Shown one piece after another: positions 1 through 64,000 of a stretch of DNA of 64,000 bases (position 1 is its first letter; each line of letters starts with the position of its first letter). The stretch lies in contig CM045763.1 of the NCBI GenBank assembly GCA_025200525.1, forward strand, positions 806,001 to 870,000, written 5' to 3'. The notes under the pieces were generated by a model. It was given only the letters and a program-made list of their open reading frames with translations. It was not told the DNA's origin and ran no database searches. Made by a program: the position numbers and the translations under genes. This DNA comes from Camellia lanceoleosa. Lineage: Eukaryota > Streptophyta > Magnoliopsida > Ericales > Theaceae.

Positions 1-1549
1 CAAATGATGTAGTGAGTTACCAGAAATTCTCATATTCCCAAGAGAACCATGATGAAAGCCAGAAGCATCGGGGGATTCCCCAGAATAGGTGTGTCGTCTT
101 TCCCAGAGAGAAGGATTCACAGACGGTGCTGATCCAACATGGTGGTTATTCATGGGTAAAAGTGTGTTCATCATATGAGACGGTGCTCTGGGAAATGCAT
201 GCAACCGTGGAGGGGGATGAGTAGTGCAAACCCCATTAGGCCACATCATGCCTTGAGGCTGAGGGGGATTATTTGAATTACTCCAAATATAATGATGTCC
301 AGGTGAACAGCTCCCATTTCTAGAGGAACCAAAAACTGAGAAACACATAATTAGAATATTAGAAAATCAAACAGTATGCACAACCCACTTGTTACATGAG
401 TCACTGTACAAATCTTTTTCTCTTCGCTTTCTTGTACACAGTATTTCACTGAAAAAACTTAACATTACTAGTACGGCATGGCTTGACCAGCCACTAAAAA
501 GACAGAAAATTTATTTAACATGCATAAAAGAAAACAATGTCACCTTGTTATCTAATGCACTTACCAGCATCATTCAGTTCAAGTGGATGCCCATTTGAGC
601 TTACTCTACAGAACTGGCGATTCTCAATTCTTTCAGATGGACTGGCACTAATATTTGCAGCCATGCCCGGGGAATTACAAGGAGCACCATTAGTTAAACC
701 ATCCTGATACTCTGGAAGTGAATGAGGATGAAAATTGGGTGTTCCCTGGAATTCAATTTTTGGCTGGCCTGGGGAAAGGCCAGGCTCAGGGAGGCCGGAT
801 TGATTGCCAAGTAATTCAACTCTCACCAGAGAGGGTAAACTGTTAGGAATGCTAGATGAGATCCCATGATGGAACACTCTTTCCATGAAGGGACTAATAG
901 GTGATTGGATAGCAGTGTGTACCCCTGAAATAGTTCCATTATCCATGCCTGAAGATGTGATTCCCCCATGTGAAATTGGTCCTGTAGAACAATTATTGTA
1001 AGGCAAAAGTAACACAAAGCCTTCTTTTAAATCAATTTCCAATGAACAGTGTATCTCACTGGCAGTACTTATACCAGAAAATCCCATTGTTGAGTTATTA
1101 GGAGAGCTAATTTGTTGTAGATATGGACCAGATTCAACTTGCTCAATTTCTGAAGGAAATGGTGGCATCAAACTGCACAGGAAAAAGGAGGAGAAGACAA
1201 ACAAAGGTTTATCCAAGAGGTCAAAAACTAAAATCAGCGCAAATTAAAATAAGTCATTGTCAAATATCAATGACAATAACATGTTGAGCTTACAAGCATT
1301 AAAATTAGAGGTGTTCAGAAAACCGTCTGACCTGACCTGACCAAACTGACCACACCGGGCCGAACCACTCACTTTTGTGCAGTTTTTTAATATGTTTGTC
1401 AGCTCTGTTCTCTTTTAAAGGAAAATTAGTTCTTCGGTTCGGTCCTGGTTTGAAATATTTTAAGTGCAAAACCAACCAACCCCAGTGGCTAACATACATA
1501 CTACATATATATAATTCTCTCTCAGAAGTTAGAAGCCTGAACACTTAGG

Positions 1550-1587
<38 letters not shown>

Positions 1588-4500
1588 GATTCCCCTGTCT
1601 CAATCCTTCCCCACAGCTGCGTTGGAGGCCTTGGAGCCATTTCAATGCATGAAAGCAGGTCCACTTAGCAACAATGGCTGTGTTTGGTCCATCTCAAATC
1701 TACTTTGCATCCAGATGCAACAGGAAGTAGCAAGGCTCAAGCAGAGAGTGGAGGCTGCTCCAAGGAGAGGCGGTGTGGCAGTTGCAAGAGGGAGAAGGGG
1801 GCAGCGGCAGCTGGCAACAGTGGATTCCACACATACACTGATAAGTCTCTCCATCTGCAGTTGGGGTTGTTATTGTTGAAGTAGAGCACAGTCATTGTTT
1901 TTTGTGGTCTGTAGATTGTTTTGTTGATAGATTCAACTGATCATTTGGGAGATTTTGTGAATTTGTGATTGTCTTTGTGGGTTTTTCTCCCTTCCTAATC
2001 CTCACTCTCTGAGTCTTTGATCTCCCTCAGACCCCTCACCCCCTCCCCCTCTACAATCTCCATCACCCTATCAAAACCGACCATCAATCCGAAGCACCCG
2101 AAGCCATTGGTTTCCAATTGTACTCGGTCAAAATCAGGTGTGGATACTTTGACTCAAAAGTGGTCGGTACGGGTGGTGGGCCGGTGGTAAAACTGACCCG
2201 ACCCAACCCAACCAATACCTAACTAAAATATGAAAATTTGCGATAAAATTTTATTTCTAGCAAAATATGCACACACAAAAAAAGGGAGGGGGGCAAGACA
2301 ACCTTCAATTTTCATTTTGATATAGCCTGGCACAAAAGGAATAACAAGCAAGAAAATAAACAAAAAAGGAGTAGTAGAGGAGAAGAAGACATCACAAAGA
2401 AATATAAGAATCAATGGGATTAGGCAATACCCACCGTCTGGCACCCCCAGGATGGATTGGTTCAAGCTTAATCCGCTTCCCTGCAATATCACTCCTATTT
2501 AATGCATGAAGAGCAGCCTCCGCAGCCCTAACATCATAAAATTCTATAAATTTGTGATGACTTCTGTGTGGAGTCTCACGGATCTGCAGTTTGGAAACAA
2601 GGATTGGTGTATCACGGACATGCCAGTTGAACTTTGAAGTCCAACATAAAAATTGTGAAACAAGCTCACCTCCTTAATTTCACCATAAGCACCAAAAATT
2701 TGCCAAAGTTCCTCATTTGAAACAGAAGAATCATGGTTAAAAACCACAAGAGTGCCTTGGTTAAGATCTTTCTGTGAGGCATTGTCCTGACAAAAGATAA
2801 CCAGCCAGGTGAGAAGCCACAACTTGTGCACTGACGGATATGTGATGAAGATCTACCAGTGCAACAAGTGTATGGTCATCATGATTACAATGACAGGAAT
2901 AATGACTAAAATGGAGACAAAAGAAGAAAAAACAAATTAATGGCTGCATTGGGAAGAATGACACAGCAGTAGGGTACCTTTGGAATTGAGAAATGTATGC
3001 CAAGCTTCCTACGTTTCAATGGCTTGTTCTGAAGTGCTCTCATAGCATTTTGGGCTGCTCTAATATCATAATATGATATCATAACAAAGCCCCTGTTCTT
3101 GCATGCAGTATAAAGAGTGCGGACATCCCCATATTGCTGAACATTACATGACATTAAGGTCAACAATAGATCAACGAAATGCTCAACTAAAGATATGTAT
3201 GAAATGTGATTAGAAACATCAAAAGAGCGATAATGAGAATAGCACACCTCAAAAAGGGCCTGTAACTCAGAATCTTCAACATTGCTATTTATATTTCGCA
3301 CAAACAGTGTTCGATATGGATGTTCCCCATAAGGGTGTTCCCCAGCAACCGAACTAAAAGATCCCCCCAGCTGATTATCAGGACTTCCACCAGAAAATTC
3401 AGAATCTCTTTGTCCTGGAAGGAAACCATCTTCTCCTAAGTCCAACCCTCCAACACTACTAAAGAGGTCTAAATCTTCAATATCTTCTCTGGTATTGGGT
3501 TGGGCCACATAGTCAAGCCCATCAGTCACTCCAGAAAGCAAATCATCATCATTAGGGAGGAGATTTCCAATAGTTTGTGCCTCAATTTCCTCAAGTGATT
3601 GAAAAGGTTCGTCTTCCTCGTAGTGGGAGGCAGCACCACCAACAGAATGGCCATATAGACCATTATTTGATGTTAATCTCACTGAAACAGAGAAACCCAT
3701 ATTAAAACAAAAGGAACAGATTGTATCAATGAACCAGTAATTGCATCTAGCTTAAGAAAAACAAGAAGCTATGAACTGATTCCATATATCAATTCAATCA
3801 GTGGAATGACAAATATTTAACAAATCAAGTATGTTGGCTAACACCAGCATGGAGAAACTTCCAAATAAATCGACCCTTACATTTTCTGCCAAATAATTCA
3901 GACAATGAACTTGAGAAGAGACCATTCTCATAATGAGTGCCCATGGCATTAATTCCTTCACCTTCCATAAAATAAGTTGCTGGTTCCGTATTCAAATTAG
4001 ATCTTGCTGCTGGGTCATGGTCAACAGGTCTCCGCAAGGAACGACTAGCTTCTCTCTCTGCTCCCACTGCATGCTTCTCTAAGGTAAGATTGAATTTCCG
4101 GTCTCGAATTAGGTAATGATCAGGAAGTTTGAAAGATTTAACCATCTGAGATTCCACTGACATCTGTTTCTCGAGGGGTGATGAAACAACTGAATTTTCG
4201 CCTGTTGTACCTATTACTCCATCCATTTTTACGACTGAATCAACTTAGTATTCCCACAGCATGATATCAGTCCTAGAAATGGTTCAAACAGCCTACAAAC
4301 TAAACTAACAAATCCAACATCAAATGCATTAGTTGTGCAAAACACAGAAAAAAAAAAAAAAAAAATTCAATCGTAGCCTTTTAAATGCGGGAATACCTTC
4401 CATTTCTCTTGGCAGTGCCATAGTCTTTCTCATAAAACAAACAAATTAAACAAAGTCTTTTTAAATTCATATGCAATTCCAATAGGTTGTATCCTGATAA

Positions 4501-6075
4501 AGAGCATTATAAGATCCTTACAGGGAAATCAATGACAATATCATTCATTTAGTAAATTCAAATGTTGTCGATCAACTGATCAAGAAAGCTGCCCTTAAAT
4601 TCAATTATGGGGGGTATTTTTGGAATGTGTCAAAATCTCTTTTTCTAGAATTCAACCTTTTAACTGTGAGTATTCATTTGAATCATTTCAGAGAATCTCT
4701 CAATTGTAGGCTGACTAACCATTGTTTGTTGCTCTGCAAATGTTATCAAATTCTTCATTGTCTTGACTTTAGACAAAGGTCACATGAAAACTGCATAGAT
4801 TGTGCCTTTTTTATTGTATAATTTCTTGTTTCTCCCAGCAAAACCACATTGCTATCCATACTAGAGAAAAGATCAGTTTCTAATACATGATTATAAAGTA
4901 TGCTTAGGTCAGCGCAAAAAGTAAAAACCAAACATATATACATTTAATTTAAGACTCTATGCTTTACGTAGGGTTCTATGAGTTAAATTTTATGAGATCT
5001 ACTAGCAGCCCCCAACACAATCCCATGACACCAATTGGAGCCACATACAAATAATGCTGCCAAAGCATCAAAATAGATACAATCCATTCTCTTGCATGCA
5101 TTTTCCTAGTTATCCATGTAATTCTACTTTCTGGATGAATTCTGTCAGAGAGGCTTGTTCAATTTGATTCTTTGAAGCCACTCTTTCTAATCATTAATCT
5201 GGGGGTCAAATTGCCACATCATGACATAGATTCATCCCTAAGTCAATAAAAATATGCAATTATCATCTGTTTGGAAAAACTTAACTCCTGCATATCTATA
5301 GTGAATGAGAGACACCTCAAAACATCCAACAGATAGTTAAAAAAGCAAGTGTGCTAAATTAGACATACTGGACATGTGTCTGACATGAAGATGCCACATA
5401 TTGTTGTACAACACACACAACTTATTCTTTACATCTATGTACATGTGCATACATATATTAAAGATCTCATATTACAATCTACCTAGGCATGCACTATGCC
5501 TATGGCTATAGAATTCACAGAAATATGTAATGTAACTCATCAACTCGTTCCGCCTTTGCTCCTACATTGTGCATTTCATAATTGGTATGGCTTCTTCCCG
5601 TTCAAGATGACATTATCCTTCTTAATTTACCTTTTTTATTTGTAGTTAAAAAACGTTTTATTACCAAAAAAAGTACCAAAAAAAAAAGAAATGGATTTAC
5701 AATAAAGCTCCAGACAAGGAATAAATAACAACTGGAATGAAAACCCAACTTTGGGACCCACATGGTATGTAGATAATTACTACTCACCATAATGATCAGG
5801 CATGGTTTCTGTCTTCCAAAACCCAATCTGTCTCTGCCAATTGTAGAAATAGAAGGGATAAATAACGACTGGAATAGAAATATATTTATAAAAAGAAAAA
5901 AAGGTTTGCCACAGATTAATTGAGTTCTTATCTATAAATTTGCATATACAAACTGCCTAACAAGAACAGAATTGATAAATGTACGAGAAATCACTACCTC
6001 ATTAGGAAAACATACGTCCTCAGAGAAGAAAGATGATGACGACAAACCCTTTGGCTGCATCATTTCTGATGGCAT
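1..6075 (-). CDS. AML (subtype not resolved): Mei2-like RNA-binding protein (3' end outside window)
   Basis: Multi-exon minus-strand gene. Coding exons in transcription order: 6075-5998, 5833-5788, 4234-3881, 3681-3248, 3136-2978, 2786-2670, 2583-2435, 1172-1075, 981-565 and 335 to the window edge. Every junction is GT-AG and the phases join into one frame of 729 codons. The start ATG at 6075 gives MPSEMMQPKGLSSSSFF, matching the N-terminus of plant Mei2-like proteins. RRM1 (about residues 283-355) begins RTLFVRNINSNVED; RRM2 (about 367-440) begins GTLVVFNHDSS. After RRM2 the conserved HPPPRLHAFPRAPSHM and SLWERRHTYSGESPDASGF segments follow. The diagnostic C-terminal RRM3 lies beyond the left edge. 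From the family, such proteins bind RNA and act in meiosis and vegetative meristem growth. AML1 and AML4 groups cannot be separated here. No disabling mutation seen. Confidence 0.93.
982..1074 (-). other. 93-nt in-frame intron of the Mei2-like gene (retention-compatible)
   Basis: The intron starts GTATAAGT after TTTCTG and ends CTACAG before GACCAATTTC. Its length is a multiple of three and it has no stop in the gene frame, so unspliced RNA would add 31 residues. Removing it restores the family sequence (GFSG followed by PISHGG), so it is read here as an intron. Confidence 0.8.
1306..2221. mobile_element. hAT-type non-autonomous element in a Mei2-like intron
   Basis: The 916 bp insertion begins tagaggtgtt and ends aatacctaa-side ccta. 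It is flanked by 8 bp direct repeats attaaaat (1298-1305) and actaaaat (2222-2229), one mismatch, the hAT target length. It fills most of the 1.26 kb intron between exons 2583-2435 and 1172-1075. It holds a (CT)n tract and an unusually GC-rich core (about 1620-1830). No transposase is visible. Confidence 0.7.
1551..1586. repeat. (CT)n microsatellite
   Basis: Uninterrupted CT dinucleotides, about 18 units, inside the hAT-type insertion. Confidence 0.95.
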
Positions 6076-7300
6076 GGTGAACCCAGTATTGAAAAAGAAG
6101 AGGAAAACTGAAAACTGTTACTTCACTGGCTATCACCGGTGAACCTACAATTGAAAAGTTTCCAGCTTCCGTGAAGAAAATCTGCATGGAGGATAAATAA
6201 AATGATTTATTATTTTAATAGGAATTGAAAATTAGCAGCCCAATAACACCCTGAAAAACAATATGAGAAAAACTAGGTACTTTTTTTTTTTTTTTTTTTA
6301 ATATCAGCCAAACATCAGAGAGGTAGAAATGCATTATAGAACCTAAACAAACATCTTCATCACATTTTGGTGGAGAGAAGAGCAAATAACTACAAAATAA
6401 ATAAAACTAAACAAAGAAATAAGCAATCAAAATTAAAAAGCAGGCGTAATTTTTAGAGATATTGAACATTGGATTGAATTTTTGACAGAAATTGTTGCAA
6501 TTAAGTAAGTTGTTCGATTCTGACAAGAAGGCATCTCTCCACTGAATGACAAGATGATGCATTTAAGAAGTTAAGAATTAAAGAAGCAGATAATTTGAAC
6601 TTTATAACAGATGAGACAAGGCATAATTATCAAAATTCAACAACTACTAAAACGAATTCTTCTATTCTGGTAAATGCAGATGTACAAGCTATCCTCAAAT
6701 AGGAAATTTTCATTTTCCTTCTTAAAAAGGGGATTAAAAAAAAAAATCAATGCCAACATACAGGTCTTAAACGAGAGGGAAAATTGAAATCGCAGCGCCC
6801 CAAAAGGAAAGATCAGCTCGAACTCGAAATCACACAGAAGGGCCCCAAATTCAACAGCCGATCGCAGAGCATACATTGTTTAAAAATAAAAGATAAAAAA
6901 TGGATAAAGATACCAACTTTAAACATTAAAAAAAACAACCGATCAAAGGATCGACGCCTGAAAATAGCAAGTAGAAAGATCAAATGCAACAAGAATTCAG
7001 CCAAAATAAAAATAAAAAATAAAAAAAAAAAGAAGGAAAAATTAAAGCGCGTACCTTTAAATTGTGAACATGAACGCCATATCCGATAGAGTCAAATTGT
7101 GAGTGCAGTTCTGGAAAAGGATTTTGGAGAGAAAGAAAGAGGCATGGGTGGGAAGAATTTAAAGAAAGGGAAGGAAAGTTAATAATGATTGAGAGACATA
7201 GAAATCGAATGGATTACAGCAAAAGGCAAGGGGGGAGATTGAAGAAGGGATCTAGGCATCTGTGCCGTGCAAGAACCTCCAAAGCCTTGATGCCTTGTCT
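6076..7300 (-). other. 5' UTR exons and 5' UTR intron of the Mei2-like gene
   Basis: Immediately upstream of the start codon a UTR exon covers 6076-6181, preceded by the acceptor CATGCAG. A matching donor (AAAG|GTACGC) ends an upstream exon at 7055. The 873 bp between them would be a 5' UTR intron, common in this family. The transcription start is not visible; the upstream end at about 7300 is a guess. A T-rich run at 6281-6299 and several A-rich runs lie in the intron. Confidence 0.6.
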
Positions 7301-7950
7301 CTCTTCAATTTCTTCCTACATTGCACGTTAACCACATGTATTCTCCCATTTTTATTACTTTTTTTTTTTTCCTCCCCGTTTCTCTCTCTTCTCCTATCTC
7401 TGTTTCTTCAACTTCCTTTCTTCGCCGGTTGATTCAGAGCCTCCTGCCGGATTTCATAGATTTTCCGGCTAGGTACGGCTTTCTCCCGGCGAGATTCCGA
7501 TCCCTTGCCCCCGGGCTCTCTCTCTGTGTCTCGCTTCTTTAGAGAGAGAGAGATCGCCCTGGTTTTTGGAATATACAAAATGAGAAAAAAAGAGAGAATA
7601 TAGAGCGCGGGGTGTAGAGGACCGGACCAGACCAGACCAGACCAGACCCGCTCCTACAAACACGAGAACTCCGATGAGTTAGATCATGATATTAGAGAGA
7701 GAGAGAGAAACGAAAACAAACAAAAAAAATCAAGGGCAGAGAGAGGGAGACCCGTCGGTCGCCGTTAACTGTTAAACGGCGTTTGCGTCCTAATCTAAAT
7801 CTGTTGCGTGGTCTGTGGGTACGAGTGTGGGCATAAACGAGACTCCGCCATTTTCTCCTCCTTGCTCTTGTCCAAGACAAGCTGGCTGGTTCGATTGATC
7901 TTGTTGTTAGCTAACATTATTTCTTCATAATTTGTGAAGTGACGAGAATC
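7300..7950 (-). promoter_or_regulatory. Probable promoter / upstream region of the Mei2-like gene
   Basis: This stretch precedes the first UTR exon. On the gene strand it is GA-rich between about 7380 and 7560 and around 7694-7710, a feature of many plant core promoters. A short (ccaga) repeat lies at about 7622-7648. No clear TATA box could be assigned. ORFs here are low-complexity and are not called. Confidence 0.45.
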
Positions 7951-8320
7951 ACCTTGGGGATGATATCATTGAGTAATTATAAACAAAATCTAAATCATAC
8001 AAATTTCATATATATATCAACCGAATTATTTAGACAAAAAGTGATGCTTTTTTTTTAATCAAATGGCTATCAATAAATCACCTCATTATCTATACAAAAA
8101 AAATTTAAAAAAAATTGTATTTAAATTATAATTCTACATTATCAATGAAAGTTTAGGTAATCAATCTGATTTAGTTTATTCCCATCATCCCCCCTAATTA
8201 TTTTTTCATGGTGATTTTTTATGTTTAAGTAAATATATTATGTTAGAATAATTAAGCAAAATATGAAGTTATGTCAAAATTATATTATTTTAGAAAATTA
8301 GACTTAAATATAAGCAAAAT

Positions 8321-8766
8321 GATTAATTACACAAACAACCTCTAAAATATGCAATACGTTACACTTTAATCCTAATATCATAACCGTTCAAAATCCCAAC
8401 CACAAAATAAGAGGTATTTCGTAATTTTACACATACATACTAACATCAATTAAAAGGTTTTATATATTAAAAAAAATGTAAGAAATGCATACTTTTGAAG
8501 CTAAAATAAAACAAATTTCATATTTTAAGAATTAAAATTCTACAAAATACATACTTTTAAGTCATGTATGCATTTATTTATTTTGATTATTGTGGAACTT
8601 CTTGTAGAATTATTTTAAATGCCCTTATTCCCATTATTAATTTTTATAAGCCCTGGTATTAAAGATTAAAGTGTAATAGATCGCATATTTTGAAAATCAA
8701 ATTGTAATAATTAAAAAAAATAAGAACTAAAGTATAACGGAACGTATATCATTAGCATAATTGATC
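8321..8766. mobile_element. MULE-type MITE, about 446 bp
   Basis: Ends gattaattac and gcataattgatc are imperfect inverted repeats. Flanks ataagcaaaat and ataaaccaaat form a diverged 11 bp TSD with two mismatches. No coding capacity. It resembles the better-preserved elements at 11033, 12677 and 14422. Confidence 0.5.
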
Positions 8767-9062
8767 ATAAACCAAATATAGACATGATAGAGTTAAATTT
8801 TGATTATTTTAAATAAAATTATCTTTTTAAATTGTTTGATACGGTTGATATACTAATGAGTATTTTCAAATTTTAATTATATAATTATGTGGTATCTTGA
8901 GAAGTTGGTAAAAAAATTTTTTTTTTTTTTTTGTCTTTTTTGTTTTTTTATGTAAAAAAAAATAAAAAGGTATGTAATTTTTAAAAAAAAATTAAAAAAT
9001 TAAAAGACAGACTTTTTATTATGTTGTCAAAATGCCCCTATGAATATATATTTATTTTGGAT

Positions 9063-9680
9063 TAGAAAACTATGGTCAAGTTTGGCAAGTTGAAAAAAAG
9101 TTAAAAAGTCAAAAAGTTATTCAAAAAGTTATTCAAAAAATTAAAAAGTTATCACTGTTTATCAAAATTCAAAAAGTACGGCTGCACAACTCTCGATCCT
9201 AATTTTTTCCTACACACTAATTTATATAATTTTTTAATATACATTTTTTCATAAAAAGTCAAAAAGTTAACCCAAATATCTATATTTTTTCCCTTAACTT
9301 TTTAATTCAAAAAGACAAAAAAATACACTTATTTAGAACATCCCAAGGGTTTCAAACATTCAAACATAATTCTTAATTCAAATATATATTTAAATTTTTA
9401 CGGACTTAGGCCAAGTTTGACGTATTGTAAAAAAGTCAAAAGCTAAAAGCTACTCAAAAAGTTTAAAAAGTTAACACTATTCACCAAAAGTCAACAATTA
9501 CGGCTGTACAACTTTCAATCTTAATTTTTCCTTACAAATCAATTTTTACAATTTTTTATTACACATTTTTTCATAAAAAGTCAAAAAGCTAACGCAAATA
9601 TCCATGTTTTCTTTCTTAATTTTTTAGTCTAAAAAGATAAAAAGTACACTTATTTAAAACACTCCAAACAATCACTAATT
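9063..9680 (+). repeat. Two direct copies of an AT-rich dispersed repeat
   Basis: Copy 1 (about 9072-9345) and copy 2 (about 9410-9665) share, in the same order, a caagtttg start, repeated aaaaagt segments, tacggctg(c/t)acaact, ttttttcataaaaagtcaaaaag and acacttattta. They look like two MITE copies or a local duplication. No TSD was settled. The 9680-9890 stretch that follows is unique sequence in which nothing was recognised. Confidence 0.55.
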
Positions 9681-9892
9681 AGTGCCCAGGAGACACCTGT
9701 GTGACTTGTTAACAAATATGATCAAGTGTTAACGGACCACAGTGCTCCCTCATGTATGTGGTTACATGCGTAGGACTTATGATTCGTAGGCAAACGTGGC
9801 AGTATTCGAGTGGCTGAAGGACAGTGGCAAAACTGCAGTGCGTACAAGAGATGAAGTCAGGGAGATTCCTACCTTGATTTTGCTGACATGTA

Positions 9893-10135
9893 GGTGTTCG
9901 TTTGAAAAGTTGGTTGATTTTTTGATTTTTTTTTATTTTTTTAGTTATTTTAGTTTAGGTTAAAAAATTTTACCTTTAGGAATAAAATTTTAAATTTTTT
10001 AACTTTTTTTATGAGAAAATAGTGTAATGATTATGAATTTGATGTGATATTTTTTTTTGACTAAAATAGTCTATTTTGTTTTTTATAGTTAAAATAGCCA
10101 AAAAAGACCCCAAATAGCTCTTCCCAAATGGAGCC
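9893..10135. repeat. MITE of the 'gtttggga' family, copy 1
   Basis: Inverted termini ggtgttcgtttg and caaatggagcc flank an AT-rich body carrying the family motifs gtgtaatgattatgaatttgatgtgatatttt and a repeated attttagcc-type core. TSD not resolved. Confidence 0.5.
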
Positions 10136-10293
10136 GTAGTAGGAGAAATTATTCAAGCTTCAGTTGGCATTATAAGATCGGTGGTGATATAGACCGCTAA
10201 CTTGAGAGTATTAATGTCAGTTTTAATAAGTTAGTAGTGCAAAAAAAAAAAATAAAGGCTAAACTATTACATCAAAGTGGGGCTCACAACAAT

Positions 10294-10938
10294 TAGGGCT
10301 GAGTAATGAATTCGTGAAATCCGTAATTCGATCAAGTCTAGTCCAATCCGATAGGTTTGGATTGATTTTTTGAATCCGTGGTTCGGTTCTGGATTGAAGA
10401 ATTAAAAATCCGTAGTCCACGGATTGGTTCCGGATTGAAACCGATTCGGACCGTATACAAATAGTCTATATCTTTATTATGCATCCTCTCCCATAGTATC
10501 TTTTCTTATTCTATATAAAACCTAAACTCAAACCTAAATTCGTATAATATCTTTTTTTATTACTTTTGTTTGTTAGTTTTTAGTTTTAATTTGTAATGTT
10601 CTAAATACTTATGGTGAAACCAGTTTTCTTATGATTGTTTAAATTCTAGAACAGTATGTCGTTATTATAGAAAAACATGTTGCTATTGTAGAACTAATAT
10701 AGTTTTATGTTTATGTTTATGTTTTTAAGAAATTAAAGTGTTAAATATTTTTTTTTCATTATTTAATTATGTGAATCCGTGGTCCTAAAACGATCCAATC
10801 CGTGTTTGAATGGATTGGTTCGGATTGGTTCAATGATTTAAACGGATTTGATTAGTTCTAATTTTTCAGGAATCGTAGATAACGGATTGGTCCTGGATTT
10901 ACCTCAATCCGGTCAAATCCGGACCATGTTCACCCCTA
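10294..10938. mobile_element. hAT-type non-autonomous element, 645 bp, copy 1
   Basis: Begins tagggctgag and ends ttcaccccta, with perfect 8 bp TSDs acaacaat at 10286-10293 and 10939-10946. The interior is built from repeated gaatccg/ggattgg motifs at both ends (subterminal repeats). No transposase. An inverted relative lies at 13406-14057. Confidence 0.88.
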
Positions 10939-11032
10939 ACAACAATGTCATCTCATTAGTGCAGCTTTAGAGCTGTTATTTTAGTGGTTCCAAATATTAT
11001 TCTTATAAGATAGGGTTAAAATAATTATAAAA

Positions 11033-11374
11033 GGGTACATTACATTGACACTTCTTAAGGTTTGGTCCAATTACTACCTACTCCCTGACGTTTTGGAAAT
11101 TATACTCCCACCCCTGTGGTCAATAGTCCTATTTCACAAACCCTCCTTCGAATATAAAAGGTAACAACTCCTAATAGAAAATAGATGAAATTACATTAAA
11201 AAAAAGTAAATAAAATGAGAGGAAAAAAGAGAAAATAAAGCGAAGCAAAAAAAGAGTTCAATATATTCATTCCGTCTAAATAATTACAATGATAAGGGGT
11301 TAGTGTAATTTCCCAAACATTAAGGGTGATATGTATTAAACCCAAATCTCAGAGCGTATAAATGTAATTTACCC
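11033..11374. mobile_element. MULE-type MITE, 342 bp
   Basis: Inverted ends gggtacattacat and atgtaatttaccc. Flanks aattataaaa (11023-11032) and atttataaaa (11375-11384) are a 10 bp TSD with one mismatch. No ORF. Confidence 0.75.
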
Positions 11375-11431
11375 ATTTATAAAATGGTGAAATTAGTCAA
11401 AAAAAATTAATAAAATAAAATATTATATTTA

Positions 11432-11678
11432 GGCTTCGTTTTTTAAATGGGTTGACTTTTTAGTTTTTTGACTTTTTTGACTATTTTTAGCCTGGGGCTA
11501 AAAAACCTGATTTGAGAAAGGTTTTTCACTTTTTTGACTTTTTTGTAAAAGAAAGAATATAATGATTATGGATTGGATGTGATATTTTGTCTTATTGGAC
11601 TAAAAAGCCTATTTTGTTTTTATGACTATTTTAGCCACACAAAAAAAACCTCCCAAAAATCACTTCCCAAACATAGGC
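11432..11678. repeat. MITE of the 'gtttggga' family, copy 2
   Basis: Starts ggcttcgttt and ends cccaaacataggc, with the shared interior (aatgattatggattggatgtgatattttgtcttattgg in part). TSD not resolved. Confidence 0.5.
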
Positions 11679-11723
11679 TTAAATTATATATATATATTTT
11701 TTTTTACAAAAGTTAAAATGGTT

Positions 11724-11948
11724 GGCTTCGTTTGGGAAATGAATTGACTTTTTTGGCTATTTTAGCTTGAGGCTAAAAATCCTCATTTGGGAAGGGTTAT
11801 TGATTTTTTTGACTTTTTTGTGAGAAAAAAAAATATAATGATTATGAGTTTGATGTGATGTTTTGTCTTATTGAGTTAAAAAGCTTATTTTATTTTTTGT
11901 AATTATTTTAGCCAAAAAAAACCCAAAAGTTGGCTTCCCAAACGAAGC
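11724..11948. repeat. MITE of the 'gtttggga' family, copy 3 (best preserved)
   Basis: Terminal inverted repeat ggcttcgtttgggaa at the left and ttcccaaacgaagc at the right, 14 bp matching. The interior is AT-rich and non-coding. Flanks do not show a convincing TSD, so the superfamily is left open. Confidence 0.65.
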
Positions 11949-12095
11949 TAAAAATTCATCTTGAGGCTTTTTAACTCAAATTAAAATAATCAAAAAAATT
12001 TTAAAAAATCAATTTATTTTTTAAATGAAAGCTTATTGCTGGGAGTATTGTTTTACATCATTTATATTTAGACAAGTGTTTAGTTATCTTTCTAA

Positions 12096-12624
12096 GAGCA
12101 TCTCTAACGGTGACTCAAATTTTTCACCAAATTTGAGTAAAAAATGACCCATTTCACCAATTTTTTTAACAGATGCTCCAACGGTTCACCTTTCACCAAA
12201 TGTGTCCCGGGACAACCGTAGGTCGGCCGTGGGTTGGCCAAAAATTTTTTTTTTTTTATTTAATTTTTTTCGAACTTTTTGAACTTTTTTCGAGACGACT
12301 GGGTGGTCGACCGGCCGGTCGACCAGTTAGGCAATTTTTTTTATTTTTTATTTTTTTTTACGGTTTGAACTTGAACTGTTTGAACCTTTCACTGGTTGAC
12401 CGGTTGGTCAACCGGCCGGGCAATCGGTTGGTCAACCGGTTCCTCCTTTCCAACGGTCAGGAACAGTGTTTTGATGAATTCATTTCTTCGTCGCCCATCT
12501 AATGAAAATTTTGATGAAATCTCATTTTGGTATCAAGTTTGATGAACCGTTGGAGCCCAGAATAGTACCATTTTCATCAAAATTCAAATTTGATACCAGA
12601 TTTGCTATACCGTTGGAGATGGTC
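12096..12624. mobile_element. Tourist/Harbinger-type MITE, 529 bp, with GC-rich palindromic core
   Basis: Ends gagcatctctaacggt and accgttggagatggtc are 16 bp inverted repeats with two mismatches. TSD taa at 12093-12095 and 12625-12627, the PIF/Harbinger length. The core at 12300-12445 holds repeated ggtcgacc, ggttgacc and ggtcaacc palindromes, in strong contrast with the AT-rich surroundings. Confidence 0.75.
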
Positions 12625-12676
12625 TAAATAAGATAAACAAATAGTGAGATTTACTATTTTAACCAATAATATTTAA

Positions 12677-13020
12677 GGTAAATTACAAACACACCTCTTG
12701 AGGTTTATTTAAATTATAAATTATTCCTGTATTTTTACAAATTACATTATGCCCCCTAATGTTTTTAATTTTAGAATAAATAGGTCATTTTATTAATAAA
12801 TCATCAAATTAATTAACAATTTTTAATAATTTTAAAATTTTATTTCAATTAATAATTCAGATAATTTTATTATTACATAGGTGAAGAGTTAAAAATTTCA
12901 CTTTTTTAATTAATTCTGTTAAATAAAAAATTCTGACAATAAAATATTTTAAATTTTTTAAATTAAAAAAAATAATTTATATTTTAAATAAATCTCAATA
13001 AATATGTTTATAAATTACTC
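12677..13020. mobile_element. MULE-type MITE, 344 bp
   Basis: Inverted ends ggtaaattacaaac and tataaattactc. Perfect 10 bp TSD taatatttaa at 12667-12676 and 13021-13030. Its left end matches the inverted right end of the element at 14422-14773 (cctctgaggttt-type motif). Confidence 0.85.
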
Positions 13021-13116
13021 TAATATTTAAGTTGAACACCACCTAAATTTGTCCTGAGCTAATGAATAATTTCTCATATAGTAGATGATACAGCTACATC
13101 ACTGCGTACCGAAAAT

Positions 13117-13350
13117 AACGTTTGGCAAGGGCTCTTTGGGCTCATGAGCCACAAAAAACAAAATAGGCTCATGAGCCACAACAGACAAAATATCACATCT
13201 AATCCCATAATCATTACACTCTTCTCTCACAAAAAAAGTCAAAAAAGCTAAAAAGTCAAGAGCCCTTCCCAAACCAAGCTTTTGAGCCCAGGCTCATATA
13301 GCCAAAAAAGCCAAAAAGCCAAAGAGCCAGCCCACTTCCCAAACGGAGGC
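13117..13350. repeat. MITE of the 'gtttggga' family, copy 4
   Basis: Left end aacgtttggcaagg, right end ttcccaaacggaggc. The interior has repeated gagcca motifs and the shared atcacatctaatcccataatcattac-type segment in reverse. TSD not resolved. Confidence 0.5.
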
Positions 13351-13405
13351 TTATTTGATTGCCACATATCTCGCGACTTGGACATAATCATGTCCATAAA
13401 AACAC

Positions 13406-14057
13406 TAGGTGAGCATACTCTGGATTGAATTGAATTGAGGTAAAATTAAGACCAATCTGTTAGCTACGGTTTTTAAAAAATTGGAACCAATTCAATCCGT
13501 TTAAATTATGGAACCAATCCGAACCAATTTATTTAAATACGGATTGGATCGGTTTAGGACCACGGATTCACATAATTAAATAACAAATATATATAACACT
13601 TTAATTTCATAAAAATATAAATATAGCGCTATATTAATTTCACAATAACAACATGTTTTTTTATAATAGCGACATACTGTTCTAGAATTTAAATAACCAT
13701 AAGAAAACTGATTTCACCCTAAGTATTTAGACCATTACAAATTAAAACTAAAAACTAACAAAGAAAAGTAATAAAAGAAGATATTATACAGTTTTAGGTT
13801 TGAGTTTAGATTTTATATAGAATAAGAGAAGATATTATGGGGAATGATGTATAATAAAAATATAGACTATTTGTATACGGTTCGGATCGGTTCCAATCCG
13901 AAACCGTGGGGTTCAATCCGGAACCAATCCGTGGACTACGAATTTTTAATTCTTCAATTCGGAACCGAACCGCGGATTCCAAAAACCAATCCAAACCTAT
14001 CGGATTGGACTGTACTGGATCAGATTACGGATTTCACGGATTCCTTGCTCGGCCCTA
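13406..14057. mobile_element. hAT-type non-autonomous element, 652 bp, copy 2 (inverted)
   Basis: Begins taggtgagca and ends ctcggcccta, with perfect 8 bp TSDs aaaaacac at 13398-13405 and 14058-14065. Subterminal and interior sequence matches the 10294-10938 element in reverse orientation along its length. ORFs inside reflect repeated ggttcggatt motifs and are not genes. Confidence 0.88.
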
Positions 14058-14421
14058 AAAAACACTCATTTAAAATTAACTAATGTTACAGAGGTAAGGT
14101 TAAGAATATTAAATTTTCTTTTAAATAAATTATTAAATATTTTATATGAGTGTGGAGTCTGTAATTTTGTAGACTTCATATTTGATCATCTATTTGGTAA
14201 AAAATTTAGAATCTATAGCATTTTTCATGTTAAAGATCCTAAAAAATCTACTAAAATTTTTACCAAATATCTCATATAGCTATAGGACCCACACAATATA
14301 AGTTTTATGTAAATCTCACTCATGTGAGACATTTAGTATAATTTTTAAGATTTCTAACATTTTTATTTAACATTAGCCTTCTAATTTTACACACCTCGTC
14401 GCCCATGAATCTTATAAAATT

Positions 14422-14773
14422 GGATAAATTGTAAGTATTGCTTCTAAGATTTGTTTAAAATACAAATTGTCCCATGTGATTTGAAAAATTACAAATACCT
14501 CTCTGTCATAATTTTTTATTTAACAGAATTAATTGAAAAAGTAAAATTTCTAACTGTTCACCTATGTAATAATAAAATTATTTGTATTATTAATTGAAAT
14601 AAAATTTTAACATTATTAAAAATTGTTAATTAACTTGATGATTTGTTAATAAAAGGACCTATTTGTTATTAAATTAAAAACCTTAGGGGGTATAATGTAA
14701 TTTCTAATTTCTAAAACCATAGGAATAATTTGTAATTTAAGAAAACCTCAGGGGGTGTGTTTGCAATTTATCC
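14422..14773. mobile_element. MULE-type MITE, 352 bp
   Basis: Inverted ends ggataaattgtaag and ttgcaatttatcc. Perfect 9 bp TSD tataaaatt at 14413-14421 and 14774-14782. Related to 12677-13020 in reverse orientation. Confidence 0.85.
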
Positions 14774-14867
14774 TATAAAATTTATATCATCGGGGTCATT
14801 TTTAAGAAAATGATATATAAATTTCTTTTTTAAACTTACTTTTTTGGTTCAGTAATATATTAAAAAA

Positions 14868-15478
14868 ATAAATAATTAATAATTAAAGAATATACAAAAA
14901 AAAAATATATCATCTTAAATTTTCTAATAGGTTGTCACAAAAATGAGTTTAGCCTTTTAGTTAGAATAACACCACTTCTCATCTTTACTAATAAATTTTT
15001 TGTAAGTAAATTTACATAAATTTAATAATTATATATTTTTTGTAAGTAAATTTACATAAATTAAATTATTATATATTATATATTATTGGATTATAAATAG
15101 TATCGGTTAAACCCATTAAATTTTGATCTATACAAAAATATAATTGGATCAAGAACAAGTGCCTATGAACACGAAATCATAAGTATAAAGACCAATTAAT
15201 AATTAGAGAATATATGAAAAAATATCATTTTAAATATTCTAATAGATTGTCACATTATTATAATTAAAAAAATGAGTTTAACTTTTTAGTTAGAATAACA
15301 CCATTCCTTTTACTAATAAATTTTTTGTAAGTAAATTTACATAAATTAAATAATTATATATTATATATTATTGGATTATAAATTGTATCAATTAAACCTA
15401 TTAAATTTTGATCTATACAAAAGTATAATCGGATCAGGAATACATGTCTATAAACAAATAATCATAAGTATAAAGACG
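14868..15478. repeat. Tandem duplication of a unit of about 300 bp
   Basis: Unit 1 (about 14868-15182) and unit 2 (about 15183-15478) share ttaataatta, tagttagaataacacca, ttttttgtaagtaaatttac, tattattggattataaat and ataagtataaaga in the same order. Unit 1 also carries an internal second copy of the gtaagtaaatttacataaat segment, absent from unit 2. No coding content. Confidence 0.75.
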
Positions 15479-15479
15479 A

Positions 15480-15718
15480 GTTGAATGCTTAACTTGTAGT
15501 TTTATAGATTTAAGATTGCCAATTATAAAAATGTGTTTTTATTAAAATCATCACTCCAAACCCTAACCCCTATCTCATTCGTTTCTCATCCATACATGAG
15601 ACAATTAGGATTTTAGAGGCAGAAGATTACAACCACTAAAGAGCCTACTACTTAAATTACCTTAATAACATCAAGTATTTTTAACTCATTTCTACCTTGC
15701 CATGATATGATTTATAGT
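15480..15718. other. Unassigned intergenic stretch
   Basis: AT-rich sequence between the tandem duplication and the Tat element. No ORF, repeat or RNA gene recognised. Confidence 0.5.
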
Positions 15719-16002
15719 GTGTTTGTTGGCTATATATTTTGTAAAAGCCAATCACAATTCGACACGTGGCAAAGAAAGGACAATATAGGAAGAATGTTTA
15801 ATCTTCGATCATGATCGTACACGTGGCGGTTAATATTGGTTCTTGCATGGTTTGAGTAACATTGGATTAGCAAAGAGATACGAGGTGATGTGGCTTCAAC
15901 GGTTACTCACATTCAAATTCAAATATAGGAGGGAAGCCTAACTGTAAGGAATGGTGTAGTAGAACTACTTCTAAGGCAGCATGATCAAGCAATCATGGAG
16001 GA

Positions 16003-16058
16003 GCAGTTCGACGGTTTGAAGTGCAGTTCGATGGTTATCTTTGAAGAGTATAAATAGC
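16003..16058 (+). promoter_or_regulatory. Tat LTR core promoter: 20-bp-spaced repeat pair plus TATA box
   Basis: gcagttcgacggtt starts at 16003 and gcagttcgatggtt at 16023, a 20 bp offset, followed by tataaatag at about 16050. That a pair of upstream elements serves this promoter is an inference from position. Confidence 0.5.
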
Positions 16059-16160
16059 AGTGAAGCCCCAGAAAAAGACCCCCAGACTCAAATCCAAAAA
16101 ATCAGTCATTTACTTCATATTTTCTTTTCCAGTTTTACATTTCCAGTCTTTACATTTCCT

Positions 16161-16230
16161 GCACTTTAAATACCTGTTCTTTACATTCCTGCACTTTAAA
16201 TACCTGTTCTTTACATTCCTGCACTTTAAA
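16161..16230 (+). repeat. 30-bp tandem repeat, 2.3 copies
   Basis: Units start at 16161 and 16191, with a partial third unit at 16221; copies are essentially identical. They lie downstream of the TATA box, so they would be in the transcribed part of the LTR. Confidence 0.9.
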
Positions 16231-16578
16231 TTTATGCACTGCACTTCGTTCATAGGAGTAGTTTCAAGTAGATTGTTGCTGTAAACCTCTACGAGACTGA
16301 GTTTGGATCATTATAAGTTTTCATCTTAATGAAATACTTCAATTGTTTGTCATTTAACTGTTATTTTATTTAATTTCTCCTAAGTCAAGCCACCAATAAA
16401 AGTCCTCTTCATTGAAATTTGAAAGAACTAAACACAATAAATCGATAATTGGTTGGCAATTATAATTTCTGTAAGGACCGATTGATCCTTGCTGGCACGC
16501 TCGCATTCACAAAAATACCCTTTGAAAGCCAAAAAAGCCAACATATATTTTTGGCACGCCCAGTGGGACTTGTTGAAA

Positions 16579-18188
16579 TGGTTAGACGAATACGACAAGG
16601 AGAAAATGAACGCTTGGAAGAAGGTGTAGAAGGAGAGGTAGAAATACCTAATCCAGAAGATAATGTGGTAACACATCCTGTGAAAACTCCCATGTTGTCA
16701 GAATCTATGGTCGAACAGACCAGTACTTCGGAACAAGAACCATATGTTCATCTATGCAAGTTAATGGACATTCTAATGGTCAAACTAGTAATCAGAACTA
16801 TGAAAGACCATCACCACAGTCTTGGTATGAACCCATTTCGAGGCCTATAGCAGGCCAAAATGCCTCAGTACTCAACAATGAAGTCACACAAGTTGGTGGA
16901 TCTGGTCAAGTACAAGAAACTGGCGTAAGAATGATTACAAATCCCATGTTCGAAGCCATACCTAGCACTAGGGGGTATAATAATTCCTTATTCAAATTTA
17001 TACCCGGGGAGTTGGAAGGTTGGCCTGCAAATGAAATGGACACAACGCCTGTTCCTGCACCTTTCGCAGGACAAGCTCAAAGGGGTTACCCACACCCCCA
17101 ACAGCAACCTGCACCACAAGGACAACCAGTCCCAAATGTACCACCTTATGGGCCAAGAGGACCGCAAGCACAAGTTTGCCCACCAAATCCTGTGTTTGTC
17201 CCTCCAGTAGTGGTTCAGCAGGTACAAAATATGGTCCCCATGGACCAAATTGCTAATATTGTTAGGGAGATATGTGGACCGATCGCTCGGAGGGTCCAGA
17301 CTCCTGTATACAGAAAACCATACCCAAAATGGGTAGATAGGGTACATGAATACCCGAGGGGATTCAGGATACCAGATTTTAACCTTTTCTATGGAAGTGG
17401 AAACCAATCAACAATAGAGCATATTGCTAGATTTGCTGCTCAATGCGGTGAATTTACTGATCATGACTATATGAAACTGAGATTATTCCCAAATTCTCTA
17501 ACTGGGGGAGCATTTGTATGGTACATCAACCTTACACCTGACTCCATTCAAAATTGGCAACAAATGAAAAAGGCATTTCATGCCCAATTCTTCCAATCGC
17601 AGCTAGAGGTTTCTATGGCAGACTTGGCTAGATTGAGTCAAAGGCTTGAAGAAAAGGCTACTCAGTTTATTGCTAAATTTAAAAGGGCTCGAAATAAATG
17701 TAGAGTCATCCTGCCAGAGTTAGAATTCGTAAGATTGGCTCAAAATGGCCTAGAGTTCAAGCTTCGAAAGAAGTTTGACTCAACTGAATTCAGAGATTTG
17801 GTGGAACTAACCTATAAGGTGTCTAGATACGAAGCATTACTAAAGGAGGAACAAGATCGAAATAATGCATCGTACAAGACATATTATAGAGATCCTAATT
17901 ATGAGATCGATCCAGCAGAGATTGTGGGCAAAGAACCCTTTGATCTGTGAGGCATTAGTTCATAAGGATACAGCGATTGACCAGCAGTTTAAAAAGAAAG
18001 ACTTTCACAGAAAATACTCTTTCGATTTAACAAAAGCAGATGACATTTTTTATCATTTGCTTGCGGCCAACTTCCTTAAGTTACCTAAAGGAGTAAAACT
18101 GCCATTTCCAGATGAACTTAAGGGAAAAGTATATTGTAAATGGCATAACTCTTGGTCTCACTTGACTAAAAACTGCATTATTTTTTAG
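16579..18188 (+). pseudogene. gag: Tat gag (capsid), frameshifted
   Basis: The ATG at 16579 (MVRRIRQGENERLEE) opens the reading frame soon after the primer-binding segment. A frameshift near 16755-16850 moves coding into the 398-aa frame ending at 17950. That frame has a proline/glutamine-rich middle, then the capsid region with YPRGFRIPDF, FAAQCGE, LFPNSLTGGAFVWY and MADLARLSQR. A second frameshift near 17930 leads into the C-terminal part (KADDIFYHLLAANFLKLP), ending in YCKWHNSWSHLTKNC, the CHHC-type motif of Tat gag. Structural particle protein by family; not producible as one protein here. Confidence 0.85.
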
Positions 18189-18490
18189 ACAAGATCCAAG
18201 AACAAATTCGGAAAGGAAGTTTAAAGTTCCCAACCAAAACAGAAAAGGCCATGGGGATCGACAGTAATCCATTTCCAGAAGTTGGAGAGGCGGCAGCCAA
18301 TGTCATTACGTCAGACTTCTAGAACTTGTCCTTGACAGAATTGGAAGAAGTCAATGTGCAGATGCATGTTGCTAAGTAAACAACCATCAAGAAGGACACT
18401 AGAAACCCACCAGTTATTGGACAAGGTTTCTCACACCAAAGGGAACACTCTAATAAAGAATCACTGGATGATGATTCATTAGAGGCAGCA

Positions 18491-19506
18491 GTGATGCAAA
18501 GGATGTGTCCCAGATGCAAACTAAGTTATAAATGGTTGAAGGGGCTTCCAATTAATGGGAAGCAATACTACAGGGATGTTCAGAGACATCCTAAATCAAC
18601 TAATGCTTACAACAAAAGACCGTATCCGGCTAGTGATAGGCAGCGACCACCACTGGTTGAGCCTGCAATGGACAGAATGCATGTTAAAGGCAAGAGGCCC
18701 TTAGATGAATCCAGGCCATCTAACTATTACAGAATGGAGAACAGTCATTCTGAAAAAAGACTGGAGAGAGGCTCAGTTCATGGGATCAAAGCCAGAGATT
18801 GGCCCCCTAGACCAGCCTCATGCAGGACAGAAACTGGCTATCTTTATCAAAGGTCTGAATTAGGCTCAAAACATAAGGTCAGAGCCAAACACTTACCTTC
18901 ACAACCAGCTTTGAAGATGGCTTTGAAGGTAGAAAAAAGCAGTTCAACATCTGAGTCAACAAGTTCGCGGGTACCTGAGTCCCAAACTAGTTTGTAATGC
19001 AAAACAAACCTAGAGAAGTGCCTGCCCGGAGAGATGTTGGAATCCAAGGCATGATGATCAAGCTTCCTTTAGTGGCTCCGAACAATTGGGTATTGCTTAA
19101 ACACCCAAAGACAAAGGAACCAAATATGGTCCCAGTCATTTCGAGATCATAAAGGAGAAAGATTCAGCGCAGGTACACTCAGTACCAAAACGATATGAAA
19201 GAGAGCTCTTCATTGGTCCAGACAGAAGGAAAGAAGACTCCAAAGTTAGACCATACTCCAAAGCCAACTCTACAAAGCAAAGTGGATTGCAGCAGAGAAC
19301 AGTTGGCCAAGGTTCATTCTGAACTAAAAGCCAGAGAGAAGTCTAGCTTAGCAGGATTGGAGAAAGCTCTAATGGAGAGTGATTACGAGACAGAAGAAGA
19401 AATTGACATAAGCCAAAAGAAAGAAATGGTGGAGGAAGAAATGTTCAAAGCCTTCATGGCTGAGCAAACATTTTTGGTTGAAAACCAGTTGAGAAAGATC
19501 CTTTGA
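18491..19506 (+). pseudogene. Tat gag-protease linker, fragmented
   Basis: Two ORFs (18491-18997 and 19195-19506) in different frames. The first starts MMQRMCPRCKLSYKWLKGLP; the second is charged, low-complexity sequence with EREKSSLAGLEKAL-like and EEEIDISQKKE segments. Position between gag and protease matches the poorly conserved linker of Tat elements. No catalytic motif seen. Confidence 0.6.
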
Positions 19507-19640
19507 AGGAATCAGTTAACAACGAAGTGCCAAAGTGCAGCATGGAGGATACTGTTGAAGTAACTGAACAAGGTGGCCAAGGGAGGAAGCAGGTACAACC
19601 AGCCATCTAATTTGGCTCATTTCCTCCAGTATCAGTCAAT

Positions 19641-20444
19641 ATGGTACACATACTGCCTCATGAGTTCCAAGCTAGAAATGAGGACCAAGATGACCAAGAC
19701 ATGGATCATATTCCTGTCTCTAGTGAAGACTCACAAGTAAGTTTGGTACAAGATGATCCAGGAATGGCTACCCCAATGGAAACTGAATATGAGAGTGAAG
19801 AAGAGGTGAGCATTAACCTCTCGTATCCTTTTGAGTATCCCTCGAATTCTATGACACAACATGTCAAGCCGTTGTACATCAAGGCTTTCTTCGATGGAAT
19901 ACAATTGAACCGAGTCCTGATAGACAATGGAGCAGCAGTGAACTTACTATCGAAATCTTCTTTGAAGAAACTAGGGAAAAAGAATCCCAGGTTGATTCCA
20001 ACCAGCACAACCATCGCTGGCTTTATTGGAGACAAACAGATGGCTCAGGGGATTCTACCCATTAATTTGAGTGTGGGAACCAGGGACTACATAACAGCAT
20101 TTTTCGTAATTGACAGTAATGCTAAATACAATGCTTTACTTGGGAGAGATTGGATCCACACTAACAAATGTGTGCCTTCCTCTTTGTATCAGAAAATTAT
20201 GATGGCCTTAGGCAATGAAGAGACGAAGGAAATTGATGCAGACCCTCAACCCTTCATAGCCTGTGCAGACTTTGCAGAGGCCAAGTTGTATATTGAGGGA
20301 GTGACACCACTCAGTATACTAAGGAAAGCTGATGGCTCAGCCGAAGTGATGGCTGATGAGGAAGTGACACACCTGAAGCACTTAGTCCAAGAAAGTGCTG
20401 ATGAAGAGATTGTCTTTAAGGATGACAATAATGCCTGGTTATAG
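19641..20444 (+). pseudogene. pro: Tat aspartic protease region
   Basis: 267-residue ORF. The active-site motif VLIDNGAAVNLL is near residue 92, with the catalytic Asp kept. The downstream flap and core GFIGDKQMAQG and NALLGRDWIH follow family order. In the element it would cut the polyprotein, but the frame is isolated from gag and pol by shifts. Confidence 0.8.
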
Positions 20445-20550
20445 GCAAAGAGATGAAGAACAAGAAGCCAAGTATTTGGCTTTAATTAAATTCTCAACAT
20501 TTGATGTAAAATCAATAGTCCAAAAAGTATAGGAGCAAGAGAGAGAAGCC

Positions 20551-22825
20551 ATGATAATTGGCTGTAAACAGGAGCAACAACGGGTCAGAATTTTGACCCT
20601 TGGCAAATACTGTGCATTGGACATTAAAACAAAAGTCCAGAAGATACAGGAAGAGGATGCCTTATGGACAGATTTTGTCTATGAGGAGGAGGGCAAAGAT
20701 ATTGAACTAAAGAATCAGGGAGCAGAACAAAGCGAGAAGGTTGCTTCGAAGGCAGAAGAAACCAAAGAAGAAGCTTCAATAAGTTCTCAGACACAAGACC
20801 CCTTAGAAGAAGTAAATTTAGAGGAAGGTTATATGCAACAACCCACCTATATAAGTGCTTGTTTGAATGATCTGGACAGGGACCAGTTATTGGTTATTCT
20901 AAAGAAATATAAAGATTGCTTTGCATGGTCGTATAATGAACTACCAGGATTGGATAGGTCATTAGTGGAACATAAGCTCCCTATGAAGCTAATTTCAAGC
21001 CATACAAGCAGAAACCAAGAAGAATGAGTCTAGAAGTAATTCAGAAAGTCAAGGAAGAGATTCTTAGACTACTCAAGGCAGGCTTTATTAGGACAGCTAG
21101 GTATGTTAAATGGCTATCTAATATTGTGCCTGTAGTCAAGAAGAATGGTAAAATGAGAGTATGCATTGATTTCAGAAACTTAAATCTAGCAACTCCAAAA
21201 GATGAGTACCCTACGCCTATAGTGGATCTGTTGGTAGACAGTTCAGCAGGACATCAAGTTTTATCAATGATGGATGGGCATTCTGATTATAACTAGATCT
21301 GCATTGCAGAGGAGGTGTCCACAAGATAGCATTTAGATGTCCTGAAAATATTGGCACATTCGAATGGGTTAAAATGCCATTTGGCCTGAAGAATGCTGGA
21401 GCTACATATCAGAGGGCTATGAACACTATCTTTCATGACCTCATTGGAGGGTATTTAGAGTTTTATATTGATGACATTGTAGTTAAATCCCAATCCATGG
21501 AGGAGTATCTGTTTCACTTGGAAGCAGCCTTTGAAAGAATGAGAAAGTTCAAATTGAAGCTCAATCCTCTTAAGTGAGCTTTTGGCGTATCATCTGGAAA
21601 CTTCTTGGGTTATGTAATACACAAGAAAGGAATACAGATTGACCAAAATAAAGCCAAAGCCATCATTGAAGCCAGACATCCATCAAGTAAGAAAGAATTA
21701 CAAAGGTTCTTTGGACAGGTTAACTTTCTTCGAAGGTTCATTTCTAACACTGCAGGAAAAACTAAAGTATTTTCTTCCTTGTTAAGGCTAAAAGATGAAA
21801 AGGAATTTGTGTGGACAGCAGAGCATCAAATTACTTTCGAAGGTATCAAAGCCTACTTGGCCAACCCTTCAGTGCTGATGCCACCAAAGGGTGATAAGCC
21901 CTTGAAGTTGTACATAGTTGCAGCAGAAGATTCAGTGGGAGCTTTCTTGGCTCAAGATAATGAAGAAGGCAAGGAGCAAGCTGTTTATTACCTTAGTAGG
22001 TTTTTAAATTCTTGTGAATGTAAATATTTAGTTGTTGAAAAGTTGTGTCTTGCTTTGTATTTTGCTGCAATGAAATTAAGATACTATCTTTTATCTACAA
22101 CTGTCTTGGTAATTGCAACCACAGATTTGGTCAAGTATATGTTATTTAGACCTATGTTGAGGGAAAGAATTGACAAGTGGATATTAGCCTTATCAGAGTT
22201 CCATCTAGAATATGTCCCTCAAAGGGCAGTAAAAGGGCAAGTTTTAGCCAATTTTCTGGCAGACCATCCATCTCAAACAGAGAGCCAAGAGATAATGGAA
22301 CTTGGTATGGCTAGTGTTAAGCCATGGCAGATGTGGTTCGATGAGTCGAAAGCCAATGGCTTAACTGGAATTGGTATTGTGATTAAATCACCACAAAGGG
22401 TAGAAACCACACATGGTTTCAAAGTGGATGAAGCTACTTGTTCCAATAACCAGGCTGAATATGAAGCCTTAATAGTGGGACTAGAAATTCTTATTGGATT
22501 ACAAGTCCATGCAGTTGACATTTTCGGAGATTCTCAATTGGTGGTTAACCAAGTGAAAGGGATTTTCAAGTGTCAAAACATAAGCATTTTACCATACTAT
22601 GTTGTTGCATTACATCGGCTTTCTCAATTTCAAATAGCAAATGTAACTTATGTTCCAAGATTCTTAAATAATAGAGCTAATGATGTGGCTCAGAAAGCTT
22701 CGAACTTCAAGAGAAGGGACAATGCCCAAAGGAACATAAGCCAAACAACATATCAGAAATTGATACCACATTTGAATAAAAGGAATGTGGTATTGGAAGT
22801 CAATCATAATGACTTACAAGAATAA
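20551..22825 (+). pseudogene. pol: Tat reverse transcriptase, RNase H and archaeal-type RNase H
   Basis: Three shifted segments. 20551-21027 is the pre-RT region (DCFAWSYNELPGLD). 21024-21296 carries VVKKNGKMRVCIDFRNLN and ends at a stop (CAG to TAG type) in the MMDGHSDYN motif. After a frameshift, 21374-21577 has MPFGLKNAGATYQR and the catalytic FYIDD. After one more stop, 21605-22825 continues in the same frame through FLGYVIHKKGI, the first RNase H, and a second RNase H from about 22318 (MWFDESKANGLTGIGI, NNQAEYEAL, GDSQLVVNQV) with the D-E-D residues present. Tandem RNase H is a Tat trait. Confidence 0.88.
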
Positions 22826-22843
22826 GATTGGAGATATCCAATA

Positions 22844-24091
22844 ATGCAGTACTTGGCTGGTCCATCTTCGAAAGCTAGCAGAAAAACTAAATTGCAATCT
22901 ATGCAATATATGATATATGGTAATGCTCTCTACAAAAGGGGGGGAGATGGCTTATTGCTGAAATGTTTAGGCCCAAAAGAAGTATTAATAGCTATGGCTG
23001 AGGTTCATGATGGCATTTGTGGTGCTCATCAGCCTGGTGTGAAGATCAGATGGTTGCTTCGAAGGCATTCCTACTATTGGCCAACTATCCTTAAAGATTG
23101 CATAGAGTATGCAAAGGGTTGCCAGGCATGCCAAAAGCATGGCACAATAAGGCATGTACCCATAACTGACCTACATGCAGTAGTGAAGCCCTGGCCATTC
23201 AGAGGGTGGGCTATAGATATGATGGGGAAAATACACCTACCTTCTTCGAAGCATCATTGTTTCATTCTAGTGGCCACTGATTACTTTACTAAGTGGGTCG
23301 AAGCTAAGCCATACAAAGTTGTAGACCAGACAGAGGTCATTGGATTTATCAAGGATCTAATCCATAGATTTGGCATCCCACAAACTATAACTGTGGATAA
23401 TGGGACTGTGTTCGATGGAAAGATGGTGAAGTCCTTCGTGGCAGAATTTGGAATTAGTCTCGTTAATTCCACCCCATATTATGCACAAGCCAATGGTCAA
23501 GCTGAATCATCCAATAAATCCTTGAATAAAGGAATACAAAAGGTTGTGGAGAACAATCCCAGGGATTGGCATAACTTATTGTTAGATGTTTTGTGGGCTT
23601 ACAGAACTTCCCCAAGGTCAAGCATAGTAGTCACTCCTTATGCCTTAGTATATGGGCATGATATAGTGTTACCTGTGGAGATTAATGTTAAATCTTTAAG
23701 GGTAAGGTGCCAAGATCAGTTGGATCCTGAGCAATACCGTCAGAATATGTGCTTGGAATTATAAGGCATAGATAAAGCCAGAATTCTAGCATTAAATAGC
23801 ATTCTCTTGCAACAGAAGAAAGCAGCCAAAAATTACAATAAGAAGGTCAAATATATTGGCTTTGATGAAGGTGATTTGATATGGAAAACAATACTCCCAA
23901 TAGGAATTAAAAGCCATAAGTTTGGCAAATGGTCACCTAACTGGGAAGGACCATATCAAATTCATAGAGTTCTGTCTTTTGGAGCATACCATTTGAGAAA
24001 TTTGAATAGGTATATACATCCCAAACAGATTAATGGCAGATATTTGAAGCCTTATTTTCCAACTATTTGGGAAACACAAGGAATAAAATAA
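22844..24091 (+). pseudogene. int: Tat integrase, one in-frame stop
   Basis: Zinc-binding HHCC region (GAHQPGVKIRWLLRRH ... CQACQKHG), then the catalytic triad: D in GWAIDMMGK, D in TVDNGTVFDG, E in NGQAESSNKS. The ORF ends at a TAA at 23762. The same frame continues (23807-24091) with the C-terminal DNA-binding part (GKWSPNWEGPYQIHRV, NGRYLKPYFP). This is the best-preserved domain of the element, needing only one codon reversal to be open. Confidence 0.88.
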
Positions 24092-24250
24092 ACACCAAGT
24101 ACAAGAACATAAGGCTGCTTAAATGATAGACAAAAATTTGCTTTTTCATAAAGAATTAAGTACATTTTGCCACAAATTGGCCCAAAAATCATTACAGTGT
24201 CTTAATTGTTTTTGTACAACAAATTTCCTATTGGTAAATGCTGAAAACAG

Positions 24251-24907
24251 TTAAATAGCTGCAGCCATCTCTTCCTTTCGATCAGCTAGTCCTTGGTTGG
24301 TAATTTGTAATTTAGTGTCAGTTCGGACTAAGGCCTGATTCACTGTAGATAGCTCTTCTTCAAGTTGAGCTTTCCTCTCTAGCAACTGGATTCGAAATTG
24401 GGAGGAAGAGGAGTGTTGTTCTTTAAGCTTTGACACTTCAGTATGTACGTGGGAAACAAAACTCTGGTCGCCAACCAATTTCTCATCCTCAGCCTTAGCA
24501 GCCTGGTAAACGCTAATGTAAAAATCGACAGTGGCTGCTGCCTGAGATAGATGACTTAAAACATTCATGCCAGACTGCTCAGCAACTTTGCAGCACTGGA
24601 GGAACCCATTTCTGATTATAGGCCTTTGTAGAGCCTCGAAGGGGATCCTCGAAAAAGAAATCAACAGATCCAGGCATGTATCCAGGTCTATCGAAGGTGC
24701 AGAAAGCTTGCTGCTGGAGGAAGAAGAACTCTCGAAAATTTCCAGCAAGGAGTTAGCCAAAACTAATGGCTCAGCTTCAACATTGAATGTTAGAGAGGTA
24801 GAGGGTATGTCGAAGAAACTAGCTAGTCTGGCTTCGAAGACATCAACCTTATCCATAGACATGAGAGGCGCAGAGAGAGTTGTGGTGGAAGGCATAGAGG
24901 ACTGCAT
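24251..24907 (-). CDS. Tat antisense ORF (aORF), 218 aa, unknown function
   Basis: Intact ORF opposite to gag-pol, just downstream of the integrase, where many plant Tat elements carry an additional antisense reading frame. The N-terminal half is serine-rich (LEIFESSSSSSSKLSAP). The C-terminal half is predicted coiled coil (KLKEQHSSSSQFRIQLLERK, then LEEELSTVNQAL). No enzymatic motif recognised. Staying open while gag-pol has many breaks is notable, though it is short enough to survive by chance. The ATG lies only 22 bp from the element's broken end. Confidence 0.6.
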   Translation of the reverse strand: MQSSMPSTTTLSAPLMSMDKVDVFEARLASFFDIPSTSLTFNVEAEPLVLANSLLEIFESSSSSSSKLSAPSIDLDTCLDLLISFSRIPFEALQRPIIRNGFLQCCKVAEQSGMNVLSHLSQAAATVDFYISVYQAAKAEDEKLVGDQSFVSHVHTEVSKLKEQHSSSSQFRIQLLERKAQLEEELSTVNQALVRTDTKLQITNQGLADRKEEMAAAI

Positions 24908-24929
24908 GGGGATGGGAGAAACGGATGGA

Positions 24930-25516
24930 GTATCCGGAACCGATTACTCTAGTCGGAAGACGTTCTGTGATGTGTTCTATGGGATGTACCATTATTACGT
25001 TCTGATATGAGAATGATTATGCTCTGGTCTGTATTCTGCTTATGATATATTCAGATTTCGTTTACTAACCCCTTTACTTTAATGTTATTCACTGGGCTTT
25101 AGCTCACTGTGTGTATATATATATGTAGGTGGGCATTCTGGAGTTCGAGCCTGAAGGCTTTTGTTCGGATCTGTGTTCTGTTGTCAGCCAACCATTGTGT
25201 CTTACATGGAGGTTCCCGAAGAGTCCTGTGTTTAAGTTTCGTTGTTTTTGTACATATAAGACTTAGTAGTTTTGTTAGCTGTACTTAAGATACTTTAATG
25301 TGTGTGGGTATAATGTATGAATGACTATTGCATACTTATATAAAGTTTTAAATATTCTGTTCATATAAGTCAGTACAGCTCATTGGACAACTATATTTAT
25401 GTATTTGCTTCCGCTAGTCCCTTAATCTTGTTAATCTGTTCAGAGGCCTTCAGTAGTCCAAGGATTACTGGCCAGTTACGATGCTAAACCTATAGGAGCG
25501 AGTTTGGGTCGTGACA
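24930..25516 (+). repeat. Truncated 5' LTR of the family-B element
   Basis: Collinear with 31519-32106 from gtatccgga to gggtcgtgaca. Homology starts abruptly at 24930; upstream is Tat antisense-ORF sequence. Confidence 0.9.
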
Positions 25517-25519
25517 GAG

Positions 25520-25531
25520 TGGTATCAGAAC
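25520..25531 (+). other. Primer-binding site (initiator Met tRNA)
   Basis: tggtatcagaac, three bases after the LTR end; differs from the canonical tggtatcagagc by one base. Confidence 0.85.
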
Positions 25532-25871
25532 ACGAGTTATACCGCACACACGAGTCCATATGAGCTATAGGATGTCCTAGAAATGAAATAGGGGCATTAC
25601 ATTATCATGTTTAAGTGTGTGAACTACTATGAACATATCTGAATTGAAAATGAAAAGAAATGAATCTATGAGTTATGAGAAATAACATGTAATATCGATT
25701 TCGATATTGAACTTGTACTTCTTGCGAGCATGACCATATGAACGTGAAAGACTACGTAACCTACATGAATATATTTGAGTTGAAATAAAATAATGAACGT
25801 GCTTGATATGAAATGAAACATGAAATCAGTAAAAACTTTTCCATATTGACAATCACCCTGATTATGTATAG

Positions 25872-26855
25872 ATGGAAGAAATGAGAAATACAGATGAATC
25901 GGAATCTTCTGATGCTAGAATTAGCCGGTTAGAAAGAGTGGTTGAAGCCTTAACCGAAAATCTGAGACAACAACAACAAAGGCAAATATACGTACCTGAA
26001 CCAGCTAATCATGACATGATAACTCTGACACAGAAATACAATAAAATGAAACCACCGGAATTTCTGGGGAATATTGAACCGTTGAAAGCCGAGGCTTGGG
26101 TTTTAGAAACTGAAAAAATATTTGAAGTATTTCCGTGTATTGAGGCACAGAAAGTTTCGTTGGCCACATTTACACTCAAAGAAGAAGCTAGGAGATGGTG
26201 GATGTTAGTACGAAATGATAATGAAGGTGTGACATGGGATAGATTTAGAGAAATTTTCTTCGAAAAATATTTTCCCCAATGCATCCGAGATAGAAAAGTA
26301 TTTGAGTTTGAACAACTTAAGCAAGGTGATATGACTGTGGCCAAATATGAAGCAAAATTTACTGAATTAGCCCGGTATGCACCCCACATGATAGACATTG
26401 ACTACAAAAAGGCTAGAAAATTTGAAGGTGGGCTTGACCTAGATGTGTATGATCGAGTTGGCATTTTGCCAAAGTACGTGGACGTTCTTGATAGGGCCTT
26501 AATGTCCGAGGCAAACATAGCAGCCTTGAGAATATCAAAATCAACATCATCAACTGAGTCAGAAAAAACGAAACAGAAGAAACAGAAAGTTGAAATGACT
26601 TGTAATTCAATGGTCTCTGTGAATGAAAAATCTAGGGCGATAGCTTTGAACAATGAAGGTCGGGGAAGCAATGTGAACAATGGTATACCTAGTTGTAGAG
26701 AATGTGGGAAACAACATTGGGGCACTTGTCACTGCCTATCAGGGGCTTGTTTTAGATGTGGTCAGAAAGGGCACTTGGCTAAATCTTACCTACGAACTCA
26801 TCCGAACAACACTAGGCCTCATGCTAGTACAACTGGCTCTGTCCCTAAACCCTAG
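25872..26855 (+). CDS. gag: Gag-like protein of the family-B element, 327 aa, open
   Basis: The first ATG gives MEEMRNTDESESSDARISRL with a short N-terminal coiled coil. The capsid core (about residues 55-200) has KMKPPEFLGNIEPLKAEAW, TFTLKEEARRWW, FREIFFEKYFPQ and LKQGDMTVAKYEAKFTEL. The C-terminal zinc region has CRECGKQHWGTC, then CFRCGQKGHLAKSY: a CCHC knuckle whose last Cys is Tyr, so zinc binding by that knuckle is probably weakened. By family it packages element RNA. The frame is intact and ends at a TAG; no pol follows. Confidence 0.88.
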   Translation: MEEMRNTDESESSDARISRLERVVEALTENLRQQQQRQIYVPEPANHDMITLTQKYNKMKPPEFLGNIEPLKAEAWVLETEKIFEVFPCIEAQKVSLATFTLKEEARRWWMLVRNDNEGVTWDRFREIFFEKYFPQCIRDRKVFEFEQLKQGDMTVAKYEAKFTELARYAPHMIDIDYKKARKFEGGLDLDVYDRVGILPKYVDVLDRALMSEANIAALRISKSTSSTESEKTKQKKQKVEMTCNSMVSVNEKSRAIALNNEGRGSNVNNGIPSCRECGKQHWGTCHCLSGACFRCGQKGHLAKSYLRTHPNNTRPHASTTGSVPKP

Positions 26856-29612
26856 TTCCAGAAAATGCTCGGAATACTGAAACGACTGACGCAGGTATTA
26901 CCTTAACTATGTGCAATTGTTTATATGGGAATTTGTGTGGAAGGTGTACATTCCTTAACTTGATATAGATTGTGGACATGTTAATTGGACCAATTGAATT
27001 ATTAGAATTATGAACCCTAGTTATTGACTATCTTGAAGACTTATTATTTAATGTAACTTTTACGTGAGATGCTCGAAACCCTATAACGAATCACTTGAGC
27101 CTTGGGAATTGTTGAGACTTATGGACAATGAGAATTTCCTGGGTTAAATCTTTGTACCGTATTGCAAAAATTTAATATGAACTATTAGGTATGACCTTTT
27201 GAACTATGCTAGAATTATTGGACATAGGAACACATTATGACTGACTATAATTTGGGAAATATGTATGACCATGACTTGAACTGAACTGTTATATATTGAC
27301 TGACATCATCGAATGATTAGACCTGTGATCTCGAATTGTATACATGAATTAGTCACGAGGGGAATTTCTAGAATTGAGAACCTATGTCAGTTTGGAAGAA
27401 CGGACTTTTGCTCATAAATTGTGAACGAATGCCTAAATGATAAGTGATTTTAGACTCGTACCTGTATATATGTTTCCATGCTTGCAATATTATTAGAATT
27501 GATGGGGTTGAACTGTGGTTAATGAATCCTTTGAGATCTGCTGTTTGATGCGGACTATATGCGCGACACTGCGAAGCTCTATGTTTAACAATTACCTATG
27601 TTATAGAAAATGTTTGGACTTGTATAGATATGCATACCTTTGCTTGAGAATGTTATTAGACTTTGGACATGTACATATATGATTATACCTTTGCTCAGAT
27701 TGATTGATATGATTATTTGTTGATAACTTGACCGTTGGGACTATGACTCTGGGAAATTGTTATATTGACTGTGATGCTTGCTTTTTGATATGAACAATTA
27801 CATACCTGTGCCCCCACATGTGAACTTACTTAGAGAATGTAACATTGTATATGACCTGAACTCTTTGATATGAACTATTGTGATACATAACTCTGATGTG
27901 ATTTGAGAACCGAGGAATTTAGAACAACTGTAGAACTACTGACTATGCACCTAAGCGAATGGAGTATGAACTATAGAACCAAATGTGCTTCGCTTGGAAA
28001 TAATAAGGATAGAACTTTCACCTGATCTAACCTGATAGAACCGTGGTTTCATGAGACCTTTGTTTAACTGATGGAACTTTTATTTGATGACTCATGCTTT
28101 GAACTTTTATTTGATATGACTGGGTAGAACTTTCATCTGATATGACTTGATTGAACTTTCATTGATTTGATCTGAGGAGACCCTTATTGAGAGCTACTAT
28201 CTGATTTGATTACATTATGGGGGATTGCGAATTGCTTATGATTGAATGACAAGGCCGTATTGCTAAAGGAACTAACTGAATGAAAATTTGAATCAATCTC
28301 GAACACTTAGGAAGAATGTGAATCGTCAACAGCAGACTATGTGATTATAAATGACTTTTTACTATACGCCTATAACCGATTGGAAACACGCGAATGAGAT
28401 TATGGAATTTGGTAACTTATGCTTGGAGAATATGAGAATACTATATATATGACATGTGATTAATTACTCGGTATTACCATTATGACTATGAACTTGTTTG
28501 ACTAGAGAACGATTGCTTTGATGTTACTGTACTTCAAAACCGATGGAATTTGTTGACAACAACCTGGTTTAATTATAAACTCTGACTATCTAGGAGTATA
28601 TGTAATCAGTACGACTGCTTCTGTAGTGACACATAGTACGATTGAATCTATGGAAACTGAGGTTGATGAATAGTATATGAATGAATACTTCGGAATCTCG
28701 TTTACTGCTATGGGGTTAATGTACGAAATTGTCTCGTATTTCTGCTATCCTTTGGATGACCTGGACTAACTGTAATGGATTACCGAATTGAAAACCAAAT
28801 TGAACGAAGACCAGATGAATGACTTGGAAATGAATAAATCAAATCTCTGTAACTTAACAGGGAAAATTACTTATGAAAATGGAAATAGTGTGAATCTATG
28901 ACCCGATAAGTACTTGATATAAGTAATGTGAGTAATAACTTAGTAAAGTTATGTTCAACTGTATCTATTTTCTGTGTGATAAAATAAGATCTGTTTTATG
29001 AAATGATATGTTCTGTGCACTGTGCAATGAATAATTGTCCAACCTCTGATATGTATTCGTGTGACTCTTGGTATTATGTGATATGTGTTGGCTGTTATCC
29101 AGTATCAGAGGTTCTATCATGGAACTTAATCTGTCTGTACTCTGTTACCCGTACCGGAGGCTCCATCATGGGGCTCAGCGTGTTTATTCTCTATTACCCA
29201 GATTCGGAGGTTCCTTTATGGAACTGGTTATTCATAACCATCACATGTCTGCATCTGTTCTGTATCTGCTCTGTTAGTACTAATGAATGCACCACGTATG
29301 TTTAAGCAAGATTGGTGACATCTGTGTATGATTTGGACAAGAATATGAAAATGAACATGTATCTGAATCTATTCTGGACAAAAATCTGAATGTGTATAAG
29401 ACCCTGCTTTGATATGAACCCTAATCTCTGTATATGGTTTATGATTCTGTTTCTGGTACTGAGATCATGTCGAGATTGGGTCATGAACATGTTTTTGATT
29501 ATGGTTATGCTTCTGCTTCGTAAAGAGTTGAAGTTACATTGTAATAAACATCATTCTTTTTTATTTAAGATAACTCAAATTTGGAGGACCAAACTTTTTA
29601 AAGTGGGGAGAC
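26856..29612 (+). other. Non-coding internal region of the family-B element
   Basis: 2.7 kb with no ORF resembling protease, RT, RNase H or integrase in any frame. The middle is rich in irregular tgaactt/tgatatga motifs. From about 28925 to 29360 the sequence matches, inverted, the central part of the solo LTR at 36638-39140. The region ends in the polypurine tract aaagtggggaga just before the 3' LTR. Confidence 0.75.
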
Positions 29613-32106
29613 TATAACAACCCCGGTCCGCAATTAGCTACTAATTCGTAATTAAGAATGCTAACTAAGTGTTTAGAATGGAATTATGTGTTGTTGTTAA
29701 TTGTGATATGTGCTTTGTAGTAATTTGTGCATATCTATCTGATTTGAAAATTATTTGTCATGATTCCTACTTTGAATCTGAAGTTGTTAGCCTAAATGTC
29801 TTTAGAAACCAAATTGAGCACAAGGGTTGACTAATTAGAATTTTTAGAACCATCTGAAAGGTCTTGTTAAAAACTGATTTAGTTTAGTAAAATCGTATAT
29901 GATTAAATTAAGCCTTAATTGGAACTATTTTTAAATAATTGAATTTTGTGCTAACCTTGACTAATTAAGGTTACTTGTGTTTGATTTAAATGATGCATGA
30001 TTGGTACCTAATCTAATCCTATTAATGATCCAAGATGGGATTAAGTGTTGATGTGCTAAGGCATTTGGTGATATTGAATGTAGAGGATTAAAACTCTTGT
30101 GAGTGTGTTGGATTAATGCATGTGTGTGCACGTGTTTTGTATTCAAATGTGAGGTGTGTGTTGTGTATATTCTGATGAGAGTTGAGGAAGTATTGTACCA
30201 TTCCTTTACTCATGTGGTCCTTGTGTAGAGAGAGAGAGAGAGAGAGAGAGAGAGCTCAAGTTAGAGGAAGAAGAAGGAAACTAGGAAGACCATCTCTTGT
30301 TGTTTGAAATCAAGAATCTAGGTAAGAGTCTTGAGCCTATTTTCTGTAGTTAACCTTCTTTGCATCATGATTTCAACATGTTTTTGAGCTAATTTCATGA
30401 TATTTGTAAGGAAATGGATCTTAGAACATGTAGATGGCTTACATATACATTCATGGTAGACCATCTTTGATTTTATCATGTTGAGTTTGAGTTTTAAAGT
30501 CCTTGCATGCATGTGAGCTTTAATCATGTCCATGGTTTCAGAATTCATGAAGTTATTGATCACCGTTTGCATGTTACGAAAAACCATAAAAGAGTTAAAA
30601 ATGTGTTGCATTAAGAAGTTTTGACTCAAATCTTTCAAGAATTAACGAGTTTTTGAATAAAAGATATTTCAAGGGTCTTGTATTTAAGTTTTCTAAAGCT
30701 ATTTTTGTGTGTTTAATCAAATCATGCAAGACTCCAAGGTTTGAAGGTGGTTTGGAAGCCATTTTTGTTAAGCTTACTGCCTAGAAATTTACAGTTGGCT
30801 CGAGCGAAGAAGTGGTGGCTCGAGCCAACATTTCAAGCTCTTAGAATTTTGAACTCTACAGAAGTTGGCTCGAGCAAAGAAGTCCTGGCTCGAGCGAGCT
30901 CTGTTTTTGCCTTCTGTTGGCTCTAGCTAAGAAAAGCTGGCTCTAGCCACCAACTTGTTTTCAGCATGTTTTCAAAAGATGTTTTATGTACGTATCTTCA
31001 CTCCCATATCTTTATGGGCATTCTTAGGCATGATTTATGAGCCGTTAAAGATTAATAAGCTAAGAAATAACATAAGTAAGTGAATTAGAAAATATGTGTT
31101 GAATCCAGGTATGTGGGCAATATGAACAAGTTATGTAGCATAGAATGAATGGGCAATTAAAGTGAGAAAGCTAGCCGTGTTGGCCACTTGAATGTGTAAT
31201 GATAAGATATGCTTGTGTTATGTATTTTGTGGTTGTAGGTCAAGACTCGAGGGTTGATTGACCATTGCAGGAAACCACTGTGAGTAATGTTATTATAAAG
31301 ATACGTTCATATGAATTACGTTCCAAATGAAATATGATAAGTTCTGATTTCTGAAATGATATATGTTTTCGTGAACGAATATTCCATGTTTGAAATCTAT
31401 TATGGCATCCATAGATAGTCCCAAGTCATGGAGGACGACATGAAAATGCAGGTCCGTGATATATATGTGATTACAAGATCTCGTTAGCCACTTCATTGTG
31501 GTGATATGTGTTTAATCGGTATCCGGAATCGATTACTCTAGCCGGAAGACATTCTGTGATGTGTTCTATGGGTTGTGTCATTATTATGTTCTGATATAAG
31601 AATGATTATGCTCTGGTCTCTTTTCTGCTTATGATATATTCGGATTTTGTTCACTAACCCTTTTACCTTAATGTTACTCACTGGACTTTAGCTCACTGTG
31701 TGTATATATATATATGTAGGTGGACATTCTGGAGTTCGAGCCTGAAGGCTTTTGTTCGAATCTGTGTGCTATTGTCAGCCAACCATTGTGCCTTACGTGG
31801 AGGTTCTTGAAGAGTCCTGTGTTTAAGTTCCCTTGTTTCTGTACATATAAGACTTAGTAGTTTTGTTGGCTATACTTAAGATACTTTAATGTGTATTTGT
31901 ATAATGTATGAATGACTATTGCATACTTATATAAAGTTTTAAATATTCTGTTCATATAAGTCAGCACAGCTCATTGAACAACTATATTTATGTATTTGCT
32001 TCCGCTAGCCCCTTAATCTTGTTAATCTGTTCAGAGGCCTTCTGTAGTCCAAGGATTACTGGCCGGTTACGATGCTAACCTATAGGGGCGGGTTTAGGTC
32101 GTGACA
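29613..32106 (+). repeat. Complete 3' LTR of the family-B element, 2,494 bp
   Basis: Starts tataacaacc (canonical tgtaacaac with one transition in the terminal tg) and ends gtcgtgaca. Length matches the inverted solo LTR of 2,503 bp with the same ends. Contains a (GA)n tract at about 30225-30254 and a paired-palindrome array at 30797-30948. Confidence 0.88.
30797..30948 (+). repeat. Paired-palindrome array, GGCTCGAGCC type (3 pairs)
   Basis: gctcgagc at 30798, 30818, 30868 and 30888, and the variant gctctagc at 30920 and 30940. Each pair has exactly 20 bp between copies. Pair intervals share aagaag. Partners are mutually complementary and could form a hairpin. Confidence 0.9.
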
Positions 32107-32964
32107 GAATGTCAGAGATTAATCTTGATGATGCATTTTGGGATGAGCTCGAGACCATTAATTTAGACGAGATTTTAGCCGAGCACTCCGCCCCCGCCTC
32201 ACCTGGGGAGATTCAAGGGACATAATCAGAGGACTGCACCTAGGCCTTGCCCAATTGTTGGGTCGGCCAATTTATATCCAAGCTGACCCTACCGATGTTC
32301 CATATTTACTGTGGAGGCAAAGCCGTGTCGATACACGCAGACGTTTTATTGGACCCACTCGTGTCCTTGGCGTTGCCCCAGGACATGACCGCTCGCACTA
32401 TATTATAGGCCCTCTACTCACAAATTTTTTGGCCAGAAGGGGAAACGTGTACCCTGAGGACTATATTTTCACCACAGTCCCTAACCCGTTGGAGATAATT
32501 AATATTCAAAATGTTTGACTTTAATAATGACTTGTCATATGTTGAGACACTCGGCTGGATTGTCGATCGAGCATTTTTGGGATACATACAGTCTGTCCCT
32601 ATTTTCACAGTCCAGACAACATGGATGTGTTTTGGTGTAGTCCAGTTGGGATGGGAATTTGAGCTTTTTATGCAACACTATTTCTCATGGTTGTTTGGCC
32701 CATTTGACCCACCACTCTAGATTTGGTATAAGGAAACCTTTTTGTATGCTGACCATGATGTGTTCTGATCCCTTTTTGTTTTTTTTTTTTTGTTTTTGTT
32801 TACCATAGGGATGAGACACTAACATATTATGACTTTTGAAACAAAGATGTAATATTAATTGGAAAAATAGTAAAGTTGGCATTTTACATAGATATAGATT
32901 GTGCTACACATGCTTACATATATATTGTGTTGTGAATGTAATGCCTCGTTTATTACTTTGTAGA
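32107..32964 (+). other. Unassigned stretch between family-B LTR and chromovirus gag
   Basis: A 38-codon frame (MSEINLDDAFWDELETINLD) starts at 32110. An 87-codon frame ending at 32518 contains GRPIYIQADPTDVPYLLWRQ and FLARRGNVYPEDYIF. Base composition is more coding-like than its surroundings, but no family was recognised. It may be leader sequence of the chromovirus or a remnant of another element. A T-rich run lies at 32777-32790. Confidence 0.35.
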
Positions 32965-33957
32965 ATGGCCAATAATAGTAATGGAAGCAAGTCATCAGTT
33001 AATGGCATTGAATCGATGGAAAGAATAATGGAAAGAGCGGTTACTAACTTTTTGCAAGCCTTACAGACTGACATCAGCAATAGGATGCCGGAATGGCGAG
33101 AAAAGCCGGTTACCATCAAACAGTTCCAGGATCTGAAACCCATCACGTTTATCGGCGGCCCAGACCCAATGATAGCAGACGCTTGGGTTAAAGACATGAA
33201 AAATATTTTTCGTGCCCTACCCTGCACCGAAAGACAGAAGGTAACTTTCACTACTTTCACTTTCAAAGACAATGCACAGGAGTAGTGGCTTCTCACTCTG
33301 GCCAAAAAAGAAATTACAACTTGGGCAAGATTCTTGGAAGTATTCTACGAAAAATACTTCCCAGATTCATTGTGGGAATAGAAGGCATCCGAATTCATAC
33401 ATCTAAAGTAAGGAACCATGACGGTGGCCGAATACGATAACAAGTTCACACAACTCCTTCGGTTTGCAACATATGTCATCTCCACCGAAACTCGAAAGGC
33501 AAGAAAATTCAAAGCAGGATTGGATGCTGAAATTAAAGATAGGCTCGAGATCTTGAAATTGCCAACCTATGCAGAAGTGGTAGACCGGGCGTACATTGCA
33601 GAAAAGGGGATTAAAGCCTCGCGTTCTGGGAAACCAAGCCAAAAGAAGTGATTCTAGAAAAAAGACAATAGAAGACCCGGTGTTGCACCTCCTAAAAATG
33701 TGAATACGGGCATAACCAGTTCAGGCCATCAAGGTCCTACCAACCCCCGAGGTGGCACTGTTCCAATTTGTCCCACTTGTGGGAAGGCTCATTGGGGACA
33801 ATGCTATCGAGACACGGGAGCATGTTTTAAATGTGGTCAAGTTGGCCACTTGCTGAGGGATTGTCTAAAATTGGTTAATCCTACAGCCAGCCCCTCTGGC
33901 TCAGTTAGGAAACCCGTAGGACCTGGAAGAGAAAGGAAAGACCAAAAACGTTAAGGA
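32965..33957 (+). pseudogene. gag: Chromovirus gag with in-frame stops
   Basis: Starts MANNSNGSKSSVNGIESMER. The capsid core follows (ITFIGGPDPMIADAWVKDM, then FLEVFYEKYFP, MTVAEYDNKFTQLLRF). The C-terminal zinc region is CPTCGKAHWGQC and a complete CCHC knuckle CFKCGQVGHLLRDC. Stops at 33283, in the E-K motif near 33379, near 33412, and at 33649 all lie in one frame and replace Trp, Gln or Lys codons expected from the family. Confidence 0.88.
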
Positions 33958-34005
33958 CGGGCTTTCACCTTGGTACTTGGAAAACCATAAGTTACCAAAA
34001 ATGTT

Positions 34006-34347
34006 GTGTCAGGTACACTTTCTGCCTGTGGTCATTTAGTTCATGTCCTCATTGACTCTGGGTTAACTTATTCTTTTGTTACACCACACCTTGCTACCAA
34101 GTTGGCATCAACACCCGAACCATTAGGATATATGTTGTCTGTGTCTTTACCTTTTGGTAAGTCTTCTTGTAGTACATATGTGTACAAATCTTGTGCTATA
34201 TTCTTAAAAGGCAAAACCTTATATGTAGACTTGATTCCCCTCCGCATTAGAAACTTTGATATGATCATAGGTATGGATTGGCTGGCTGCCAACCACGTCT
34301 CTATCGATTGTAAAGCCAAGAAGGTCTTCCTCAAGTTACCAAATTAA
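34006..34347 (+). pseudogene. pro: Chromovirus protease region
   Basis: Same frame as gag. Active-site motif HVLIDSGLTYSFVTP (Asp kept; family usually DSGATHSF), followed by FDMIIGMDWLAANH. Ends at a TAA at 34345. Confidence 0.8.
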
Positions 34348-34500
34348 CCCGAACTTGTCTTTGATGGAACTGGAGTTTCTAACCCTCCCTGTATTATATC
34401 CTCCATAACAGCCCAACGACTTCTAAGAAAGGGTTGTGGTAGTTATATTTGTTATGTAATCGATACAAAAAAAGAGGCCCCCACCGTTGATGCAATCCCC

Positions 34501-36032
34501 GTGGTTCGAGAATTTCTGAATGTTTTTCTTGAAGATCTACCAAGTATTCCAGCTGATCGGGAAATAGAATTCACCATTGAAACCCAACCTGGCACGAAAC
34601 TAATATCAAAAGCTCCTTATCGCATGTCGATGACAGAATTGAAAGAACTGAAGACTCAACTCCAGGAACTACTGGACAAAGATTTCATTCGACCTAGTAC
34701 CTCGCCGTAGGAAGCTCCAATATTGTTCGTGAAGAAAAAGGATGGCACGATGAGATTATGCATTGATTATTGGGAGTTGAACAAGGTCACCATCAAGAAT
34801 CAGTACCTTCTACCTCAAATCGATGACTTGTTCGATCAACTTCAAGGCGCCCAAGTATTCTCTAAAATCGACTTGTGTTTTGGCTACCATCAACTAAAAG
34901 TCAAAATGGAAAGCATCGAAAAGACTACCTTCAGAACTCGTTACGGGCACTACAAGTTTCTTGTCATGCCTTTTAGTGTCACAAATGCCCCAGTAGCCTT
35001 CATGGACCTCATGAACCGAGTGTTCAAACTCTATCTTGATGAGTTCGTTATCGTCTTCATTGACGACATCCTCATATACTCCAAGTCACCAGAGGCCCAT
35101 GAGCAGCACTTGCGAACGGTTCTACAAACACTACTTATCACAAACTTTATGCCAAGTTGAAGAAATGTGAATTCTAGATCACTAATGTACACTTTCTCGG
35201 TTACATCATTAACAAAGATGGCATCTCGGTTGACCCTCAAAAAGTTACAGCAATCATGGACTGGCCACGACCTACTTATGTGTCAGAAATCTGAAGTTTC
35301 TTGGGTCTAGCTAGCTATTATCGGCGCTTCGTGCAAGATTTCTCAAAGTTAGGATCACCCTTGACCCAGCTAACTCAAAAGAATACACCCTTCGAATGGA
35401 CTGATAAACAGGAGCATTGTTTTCAAGAATTAAAAAGTCGACTTGTGTCAACCCCTATACTAGCACTCCCTACAGGAGCAGATTGGTTCGTAATCTATAG
35501 TAATGCCTCATACAATGGTTTGGGTTGCGTTCTCATGCAAAACAGAAAATTCATTGCTTATGCGTCGCGACAATTAAAGATTCACGAGAAGAACTACCCG
35601 ACTCATGATTTGGAATTGGCTACAGTAATCTTTGCTCTCAAAATCTGGCGTCATTATCTTTACGGTGCAACCTGCGAGATTTACACTGATCACAAGAGTC
35701 TTAAATATCTGTTCACACAGAAGGATCTGAATATAAGGCAGCGGTGGTGACTAGAATTTATGAAAGACTATGATGTAGAGATCCATTACCATCCAGGCAA
35801 AGCTAACGTGGCAGCAGAAGTACTGAGCCAAAAGACGGCCAGAGGTTTGGCATGTACTCTCGTTTTCTACAAGATTAATGAACTACTCGCCAACATAACC
35901 GTGGAACCTACACTGATTGAAGAAATTAAAGCGTGCCAATGTGAAGATAAACTTTTGAAGAAAAAGTACGATGAACAAAGAAACACGCTTGATCCTGATT
36001 TCACTGTAAGCAATGGGATACTGAAATTTTGA
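34501..36032 (+). pseudogene. pol: Chromovirus reverse transcriptase and RNase H
   Basis: EFLNVFLEDLPSIPADREIEF opens the RT region. [20 protein letters not shown] follows a stop at 34708. [11 protein letters not shown] keeps the catalytic DD. A frameshift near 35130 and a stop near 35173 precede FLGYIINKDGI and [12 protein letters not shown]. RNase H starts [15 protein letters not shown], where the first catalytic Asp (family YSDAS) is Asn, so even a repaired enzyme would probably lack RNase H activity. Ends before the integrase zinc region, which has further stops. Confidence 0.88.
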
Positions 36033-36637
36033 AATCGAATTTGCATACCCAACATCTCGGAACTCAAGAAGAAGATATTGGTGGAAGCTCATAGCTCGAG
36101 ATTTGCAATCCATCCTGGCAACACAAAGATGTACCATGATCTGAAGGAACATTACTAGTAGATGGGAATGAAAAAAGACATAGCAAGCCATGTCTCTAAA
36201 TGTCTACATTGTTAGCGCGTTAAAGCAGAACATCAGAGACCTGCAGGATTGCTGCAACCACTCCCTATTCCTGAATGGAAATAGGAACACATTACTATGG
36301 ACTTCGTGGTCGGGCTACCACAGTCATTTTCGAAGAATGATGCAAAATGGGTTATAGTAGACCGATTGACGAAGTCGACGCATTTTCTACCAATCAAAAT
36401 CATGTACTCCCTTAATAAGTTTGTCACTTTATATATCAAGGAAATTTCTCGTTTGCATGGTATCCCAGTTTTGATCGTGTCTGACCGAGGCCCCCGCTTC
36501 GTGTCTCACTTCTAGAACCAATTACAGGAAATTATGGGAACCACACTGAAATTTAACACTGTTGATCACCCACAAACCGATGGACAATCTGAAAGAACAA
36601 TCCAGACGTTGGAAGACATGTTACGTGTATGTGTGTT

Positions 36638-39140
36638 TGTCACGACTCAAACCCGCCTCTGTAGGTTTAGCATCGTAACCGGCTAATAATCCTTGAATTA
36701 CCAAAGGCCTCTTGACAGATTAGCATATAATAAGGGGCTGCGGAAGCAAATGTACAAAATATAAATGGTACAATGAGCTGTGACAACATACATAGGACAG
36801 AATAATTTAAAACTTGTATGAACATAAGAGTGACGACCAAAAGATGAAGTATGTACATATTCTTCCCATAAGGGTAATATAGGAAAACCAACCTAACTTA
36901 ACAAAACAGAGTTTAATATGATCACAAAAACAGCCACAAAACAAGACTTCGTCCTGAACCTCCTTGGGAGACGCAAGGGTTGGCTGACAAAAATCGAAAC
37001 GAAGGCCGTCAACTCTAGCCCTGATCACGTGCCGGCCCACCTACATACATAATATAAACAGTGAGCGAAAGCTCAGTGAATAATAACGGAGTAAAGGGGT
37101 TTTAATGAATGAGTCCATACAGATTCAGAAATCACAATCCGTTTTTATAATAAATTCATATTCATATTTTTGTCCAGATAATATACAGAAGTCATAAGTC
37201 TTGCTTAAACATACGTGGTACATTCATTAGCGCTAACAAATGCAGACACATGGTGGTTATGAATAACCAGTTCCATAAAGGAACTTCCGGATTCGGGTAA
37301 CAGAGAATAAACATGCTGAGCCCCATGACGGAGCCTCCGGTACGGGTAACAGAGTGAAGACATATTAAGTTCCATAATGGAACCTCCGATACCGGGTAAC
37401 AGCTAACACATGTCACATGATGCTAAGGATGCCACGAATACATATCAGAAATTGGACAATCATTCATTGTACAGAACATAGCATTTCAGAAAACAAATCT
37501 TATTTCATCATACAGAAGATAAATATAGTTGAACATAGTTTTACTATGTTATTACTCACAGTTGGCTTTGAAGTAGACAGACGGAACAGACTGGTCAAAC
37601 GATATACGGCACGTGACCTACATGACACATAACAGATACACATCTGAAACACACGTTCGAATTGTACATAACTTATTTCGTTTGTTCTTAGTGCGTTTCT
37701 AGCCTTTAATCCTCATTATGGAGTCTTAAACATGGCCTAGAAATGCCTAGGATAGAATGAGGATGCAAAAATGTATTGGAAAACATTTTTCAAAACTTGT
37801 TGAAAATAAGGTCCACGCTCGAGCGTGGCTTTCCTCGCTTGAGCGGACACGCATACAATGAAGCTCTGCTCGAGCATAACTTTCCCTGCTCGAGCGGACT
37901 GCAAACCTTTGAAAAAGTACTGGTTGCATGTTTTTCATGTTCGATGGATGCTCGATACTCGCTCGAGCGTGAGACTCAGACCCTCGCTCGAGTGGACTGC
38001 AAAACACATGAACTTTTGGGTATATGCATTTCACACTCGAGCATAACTCTCAACGCTCGAGCGGAAGTGTATGTACTCAGAGTGAACGCTCGAGCATTAA
38101 GTCCTCCGCTCGAGCGTGGATCAAATTTCTGGAATTTCCAAATTCGATCACCAAGCTCAAATTCAATCTCAAATGCATCAAACTCAATTTTCTGGGCTCA
38201 AAACTTTGGAAAACACTTAGAAACTCATTAAACAACATGTTTAAAGCATTATTTCAACAAATCGTGGCCTAAAAGGATACCAATCGTGCACAAACTCAAC
38301 TTAAACTCTATGAATGTTCCAAAGCATAACATGCATGAACTCTCTTGTACTCAATCTCTTCAAAACATGATCAAACTAGGCAAATTGTTAGAAAACATGA
38401 TGAATTCTCAAAGCATAGATAAAATGAACACATGCATGAAAGAAGTCTTTGAAATCATGCTCAAATTGTGAAGAATGTACATGCATGCACGGATTGATCT
38501 ACCTCTCTACTCCTTAAGCTTGATTCTTACATTTTATAGTTCAATTACTTGAATTCATGTATGAATTATCTCAACTTCAAGGCTAAAGGCTTGGTTTCAT
38601 ACCTTATGTGATCAATTGGGCTTTAGGTGCTAGAATCTTGAACTAGATGAACAAAACTTCAAGTTTTCTTCTTTTCTCCTAGCAATTCCCTCATTGTGAA
38701 TTCAATCCTTGAACCTAGGACCCAAATCCCTCAATTCTCTCTCATTCTCACGTTGAGCACCAAGTTGAGGAAGAAATGAACTGAAAAAATAGACTTAGTG
38801 GGATCAAAATGGCCTTATAGGTAGTAATTAATCAAAATTAATCAAATGGCATTAATTTAATATAATTTAATCATTTCGAACTGAATTTTAATTAAACCTA
38901 CCATAAAATCCTATAAAATCCTAATTAGCACATAAATTAAGTCAATTTTGTAATCGGATGCCGATAAGGCCTTCAATTCGCAAACCGAAACTAGAACGTG
39001 AACAGATCTTCCTTCGCCTAACAGATATAAACACAAACAATGCAACACACACATGCAGTTTAATTCAGAATTTCACCTTAATCACTAATTAGGCATAATT
39101 AATCATGGATTAGCGTTAATCAGAGGTCGGAGTTGTTACA
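36638..39140 (-). mobile_element. Family-B solo LTR, 2,503 bp, inverted, inside the integrase
   Basis: On the minus strand it runs tgtaacaact ... gagtcgtgaca. Flanked by perfect 5 bp TSDs gtgtt at 36633-36637 and 39141-39145. Both ends match the 29613-32106 LTR, but the central part differs. A solo LTR with TSD is the known product of recombination between the two LTRs of one element. Confidence 0.92.
37816..38116 (-). repeat. Paired-palindrome array, CGCTCGAGCG type (5 pairs)
   Basis: Ten 10-bp copies of (C/T)(G/A)CTCGAGC(G/A) or one-base variants, starting at 37816/37836, 37868/37888, 37960/37985, 38034/38054 and 38088/38107. Within-pair offsets are 20, 20, 25, 20 and 19 bp. The first copy extends to ccacgctcgagcgtgg. 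Confidence 0.9.
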
Positions 39141-39892
39141 GTGTTGGACCTTAAAGGTAACTAGGATGAACACTTACCTTTAGTGAAATTCACCTATAAC
39201 AACAGCTACCAAGCAAACATTGGAATGGCACCATACGAAGCTCTATATGGAAGGAGATGTCGATCACCTCTGTGTTGGATGGAAGTCGGGGACAGGAAAT
39301 TGTTATGCCCCGAGATCATACACGTCACAAGTGAGAAAATCCAACTCATCCAACAGCGAATTCACACTACTTAGAGTCGCAAGAAAAATTATGCAGATAC
39401 TCGGAGACGAGACTTGGAATTTCAAGTAGGAGATCATGTGTTCCTCAAGATCTCACCAACAAGAGGAGTGATCCGATTTGGAAAGCGAGGAAAGTTAAAC
39501 CCACGTTACATCGGGCCATTTTAGATACTGGAAAGGATTGGTTCTGTAGCTTATCGCCTTACACTACCACCTAAACTATCCAATGTCCACAATGTGTTTC
39601 ATGTTTTAATGCTTCTGCGATACCTTCGAGATGCAGAGCACGTTGTTGATTATGAGGATCTGGAAGTTTAGGAGGATCTCTCTTATGAAGAGCAACCAGT
39701 GCAGATTTCGATCGTCGTGATCAAGTTCTCTGAAACAAGACCATACCGTTGGTAAAGGTCTTATGGCGAAATCATTGTATCGAATAAGCTACGTGGAAAA
39801 CGGAAAGACAAATGCGAGCCAAGTATCCACACCTCTTCGAAAATTAAGGTACATCAAGTTTGGAGACAAACTTCTATTTAGAAGGAGAGAAA

Positions 39893-40148
39893 TGTGACAT
39901 CTTGAACTTTTAATTAATACCACATAAATATTTATAGTTATATATAATTGTGAGTATATGTGATAATATATTATTAAATAAATAATAATAAATACAAAAT
40001 CTAATTTGGCATTGGGTTATCAAATATGGAATTAATTAGGAATTATTATTTAGGGCCAAATTAACAGAAATATAGAATTGTAATACTAATTGGGCCAAAT
40101 TAAAGTTAAAGATAGTAGATAAATAAATATAAAAGTAAGAGTAAATAG

Positions 40149-40205
<57 letters not shown>

Positions 40206-41522
40206 GATGTGGTAGTACAATAAATAATTAATTTTCTGTTGGCATATGATAAAGTATAATTAATTAGGGATTATTTCGTTTATATAGTTATATTAGGAAA
40301 TTGGGTCAAAGTGTAATTATCTTAAATATTTATTAAGATAAGTATAAATCCATTTGAGTTATGATCAAATCTGGGCAAGATTTGAATAGTGCCACATGTT
40401 GGCCTCAGGATGCTTAAGCTTGTGCTTCCCTATAAATGGGGAAGAATTGATCAATATCTGTGGAGTTGATAAAATCAGTGGAGAGAAAATGAAGAAAAAA
40501 AAAAAAACAAAAAGAGAGAGAGTGAGAGGTTCGTAAGTTGTTAGCAATAGGAATTTATAATAGGAAGGTTGTGATAGTAGAGTAAGGTAATAGGAAGGTT
40601 GTGATAGTAGAGTAAGGTTAAGGATCAATATTAAGGTGAGTTATATTATACCTTGAGTTACTATAATATATTTTACGTATATTTTGACTTACCATAATCT
40701 ATTTTATACAAGTTGTATTTTATTAGTTATATTAATACAAATTATTTTTATAAATATTTCAATTACATTGATTAATTTATGAAGTCTATTTGTTTTAAAT
40801 GGAACTAATAGATATATTTGTTTAAATTTTAAAGAATATTTGACTATAACCTTATAAACAATTATATTTTGTAAGTATCACCACGGGAGTCCCATGCATT
40901 GGGGGACTTAAATAACCATTACCCTTTATTTGGCCACTTTGTGGTCCTCTGTTTGTCATGGATCCATTGACCTCTGTTCTGATTGTCATTTCTGTGACCT
41001 CTGTTGTGTTCTGTTCTGTACCGTGGTTATGGTTATTTTTTATATAATTTCTGTATTTCAGTTTATGCCACTTAAATGATTTATTTACCAAATTGAGTTA
41101 TGTAAATGTTTTGGCTTAACTAACTATCCATGGTTATTTTGTATTCCCTATACTCTTGACATAATATTTCTCACTTTGCTATGTGTTTATAGCTGTTACC
41201 TTTTCAGGTGACGAAATGTAAGGGAAACCCATAACTTCACGAAATAGAATCTGCACGTAGATTGATGTTGAACAACTTTTTTTTTTCTTTTTTCTCTTTT
41301 TTTTATTTATATTTTTGCTCCAATTTTTTTTACTCAAGGCTGGTTACTGAATAATAAAATAATAAAAATCCTATAAATATATTTTCTCTTATTAAAATAG
41401 TAAAATGGAGTAATTTCCTATTTAATTATTTTTATTTCTGCTTGTGCAGTTTAATTTGTTACAAATAGAAAAAGTTATTAAATTGCGATTCTAACCCTAG
41501 CCCTTGAGGTTAGGTCGTGACA
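39893..41522 (+). repeat. 3' LTR of the chromovirus, 1,630 bp
   Basis: Starts tgtgacatct right after the purine tract and ends ggtcgtgaca. Contains a (TAA)n tract (about 40148-40203) and a perfect 30 bp tandem duplication (units at about 40561 and 40591). No partner LTR in the window, so the extent rests on the tg...ca ends and the purine tract. Confidence 0.8.
40148..40203. repeat. (TAA)n microsatellite
   Basis: About 18 uninterrupted taa/ata units inside the chromovirus 3' LTR. Confidence 0.95.
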
Positions 41523-44500
41523 ATTGATTTGTAATAGAAACCATAAAAATACTAATTTTCAACCTCATGCTATGCACGGTTTCTATTTAAAAATTTAAAA
41601 TTTAAAATTAATAATTAAATAAAAATATATTTATATTTATAAATATTAAATATGAATTTATATACTAAATAGTTGTTAAAGTATAGAAGTATTTTTATTT
41701 TAAATTTGTTTTAAGAAAAAAAAAAAACCTGTCAAAGAAGAAAAACTCATCAACACTTTTTTTATTATCTCAAATGAAAATTATAAAACAAATCATAGTA
41801 ATTTTAAGATGGATTTTATAAATTAAATTAAATTAATTTTAATATAAATATAATTATTTATTTTGATTGCAATCATTGTATTTTTTTTTTAATTAAGAAC
41901 ATTTTAAATTTTATTTAAAATAAGATAAAACTGTAATAATATTGATTGTCTCATTACTAAGATCTATAACAAATATAAAAAGTGTACAACGGTGGTGTAA
42001 CACGGTGTATAACGCTCCTGTCTGTTTGCTTTCTAACGTTTGCCAAGAGACAAATGAAACCGCTTGGTTGTCTACAAATTTCCAACATCGGTGCTGTGCT
42101 GGACTTCTGTGCTGACCTCTTCATCAATTCGTGCCACCTGTATCGTTGCTGCTGAGGCGGTGGCTTCTCACCCAGGCTTGTTCCTGAAGTCCTGAGCTAT
42201 TAAGAGGTGTAAATTGTTCAATATCATTGCTGCAAATCACTATCAGTTTTATCAAAGAAACAGAAGAGGTATGCTCTTCTTTTATTTTCATTTTTCAGTT
42301 GCTGTTAAATATGAGACATGCATTCATTCTTCCATTGTCACTATTGTTGTTGTTGTTGTTGTTGGTAGTGTATTTGTTACTGTTTTTTTATGTATTTATT
42401 ATTTTTTATCTATGCTTGTAATTGTTATTGTTTTCCATCCTCTTCCTCTTGTCTATTATGCAATTATTTCGAGCTCTGCTCTTGTTCCTTACGACTGTGT
42501 AATGGTGTGCCCACCATGTGCTCGACCATATGCCGAAATGAAACACACACATAAATTGACAATCAGATGTGAAACTTTTTATCCTCCATGTACTTGACCA
42601 TATGCTTAAACGAATAAACACACAGAAATTAACAATCAGAATGTGAAATTATTTTCCCAAATTGAAAAAAAAATCCCAACATATTATTCACCAAATCTTG
42701 GGGAAAACTCCGGGTGTACATAGACAGCTCTGTTTTTTTTTCTTTTGCTTGTCTGCTTGGCCTTTGGCCTCAATTGCACTAAAAGCAAAAATGAAAATAA
42801 AATAATAACATACATATCTAATTCTTCTAAGTATAATAACATACATATCTAATTCAAGCAGATGAGAGAAAGTCTTCGTTAAAGGTTTCGTGAGCTTTAG
42901 CTTTTGCATTTCTGTCCTTAATTTCAGGTTTCTTTTCTTTCTCTCAAATGCAAATTACACTTTATGGAAGATGGCAATCTCTTTTATCGTTTTCATTTGA
43001 ATTTCATACACTTGTGAGTTTGATAAATGCTCTTTAGTTCTTTCCTTTTGCTTCTAAGCTTTTGATGATAATCATACTCTTTTTATAATTTCTGACTTTA
43101 AAGTTTGTTCATACTAAACAGCCATAAACTGGGCGCAGGAGCAACCTCCCAAAAATGAATATTCATCAAACACACCGTAATTTGATAATTAAATAATTTG
43201 TTTTTCTTAAAAGTTAGGATTGATATCTTCATGTAATTTTGTGTAATTAAAAAGTACGATAAAATTTGGGATGGTTGGGGTTGGGGTGATTTGGCTTCTC
43301 TAGAATTTTTTTCATACTTCTAATTGTGGATCCGCTTCTGGGATGGCTGGCTGGCTGGCTGGCTAGATAATCATGAATCATGATCATGGTGGGATCTGTG
43401 CAAAGTGGTGTTAGGGACTCTTGTGATGAGGTGAACAAAATTCTCCTGATTTCATCCAAGAAAGAGGATTGTGAATTGGTCATTGGGCTCCCCTTTGCTC
43501 TTCTTGCTCTTTTCTTTTCTCTGATGCAAAAAACCAAACAGGTAATAGCAAAAGCACATCCCCTGTAATCTAATAAAATCAATGTAATTTACCCATAAAA
43601 ATTGTGTAACTACTTAGTTCATCCTCACCAAATTAGATGAAATAATTCTCTGAATATTTATTGACGACGAATTAAGCCCCAATGCTTGTGCTACAACGCA
43701 GGCCTTCTATGTTGCAGTTTAGCCTCTTTACCTCACTCTCCCATGGTTACATCTGTGTCAAGTAGATGGCTACATACATACATGATTTTTAAAAACCTAA
43801 TTCTCTCTCTTTTAGAATTTTCAATTTATGTGATTCTGTGATTTAATATTTTTTTTCCTGAATCCAGTTAATACAGATCAATCATGTTTACTAATAAAAT
43901 GAAAGAAAGTTTAATTTAATTTTATTGGTTTGATATAGTATGTATGTTGTTGGAAATGATTACGGATTATTGAGAGTAATTGTTGAAGCATATAGGAAAA
44001 AAAATTATTGATTGAACTTTTTGATATGAGCGATCTTTTTCTATGATGTTAGTTTTTTAATTTGTTATTGGCAGTGAGGATTATTTTACAGTTCAAATGC
44101 CAGTTTTGCTGCAGAAAATTCTTGATTGAAAGAGCTGTTATATACTCTGAGCCTTGACATTTTATGAAATTTTTAAATTTCCCTTTGTGTATACATATTT
44201 GAGAAATGTGCCTTGTGAAAGTGAAAACTACGCAATTTTTGCGTAGTTTTCCATTCATATGATATTCTCCCTTTGTTATTGAATTCTTATCACTTATTTA
44301 TTTATTTTGGGGAGGTTGTTAAAAGGCCGTTGGGGGAATGGTATAGGTGTCATAAATTTGATTTATAAGGGCAAAGGTTTGTTAGTTAGAATAATAGTTT
44401 ACCTTGGAGAGATTTGTTTTTATCGATAAAGTTTTTTTCTTTGTTTATCAAAAAAAATAAAAATAAAAAAATAAAAATTTTAAGTGTTTGGGGCCTTGGT

Positions 44501-44857
44501 TTTGTCAAATATATCATTGTTCATACCTATCCAAATAGTTAGTTAAAAAGGCCTGCATAGTATTGTTGTTGACAATATTTATATTTATAGTGATATATAT
44601 ATATATAAATATTGAGTCTCGTAGCAGATGAGGAAGAATTTTATGAAAGACTATCGAATTCAAGATCAATGTTCTTTCATCCATCTAATCTGCATCTTCC
44701 TCTTTATTTGATTCCTCACCCATTTTTGATCGGATCACAATGCTTTCACCGATTTGCATTAAAGAGAAGCATGAATTTTGATGCAGTTTTGTTTGTTTTC
44801 AGTCAAGAAGAGAGTTGAGCACAACTCACCCTTTTTCTTGTTACTCTTTCACTGTAA
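41523..44857 (+). other. Intergenic and probable 5' UTR region of the MYB-CC pseudogene
   Basis: 3.3 kb without a supported coding region. 41523-42000 is AT-rich. 42040-42270 is more GC-rich and could hold a UTR exon, as could 44626-44857, which lies just before the MYB-CC start codon. A small (ggct) repeat lies at about 43344-43362. ORFs here have low-complexity or hydrophobic translations without family resemblance. Confidence 0.4.
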
Positions 44858-45917
44858 ATGAACAACACCCAACAGATTGGTTTCCAAGAAAGAGTTCAAC
44901 AAAACCATGGCTTGGTCTATGATTATAGCAGTTTAGAACACGCCAACCAATCTTCCCAATTTCCTGGTGGTTGTCAGATGGGAATTTGCATTGATTCATC
45001 ATCAGCCATGGAGGGAGGAGGATCACAGCAACACAACTTTGGTTGTGGTGGGCATGCTGATTCATCAAGTACCATCATGAGTCGTATCTTGGTTCACCAT
45101 CTTCTGCTTTTTTTGCAACTGAGCGTTACATGGGCTTTCCACAATATGAGTATCAATCTGGAAATCCCATTGTGCCCTCCCAACAACCCGAGAATTATGA
45201 TCTGCATACTCCATCATATCTATCTACAGGGGATAGTTTTTATTTTGATACGCCAGAGCAAGAAGACCCTAATTCGCAGTCCAAACTTGCCCTGCAATCT
45301 GATGCGAAATCCCACTTTTGTAGCAATAAAAACTACAGTTCTGATGAAAGATCCTGTAAAACTCCATGCAACAATTTCTCAGAAACAGAACACATTTTTC
45401 TGCTGAAAAGAAAGTTGCTTAGTGATTTTGATAATTCAGATATAAGGCAGCCTTCAATTCCTTTTGAAAGAAAAAGGAATCTTAGTGTAAGTCTTTTTTT
45501 GTTAACTTCATGTTCAATGCATTGATTCATGCATGGTGTTCATTTATTTTATTTTATTTTTATTGGTAGCTATGTTTGGGTGCTTGGAAAATTAATTTGG
45601 CATCTTTTTTACTTCATTTTCTTATGTTTTCTCTTTTCTTTTCCTTTACCTCCACAACCCATGATCCAAAAAAAGGGATTAATCTCATCCTGGTTATATG
45701 TATGTATACATGACAGCTAGACCTGCTGGAGGTGTTTCAGTTACTTCTGGTAACACTGGATCAGCCATTTCAAGTAAAACACGAATTCGATGGACTCAAG
45801 ACCTTCATGACCGCTTTGTTGAGTGTGTAAATCACCTCGGTGGAGCAGAAAGTGAGTAGCTTTGACATGACCCCTTTGTGCAGGTATAGAAACAACTATT
45901 ACTAATTGATCATTAAC

Positions 45918-46365
45918 TGACGCAGCGGAATAAATCACACGAGACTAGATATCGTTCTAGTAGATGAGAATTCTTGAATCCACAAGAATACCCTTGAATC
46001 CATAAGGAAGATAGAAGAAAAGCTCTTTAAAATATTATTGAATGAATAAAAGTTGAATAAATATTGTCTTTGCCATGAGGCTTATATAGCTATTTATAAT
46101 AAACTAAACCTAATACTTGTAGGAAAAGTAATTCTAAAATAAACTAGGAACTTAAATCAACACAAACTAGGAAACCTAAGAGAATAGAAAGCTAAAATTC
46201 TAAACTATTTAAAACCCTAGTCAAAATCTAATTCTAAAATAATAAAATTAAGAAACCTAATAATTCTAAAATATTTATACTAAATTACAAGAATCCTAAT
46301 AAAATAATATATTAAAAATATTAAAACTAAAAATATAAAAATTCTTAAAATCTTGTTCTACATCA
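45918..46365 (-). repeat. LTR of the gag-only element (3' LTR in element orientation)
   Basis: 448 bp, same length as its partner at 47534-47981, with no indels between them by eye. Confidence 0.93.
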
Positions 46366-46472
46366 GACTTCTCTTCTTTGAAAGAACTCGCCCTCGAGTT
46401 CATATTAGAAATCTGCTATCTTCCATGCCAAAGAAAGAGATATTTTGAATTTTTTAGTTGCTTGCACCTCTT

Positions 46473-47519
46473 TCAAAAGTTGTATATAGGAAAGTTTTCT
46501 TTCTGAAGGTTCTTCTCTATATGCTTCAACTGGTTGATAAGATTAATTAGACAAGCATTGAAAATCAAATTAAATTGCTTTACACCAAGAAAATCAACCA
46601 AATTTACTTTGTCTAGAATTTGCATGCTCTCTTGATGTTGCACCATCTCAGATTCAATTGATCCTTCAATTACCAACCTTGGAATATCAAGTGTAGCATC
46701 AACCAATTTCTTTGTTGCACATGGCGGTTGTATTATCTCTTCTACTATTTTCTCTTTGTTACTGGGCTCAATCAGATTTCTTTCTTCTTCAATATTTTTA
46801 TGACTTGTTTGTAAAACTTTCTCCCCAGTATTCAAATTACCATGTGTTGATGCATTATCAACACTCGAACAAGACTTCGTATCTTCTTCATTAGTTTTAC
46901 AACCAATCTCACCACAAATAATATTTGGATGCGAATTCTTTTCTTTTGATTGCAAATTTTTACCAACTCCATAGAAGTATCTTGATTTGTATATGACAAT
47001 ATATCTTCATGATCATGAAAGTAAAATTTTGATGCTAAAAACTTTTTCATTGTTAACCATGAATGAAATTTGTCTTTTACCTTTGCAAACTCGATAATCT
47101 TGTAATCCGTTCCACCACTTCGATACAATTTTATCAAGTTTGTAGGATGCAAATATAACCTTCTTTTTATGAGGAATCTTCATAAATTCAAAGAAATTTT
47201 CAAGATCAAGCAACCAATCAAGAAAATCTTCTTTTTGAAACTTACTTGAACCGTTAAAATATGAAATTTCTGCAAAATAACGTAAGCTAACAGGTTGGCC
47301 TCGGGTGAATCCTCCGGCACAATTGCTATCAACTGTTGGTTGCCTCTGGTTGACGATTAGTCCCAAATCGGCAAATAGATTACAAATCTCATTGCGAAGT
47401 TCATGCACCTCTAGCCGATGTTCCTCAATTGCATCCCATATGGCTTCCACCCTACGATCAACGTCAATAGGGATTGTGTGTGCTCCATTGTCTTGTGTAA
47501 TTGAGCTAAGCGAATCCAT
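46473..47519 (-). pseudogene. gag: Gag-like reading frame of the TR-GAG element, frameshifted
   Basis: The ATG at 47519, overlapping the primer site, gives MDSLSSITQDNGAHTIPIDV, then a helical segment (EAIWDAIEEHRLEVHELRNE) and a capsid-like FLDWLLDLENFFEF, IPHKKKVIFASYKL, WWNGL series. The frame breaks near 47080-47100, continues as KFHSWLTMKKFLASKFYF in another frame, and a third frame (46955-46473) carries an acidic tail. Looks like the N-terminal capsid of Ty3/gypsy gag; no zinc knuckle or pol seen. Confidence 0.75.
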
Positions 47520-47533
47520 GCTCTGATACCACT

Positions 47534-47981
47534 TGACGCAGCGGAATAAATCACACGAGGCTAGATATCGTTCTAGTAAACGAGAATTCTTGAATCTACA
47601 AGAACACCCTTGAATCCACAAGAAAGATAGAAGAAAAACTCTTTAAAATATTATTGAATGAATAAAAGTTGTATAAAAGTTATCTTTGCCATGAGGTTTA
47701 CATAGCTATTTATAATAAACTAAACCTAATACTTGTAGAAAAAGTAATTCTAAAATAAATTAGGAACTTAAATCAACACAAACTAGGAAACTTAAGAGAA
47801 TAGGAAACTAAAATTCTAAACTATTTAAAATCCTAGTCAAAATCTAATTCTAAAATAATGAAATTAAGAAACCTAATAATTCTAAAATATTTATACTAAA
47901 TTACAAGAATTCTAATAAAATAATATATTAAAAATATTAAAACTAAAAATATAAAAATTCTTAAAATCTTGTCCTACATCA
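47534..47981 (-). repeat. LTR of the gag-only element (5' LTR in element orientation)
   Basis: 448 bp; adjoins the primer-binding site at 47520-47531 with a 2 bp spacer. Confidence 0.93.
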
Positions 47982-49153
47982 TTAACCTTTTTTTTCAATC
48001 AAAATTTTAGAGGCAACACCGAAGGCGATACTGAAGCTAATGGACTTAGAGCGGTTGACCATCTTTCATGTGAAAAGCCATTTGCGGGTACTAATAACAT
48101 TTTAAAGAACTTTGTTGTTTAAGCCCTGTTTGGTATCTTGATGTTAGAGATCTAACGTGATTGTTTGCCTTTCTTTTTCCATTTGCTTTGTAGAAATATC
48201 GAATTGCAAAGTACATGCCAGATTCTGCAGAAGGTAAATCTAATCCTGAATAACACTAATTGATCATTGAATTGATTTTGATCATTTGCGATAGTGTACT
48301 AAAATCTGATCTTAAGAACATATATGGGGCCTGTTTATTACAATTTATTTGAACTTGAAACTCAATTTATAAGTAGAATCTCAAAAACAATTCCTTCCCA
48401 GCTCCACGATAATTAGTTTTTAATGTTATTTTGCCCCAAATTTGAAATAAAAAATAAAAAATTCATAAGCGGCATCAATAAGTGCGCCAAACAGGGCAAT
48501 AGAGCATTCCACAAAATTAAATCATGTCATGTATTGTTCTGATGAGAAGAAACTCCTCAAATATATATATATACACACTTGCAATTAGATGTGAATTATT
48601 ATGTTGTTTTCCTCAACTTGTTCGATTAATTATGCATTTCATCTACTTTAATTATATCAAACACATCAATCACGCGAGTCTAGGAATAAATTCTAATAAT
48701 CTCAATCTTTCTTCCTTCTTCAACTGCAGGAAAATCTGAGAGGAAGAATAACATGAATGATGCAGCACAGATTGATATAAAAGCGTAAATTTTCAAAGAA
48801 TCGCTTGTTTTTATTTGTTTGACATATTGTTGAATGGCATTAGTATTTTATTTGTTTGACATGATAGCTTTCTAATTATTATTATTTTTTTTCCTTTAAA
48901 TTTGCTTAGTAGGCTCACATTAGATAGTTTGAGGAAGAAGTGGAACTTCTTCACAACCTGTTAGTAAAAACTGTTATATAATTGTTGCTTCATTTCATTT
49001 GAGGCTTTTGAGTATTAAGGTGTGTTTGGCTTCAGTCACACTGTTGTAAATTGTTGCTTCATATTGGTGTTTGTCTCTTCATTCACTCTAGAGAGGTGGC
49101 TTTTGTTTCTATTTGATAAAATAATTTGAAAAGTTTTTGTTTTGAATCTGCAG

Positions 49154-50016
49154 GTGCTGGCTAACATGAAAAGAGTGTCTGATTTAAATAATCTAAATAG
49201 TAAAGTAAGCTATCTATTTTACTTTTTTATTTACAATATGCCAATTCACATGATGCATATGGGGAGAAAAGGGGTATAACATTTTATATTGCTTGGCCTC
49301 GGAAAAGAAAGGGCTATGACTGTTGGTTACAATTGGTTCTGAACACTTTCTCATGATTAGAACCTGCGTCAACATGTTTTTTCATCTCCTTTAGCACAAA
49401 TGCATATCAATCTATCATATGAAGATGGCATTAATAGACTACAAGATGATTTTGGCTTGTCTTGTAGGTAGCTTGTCTTGTAGGTAATGGGACTGACATG
49501 GGGCATATGGGATGCAACTATCTTCAGTATACATCAAAAAGTTATCCTTGGGGCTGATGTGTTATATGATACAAGTGGTAGGATTATTTTTGTTGAGCTA
49601 CTGTTTTTTCCTTCTTTTGCTCCATTAAACTGAAGATGAGATGTATATTGTGCATATATTGGCAAGGCTTTTGATGATCTCTTTGCCACTGTGACATTTC
49701 TACTCCAAAATTTTCCAGGATCTGTTTTCATAACAACCTATCACAATCGAAGGTATTTTTCATATATTTCATACTTCAACGTTATTTTGTGTTGGCAGTT
49801 TACATTTCAACAATGTTAATCTTTGAATTTTATTAAAAATGTATTATGTATTTATATATTTGTTTTGTTTTGTGCAGCGGGCATCATCTAATTGAGTTCT
49901 TGATGGTGAAGTGGGTGTTGAAGTGCACGAAACTTCTTGATGGCTTTTTATTTATGCCATCATACAAGGCATCTGGGTTGGCAGAAATTGTTTTGAATAG
50001 TGAAGAGGTGAGGTAA
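49154..50016 (+). pseudogene. METTL23-like methyltransferase, 3' fragment
   Basis: Exons 49154-49204, 49484-49577, 49667-49752 and 49878-50016. Translations: VLANMKRVSDLNNLNSK, then VMGLTWGIWDATIFS and ILGADVLYDTS, then FDDLFATVTFLLQNFPGS with VFITTYHNR, then SGHHLIEFLMVKW. These are the C-terminal half of plant METTL23-like class I methyltransferases. The 5' half with the SAM-binding motif is absent upstream. Joining 49577 to the only visible AG at 49666 shifts frame into a stop, and a 16 bp tandem repeat duplicates the acceptor before the second exon. Introns are kept, so it arose by DNA duplication or deletion rather than retrocopying. Confidence 0.8.
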
Positions 50017-50238
50017 CATATGCCAAAAATTAGCAGTAAAAAGTTGAATGGTGACACAACCTCTCTGATTTTTAACCTTGTTCCATAGCAATATGTCAAT
50101 TAGTTCAAATTGTATTTTTGGTGTATGTCATATTGGTTTTGAATTGGAATTTATTTGCCCTATTTTTTTTTGGGTTAGATTTGAGGTTTTTATGTTATTT
50201 GATTGCCCGTGAAGATATTGTCCATGTTTTTTGAATTT

Positions 50239-50263
50239 TGTGTGTGTGTGTGTGTGTGTGTGT
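50239..50263. repeat. (TG)n microsatellite
   Basis: About 12 TG units, downstream of the METTL23-like fragment. Confidence 0.9.
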
Positions 50264-50883
50264 GGATTTGAATTGATGACGATTTAGACTTCTTGATGAC
50301 AATTTTGCTCCTCCAATATCCACATACACATTAATGCAATATGTGAATGTTTAGTTTAGCAAGCAAATCCTTGACCCCACTACACTAATATATTGTTCTT
50401 ATATTTTATTAACAATTAATCATATTTGTATCTTTGTCTCTATATAGCCCATGAGCATAGCTCTTCTTGATATGGATGGGTTTCATTTATCTAGAAAATT
50501 AAAAAAAATAGAGTAACAGTTACTAATTTAATCTTGATACACTGTGTCCCGACCCCATGCACTCCGCGCGTGGGGTCCAACTAGTATTATTTAAAAGTAT
50601 GATAAAAACATTATAATATGAGAATATTGTTAGGAAATCTTTTCAAAATAAGTCAAAACACAATATAATTTTGTAAATGATTTTAAATTACCCAATATAA
50701 AATGAATTGTTAAAAATTATTTTATTACATTTGATGTGGTCAAATATCACAAAATACAAAAAATATTTTTAATGAAAATAATTTACAACAAATAAAATGA
50801 GTCAAAATGTTATGATGCCTATACAATATTAATTTAGCAATATTTTTTTTTTGTTTCTAATGTGATATTATTATAAAACTAAC

Positions 50884-51333
50884 ACTCTGTTTGGTTTCAG
50901 TTTTCATAATTTATTTTTCAGAAAATTCTATTTTTTTGTTTTTCGTATTTTTTTTTTGTTTTCACTAATTTTTTTTTAATATTTCAAGCAATTTTTTTAA
51001 TTTTTAGACACACTTAACATAAATACACTTAAAAAGTATAATATTTGTAAAAAAAATCTTTAAAACAATCACTAAATACCAAAAATATAAAAAAAGAAAA
51101 TTCAGTATATTTTTCGTATTTTTGTTCATTTATTAATTTTTTAAAATATTTTTTTATAAATATTTTACTATTTAGATACATCTAAGTAAGGTGCATCTAA
51201 AAAAGTAAAAAAAAAAATTGTTGAAAATTTTAAAAATATTCACTGAAAATAAAAATTTAAAAAAAAAATATGAAAAACAAAAAACTTAATTTCTATAAAA
51301 TTAAATTCAAAAAACTGAAACCAAACACATTGA
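50884..51333. mobile_element. MULE-type MITE, 450 bp, with 11-bp TSD
   Basis: Inverted ends ctgtttggtttcagtttt and its complement near 51310-51326. Perfect 11 bp TSD ataaaactaac at 50873-50883 and 51334-51344. Interior is A/T runs without ORF. Confidence 0.85.
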
Positions 51334-51741
51334 ATAAAACTAACAAAATTAATGATGAAAGTCATGAACCGCCAACTTTTTTTTTACCGAAAGGTATTGG
51401 TAAAAAAAATAGACTTTTTAGTTATATTTGCATTATTCACTAAGCTTATTCATGCACTTCTACATGTTATTACAATTAATAAACATAAATATATTGGGTG
51501 AAATAATTCAAAACATATATGCAAAATAATACAATTACAGAGGAAATAAGAAAAATCATAAGAGGAATAAAAAGAGAAAATAAATAGATGATAAAAAAAA
51601 TGCAAAAAGAAGAGAAAAAACTTAAAATATAGAAAAATATCTCTTTAATTATAGGAATGACGCTTGACAAAATTTTAAGAGGCTAAAAATGACACATGAC
51701 AACTTTCTCAAGTTTCCAAAGAGAATACTCTACTTTACTTA

Positions 51742-51935
51742 GGTTTTGTCTGGGAAAAGTTAATTTAGCCTGCCTTTTTTTATTTTTTGTTTGGAAATAA
51801 CTTTTTTGTTTGTTTTTGGTTTAGATGCGGTAATTGTGAGATAAAAAATGAAATGATTATAATTTGAATATACCATTTTATCTTATTATATTTTTGTACT
51901 TATTTAAGCAAAAACGTTATTGCCAAACGGTAACT
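51742..51935. repeat. MITE of the 'gtttggga' family, copy 5 (short)
   Basis: Starts aggttttgtctggga and ends tgccaaacggtaac, with the family interior (aaatgattataatttgaata, attttatcttatta). TSD not resolved. Confidence 0.45.
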
Positions 51936-51943
51936 CATGTTAT

Positions 51944-52186
51944 GGCCTCGTTTGGAAAGTTGGCTATTTAGTAGGCTATTTTAGTTTTTGGCTATTTTAG
52001 TAGGCTATAATTTATGTGTTTGGGAAAATAATTGTTTTTTTTTTTTGTTGTAATTGGATGTGATATTTGTAAGAGAAAAAAGTGAAATAATTATGAGTTT
52101 AATGTGATATTTTGTCTTATTAACTATTTTAACTTATTTTATCTTTTTGTGAATTTTAATCAAAAAGTATTCCAAAACCCACGGCC
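51944..52186. repeat. MITE of the 'gtttggga' family, copy 6
   Basis: Left end ggcctcgtttggaaag, right end ccaaaacccacggcc, with the family interior (aataattatgagtttaatg, attttgtcttatt). Adjacent to copy 5. Confidence 0.55.
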
Positions 52187-52262
52187 TATATATATATATA
52201 TTATATGATTAGATTAATAGGAGATAAGATTTGCTGAAAAATTATTAATTAATCTTGGGACG

Positions 52263-53655
52263 TGTCACGATACAAACTCGCCCCTATAAGTTTAGTATCG
52301 TAACTTGCCAGTAATCTTAAGATTATCGAAGGCCTCTGAAATAGATTAGCAAAATAAGGGGCTAGCGAAAACAAATATCAAAATACAAGGGCCATAAAGC
52401 TGTGTAGACTTATATGGAACATAAAATTTAAACTTATATTTACATATATAGCCGCATCATTCTTACGTCATCCATAACAGATAAAACAAAAAGGACTTAG
52501 CCCTACTACAAATAAACAAAAACTTGTCCAAAAGACGTAAGAAATTAAAAAAAATAAAAATTCTTAAGACTTGTTCAAAGCTTGGTCACAAACATTGCCC
52601 ACTGAAGTTGACCACAAAAAATTTCTAGAACCTCCTCGAGAGGCGCACAAATTGGCTGAAGAACGGAAACAGAAACAGATCCAAACTGGAAATTTCAAGC
52701 CTAGTCACGCGCTTGATCACCTTCATACATAATATAAATAATGAGTCGGAGCCTAGTGAATAACAACAAAGTAAATGTTTTATGAATAATGTTCATAACA
52801 GACTCAGAAATTAGAATTCATATCAGAAACAGATTCATTTACTTATTCAGATTTGTAAACAGTCATATATGGTACATCCATTAGCGCTAATAGATCAAAT
52901 TGGTCATATTCGTTTCAGACAAATGATTGTACACAATCGTAACAGATAACCATATAGGTTTCACAGATAGTTCCATGATTGGAACCCACAGAGATCTATG
53001 GTACCAAGTAACAATAACAGATACTAAGAATGTCACGATTACATTTCAGAGGATTGGACAATCAGTCATTCTAATCAGAAAATAATTTTTCAGAAACAGA
53101 GTATACCATATAATCATAAAGTACTTAAGTACAAATGTACATTTACACAGTTGTTACTCACAAATACCTCTAGAAGCAGAACAGACGGTAACACGTAACC
53201 TACACAAGCACATAATTGATACACATTGAAACACAATTTCTGAATACACTTGTCCTATTACATTTCTTTCTAGGCATGTTTCTAATTCATATCCTCATTA
53301 TTGTGACCTAAACCATGGCTTAAGAATGCCTAGGATGCAACGTGAATACAATTACGCACTTTAAAACACTTAGCAAAATTTCAAAAAACGGGATTGAAAA
53401 TAAAGGGTGGTCATTCGAGCCAACTATTATTCTCTGCAAAACTTCTGAAAACTCGAAATATATGCTCGAGTGATGCGACCAAATTCTAGAATTTCCAAAT
53501 TTTAACTTCAATACCAAAACTCAACTTTAAAGCATCAAAACTCATCCTTTTGAGTCAAAACTTAAGAAAACTCTTAGAAAATCATATAACATCATGAATT
53601 GAAGATCAATTTACAAAATCAAGGCCCAAAAACTTGTCAATTCTCTAAAACCAAG
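52263..53655 (-). mobile_element. Relict family-B LTR, inverted and truncated
   Basis: Begins tgtcacgatacaaactcgcccc, matching the first bases of the 36638-39140 solo LTR, and stays collinear through ggcctctga, tagattagca, cattagcgctaa, ggacaatcagtcatt and aatttccaaattt. Resemblance fades near 53650. The palindrome array is almost gone (isolated tgctcgagtg at about 53463). Older than the other two copies. Confidence 0.75.
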
Positions 53656-53664
53656 TTGAAACTT

Positions 53665-54928
53665 TGATTAAGGCCGAAATGTACATCATTGAGGCCGTTA
53701 ATTAGGATCTCTTAACTTTACTTGCTTGTCAAAATGTATACTTTATGTGTGTTGAATGTCAATCAAGTTGCACGTAGTCGGAGCATAAAATAGGCAAAAA
53801 GACAGAATTTAGAGAGAGTTGACTTTTCTGCACGTGCGTTGACTTTTTTTGGAAAAACGTGCCAGATGTTTTAAACCTGTTTGGAAAGACACCAGAAGAC
53901 GAGGTAGGCCTAGATTAACGTTGACTAGTGTTATAAATAGAGATATGAATCTACTTAATTTGACTAATGAAATGGCCTTTGATAGAGCCGCGTGGAGAAG
54001 AAGGATTCATGTAGCCGACCCCATTTGATGGGACTTAAGGCTTGGTTTGGTTTGGTTTGGTTTGGAAAGACACCAGAAGTATAAATAGGCAAGAAAAAGG
54101 TTGGATTAGGGTTCTGAACTTGTTTTGACAAAAGAGAGAGGCTAGGGTTTGGGAAAGAAAGAAACTTGAAGCTTCAAGCATGTCTCCCATGGTGGCTTCT
54201 TCTCCACCTGCCTCCTTTCACTCATCCATGAGTGGCTAGTCTCCTTTTCTAGGGTTTTGATGAAACCCTAGCCATGTAATAGGTTTTTCTTTTTGGATTT
54301 TCAATTATGTAAAGGTTTGAACACTTGTATGGTGTTTTAGAAGTTTCATATATATATATATATATATATTTTCCATTATTTCTTCAAATATTCAGCTTTT
54401 TGTGATTGTTGAATGTTTTCCATACAAGAGTTTTCTATTCTTTCACATTCAAGGTATGAGACGAATCATACTATGAGAGATGAGTCGTATCACTACCTTA
54501 GTTTAGAGTGAACAATTCGTACTACTTGAGATGGTTCGTGCTCGTACATTGAACGTGATAATTTTCTTATTAAATGCTTTGAACTTGTAGCTACGAAGTA
54601 TTATTCCGTTTGAACCATAACATAATTCTTTTCAATTTGAAAACCCTATTTACGTGACTAGTGGTGGACTCTTCGCCCTAGGTTTTCCCCCAATTCAGTA
54701 AATTCACTTTCAATCATAATTAATAATTTAATTATTTAGTTTAATTTATTCGTTATTAAATTAGGTTATGATCAATCATTCTTTTCATCAAAATTAATTT
54801 AGAAATTTATCAATTAAATTAGTTTAATTTCACAATTGTCCTTGTGGATCGATACCTAGACTTGTCATTATTTTAAAAGAATTTGGTGTAGTTTAATGTT
54901 TATTTTTGGTGTGTTCAACGAAATACCA
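53665..54928 (+). repeat. Probable 5' LTR of the Athila element
   Basis: Left limit uncertain. Contains two gttgactttt segments exactly 20 bp apart (53818, 53838), a TATA box tataaatag at about 54081-54089 and an (AT)n tract at about 54350-54370. Confidence 0.5.
53899..54059 (+). mobile_element. 5'-truncated L1-type LINE fragment
   Basis: A 161 bp insertion ends in the reading frame MAFDRAAWRRRIHVADP, the C-terminus of plant L1 ORF2, and then a ttggt-repeat tail. Identical 20 bp flanks at 53879-53898 and 54060-54079 are the TSD. It sits just upstream of the LTR TATA box. Confidence 0.88.
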
Positions 54929-54934
54929 AAAATT

Positions 54935-54952
54935 TGGCGCCGTTGCCAGGGA
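54935..54952 (+). other. Athila primer-binding site
   Basis: tggcgccgttgccaggga, one base from the common tggcgccgttgccgggga of plant Athila elements. Confidence 0.85.
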
Positions 54953-55479
54953 CTTCTGGCAAAATTAGTTAATTTAAAGTTACATTATTATTTTAATTTT
55001 TAGTTTAAGATTTTATGATTTCGTGTTGCTAAGTGCTCTGAGCGTTTGAAATTGGAACTATCACCGAAGTGCAAGCAGAGCGCAACTGAGCTTTAAAATA
55101 ATAATAAAAAAAACCGCAGCACTAAAGTGCGTAAACAGAAGCAAACACTCGCAAGCAAAGCACTAAAGTGCTAAAAAGCAAGACGAAGCTCAATTAGAGG
55201 TTGGAGACAACATCTACACGTCAAACACCCGCAAGACGAGTAAAGCGTTTTCGTTAAACCGCTGTGAGTATTTCTCTCTTTGGTATTTTGCTTTCATAAC
55301 TTAGTGCACAGAGTCGGAACTTTTTGTGTGTGTGTGGGTAGTGTATGCACGGGCGTCGTTCTTGTCGCCCTAAATTATGGAGTTTGGACCTTGAACTAGA
55401 AATGACTCTTCGGAGACTTAGGGCCTCTGCCCATGTTCCTAGGATTGAGTATTCATATTCATACATTGAGCCATTAGAG

Positions 55480-57950
55480 ATGGCAGATCCAGATGTCCCG
55501 AATGTGCCTAACCGGACCCTTAAGGATTATTTCACACCCACTGCATATACATCACCGTCATGCATCCAATTACCCAACACCACTGCTGCTCATTATGAGA
55601 TTAAGTCCAGCACCATACAAATGCTTCCATCATTCCATGGACTAATTCATGATGATCCTTACAAACATTTGAATGAATTTCTGAAAATTTGCTTGACAGT
55701 GAGCATCCAGAATTTCACAAATGAGGCCTTAATGTTGCGATTGTTTCCATTCTCATTAAAGGATAAAGCCAAACACTGGCTAAATTCTTTACCTGCTAAT
55801 TCAATCACAACTTGGGACCAATTACAACAACGGCTCTTGGAGAAGTACTTTTCCATAGGTAAAACCAACCAACTTAGGCGAGCCATCACAAACTTTGCTC
55901 AAATGGATGGCGAGCAATTCCATAAGACGTGGGAAAGACTTCGAGACCTTCTCCAACAGTGTCCCTATCACCAAGTGCCTGATTGGCAACTTGTTCAAAC
56001 ATTTTATTATGGCTTAACTGAGCCGCACTGCTAAATAGTGGACTCATCCTGTGGTGGGACATTCATGTCCAAAAATGATGCCGAGGCATGACAATTGTTT
56101 AACAACCTAAGTGATAATTCCCTTCATCATGCCTTCGCAGCCCGGCAAGTCCGGCAACCAGTAGTTGGAGCCCCGAAAAGAGGGGGCATTTATGAGGTCA
56201 GGCAAAATCTAGAGTTAGCCCAACAAGTAGAGGCACTGTCTCACAAAATGGACCAATTATTAGCTGCGGGACATGCCCTTACCCAGCAAGATCAGCCTCA
56301 ATTTTACGAGGCATGTGTTATATGTGCGAGCCCTGCTCATGACTTGAGTGAGTGCCCTTCGGCATCACAATTTTCGGAGTTAGTCCAAGAGCATGTGAAT
56401 GCGGCTCAAGGATTTTCCAACCCGGGTAATGATCCATGCTCTAACACATATAATCCGGGATGGAGAAATCACCCTAATTTTTCATAGAGACCTCCTTCAC
56501 AAGGCACTTCTTACAATCCTCCACCACCAAGGTAGAATTTCAATAATTTTGCCAACCAATCATCTTACCGACAATCGCAACCTTATCGACCCCCACAACC
56601 GTACTGGAAACCACAACCCCCGCTTGTTCCTCAGGGCAACTTTGCTTTTAAGACTCAAGTGTTGGAAGTTCTCTCAGAACTTAAGGGATTAGCACCGGTA
56701 GTTCACTCCTACACTCACTCTATTGCCAAGCTAGATGCCCAATTGGGTCAAATGGCTAACAACATGAATCAAAGAGATGAGGGAAAATTACCAAGTCAAA
56801 TTGTGGCCAACCCTAAGGGACAATACGGGGCAGAGGGTTTGGGTGAGAATGGAAAGCACCATGAGCAGGTGCAAGTAGTGATTAGTTTGAGAAGTGGAAG
56901 GGAGTTAGAGCCTCAGTCAGTTGCGTTTGATACAACTAGAGCTAAGAAGGGTGACCACGGCGGTACACCCAATAAGAGCAAGGGTAAGGGGGAAATACTT
57001 AAGACGGATGACTTAGTTCCTAACACTTTACATGAGCCCAAGGCACCATATGTGCCTAAGGTACCCTTTCCCCAATGCCTTGATACACCGTCCCCTTTTA
57101 ATAAGAAAGTGGCATCTATGGAAGCAATGATGGAGGTCTTTAAACAGGTAAAAATCAACCTCCCCCTGTGGGAGGCGATTAAGCAAGTACCCTCCTATGC
57201 CAAATTTTTGAAGGATCTTTGTACGCAAAAGCGTAAATCTAGGACACACGTGTCCCAAAAGGTCTTACTCACAGAGCAAGTAAGCTTCATCTTGTTGAAT
57301 GACACACCTCCTAAGCTTAAGGACCCGGATGCCTCAACCATTGCATGCATTATAGGGGACCATTTCATTGATAGGACCTTGTTAGATTTAGGGGCTAGTG
57401 TCAATTTGTTGCCGTACTCTGTATACAAGGAATTTGGGCTTGGCGAGTTGAAGCCCACTACTGTCACTCTTCAGTTGGCTGACTGGTCCCTCAAAGTGCC
57501 ACGTGGCATGATTAAGGATGTGCTAGTGAAGGTCGATAGGTTTTATTTTCTTGTCGACTTTTTGGTTTTAGATATGGAACCGGTAGCCAGTTCTAGGAAA
57601 CAAATCCCGGTGATCTTAGGTCGACCTTTCTTGGCTACGGCCAATGCATGCATTAATTGTCGTACCGGGGTGATGGAAGTTTCATTTGGTAACATGCAAG
57701 TGAAACTTAATGTTTTCCAAGTATCCCAACAACCCCATGAGAGAGAGGAGTACTTATTTGTGGATGTTGTGGATGAGGTTGTGGAGGAAGTTTTGCCCTC
57801 TATTTTTGTAGAGGACCCTTTAGAGGCTTGTCTAGCTCATTTTGGGTTTGAAAATTTTGATATTGATGGGTTAATTGAGGAGGTGAATGTCTTGCTTAAT
57901 GCTTCGTCTACACTTGATTTTCCTCCGTGGAAAGCCCGATTTGAGTCACT
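55480..57950 (+). pseudogene. gag-pro: Athila gag-protease, with in-frame stops
   Basis: The ATG at 55480 gives MADPDVPNVPNRTLKDYFTP. Capsid motifs: FHGLIHDDPYKHLNEFL, LRLFPFSLKDKAKHWLNSLP, LEKYFSIGKTNQLRRAI. Stops at 56032, near 56089, at 56485 and near 56534 lie in one frame. A zinc-like CVICASPAHDLSECP occurs near 56310. The 439-residue ORF from 56659 holds the protease: active site LLDLGASVNLLPYSVY (catalytic Asp kept) and the ILGRPFLATANA core. The frame is then interrupted by the solo LTR at 57974. Confidence 0.85.
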
Positions 57951-57973
57951 TCCTCTTCTGTCAAGAGAGTCTG

Positions 57974-59951
57974 TATAGCGACCCCGGTCTTTTCTCATTC
58001 GATGTTGTATCCGGACTTAGGCTCCGTAGATTCTATCCTTGTGTAATGGTTGTTGGCATCCTTTAATTCTATTTGGTCGAGTTTTAGGATGTGTTGGGCG
58101 TGTTTCAAACGGTTGGGTTGAGCCTTTGCCTAGATGTTGATTGCCCAGTTTTTAGCCTTTCCGCTCGAGCGGACATTACTGCGCTCGAGCGGGGTTTACA
58201 CTCTTCCAGCATTTTTGGTCCCTGCAAAACTTCTGCAGGTGAGAATTCTACGCTCGAGCGGGTTTTTATACGCCTTTCGGCGAAATTTCAGCGGTGTTGT
58301 TGGCGCTCGAGCGGGTAGTGTGTTCTCCGCGTGGGTTCTGGAATGGGGGAATCTACGCTCGAGCGGTTATCATTGCGCTCGAGCGGACCTTGTTTTTGCT
58401 CTTTACGCTCGAGCGGTGTGTTGTACACTCGAGCGGGCCTGTCGAGTTTAAATACGCAGCAGCGTGTTTTAAAACAGTTTTTCAGCCCCTTTCAGTTTAT
58501 AAAACCCTAGGTTACGAGTTCTCTCTCTCCCAACTCATCTTCTCTCCTAGGTTTCATCTATTTAGAGTGAGTATCTAACCTAGTTCCTTCATTAAAAAGG
58601 TAGAGTGGGTCGAGGGCTTCCATCTAATCTGAACAGTTGTTGATTTGGAGCACTTTGGAGTTTGGGCTATCATCTCCGTCTTCTTCTCTTCGGGTTCTTG
58701 CTTCGAGGTAGGGATTTCCTACTCCATTTATACGCTTTAATCCTAAGTGTTGGTATTTTGGTATGTGGGGGTAGTTTGGTAATTTTGGGAGAAACCTTAG
58801 GGTTTGTTATAGATTAATTCATATAATTAATTTAAGGGAAAATTGTGATAGTGGGTTTAAATCATGAGATTGGGGAACTTAGTGATTTAACTATGTAATT
58901 GAGTAATTTAAATGCTTACTTATGAGAATGATGAAATTTCAGTTGTGTTGTTATATTTATTTCTTGTTTAGGAATAATTGTTTTGGGCTATCAGTGGAGG
59001 ATAGCCATTGATTGTTGTAGACCCTGCATGCTGCTTAGGTATAACTGAAATTGAGTCATTCATCTGACTGTTGAATTAATACAGAATATTCGTGTATGGA
59101 TTATACGTTGTGTATGTCAAGTATTGATTATGTTGCATATGCATTTGGTCTTGGAGGAGATAGGGGATGAACTCCACGGTTTAGGGGAAGATAGGGGATG
59201 GACCTCTAAACCGGATTTGTTGGGAGGAGATAGGGGATGGACTCCAGTAGCATCTCATATGTGGGTGCTTATTGATGATAGAAATATTTCTATTTCTTGT
59301 TATTATGATACATCACCACCATGTGTATCAGATGGGAAGTATGGAAGTGAATTTGATTAAGACTGGTATAACACCAGCATGTGTGTTTATTATATTATAA
59401 GAAAGGTTTAACCTGATTTGTTATCCTTGTTGAGTTGTTTGGCGTGTTCGAGCCATATGCGTGTTAATGGAAAAAAAAAGGTGTAATAGACCTTGTGCCA
59501 TAGACAGTGTAGGCATTCGTGTCAATAAATTGTAAATTGATTATCTTGTGTTAACCATGTATCGTACTCCGCTTTAGTTAATTCTTATGCTTGGTTTAGT
59601 ATTTCTCTCTTTGTGTGGCTCACCCTATATGGGAACTTCATTTTCAGGTTCAGGTGGTTCACTACCTCCAAAGACTTAGCTTGTGAGGATTTGGACATGA
59701 AGACTTGTTTTATTTGTTTTAGTTGTTTTATTTGAATTATGTAAACATTCAAGCCTAGGGCTTTATTTGTTTTGAGTTAGAACTCATGGAATTGTGTCCA
59801 AGTGTTGGCTTGGCAAGATGTAAGCCCATAGGGCATTTATTATGATGTTTTTATCTTATGGTACTCTGATGAATGAAATAAGATACTTTATTTCTTTATA
59901 ACTCCGCATGTTAATATTATGTATTATGGGTTTTTTTTTTAGGACGTTACA
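57974..59951 (+). mobile_element. Solo LTR, 1,978 bp, inside the Athila element
   Basis: Starts tatagcgaccccgg (tg to ta in the terminal pair) and ends aggacgttaca. Flanked by perfect 5 bp TSDs gtctg at 57969-57973 and 59952-59956. The Athila reading frame is continuous across the insertion once LTR and one TSD are discounted. Layout resembles family B, but sequence is different. Confidence 0.92.
58161..58436 (+). repeat. Paired-palindrome array, CCGCTCGAGCGG type (4 pairs)
   Basis: Eight copies of cgctcgagcg (one with ca at its start), at 58162/58182, 58251/58304, 58356/58376 and 58406/58426. Offsets are 20, 53, 20 and 20 bp. The first copy is a perfect 12 bp palindrome. They lie 190-460 bp into the LTR. 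Confidence 0.92.
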
Positions 59952-59956
59952 GTCTG

Positions 59957-60862
59957 CCATACCATCTTTGGTCACACTACCTACACTTGAGTTGAAGCCA
60001 CTCCCGGCCACACTCAAGTATGCATTTTTAGGGTCCTAGGAGACTTTACTAGTCATCATTGCATCTAACTTGACTGCAGAGCAGGAGAGTCAGTTAATGA
60101 GCGTTCTCGTGGCATATCGGAGTGCTATAGGATGGTCAGTGGCTGATTTGAAAGGGATAGATCCCTCTGTGTGCATGCATTATATACACCTAGAGGAGGA
60201 CACCAAACCTTCTTGCGAAATGCAACGGAGACTGAATCCTAATATGAAAGAGGTGGTGAAAAAGGAGGTATTGAAATTGTTGGATGCGGGTATTATATAC
60301 CCCATCTCTGATAGCAAGTCGGTGAGTTCCACACAAGTGGTGCCCAAGAAATCGGGCATCACCGTTGTTGAGAATGAGATATGAGAGTTAGTCTCCACAT
60401 GAACCACTATTGGGTGACGAGTGTGCATTAATTATAGGAAACTGAATTCCTCGACTAGGAAGGATCATTTTCCCTTACCTTTCATTGACTAGATCCTAGA
60501 GCGGTTAGCGGAGTAGGGTTTCTACTGTTTTCTTGATGGCTATTCGGGTTATAATCAAGTCCCAGTGTACCCCGCTGACCAGGAAAATACCACATTCACA
60601 TGCCCTTTTGGCACTTTTGCTTACAGGCGCATGCCCTTTGGGCTATGTAATGCACCGGCAACTTTTCAACGTTGTATGATGGCCATTTTCTCCGATATGG
60701 AGAAGAAATTCTTAGAGGTTTTTATGGATGAATTTTTGGTGTTTGGACCGTCTTTTAAGGAATGCCTTAGGAACTTGACTAGAGTGTTGGAACGATGCAC
60801 TGAGGCAAACCTAATTTTGAGTTGGGAAAGAGCCATTTTATGGTTCGTGAGGGTATAGTGTT
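59957..60862 (+). pseudogene. pol: Athila reverse transcriptase, catalytic motif altered
   Basis: LKPLPATLKYAFLG opens the pre-RT region. Then EVLKLLDAGIIYPISDSKSVS and VVPKKSG, stops around 60382-60515, and CPFGTFAYRRMPFGLCNAPA. The metal-binding motif is FMDEF where the family has FMDDF, so the second Asp is Glu. A frameshift near 60840 joins the next frame. Confidence 0.87.
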
Positions 60863-62894
60863 GCGACACATTGTGTCCCCTCAAGGCATAGAGGAAGACA
60901 AGGCTAAGGTTGACCTCATTGCAGGCCTTCCTCCACCCAATTCCGTGCGTCAAATTATGTCATTCCTAGGGCATACAGGTTTTTACCGTAGGTTCATCAA
61001 AGACTTTAGTAAAATATCACGTCCTTTGTGTAGTTTACTTGTTAAGGACACGCCTTTTATCTTTGATGAGGCATGCTTGAAGGCATTTGAAACACTGAGA
61101 ATGGCCCTGACCACCGCCTCAATCATGAAATCACAAGATTGGTCGCTTTCTTTTGAAATCATGTGTGATGCCTCCGATTATGCTATCGGGGCTGTGTTGG
61201 GCCAAAGGGTCAATAAGGCACCATTTGCTATATACTATGCTAGTCGCACTCTCTCAGATGCACAATTGAACTATATTACTACCGAGAAAGAGTTGCTAGA
61301 TGTGGTCTTTGCCTTAGATAAATTCCGGTCCTATCTCCTAGATTCCAAGGTCATAGTCTTTACTGATCATGCCGCTTTGCGGTATTTACTATCAAAGAAA
61401 GAGACCAAACCTAGGTTAATTAGATGGATTTTGTTGCTCCAGGAATTTAACCTAGAGAATCGAGATAAGAAGGGATCTGAGAATGTGGTGGCGGATCACC
61501 TCTCCCGAATCCTTGTTGAGTATACTAGTGACCCCCTTATTTTACATGATTCGTTTCTGGACGAACAACTCTTTGAGCTGTCACGAGTGAGCCCTCCGTG
61601 GTTTGCACATATTGTGAATTACTTGGCCATTGGACAAATTCCGCAGAATTGGTCTAAGCAAGACAAAGACCGATTTTTTTCGCAGGTTAAGTATTATTTT
61701 TGGGAGGATCCGGAGTTGTTTAAATATTGCTCCGACCAAGTGATCCGACGGTGTGTGCCGGAGAGTGGGGTGCATAGCATTCTTACATTTTGTCATTCTT
61801 CTGCATGTGGCGGTCATTTTAGTGGGCATAAAACAGCCGCTAAGATTTTACAGAGCGGGTTTTATTGGCCCACAATTTTTAAAGATGTCCATCAATTTTG
61901 TAGAACTTGTTTGCGTTGTCAGCAAATGGGTTCGATGTCGCGGCGTGACATGATGCCAATGTCCCCTATTCTTGTGGTAGAAATATCTGATGTTTGGGGG
62001 ATTGATTTTATGGGACCTTTTCCGTCGTCGTTCGGGTTTGAGTATATTCTCTTGGTAGTCGATTATGTGTCTAAGTGGGTGGAGACAATAGCTACCAGAA
62101 CAAACGATCATAGAGTTGTAATCAAATTCTTGCATGAAAACATCTTTAGTCATTTTGGGTTTCCTAGAGCCATAATAAGTTATCAGGGTACACATTTTTG
62201 TAACCAGTTCTTTGAGTCGGTAGTCAAGAAATACTCTATCACTCATAAAGTTGGCACTCCATACCACCCTCAAACTAGTGGCCAAGTAGAAGTCTCAAAT
62301 AGGGAGGTAAAGCACATAATAGAGAAAACGATGAGGCCAGATAGGAAAGATTGGTCACAACGGTTGATTGATGCATTATGGGTCTACCGCACTGCTTATA
62401 AGACACCCATTGGGATGTCACTATATAGGGCGGTGTTTGGCAAAGCTTGCCATCTCCTGATTGAACTTGAACATCGAGCATTGTGGGCCATAAACAAGTT
62501 TAACTTCGATATGGCTATGACTGGGCTCAACCAGAAATTGCAACTCAATGAGTTGGAGGAAATCCGGAATGATGCATATGAGAGTTCGAGAATTTTTAAA
62601 GCTCGAACTAAAGAATTCCATGACAAGCACATTAATAGAAAATCCTTCGAACCCGGCCAAAAAGTGTGGCTTAACTCAAAATTGAGACTCTTTCTGGGTA
62701 AGCTTAGATCAAGATGGGATGGTCCCTTTGTGGTTGTTGAGGCATTTATTCATGGCGCCGTTGAGGTGCAAGATCCAAAGACTGGCCACACTTTCAAAGT
62801 GAATGGCCAAAGACTAAAGCCATATATAGAGGGGATTGGGAATGGGGAAATGATTGAGTCCATTGCTTTGATGGATCCTTTTTACTATGATTGA
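60863..62894 (+). pseudogene. int: Athila RNase H and integrase, open frame with lost catalytic residue
   Basis: A single open frame of about 670 codons ending at 62892. RNase [49 protein letters not shown]. Integrase zinc region: [17 protein letters not shown] with CLRCQQMG. Catalytic domain: GIDFMGPFP, then [11 protein letters not shown] where the family has IISDGGTHFCN, so the second catalytic Asp is Tyr; E is kept in [12 protein letters not shown]-terminus [13 protein letters not shown]. Long but catalytically dead. Confidence 0.9.
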
Positions 62895-63540
62895 TAGATT
62901 GATTTCTTGTTCTCCTTTCTTTCCCTTCTATTCTATTATATTTTTCTTTGTTCTTGTTGTGCTTTATTTGCGTCTAGGAGACTTTAAATCCTCTAAAGGT
63001 GTAATTCCTTTGGTGTTAGTCGTGCCTGAACAACATCTGACGGTCTGGTATAGCCACCTAACCGTGTTTGTGGTGAGTTCCTAGGAGACTAACTGAGACG
63101 GTGGAAACTAGAGTTCGAATGGCAAAGCCTAGAACACAAAGGTTTGGAATTTCCGAAACTAGAGTCTGGTTTAAATACCCAGGGGTGTAGAAATTGCTTC
63201 AAAACTACCTCGGCTTGAACTCTGTGTGGTAGCCCCATAGGTTGAGGTAGCTTTATACGCTTCGATTCTGGATACCGAATCAACCTAGTCTGTCACCCTG
63301 TTGGAGAATAGGGAAAGTTACAAACACAGTTACGGAGAAAAGTAGTACCTGTGGTTTTTGCGTGAAGATTATACCTTCAGTGGGCATTCCGTTATTTTCT
63401 TATGTGCTATATTTATTCCGGATGTCAAATGAAGGTAAAAATGGTTTATCATGCTTTGGGTGGTACTTGGTTTTTAATTTCTTATCTTTAAATTTGTTTA
63501 AAAAAATGTACATATACTTATACATAGAGTTATGCGCTTA
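62895..63540 (+). other. Athila 3' internal region, no gene recognised
   Basis: Sequence between the integrase stop and the palindrome array. Contains two ctaggagact segments (about 62976 and 63080). No envelope-like ORF seen. Confidence 0.4.
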
Positions 63541-63554
63541 AAAAAAAAATCAAT

Positions 63555-63880
63555 CCCGTACGTGCGGCACAATCCACGCACGTGCGGAGAAATTCCCAAA
63601 TAAAAAGTTGCACACCGCTTTAAAAGCAGGTGCGGAAGGTCTATGTGTCAACCAAGCCGCACGTGCGGCTTGACTCCCGCACGTGGCAGAGCGACGTTCC
63701 ACCAAAAAAAAAAAAAAAAAAAAAAAAAGGGCGAGCGAGGAAAATCACCGCACGTGCGGCCCATTCCCGCCCGTACGGGAAATGTTGTGAATTCATATTT
63801 TGCACACTGTTTTAAAAGTAGGTGCGGGGGTGAGTGCGAGGTGTACTACCGCAAATGCGTTGTACACTTCCACACGTGCG
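63555..63880 (+). repeat. Paired-palindrome array, CCGCACGTGCGG type (4 pairs)
   Basis: acgtgcgg at 63560/63580, acgtgcgg and acgtggc at 63661/63681, then centres 63753.5/63774.5 (cacgtg, then cccgtacggg) and 63854.5/63875.5 (an imperfect cgcaaatgcg, then cacgtg). Offsets are 20, 20, 21 and 21 bp. Segments ttaaaagcaggtgcgg (63620) and ttaaaagtaggtgcgg (63812) show the block is itself duplicated. Cores are E-box/G-box palindromes. A poly-A run lies at about 63702-63728. Confidence 0.85.
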
Positions 63881-64000
63881 GAAATTTTCATAAAAAAAAA
63901 AATATTTTTTTGTTTTGTTTTGTTTTATTTTTATTATTTTTAATTTCATTTTTTATTTATTTACTTATTTCAAAATAAATAAATAAGTGAATAAATTTTA

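What the first reader, a model, noticed from the sequence alone, without database searches (positions are those of the whole stretch)
30797..63880. Arrays of paired palindromes with a fixed spacing of about 20 bp at four retroelement loci
Seen in sequence: 16 palindrome pairs at four loci (30797-30948, 37816-38116, 58161-58436, 63555-63880). Fourteen have partners 19-21 bp apart; the exceptions are 25 and 53. The palindrome differs by locus (GGCTCGAGCC, CGCTCGAGCG, CCGCTCGAGCGG, CCGCACGTGCGG), and spacers share little outside each locus. Constant geometry with changing sequence suggests the architecture is what is kept. Distances between pairs vary. Inference: either dimer-of-dimers protein sites two helical turns apart, or tandem hairpins in LTR RNA. 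I know of no description of this, but could not search.
Basis: partly seen in the sequence, partly recalled or inferred. Interest (0 to 1): 0.88.

Follow-up and report, generated by a model that had tools for sequence, protein, structure and literature searches.

The report
Evenly spaced palindromes in plant retrotransposons
Retrotransposons in this 3-billion-base plant genome carry arrays of short palindromes set almost exactly two or three turns of the DNA helix apart, which looks like regulatory DNA built to hold proteins side by side, though no protein has been shown to bind it.

Summary
In detail: 14 of 16 pairs lie 19-21 bp apart, 13 exactly 20. CGCTCGAGCG twice within a 0-30 bp gap: 95,144 places, reversed-pattern control 0; of the 50 listed, 32 are at 20 bp and 15 at 31-33. 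CGCACGTGCG: 2,081, control 2; 48 of 50 listed at 20-22. TAGATCTA peaks at 21 and 31, but against a high control. CGGWCGWCCG: only 68, mostly at 12/24/36. Three loci are LTR sequence. Locus 4 is not: it lies between pol and the 3' LTR of an Athila-like element. The 'pairs' are pieces of a 20/31-bp alternation, so duplication of a ~51-bp unit explains part of the regularity, but not the similar spacing of different palindromes. Best reading: arrays of dimer-binding sites on one face of the DNA near promoters. RNA hairpins are possible but less likely. Nearest precedent: palindromic repeated motifs of Sireviruses; the parts of that paper I read give no fixed spacing. The binding protein, if any, is unknown.

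The parts
30797..30948 (+). Locus 1: three pairs of GGCTCGAGC-type palindromes, each pair 20 bp apart; the third pair has CTCTAG in both sites
29613..32106 (+). 3' LTR (2,494 bp) holding locus 1; partial 5' partner at 24930-25521 (92% over 594 columns)
   Evidence: start and end judged from the terminal motifs
25872..26852 (+). gag reading frame of the element holding locus 1 (Retrotrans_gag, Ty3_capsid)
37816..38116 (-). Locus 2: ten CTCGAG-type sites, four pairs at 20 bp and one at 25
36638..38274 (-). Part of the minus-strand LTR holding locus 2 (its 3' end is at 36638; far end not determined). It abuts an integrase-like frame on the + strand, so it is an insertion rather than that element's own LTR (by eye)
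   Evidence: end aligns with the locus 1 LTR end (82% over 180 columns)
52263..53631 (-). Older related LTR copy with a decayed array (one CTCGAG left near 53465)
57974..59951 (+). Solo LTR (1,978 bp) with 5-bp target duplication GTCTG, inserted in an Athila-like element between protease and RT
58161..58436 (+). Locus 3: eight CCGCTCGAGCGG-type sites, three pairs at 20 bp, one at 53
58498..58504 (+). TATA-like box 62 bp downstream of locus 3
   Evidence: consensus match only
63555..63880 (+). Locus 4: CCGCACGTGCGG-type palindromes, four pairs (20, 20, 21, 20), in the internal region about 660 bp after the pol frame
55342..57975 (+). gag and protease frames of the Athila-like element that holds loci 3 (as host of the solo LTR) and 4
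60804..62891 (+). RNaseH and integrase frame of that element (RNaseH before integrase, the Ty3/gypsy order)
53665..54935 (+). 5' LTR of that element (end judged by the primer-site motif); its 3' LTR starts outside the window at L066:8642

Best explanation
These are arrays of double-stranded-DNA binding sites near retrotransposon promoters. Each palindrome is a site for a homodimer. Neighbouring sites are 20-21 bp (about two turns) or 31-32 bp (about three turns) apart, so the dimers sit on roughly one face of the helix and can contact each other or a shared partner, acting as a cooperative enhancer of the LTR promoter and, at locus 4, possibly of an internal promoter for the ORF downstream of pol. 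Arrays grow by tandem duplication of a ~51-bp unit holding one pair. Shown: the spacing peaks, their recurrence for different palindromes, the unit structure, the place just upstream of a TATA-like box in some LTRs. Inferred: protein binding, cooperativity, enhancer activity, and any protein's identity.
For: 95,144 CGCTCGAGCG pairs with 32 of 50 listed at 20 and 15 of 50 at 31-33; control 0. 2,081 CGCACGTGCG pairs with 48 of 50 listed at 20-22; control 2; 40 distinct spacers in 21 clusters. In 200 random kb 25 of 52 gaps up to 60 bp are exactly 20; none of 63 other palindromes of equal GC content exceeds 2. CGGWCGWCCG shows no such peak. Locus 3 ends 62 bp before a TATA-like box and two arrays in L046 lie 22 bp from one. 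Chains 22-21-22 and 21-21-10-21 suit phased sites. Flanks of the first site of a pair are complementary within the site (z 2.8).
Against: No binding or expression data. Gaps of 37-48 bp, i.e. four turns, are absent, and the best period without the 19-21 gaps is 9.6, not 10.5. The arrays of locus 2 and of L050 lie 422 and 275 bp downstream of a TATA-like box, and locus 1 has no TATA-like match just downstream of it. For the second site, within-site flank complementarity is not significant (z 0.9). Genome listings show only the first 50 places, all on contig C1, and copies of one LTR family are not independent.
Confidence: 0.5

Rival explanations
1. Inheritance by tandem duplication: a ~51-bp unit with two palindromes arose in an ancestral gypsy LTR, was duplicated and spread with the elements. 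The spacing is kept by descent, not by selection on geometry.
For: The gaps 20, 29-33, 49-53 and 69-75 are what a 20/31 repeat with lost sites gives, with none at 37-48. Spacers within locus 1 are clearly alike. Locus 2 and L063 arrays are homologous. LTR ends of loci 1 and 2 align. Flanks of the two sites are alike in direct orientation (z 3.8 and 3.2).
Against: CACGTG and AGATCT arrays share the 20-22 bp spacing without sharing the palindrome. Spacers are diverse: 30 distinct in 32, 21 clusters in 50. Exact 20 is kept while spacers diverge.
Confidence: 0.28
2. Tandem RNA or single-strand hairpins: because each palindrome is its own complement, two copies 20 bp apart fold into a 10-12-bp stem with an 8-12-nt loop, used in the RNA (packaging, dimerisation, stability) or in reverse transcription.
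For: Eight of eight folded pairs give a hairpin, z -1.6 to -6.2; in seven the stem joins the two palindromes. In locus 1 pair 1 the stem is extended by GTTG/CAAC across the pair. Low complementarity in mid-spacer would also suit an open loop.
Against: In locus 4 the best fold lies within one palindrome, not between the two, and 10 of 200 shuffles fold as well. Outer-arm complementarity is not significant (z 1.6) and inner is below chance (z -3.3; z -2.4). Chains of three or four sites and 10-11 bp steps do not form one hairpin per pair. Locus 1 pair 3 changed both sites to CTCTAG in parallel, which breaks two central stem pairs. A 31-bp peak has no reason in this model.
Confidence: 0.13
3. CpG-rich islands: the arrays keep CpG density high for a chromatin role, and the palindromes are a by-product.
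For: CpG observed/expected 1.25-1.39 in loci 2-4 against 0.54-0.66 in flanks. Sirevirus motifs also border predicted CpG islands (PMC2829016, section 10).
Against: Locus 1 has only 0.60 against 0.48. TAGATCTA has no CpG. CpG density needs neither palindromes nor a fixed spacing.
Confidence: 0.06

Closest known systems
Palindromic repeated motifs (RMs) of Sirevirus (Ty1/copia) retrotransposons, PMC2829016 (passages, sections 9 and 10 read)
   Same: Palindromes in many copies, in the LTR upstream of the TATA box, rich in CpG, and again in the linker before the ENV gene, as locus 4 stands before an extra ORF.
   Different: Those are copia elements with a CGG-CCG signature; these are gypsy elements with CTCGAG or CACGTG cores. 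The passages and sections read give no fixed spacing. Some arrays here lie downstream of the TATA-like box.
Repeated activator boxes in the U3 of tobacco Tnt1 and Tto1 (recalled; no call)
   Same: Short repeated protein-binding boxes in the LTR that drive transcription.
   Different: Single families; I recall no genome-wide fixed spacing.
Tandem repeats between pol and the 3' LTR of Retand elements, PMC11963269 (passages read)
   Same: Repeat arrays in the region where locus 4 lies.
   Different: Family-specific tandem repeats; palindromes with fixed spacing are not described in the passages seen.

Membership tests
Sirevirus RM arrays | Host element is a Sirevirus (Ty1/copia) | tested here: not met
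   The element holding locus 4 has RNaseH before integrase and Retrotrans_gag/Ty3_capsid; the locus 1 element has Retrotrans_gag/Ty3_capsid. Locus 2 and 3 LTRs were placed only by LTR homology
Sirevirus RM arrays | CGG-CCG signature in the palindrome | tested here: not met
   Cores are CTCGAG or CACGTG with CCG...CGG outside; CGGWCGWCCG pairs number only 68 in the genome
Sirevirus RM arrays | At least eight copies of a palindrome per element | tested here: inconclusive
   Sites with at most 1 mismatch: locus 1 six, locus 2 ten, locus 3 eight, locus 4 seven; whole elements were not counted
Sirevirus RM arrays | Cluster lies upstream of the TATA box in the LTR | tested here: inconclusive
   Yes for locus 3 and L046; no for locus 2 and L050; none found for locus 1 (consensus only)
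Sirevirus RM arrays | Cluster forms a CpG island | tested here: inconclusive
   CpG o/e 1.25-1.39 in loci 2-4, 0.60 in locus 1; no island caller was run
Sirevirus RM arrays | Extra copies in the linker before the ENV gene | tested here: inconclusive
   Locus 4 and a pair at L066 1548/1569 precede an ORF with a sub-threshold Transposase_32 hit, E 0.0015, 18.9 bits against a cutoff of 45; it is not shown to be env
Cooperative protein-binding arrays (working analogy) | A protein binds the sites and changes transcription | not testable with these tools
   No binding or expression data are held

The most novel reading that the evidence does not exclude
Different gypsy families of this plant have repeatedly built regulatory arrays under one geometric rule (palindromes of any of several sequences, one per two or three helical turns), because related host DNA-binding proteins of differing specificity, or one oligomeric scaffold, work only when dimers line up on one DNA face. 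The spacing, not the letters, is the shared signal.
Probability: 0.25. Interest if true: 0.85.

Novelty: new variant of a known kind. Interest (0 to 1): 0.62.

Why it matters
If the spacing is functional, about 95,000 exact pairs in one genome (a lower bound by the tool's own note) form a very large set of regularly spaced candidate regulatory sites. That gives a handle on how gypsy retrotransposons are switched on, which host proteins they use and what happens to nearby genes. It is directly testable by pull-down and by half-turn insertions.

Tried and rejected
LTRs as the setting of all four loci: rejected for locus 4.

All four arrays from one 30-bp unit: not supported across different palindromes, accepted within array families.

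Generic property of GC-rich palindromes: rejected. Of 63 other 8-bp palindromes of equal GC content in 200 random kb, none has more than 2 gaps of exactly 20, and CGGWCGWCCG behaves mostly as a 12-bp repeat, 43 of 50 listed at 12, 24 or 36.

Relatives in viral contigs: no confirmed hit for either protein query (an RT query; an RNaseH-integrase query). The pattern scan returned 41 contigs; 39 of 41 have more than 50% GC and none was taken for plant DNA. The two at 35% GC (L008, L012) carry one and the same match and were not followed.

Helical period by Rayleigh statistic: all 94 gaps R 0.66 at 10.6; without 19-21 (50 gaps) R 0.48 at 9.6; 0 of 1000 jittered sets as high in either. Not decisive, because homologous arrays were not collapsed and the best period moves.

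CACTA-type subterminal repeats: considered, not tested.

Literature: ten answered searches; none of the titles and abstracts listed describes fixed-spacing palindromes in LTRs. Listings were capped: one search showed 20 of 420, 20 of 39, 20 of 21. Passages of PMC6911290, PMC11963269, PMC11302176 and PMC12016029 were checked and do not describe it. Subscription papers and preprints are not held.

Never answered: CCGCNNNNGCGG and CCGCACGTGCGG with gap 0-30, CGCSNNSGCG, the CGCTGCAGCG control, and CGCTCGAGCG with gap 31-60.
Full report
What was checked. With at most one mismatch to the 8-bp core, 12 pairs are exactly 20 bp apart. Two more in locus 4, with degenerate partners, are 21 and 20 by reading; the remaining two are 25 and 53. 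GCTCGAGC-N12-GCTCGAGC with up to three mismatches matches 11 times in the window (one of them spurious) and never in 100 shuffles. Clustering and spacing are not chance.

Where the arrays lie. Locus 1 is inside the 3' LTR (29613-32106) of an element whose gag is at 25872-26852 and whose 5' LTR survives in part at 24930-25521. Locus 2 lies in a minus-strand LTR whose end at 36638 aligns with the end of the locus 1 LTR (82% over 180 columns) and with an older copy at 52263-53631 whose array has decayed. Locus 3 lies in a solo LTR, 57974-59951, flanked by GTCTG on both sides and inserted between protease and RT of an Athila-like element (the Athila label is recalled from gag and primer-site features, not from a call). 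Its array ends 62 bp before a TATA-like box. Locus 4 is not in an LTR. The next 9 kb (L066) show the element's 3' LTR starting at L066:8642 by match to 53665 onward. Locus 4 is therefore internal, about 660 bp after the pol frame, ahead of a CT-rich leader-like stretch (by eye), a further CACGTG pair at 21 bp (L066 1548/1569) and an ORF with a sub-threshold Transposase_32 hit. A nested insertion carrying locus 4 is not excluded.

Genome-wide test. The window's assembly has 2,999,249,670 bases in 790 contigs. From its size and the ten contig lengths seen (131-226 Mb), a tea-like genome is my guess; it was not tested. CGCTCGAGCG twice with a gap of 0-30 bp: 95,144 places; pattern read backwards: 0. 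The tool lists only the first 50 places, all at the start of contig C1: distance 20 in 32, 31 in 6, 32 in 8, 33 in 1, and 21, 23 and 25 once each. CCGCTCGAGCGG with gap 5-12: 3,681, control 0, listed 49 of 50 at 20 and one at 21. CGCACGTGCG with gap 0-30: 2,081, control 2, listed 33 at 21, 8 at 22, 7 at 20, 1 at 19, 1 at 13. TAGATCTA with gap 0-30: 1,653 against a control of 1,352; listed 28 at 21, 6 at 20, 9 at 31, 4 at 9-11, 3 elsewhere; the high control weakens this third case. CGGWCGWCCG, the class closest to a published Sirevirus motif: 68 against a control of 46; of 50 listed, 22 at 12, 17 at 24, 4 at 36, 7 elsewhere, none at 20 or 21. The tool warns that counts are lower bounds.

Unbiased sample. 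In 20 random 10-kb stretches (200 kb), consecutive GCTCGAGC sites (at most 1 mismatch) give 52 gaps up to 60 bp; 25 are exactly 20 and 10 are 31-32. The best of the 63 other palindromes of equal GC content reaches 2 at exactly 20. GCACGTGC has 5 of 9 gaps at 21-22.

Shape of the lattice. Over the window, L042-L044 and L046-L065, 94 gaps fall at 20 (42), 29-33 (20), 49-53 (10), 69-75 (6) and elsewhere (16), with none at 37-48. This is an alternation of 20 and 31, a ~51-bp unit with one pair; lost sites give 51 and 71. Duplication of that unit explains part of the regularity. Homologous arrays, such as locus 2 and L063, were not collapsed. The values 20-21, 31-32 and 51-52 are near 2, 3 and 5 helical turns, but 4 turns is missing, and a period fit without the 19-21 gaps is best at 9.6. 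Helical phasing is suggested, not proved.

Protein sites or hairpins. On 44 pair units with spacing 20, complementarity across the spacer is below column-shuffled chance (z -3.3), outer arms are not significant (z 1.6), flanks within the first site are complementary (z 2.8; second site 0.9), and the two sites' flanks are alike in direct orientation (z 3.8 and 3.2) (homologous units not collapsed). A second set of 32 listed genome spacers, 4 of which are also among the 44, repeats the low complementarity (z -2.4). Hairpins are nevertheless predicted in 8 of 8 folded pairs (z -1.6 to -6.2), in seven of them between the two palindromes, and an open loop would also give low complementarity. Chains (20-20; 22-21-22; 21-21-10-21) and the parallel change of both sites of locus 1 pair 3 to CTCTAG argue against paired hairpins.

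Comparison with what is known. Sirevirus repeated motifs (PMC2829016; passages and sections 9-10 read) are palindromic, multi-copy, upstream of the TATA box, CpG-rich, and recur in the linker before ENV. The resemblance in working is strong. Membership is not: the elements are Ty3/gypsy where domains could be read, and the CGG-CCG signature is absent. No fixed spacing is given in what I read of that paper, and none of the titles and abstracts listed by the ten searches named under Tried and rejected reports one.

Verdict. The finding is real, far larger than the window, and partly explained by unit duplication. A spacing shared by palindromes of different sequence is the new element. Mechanism: most likely cooperative dimer-binding sites, at even odds.

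Noticed in passing
L057:3326-3450 and genome places: Arrays of TAGATCTA-type palindromes with steps of 10-11, 21 and 31 bp; the kind of element that holds them was not determined.
   Followed up: partly
L047:2098-2200, 3976-4070, 8719-8815: Three clusters of GGCCGGCC palindromes with steps of 17-31 bp in one random 10-kb stretch; the third lies about 50 bp before a CCTATAAAG box (by eye).
   Followed up: no
L063:6115-6290: An LTR end (TGTCACGACCC) directly abuts a CACGTG array with steps 22,21,22,48,21,21, as if inserted at its edge.
   Followed up: no
genome places: CGGTCGACCG and CGGACGTCCG recur every 12 bp, a minisatellite-like repeat unlike the 20/31 lattice; the window has a 12-bp repeat ACCGGTTGGTCA at 12399-12441.
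   Followed up: no
L026:1615-3010 (IMG/VR contig): A viral contig with several blocks of a 20-bp tandem repeat that contains GCTCGAGC; probably coincidence.
   Followed up: no
window 10293-14058: A long inverted repeat: 10293-10934 against 13408-14058, 83% over 662 columns, with further repeats inside.
   Followed up: no
window 2909-3751: Minus-strand frame with an RRM domain (RRM_1, E 5.4e-07), a likely host gene fragment.
   Followed up: no
window 45918-46365 and 47534-47981: Direct repeat, 95% over 448 columns, flanking a 1.2-kb interior; not identified.
   Followed up: no
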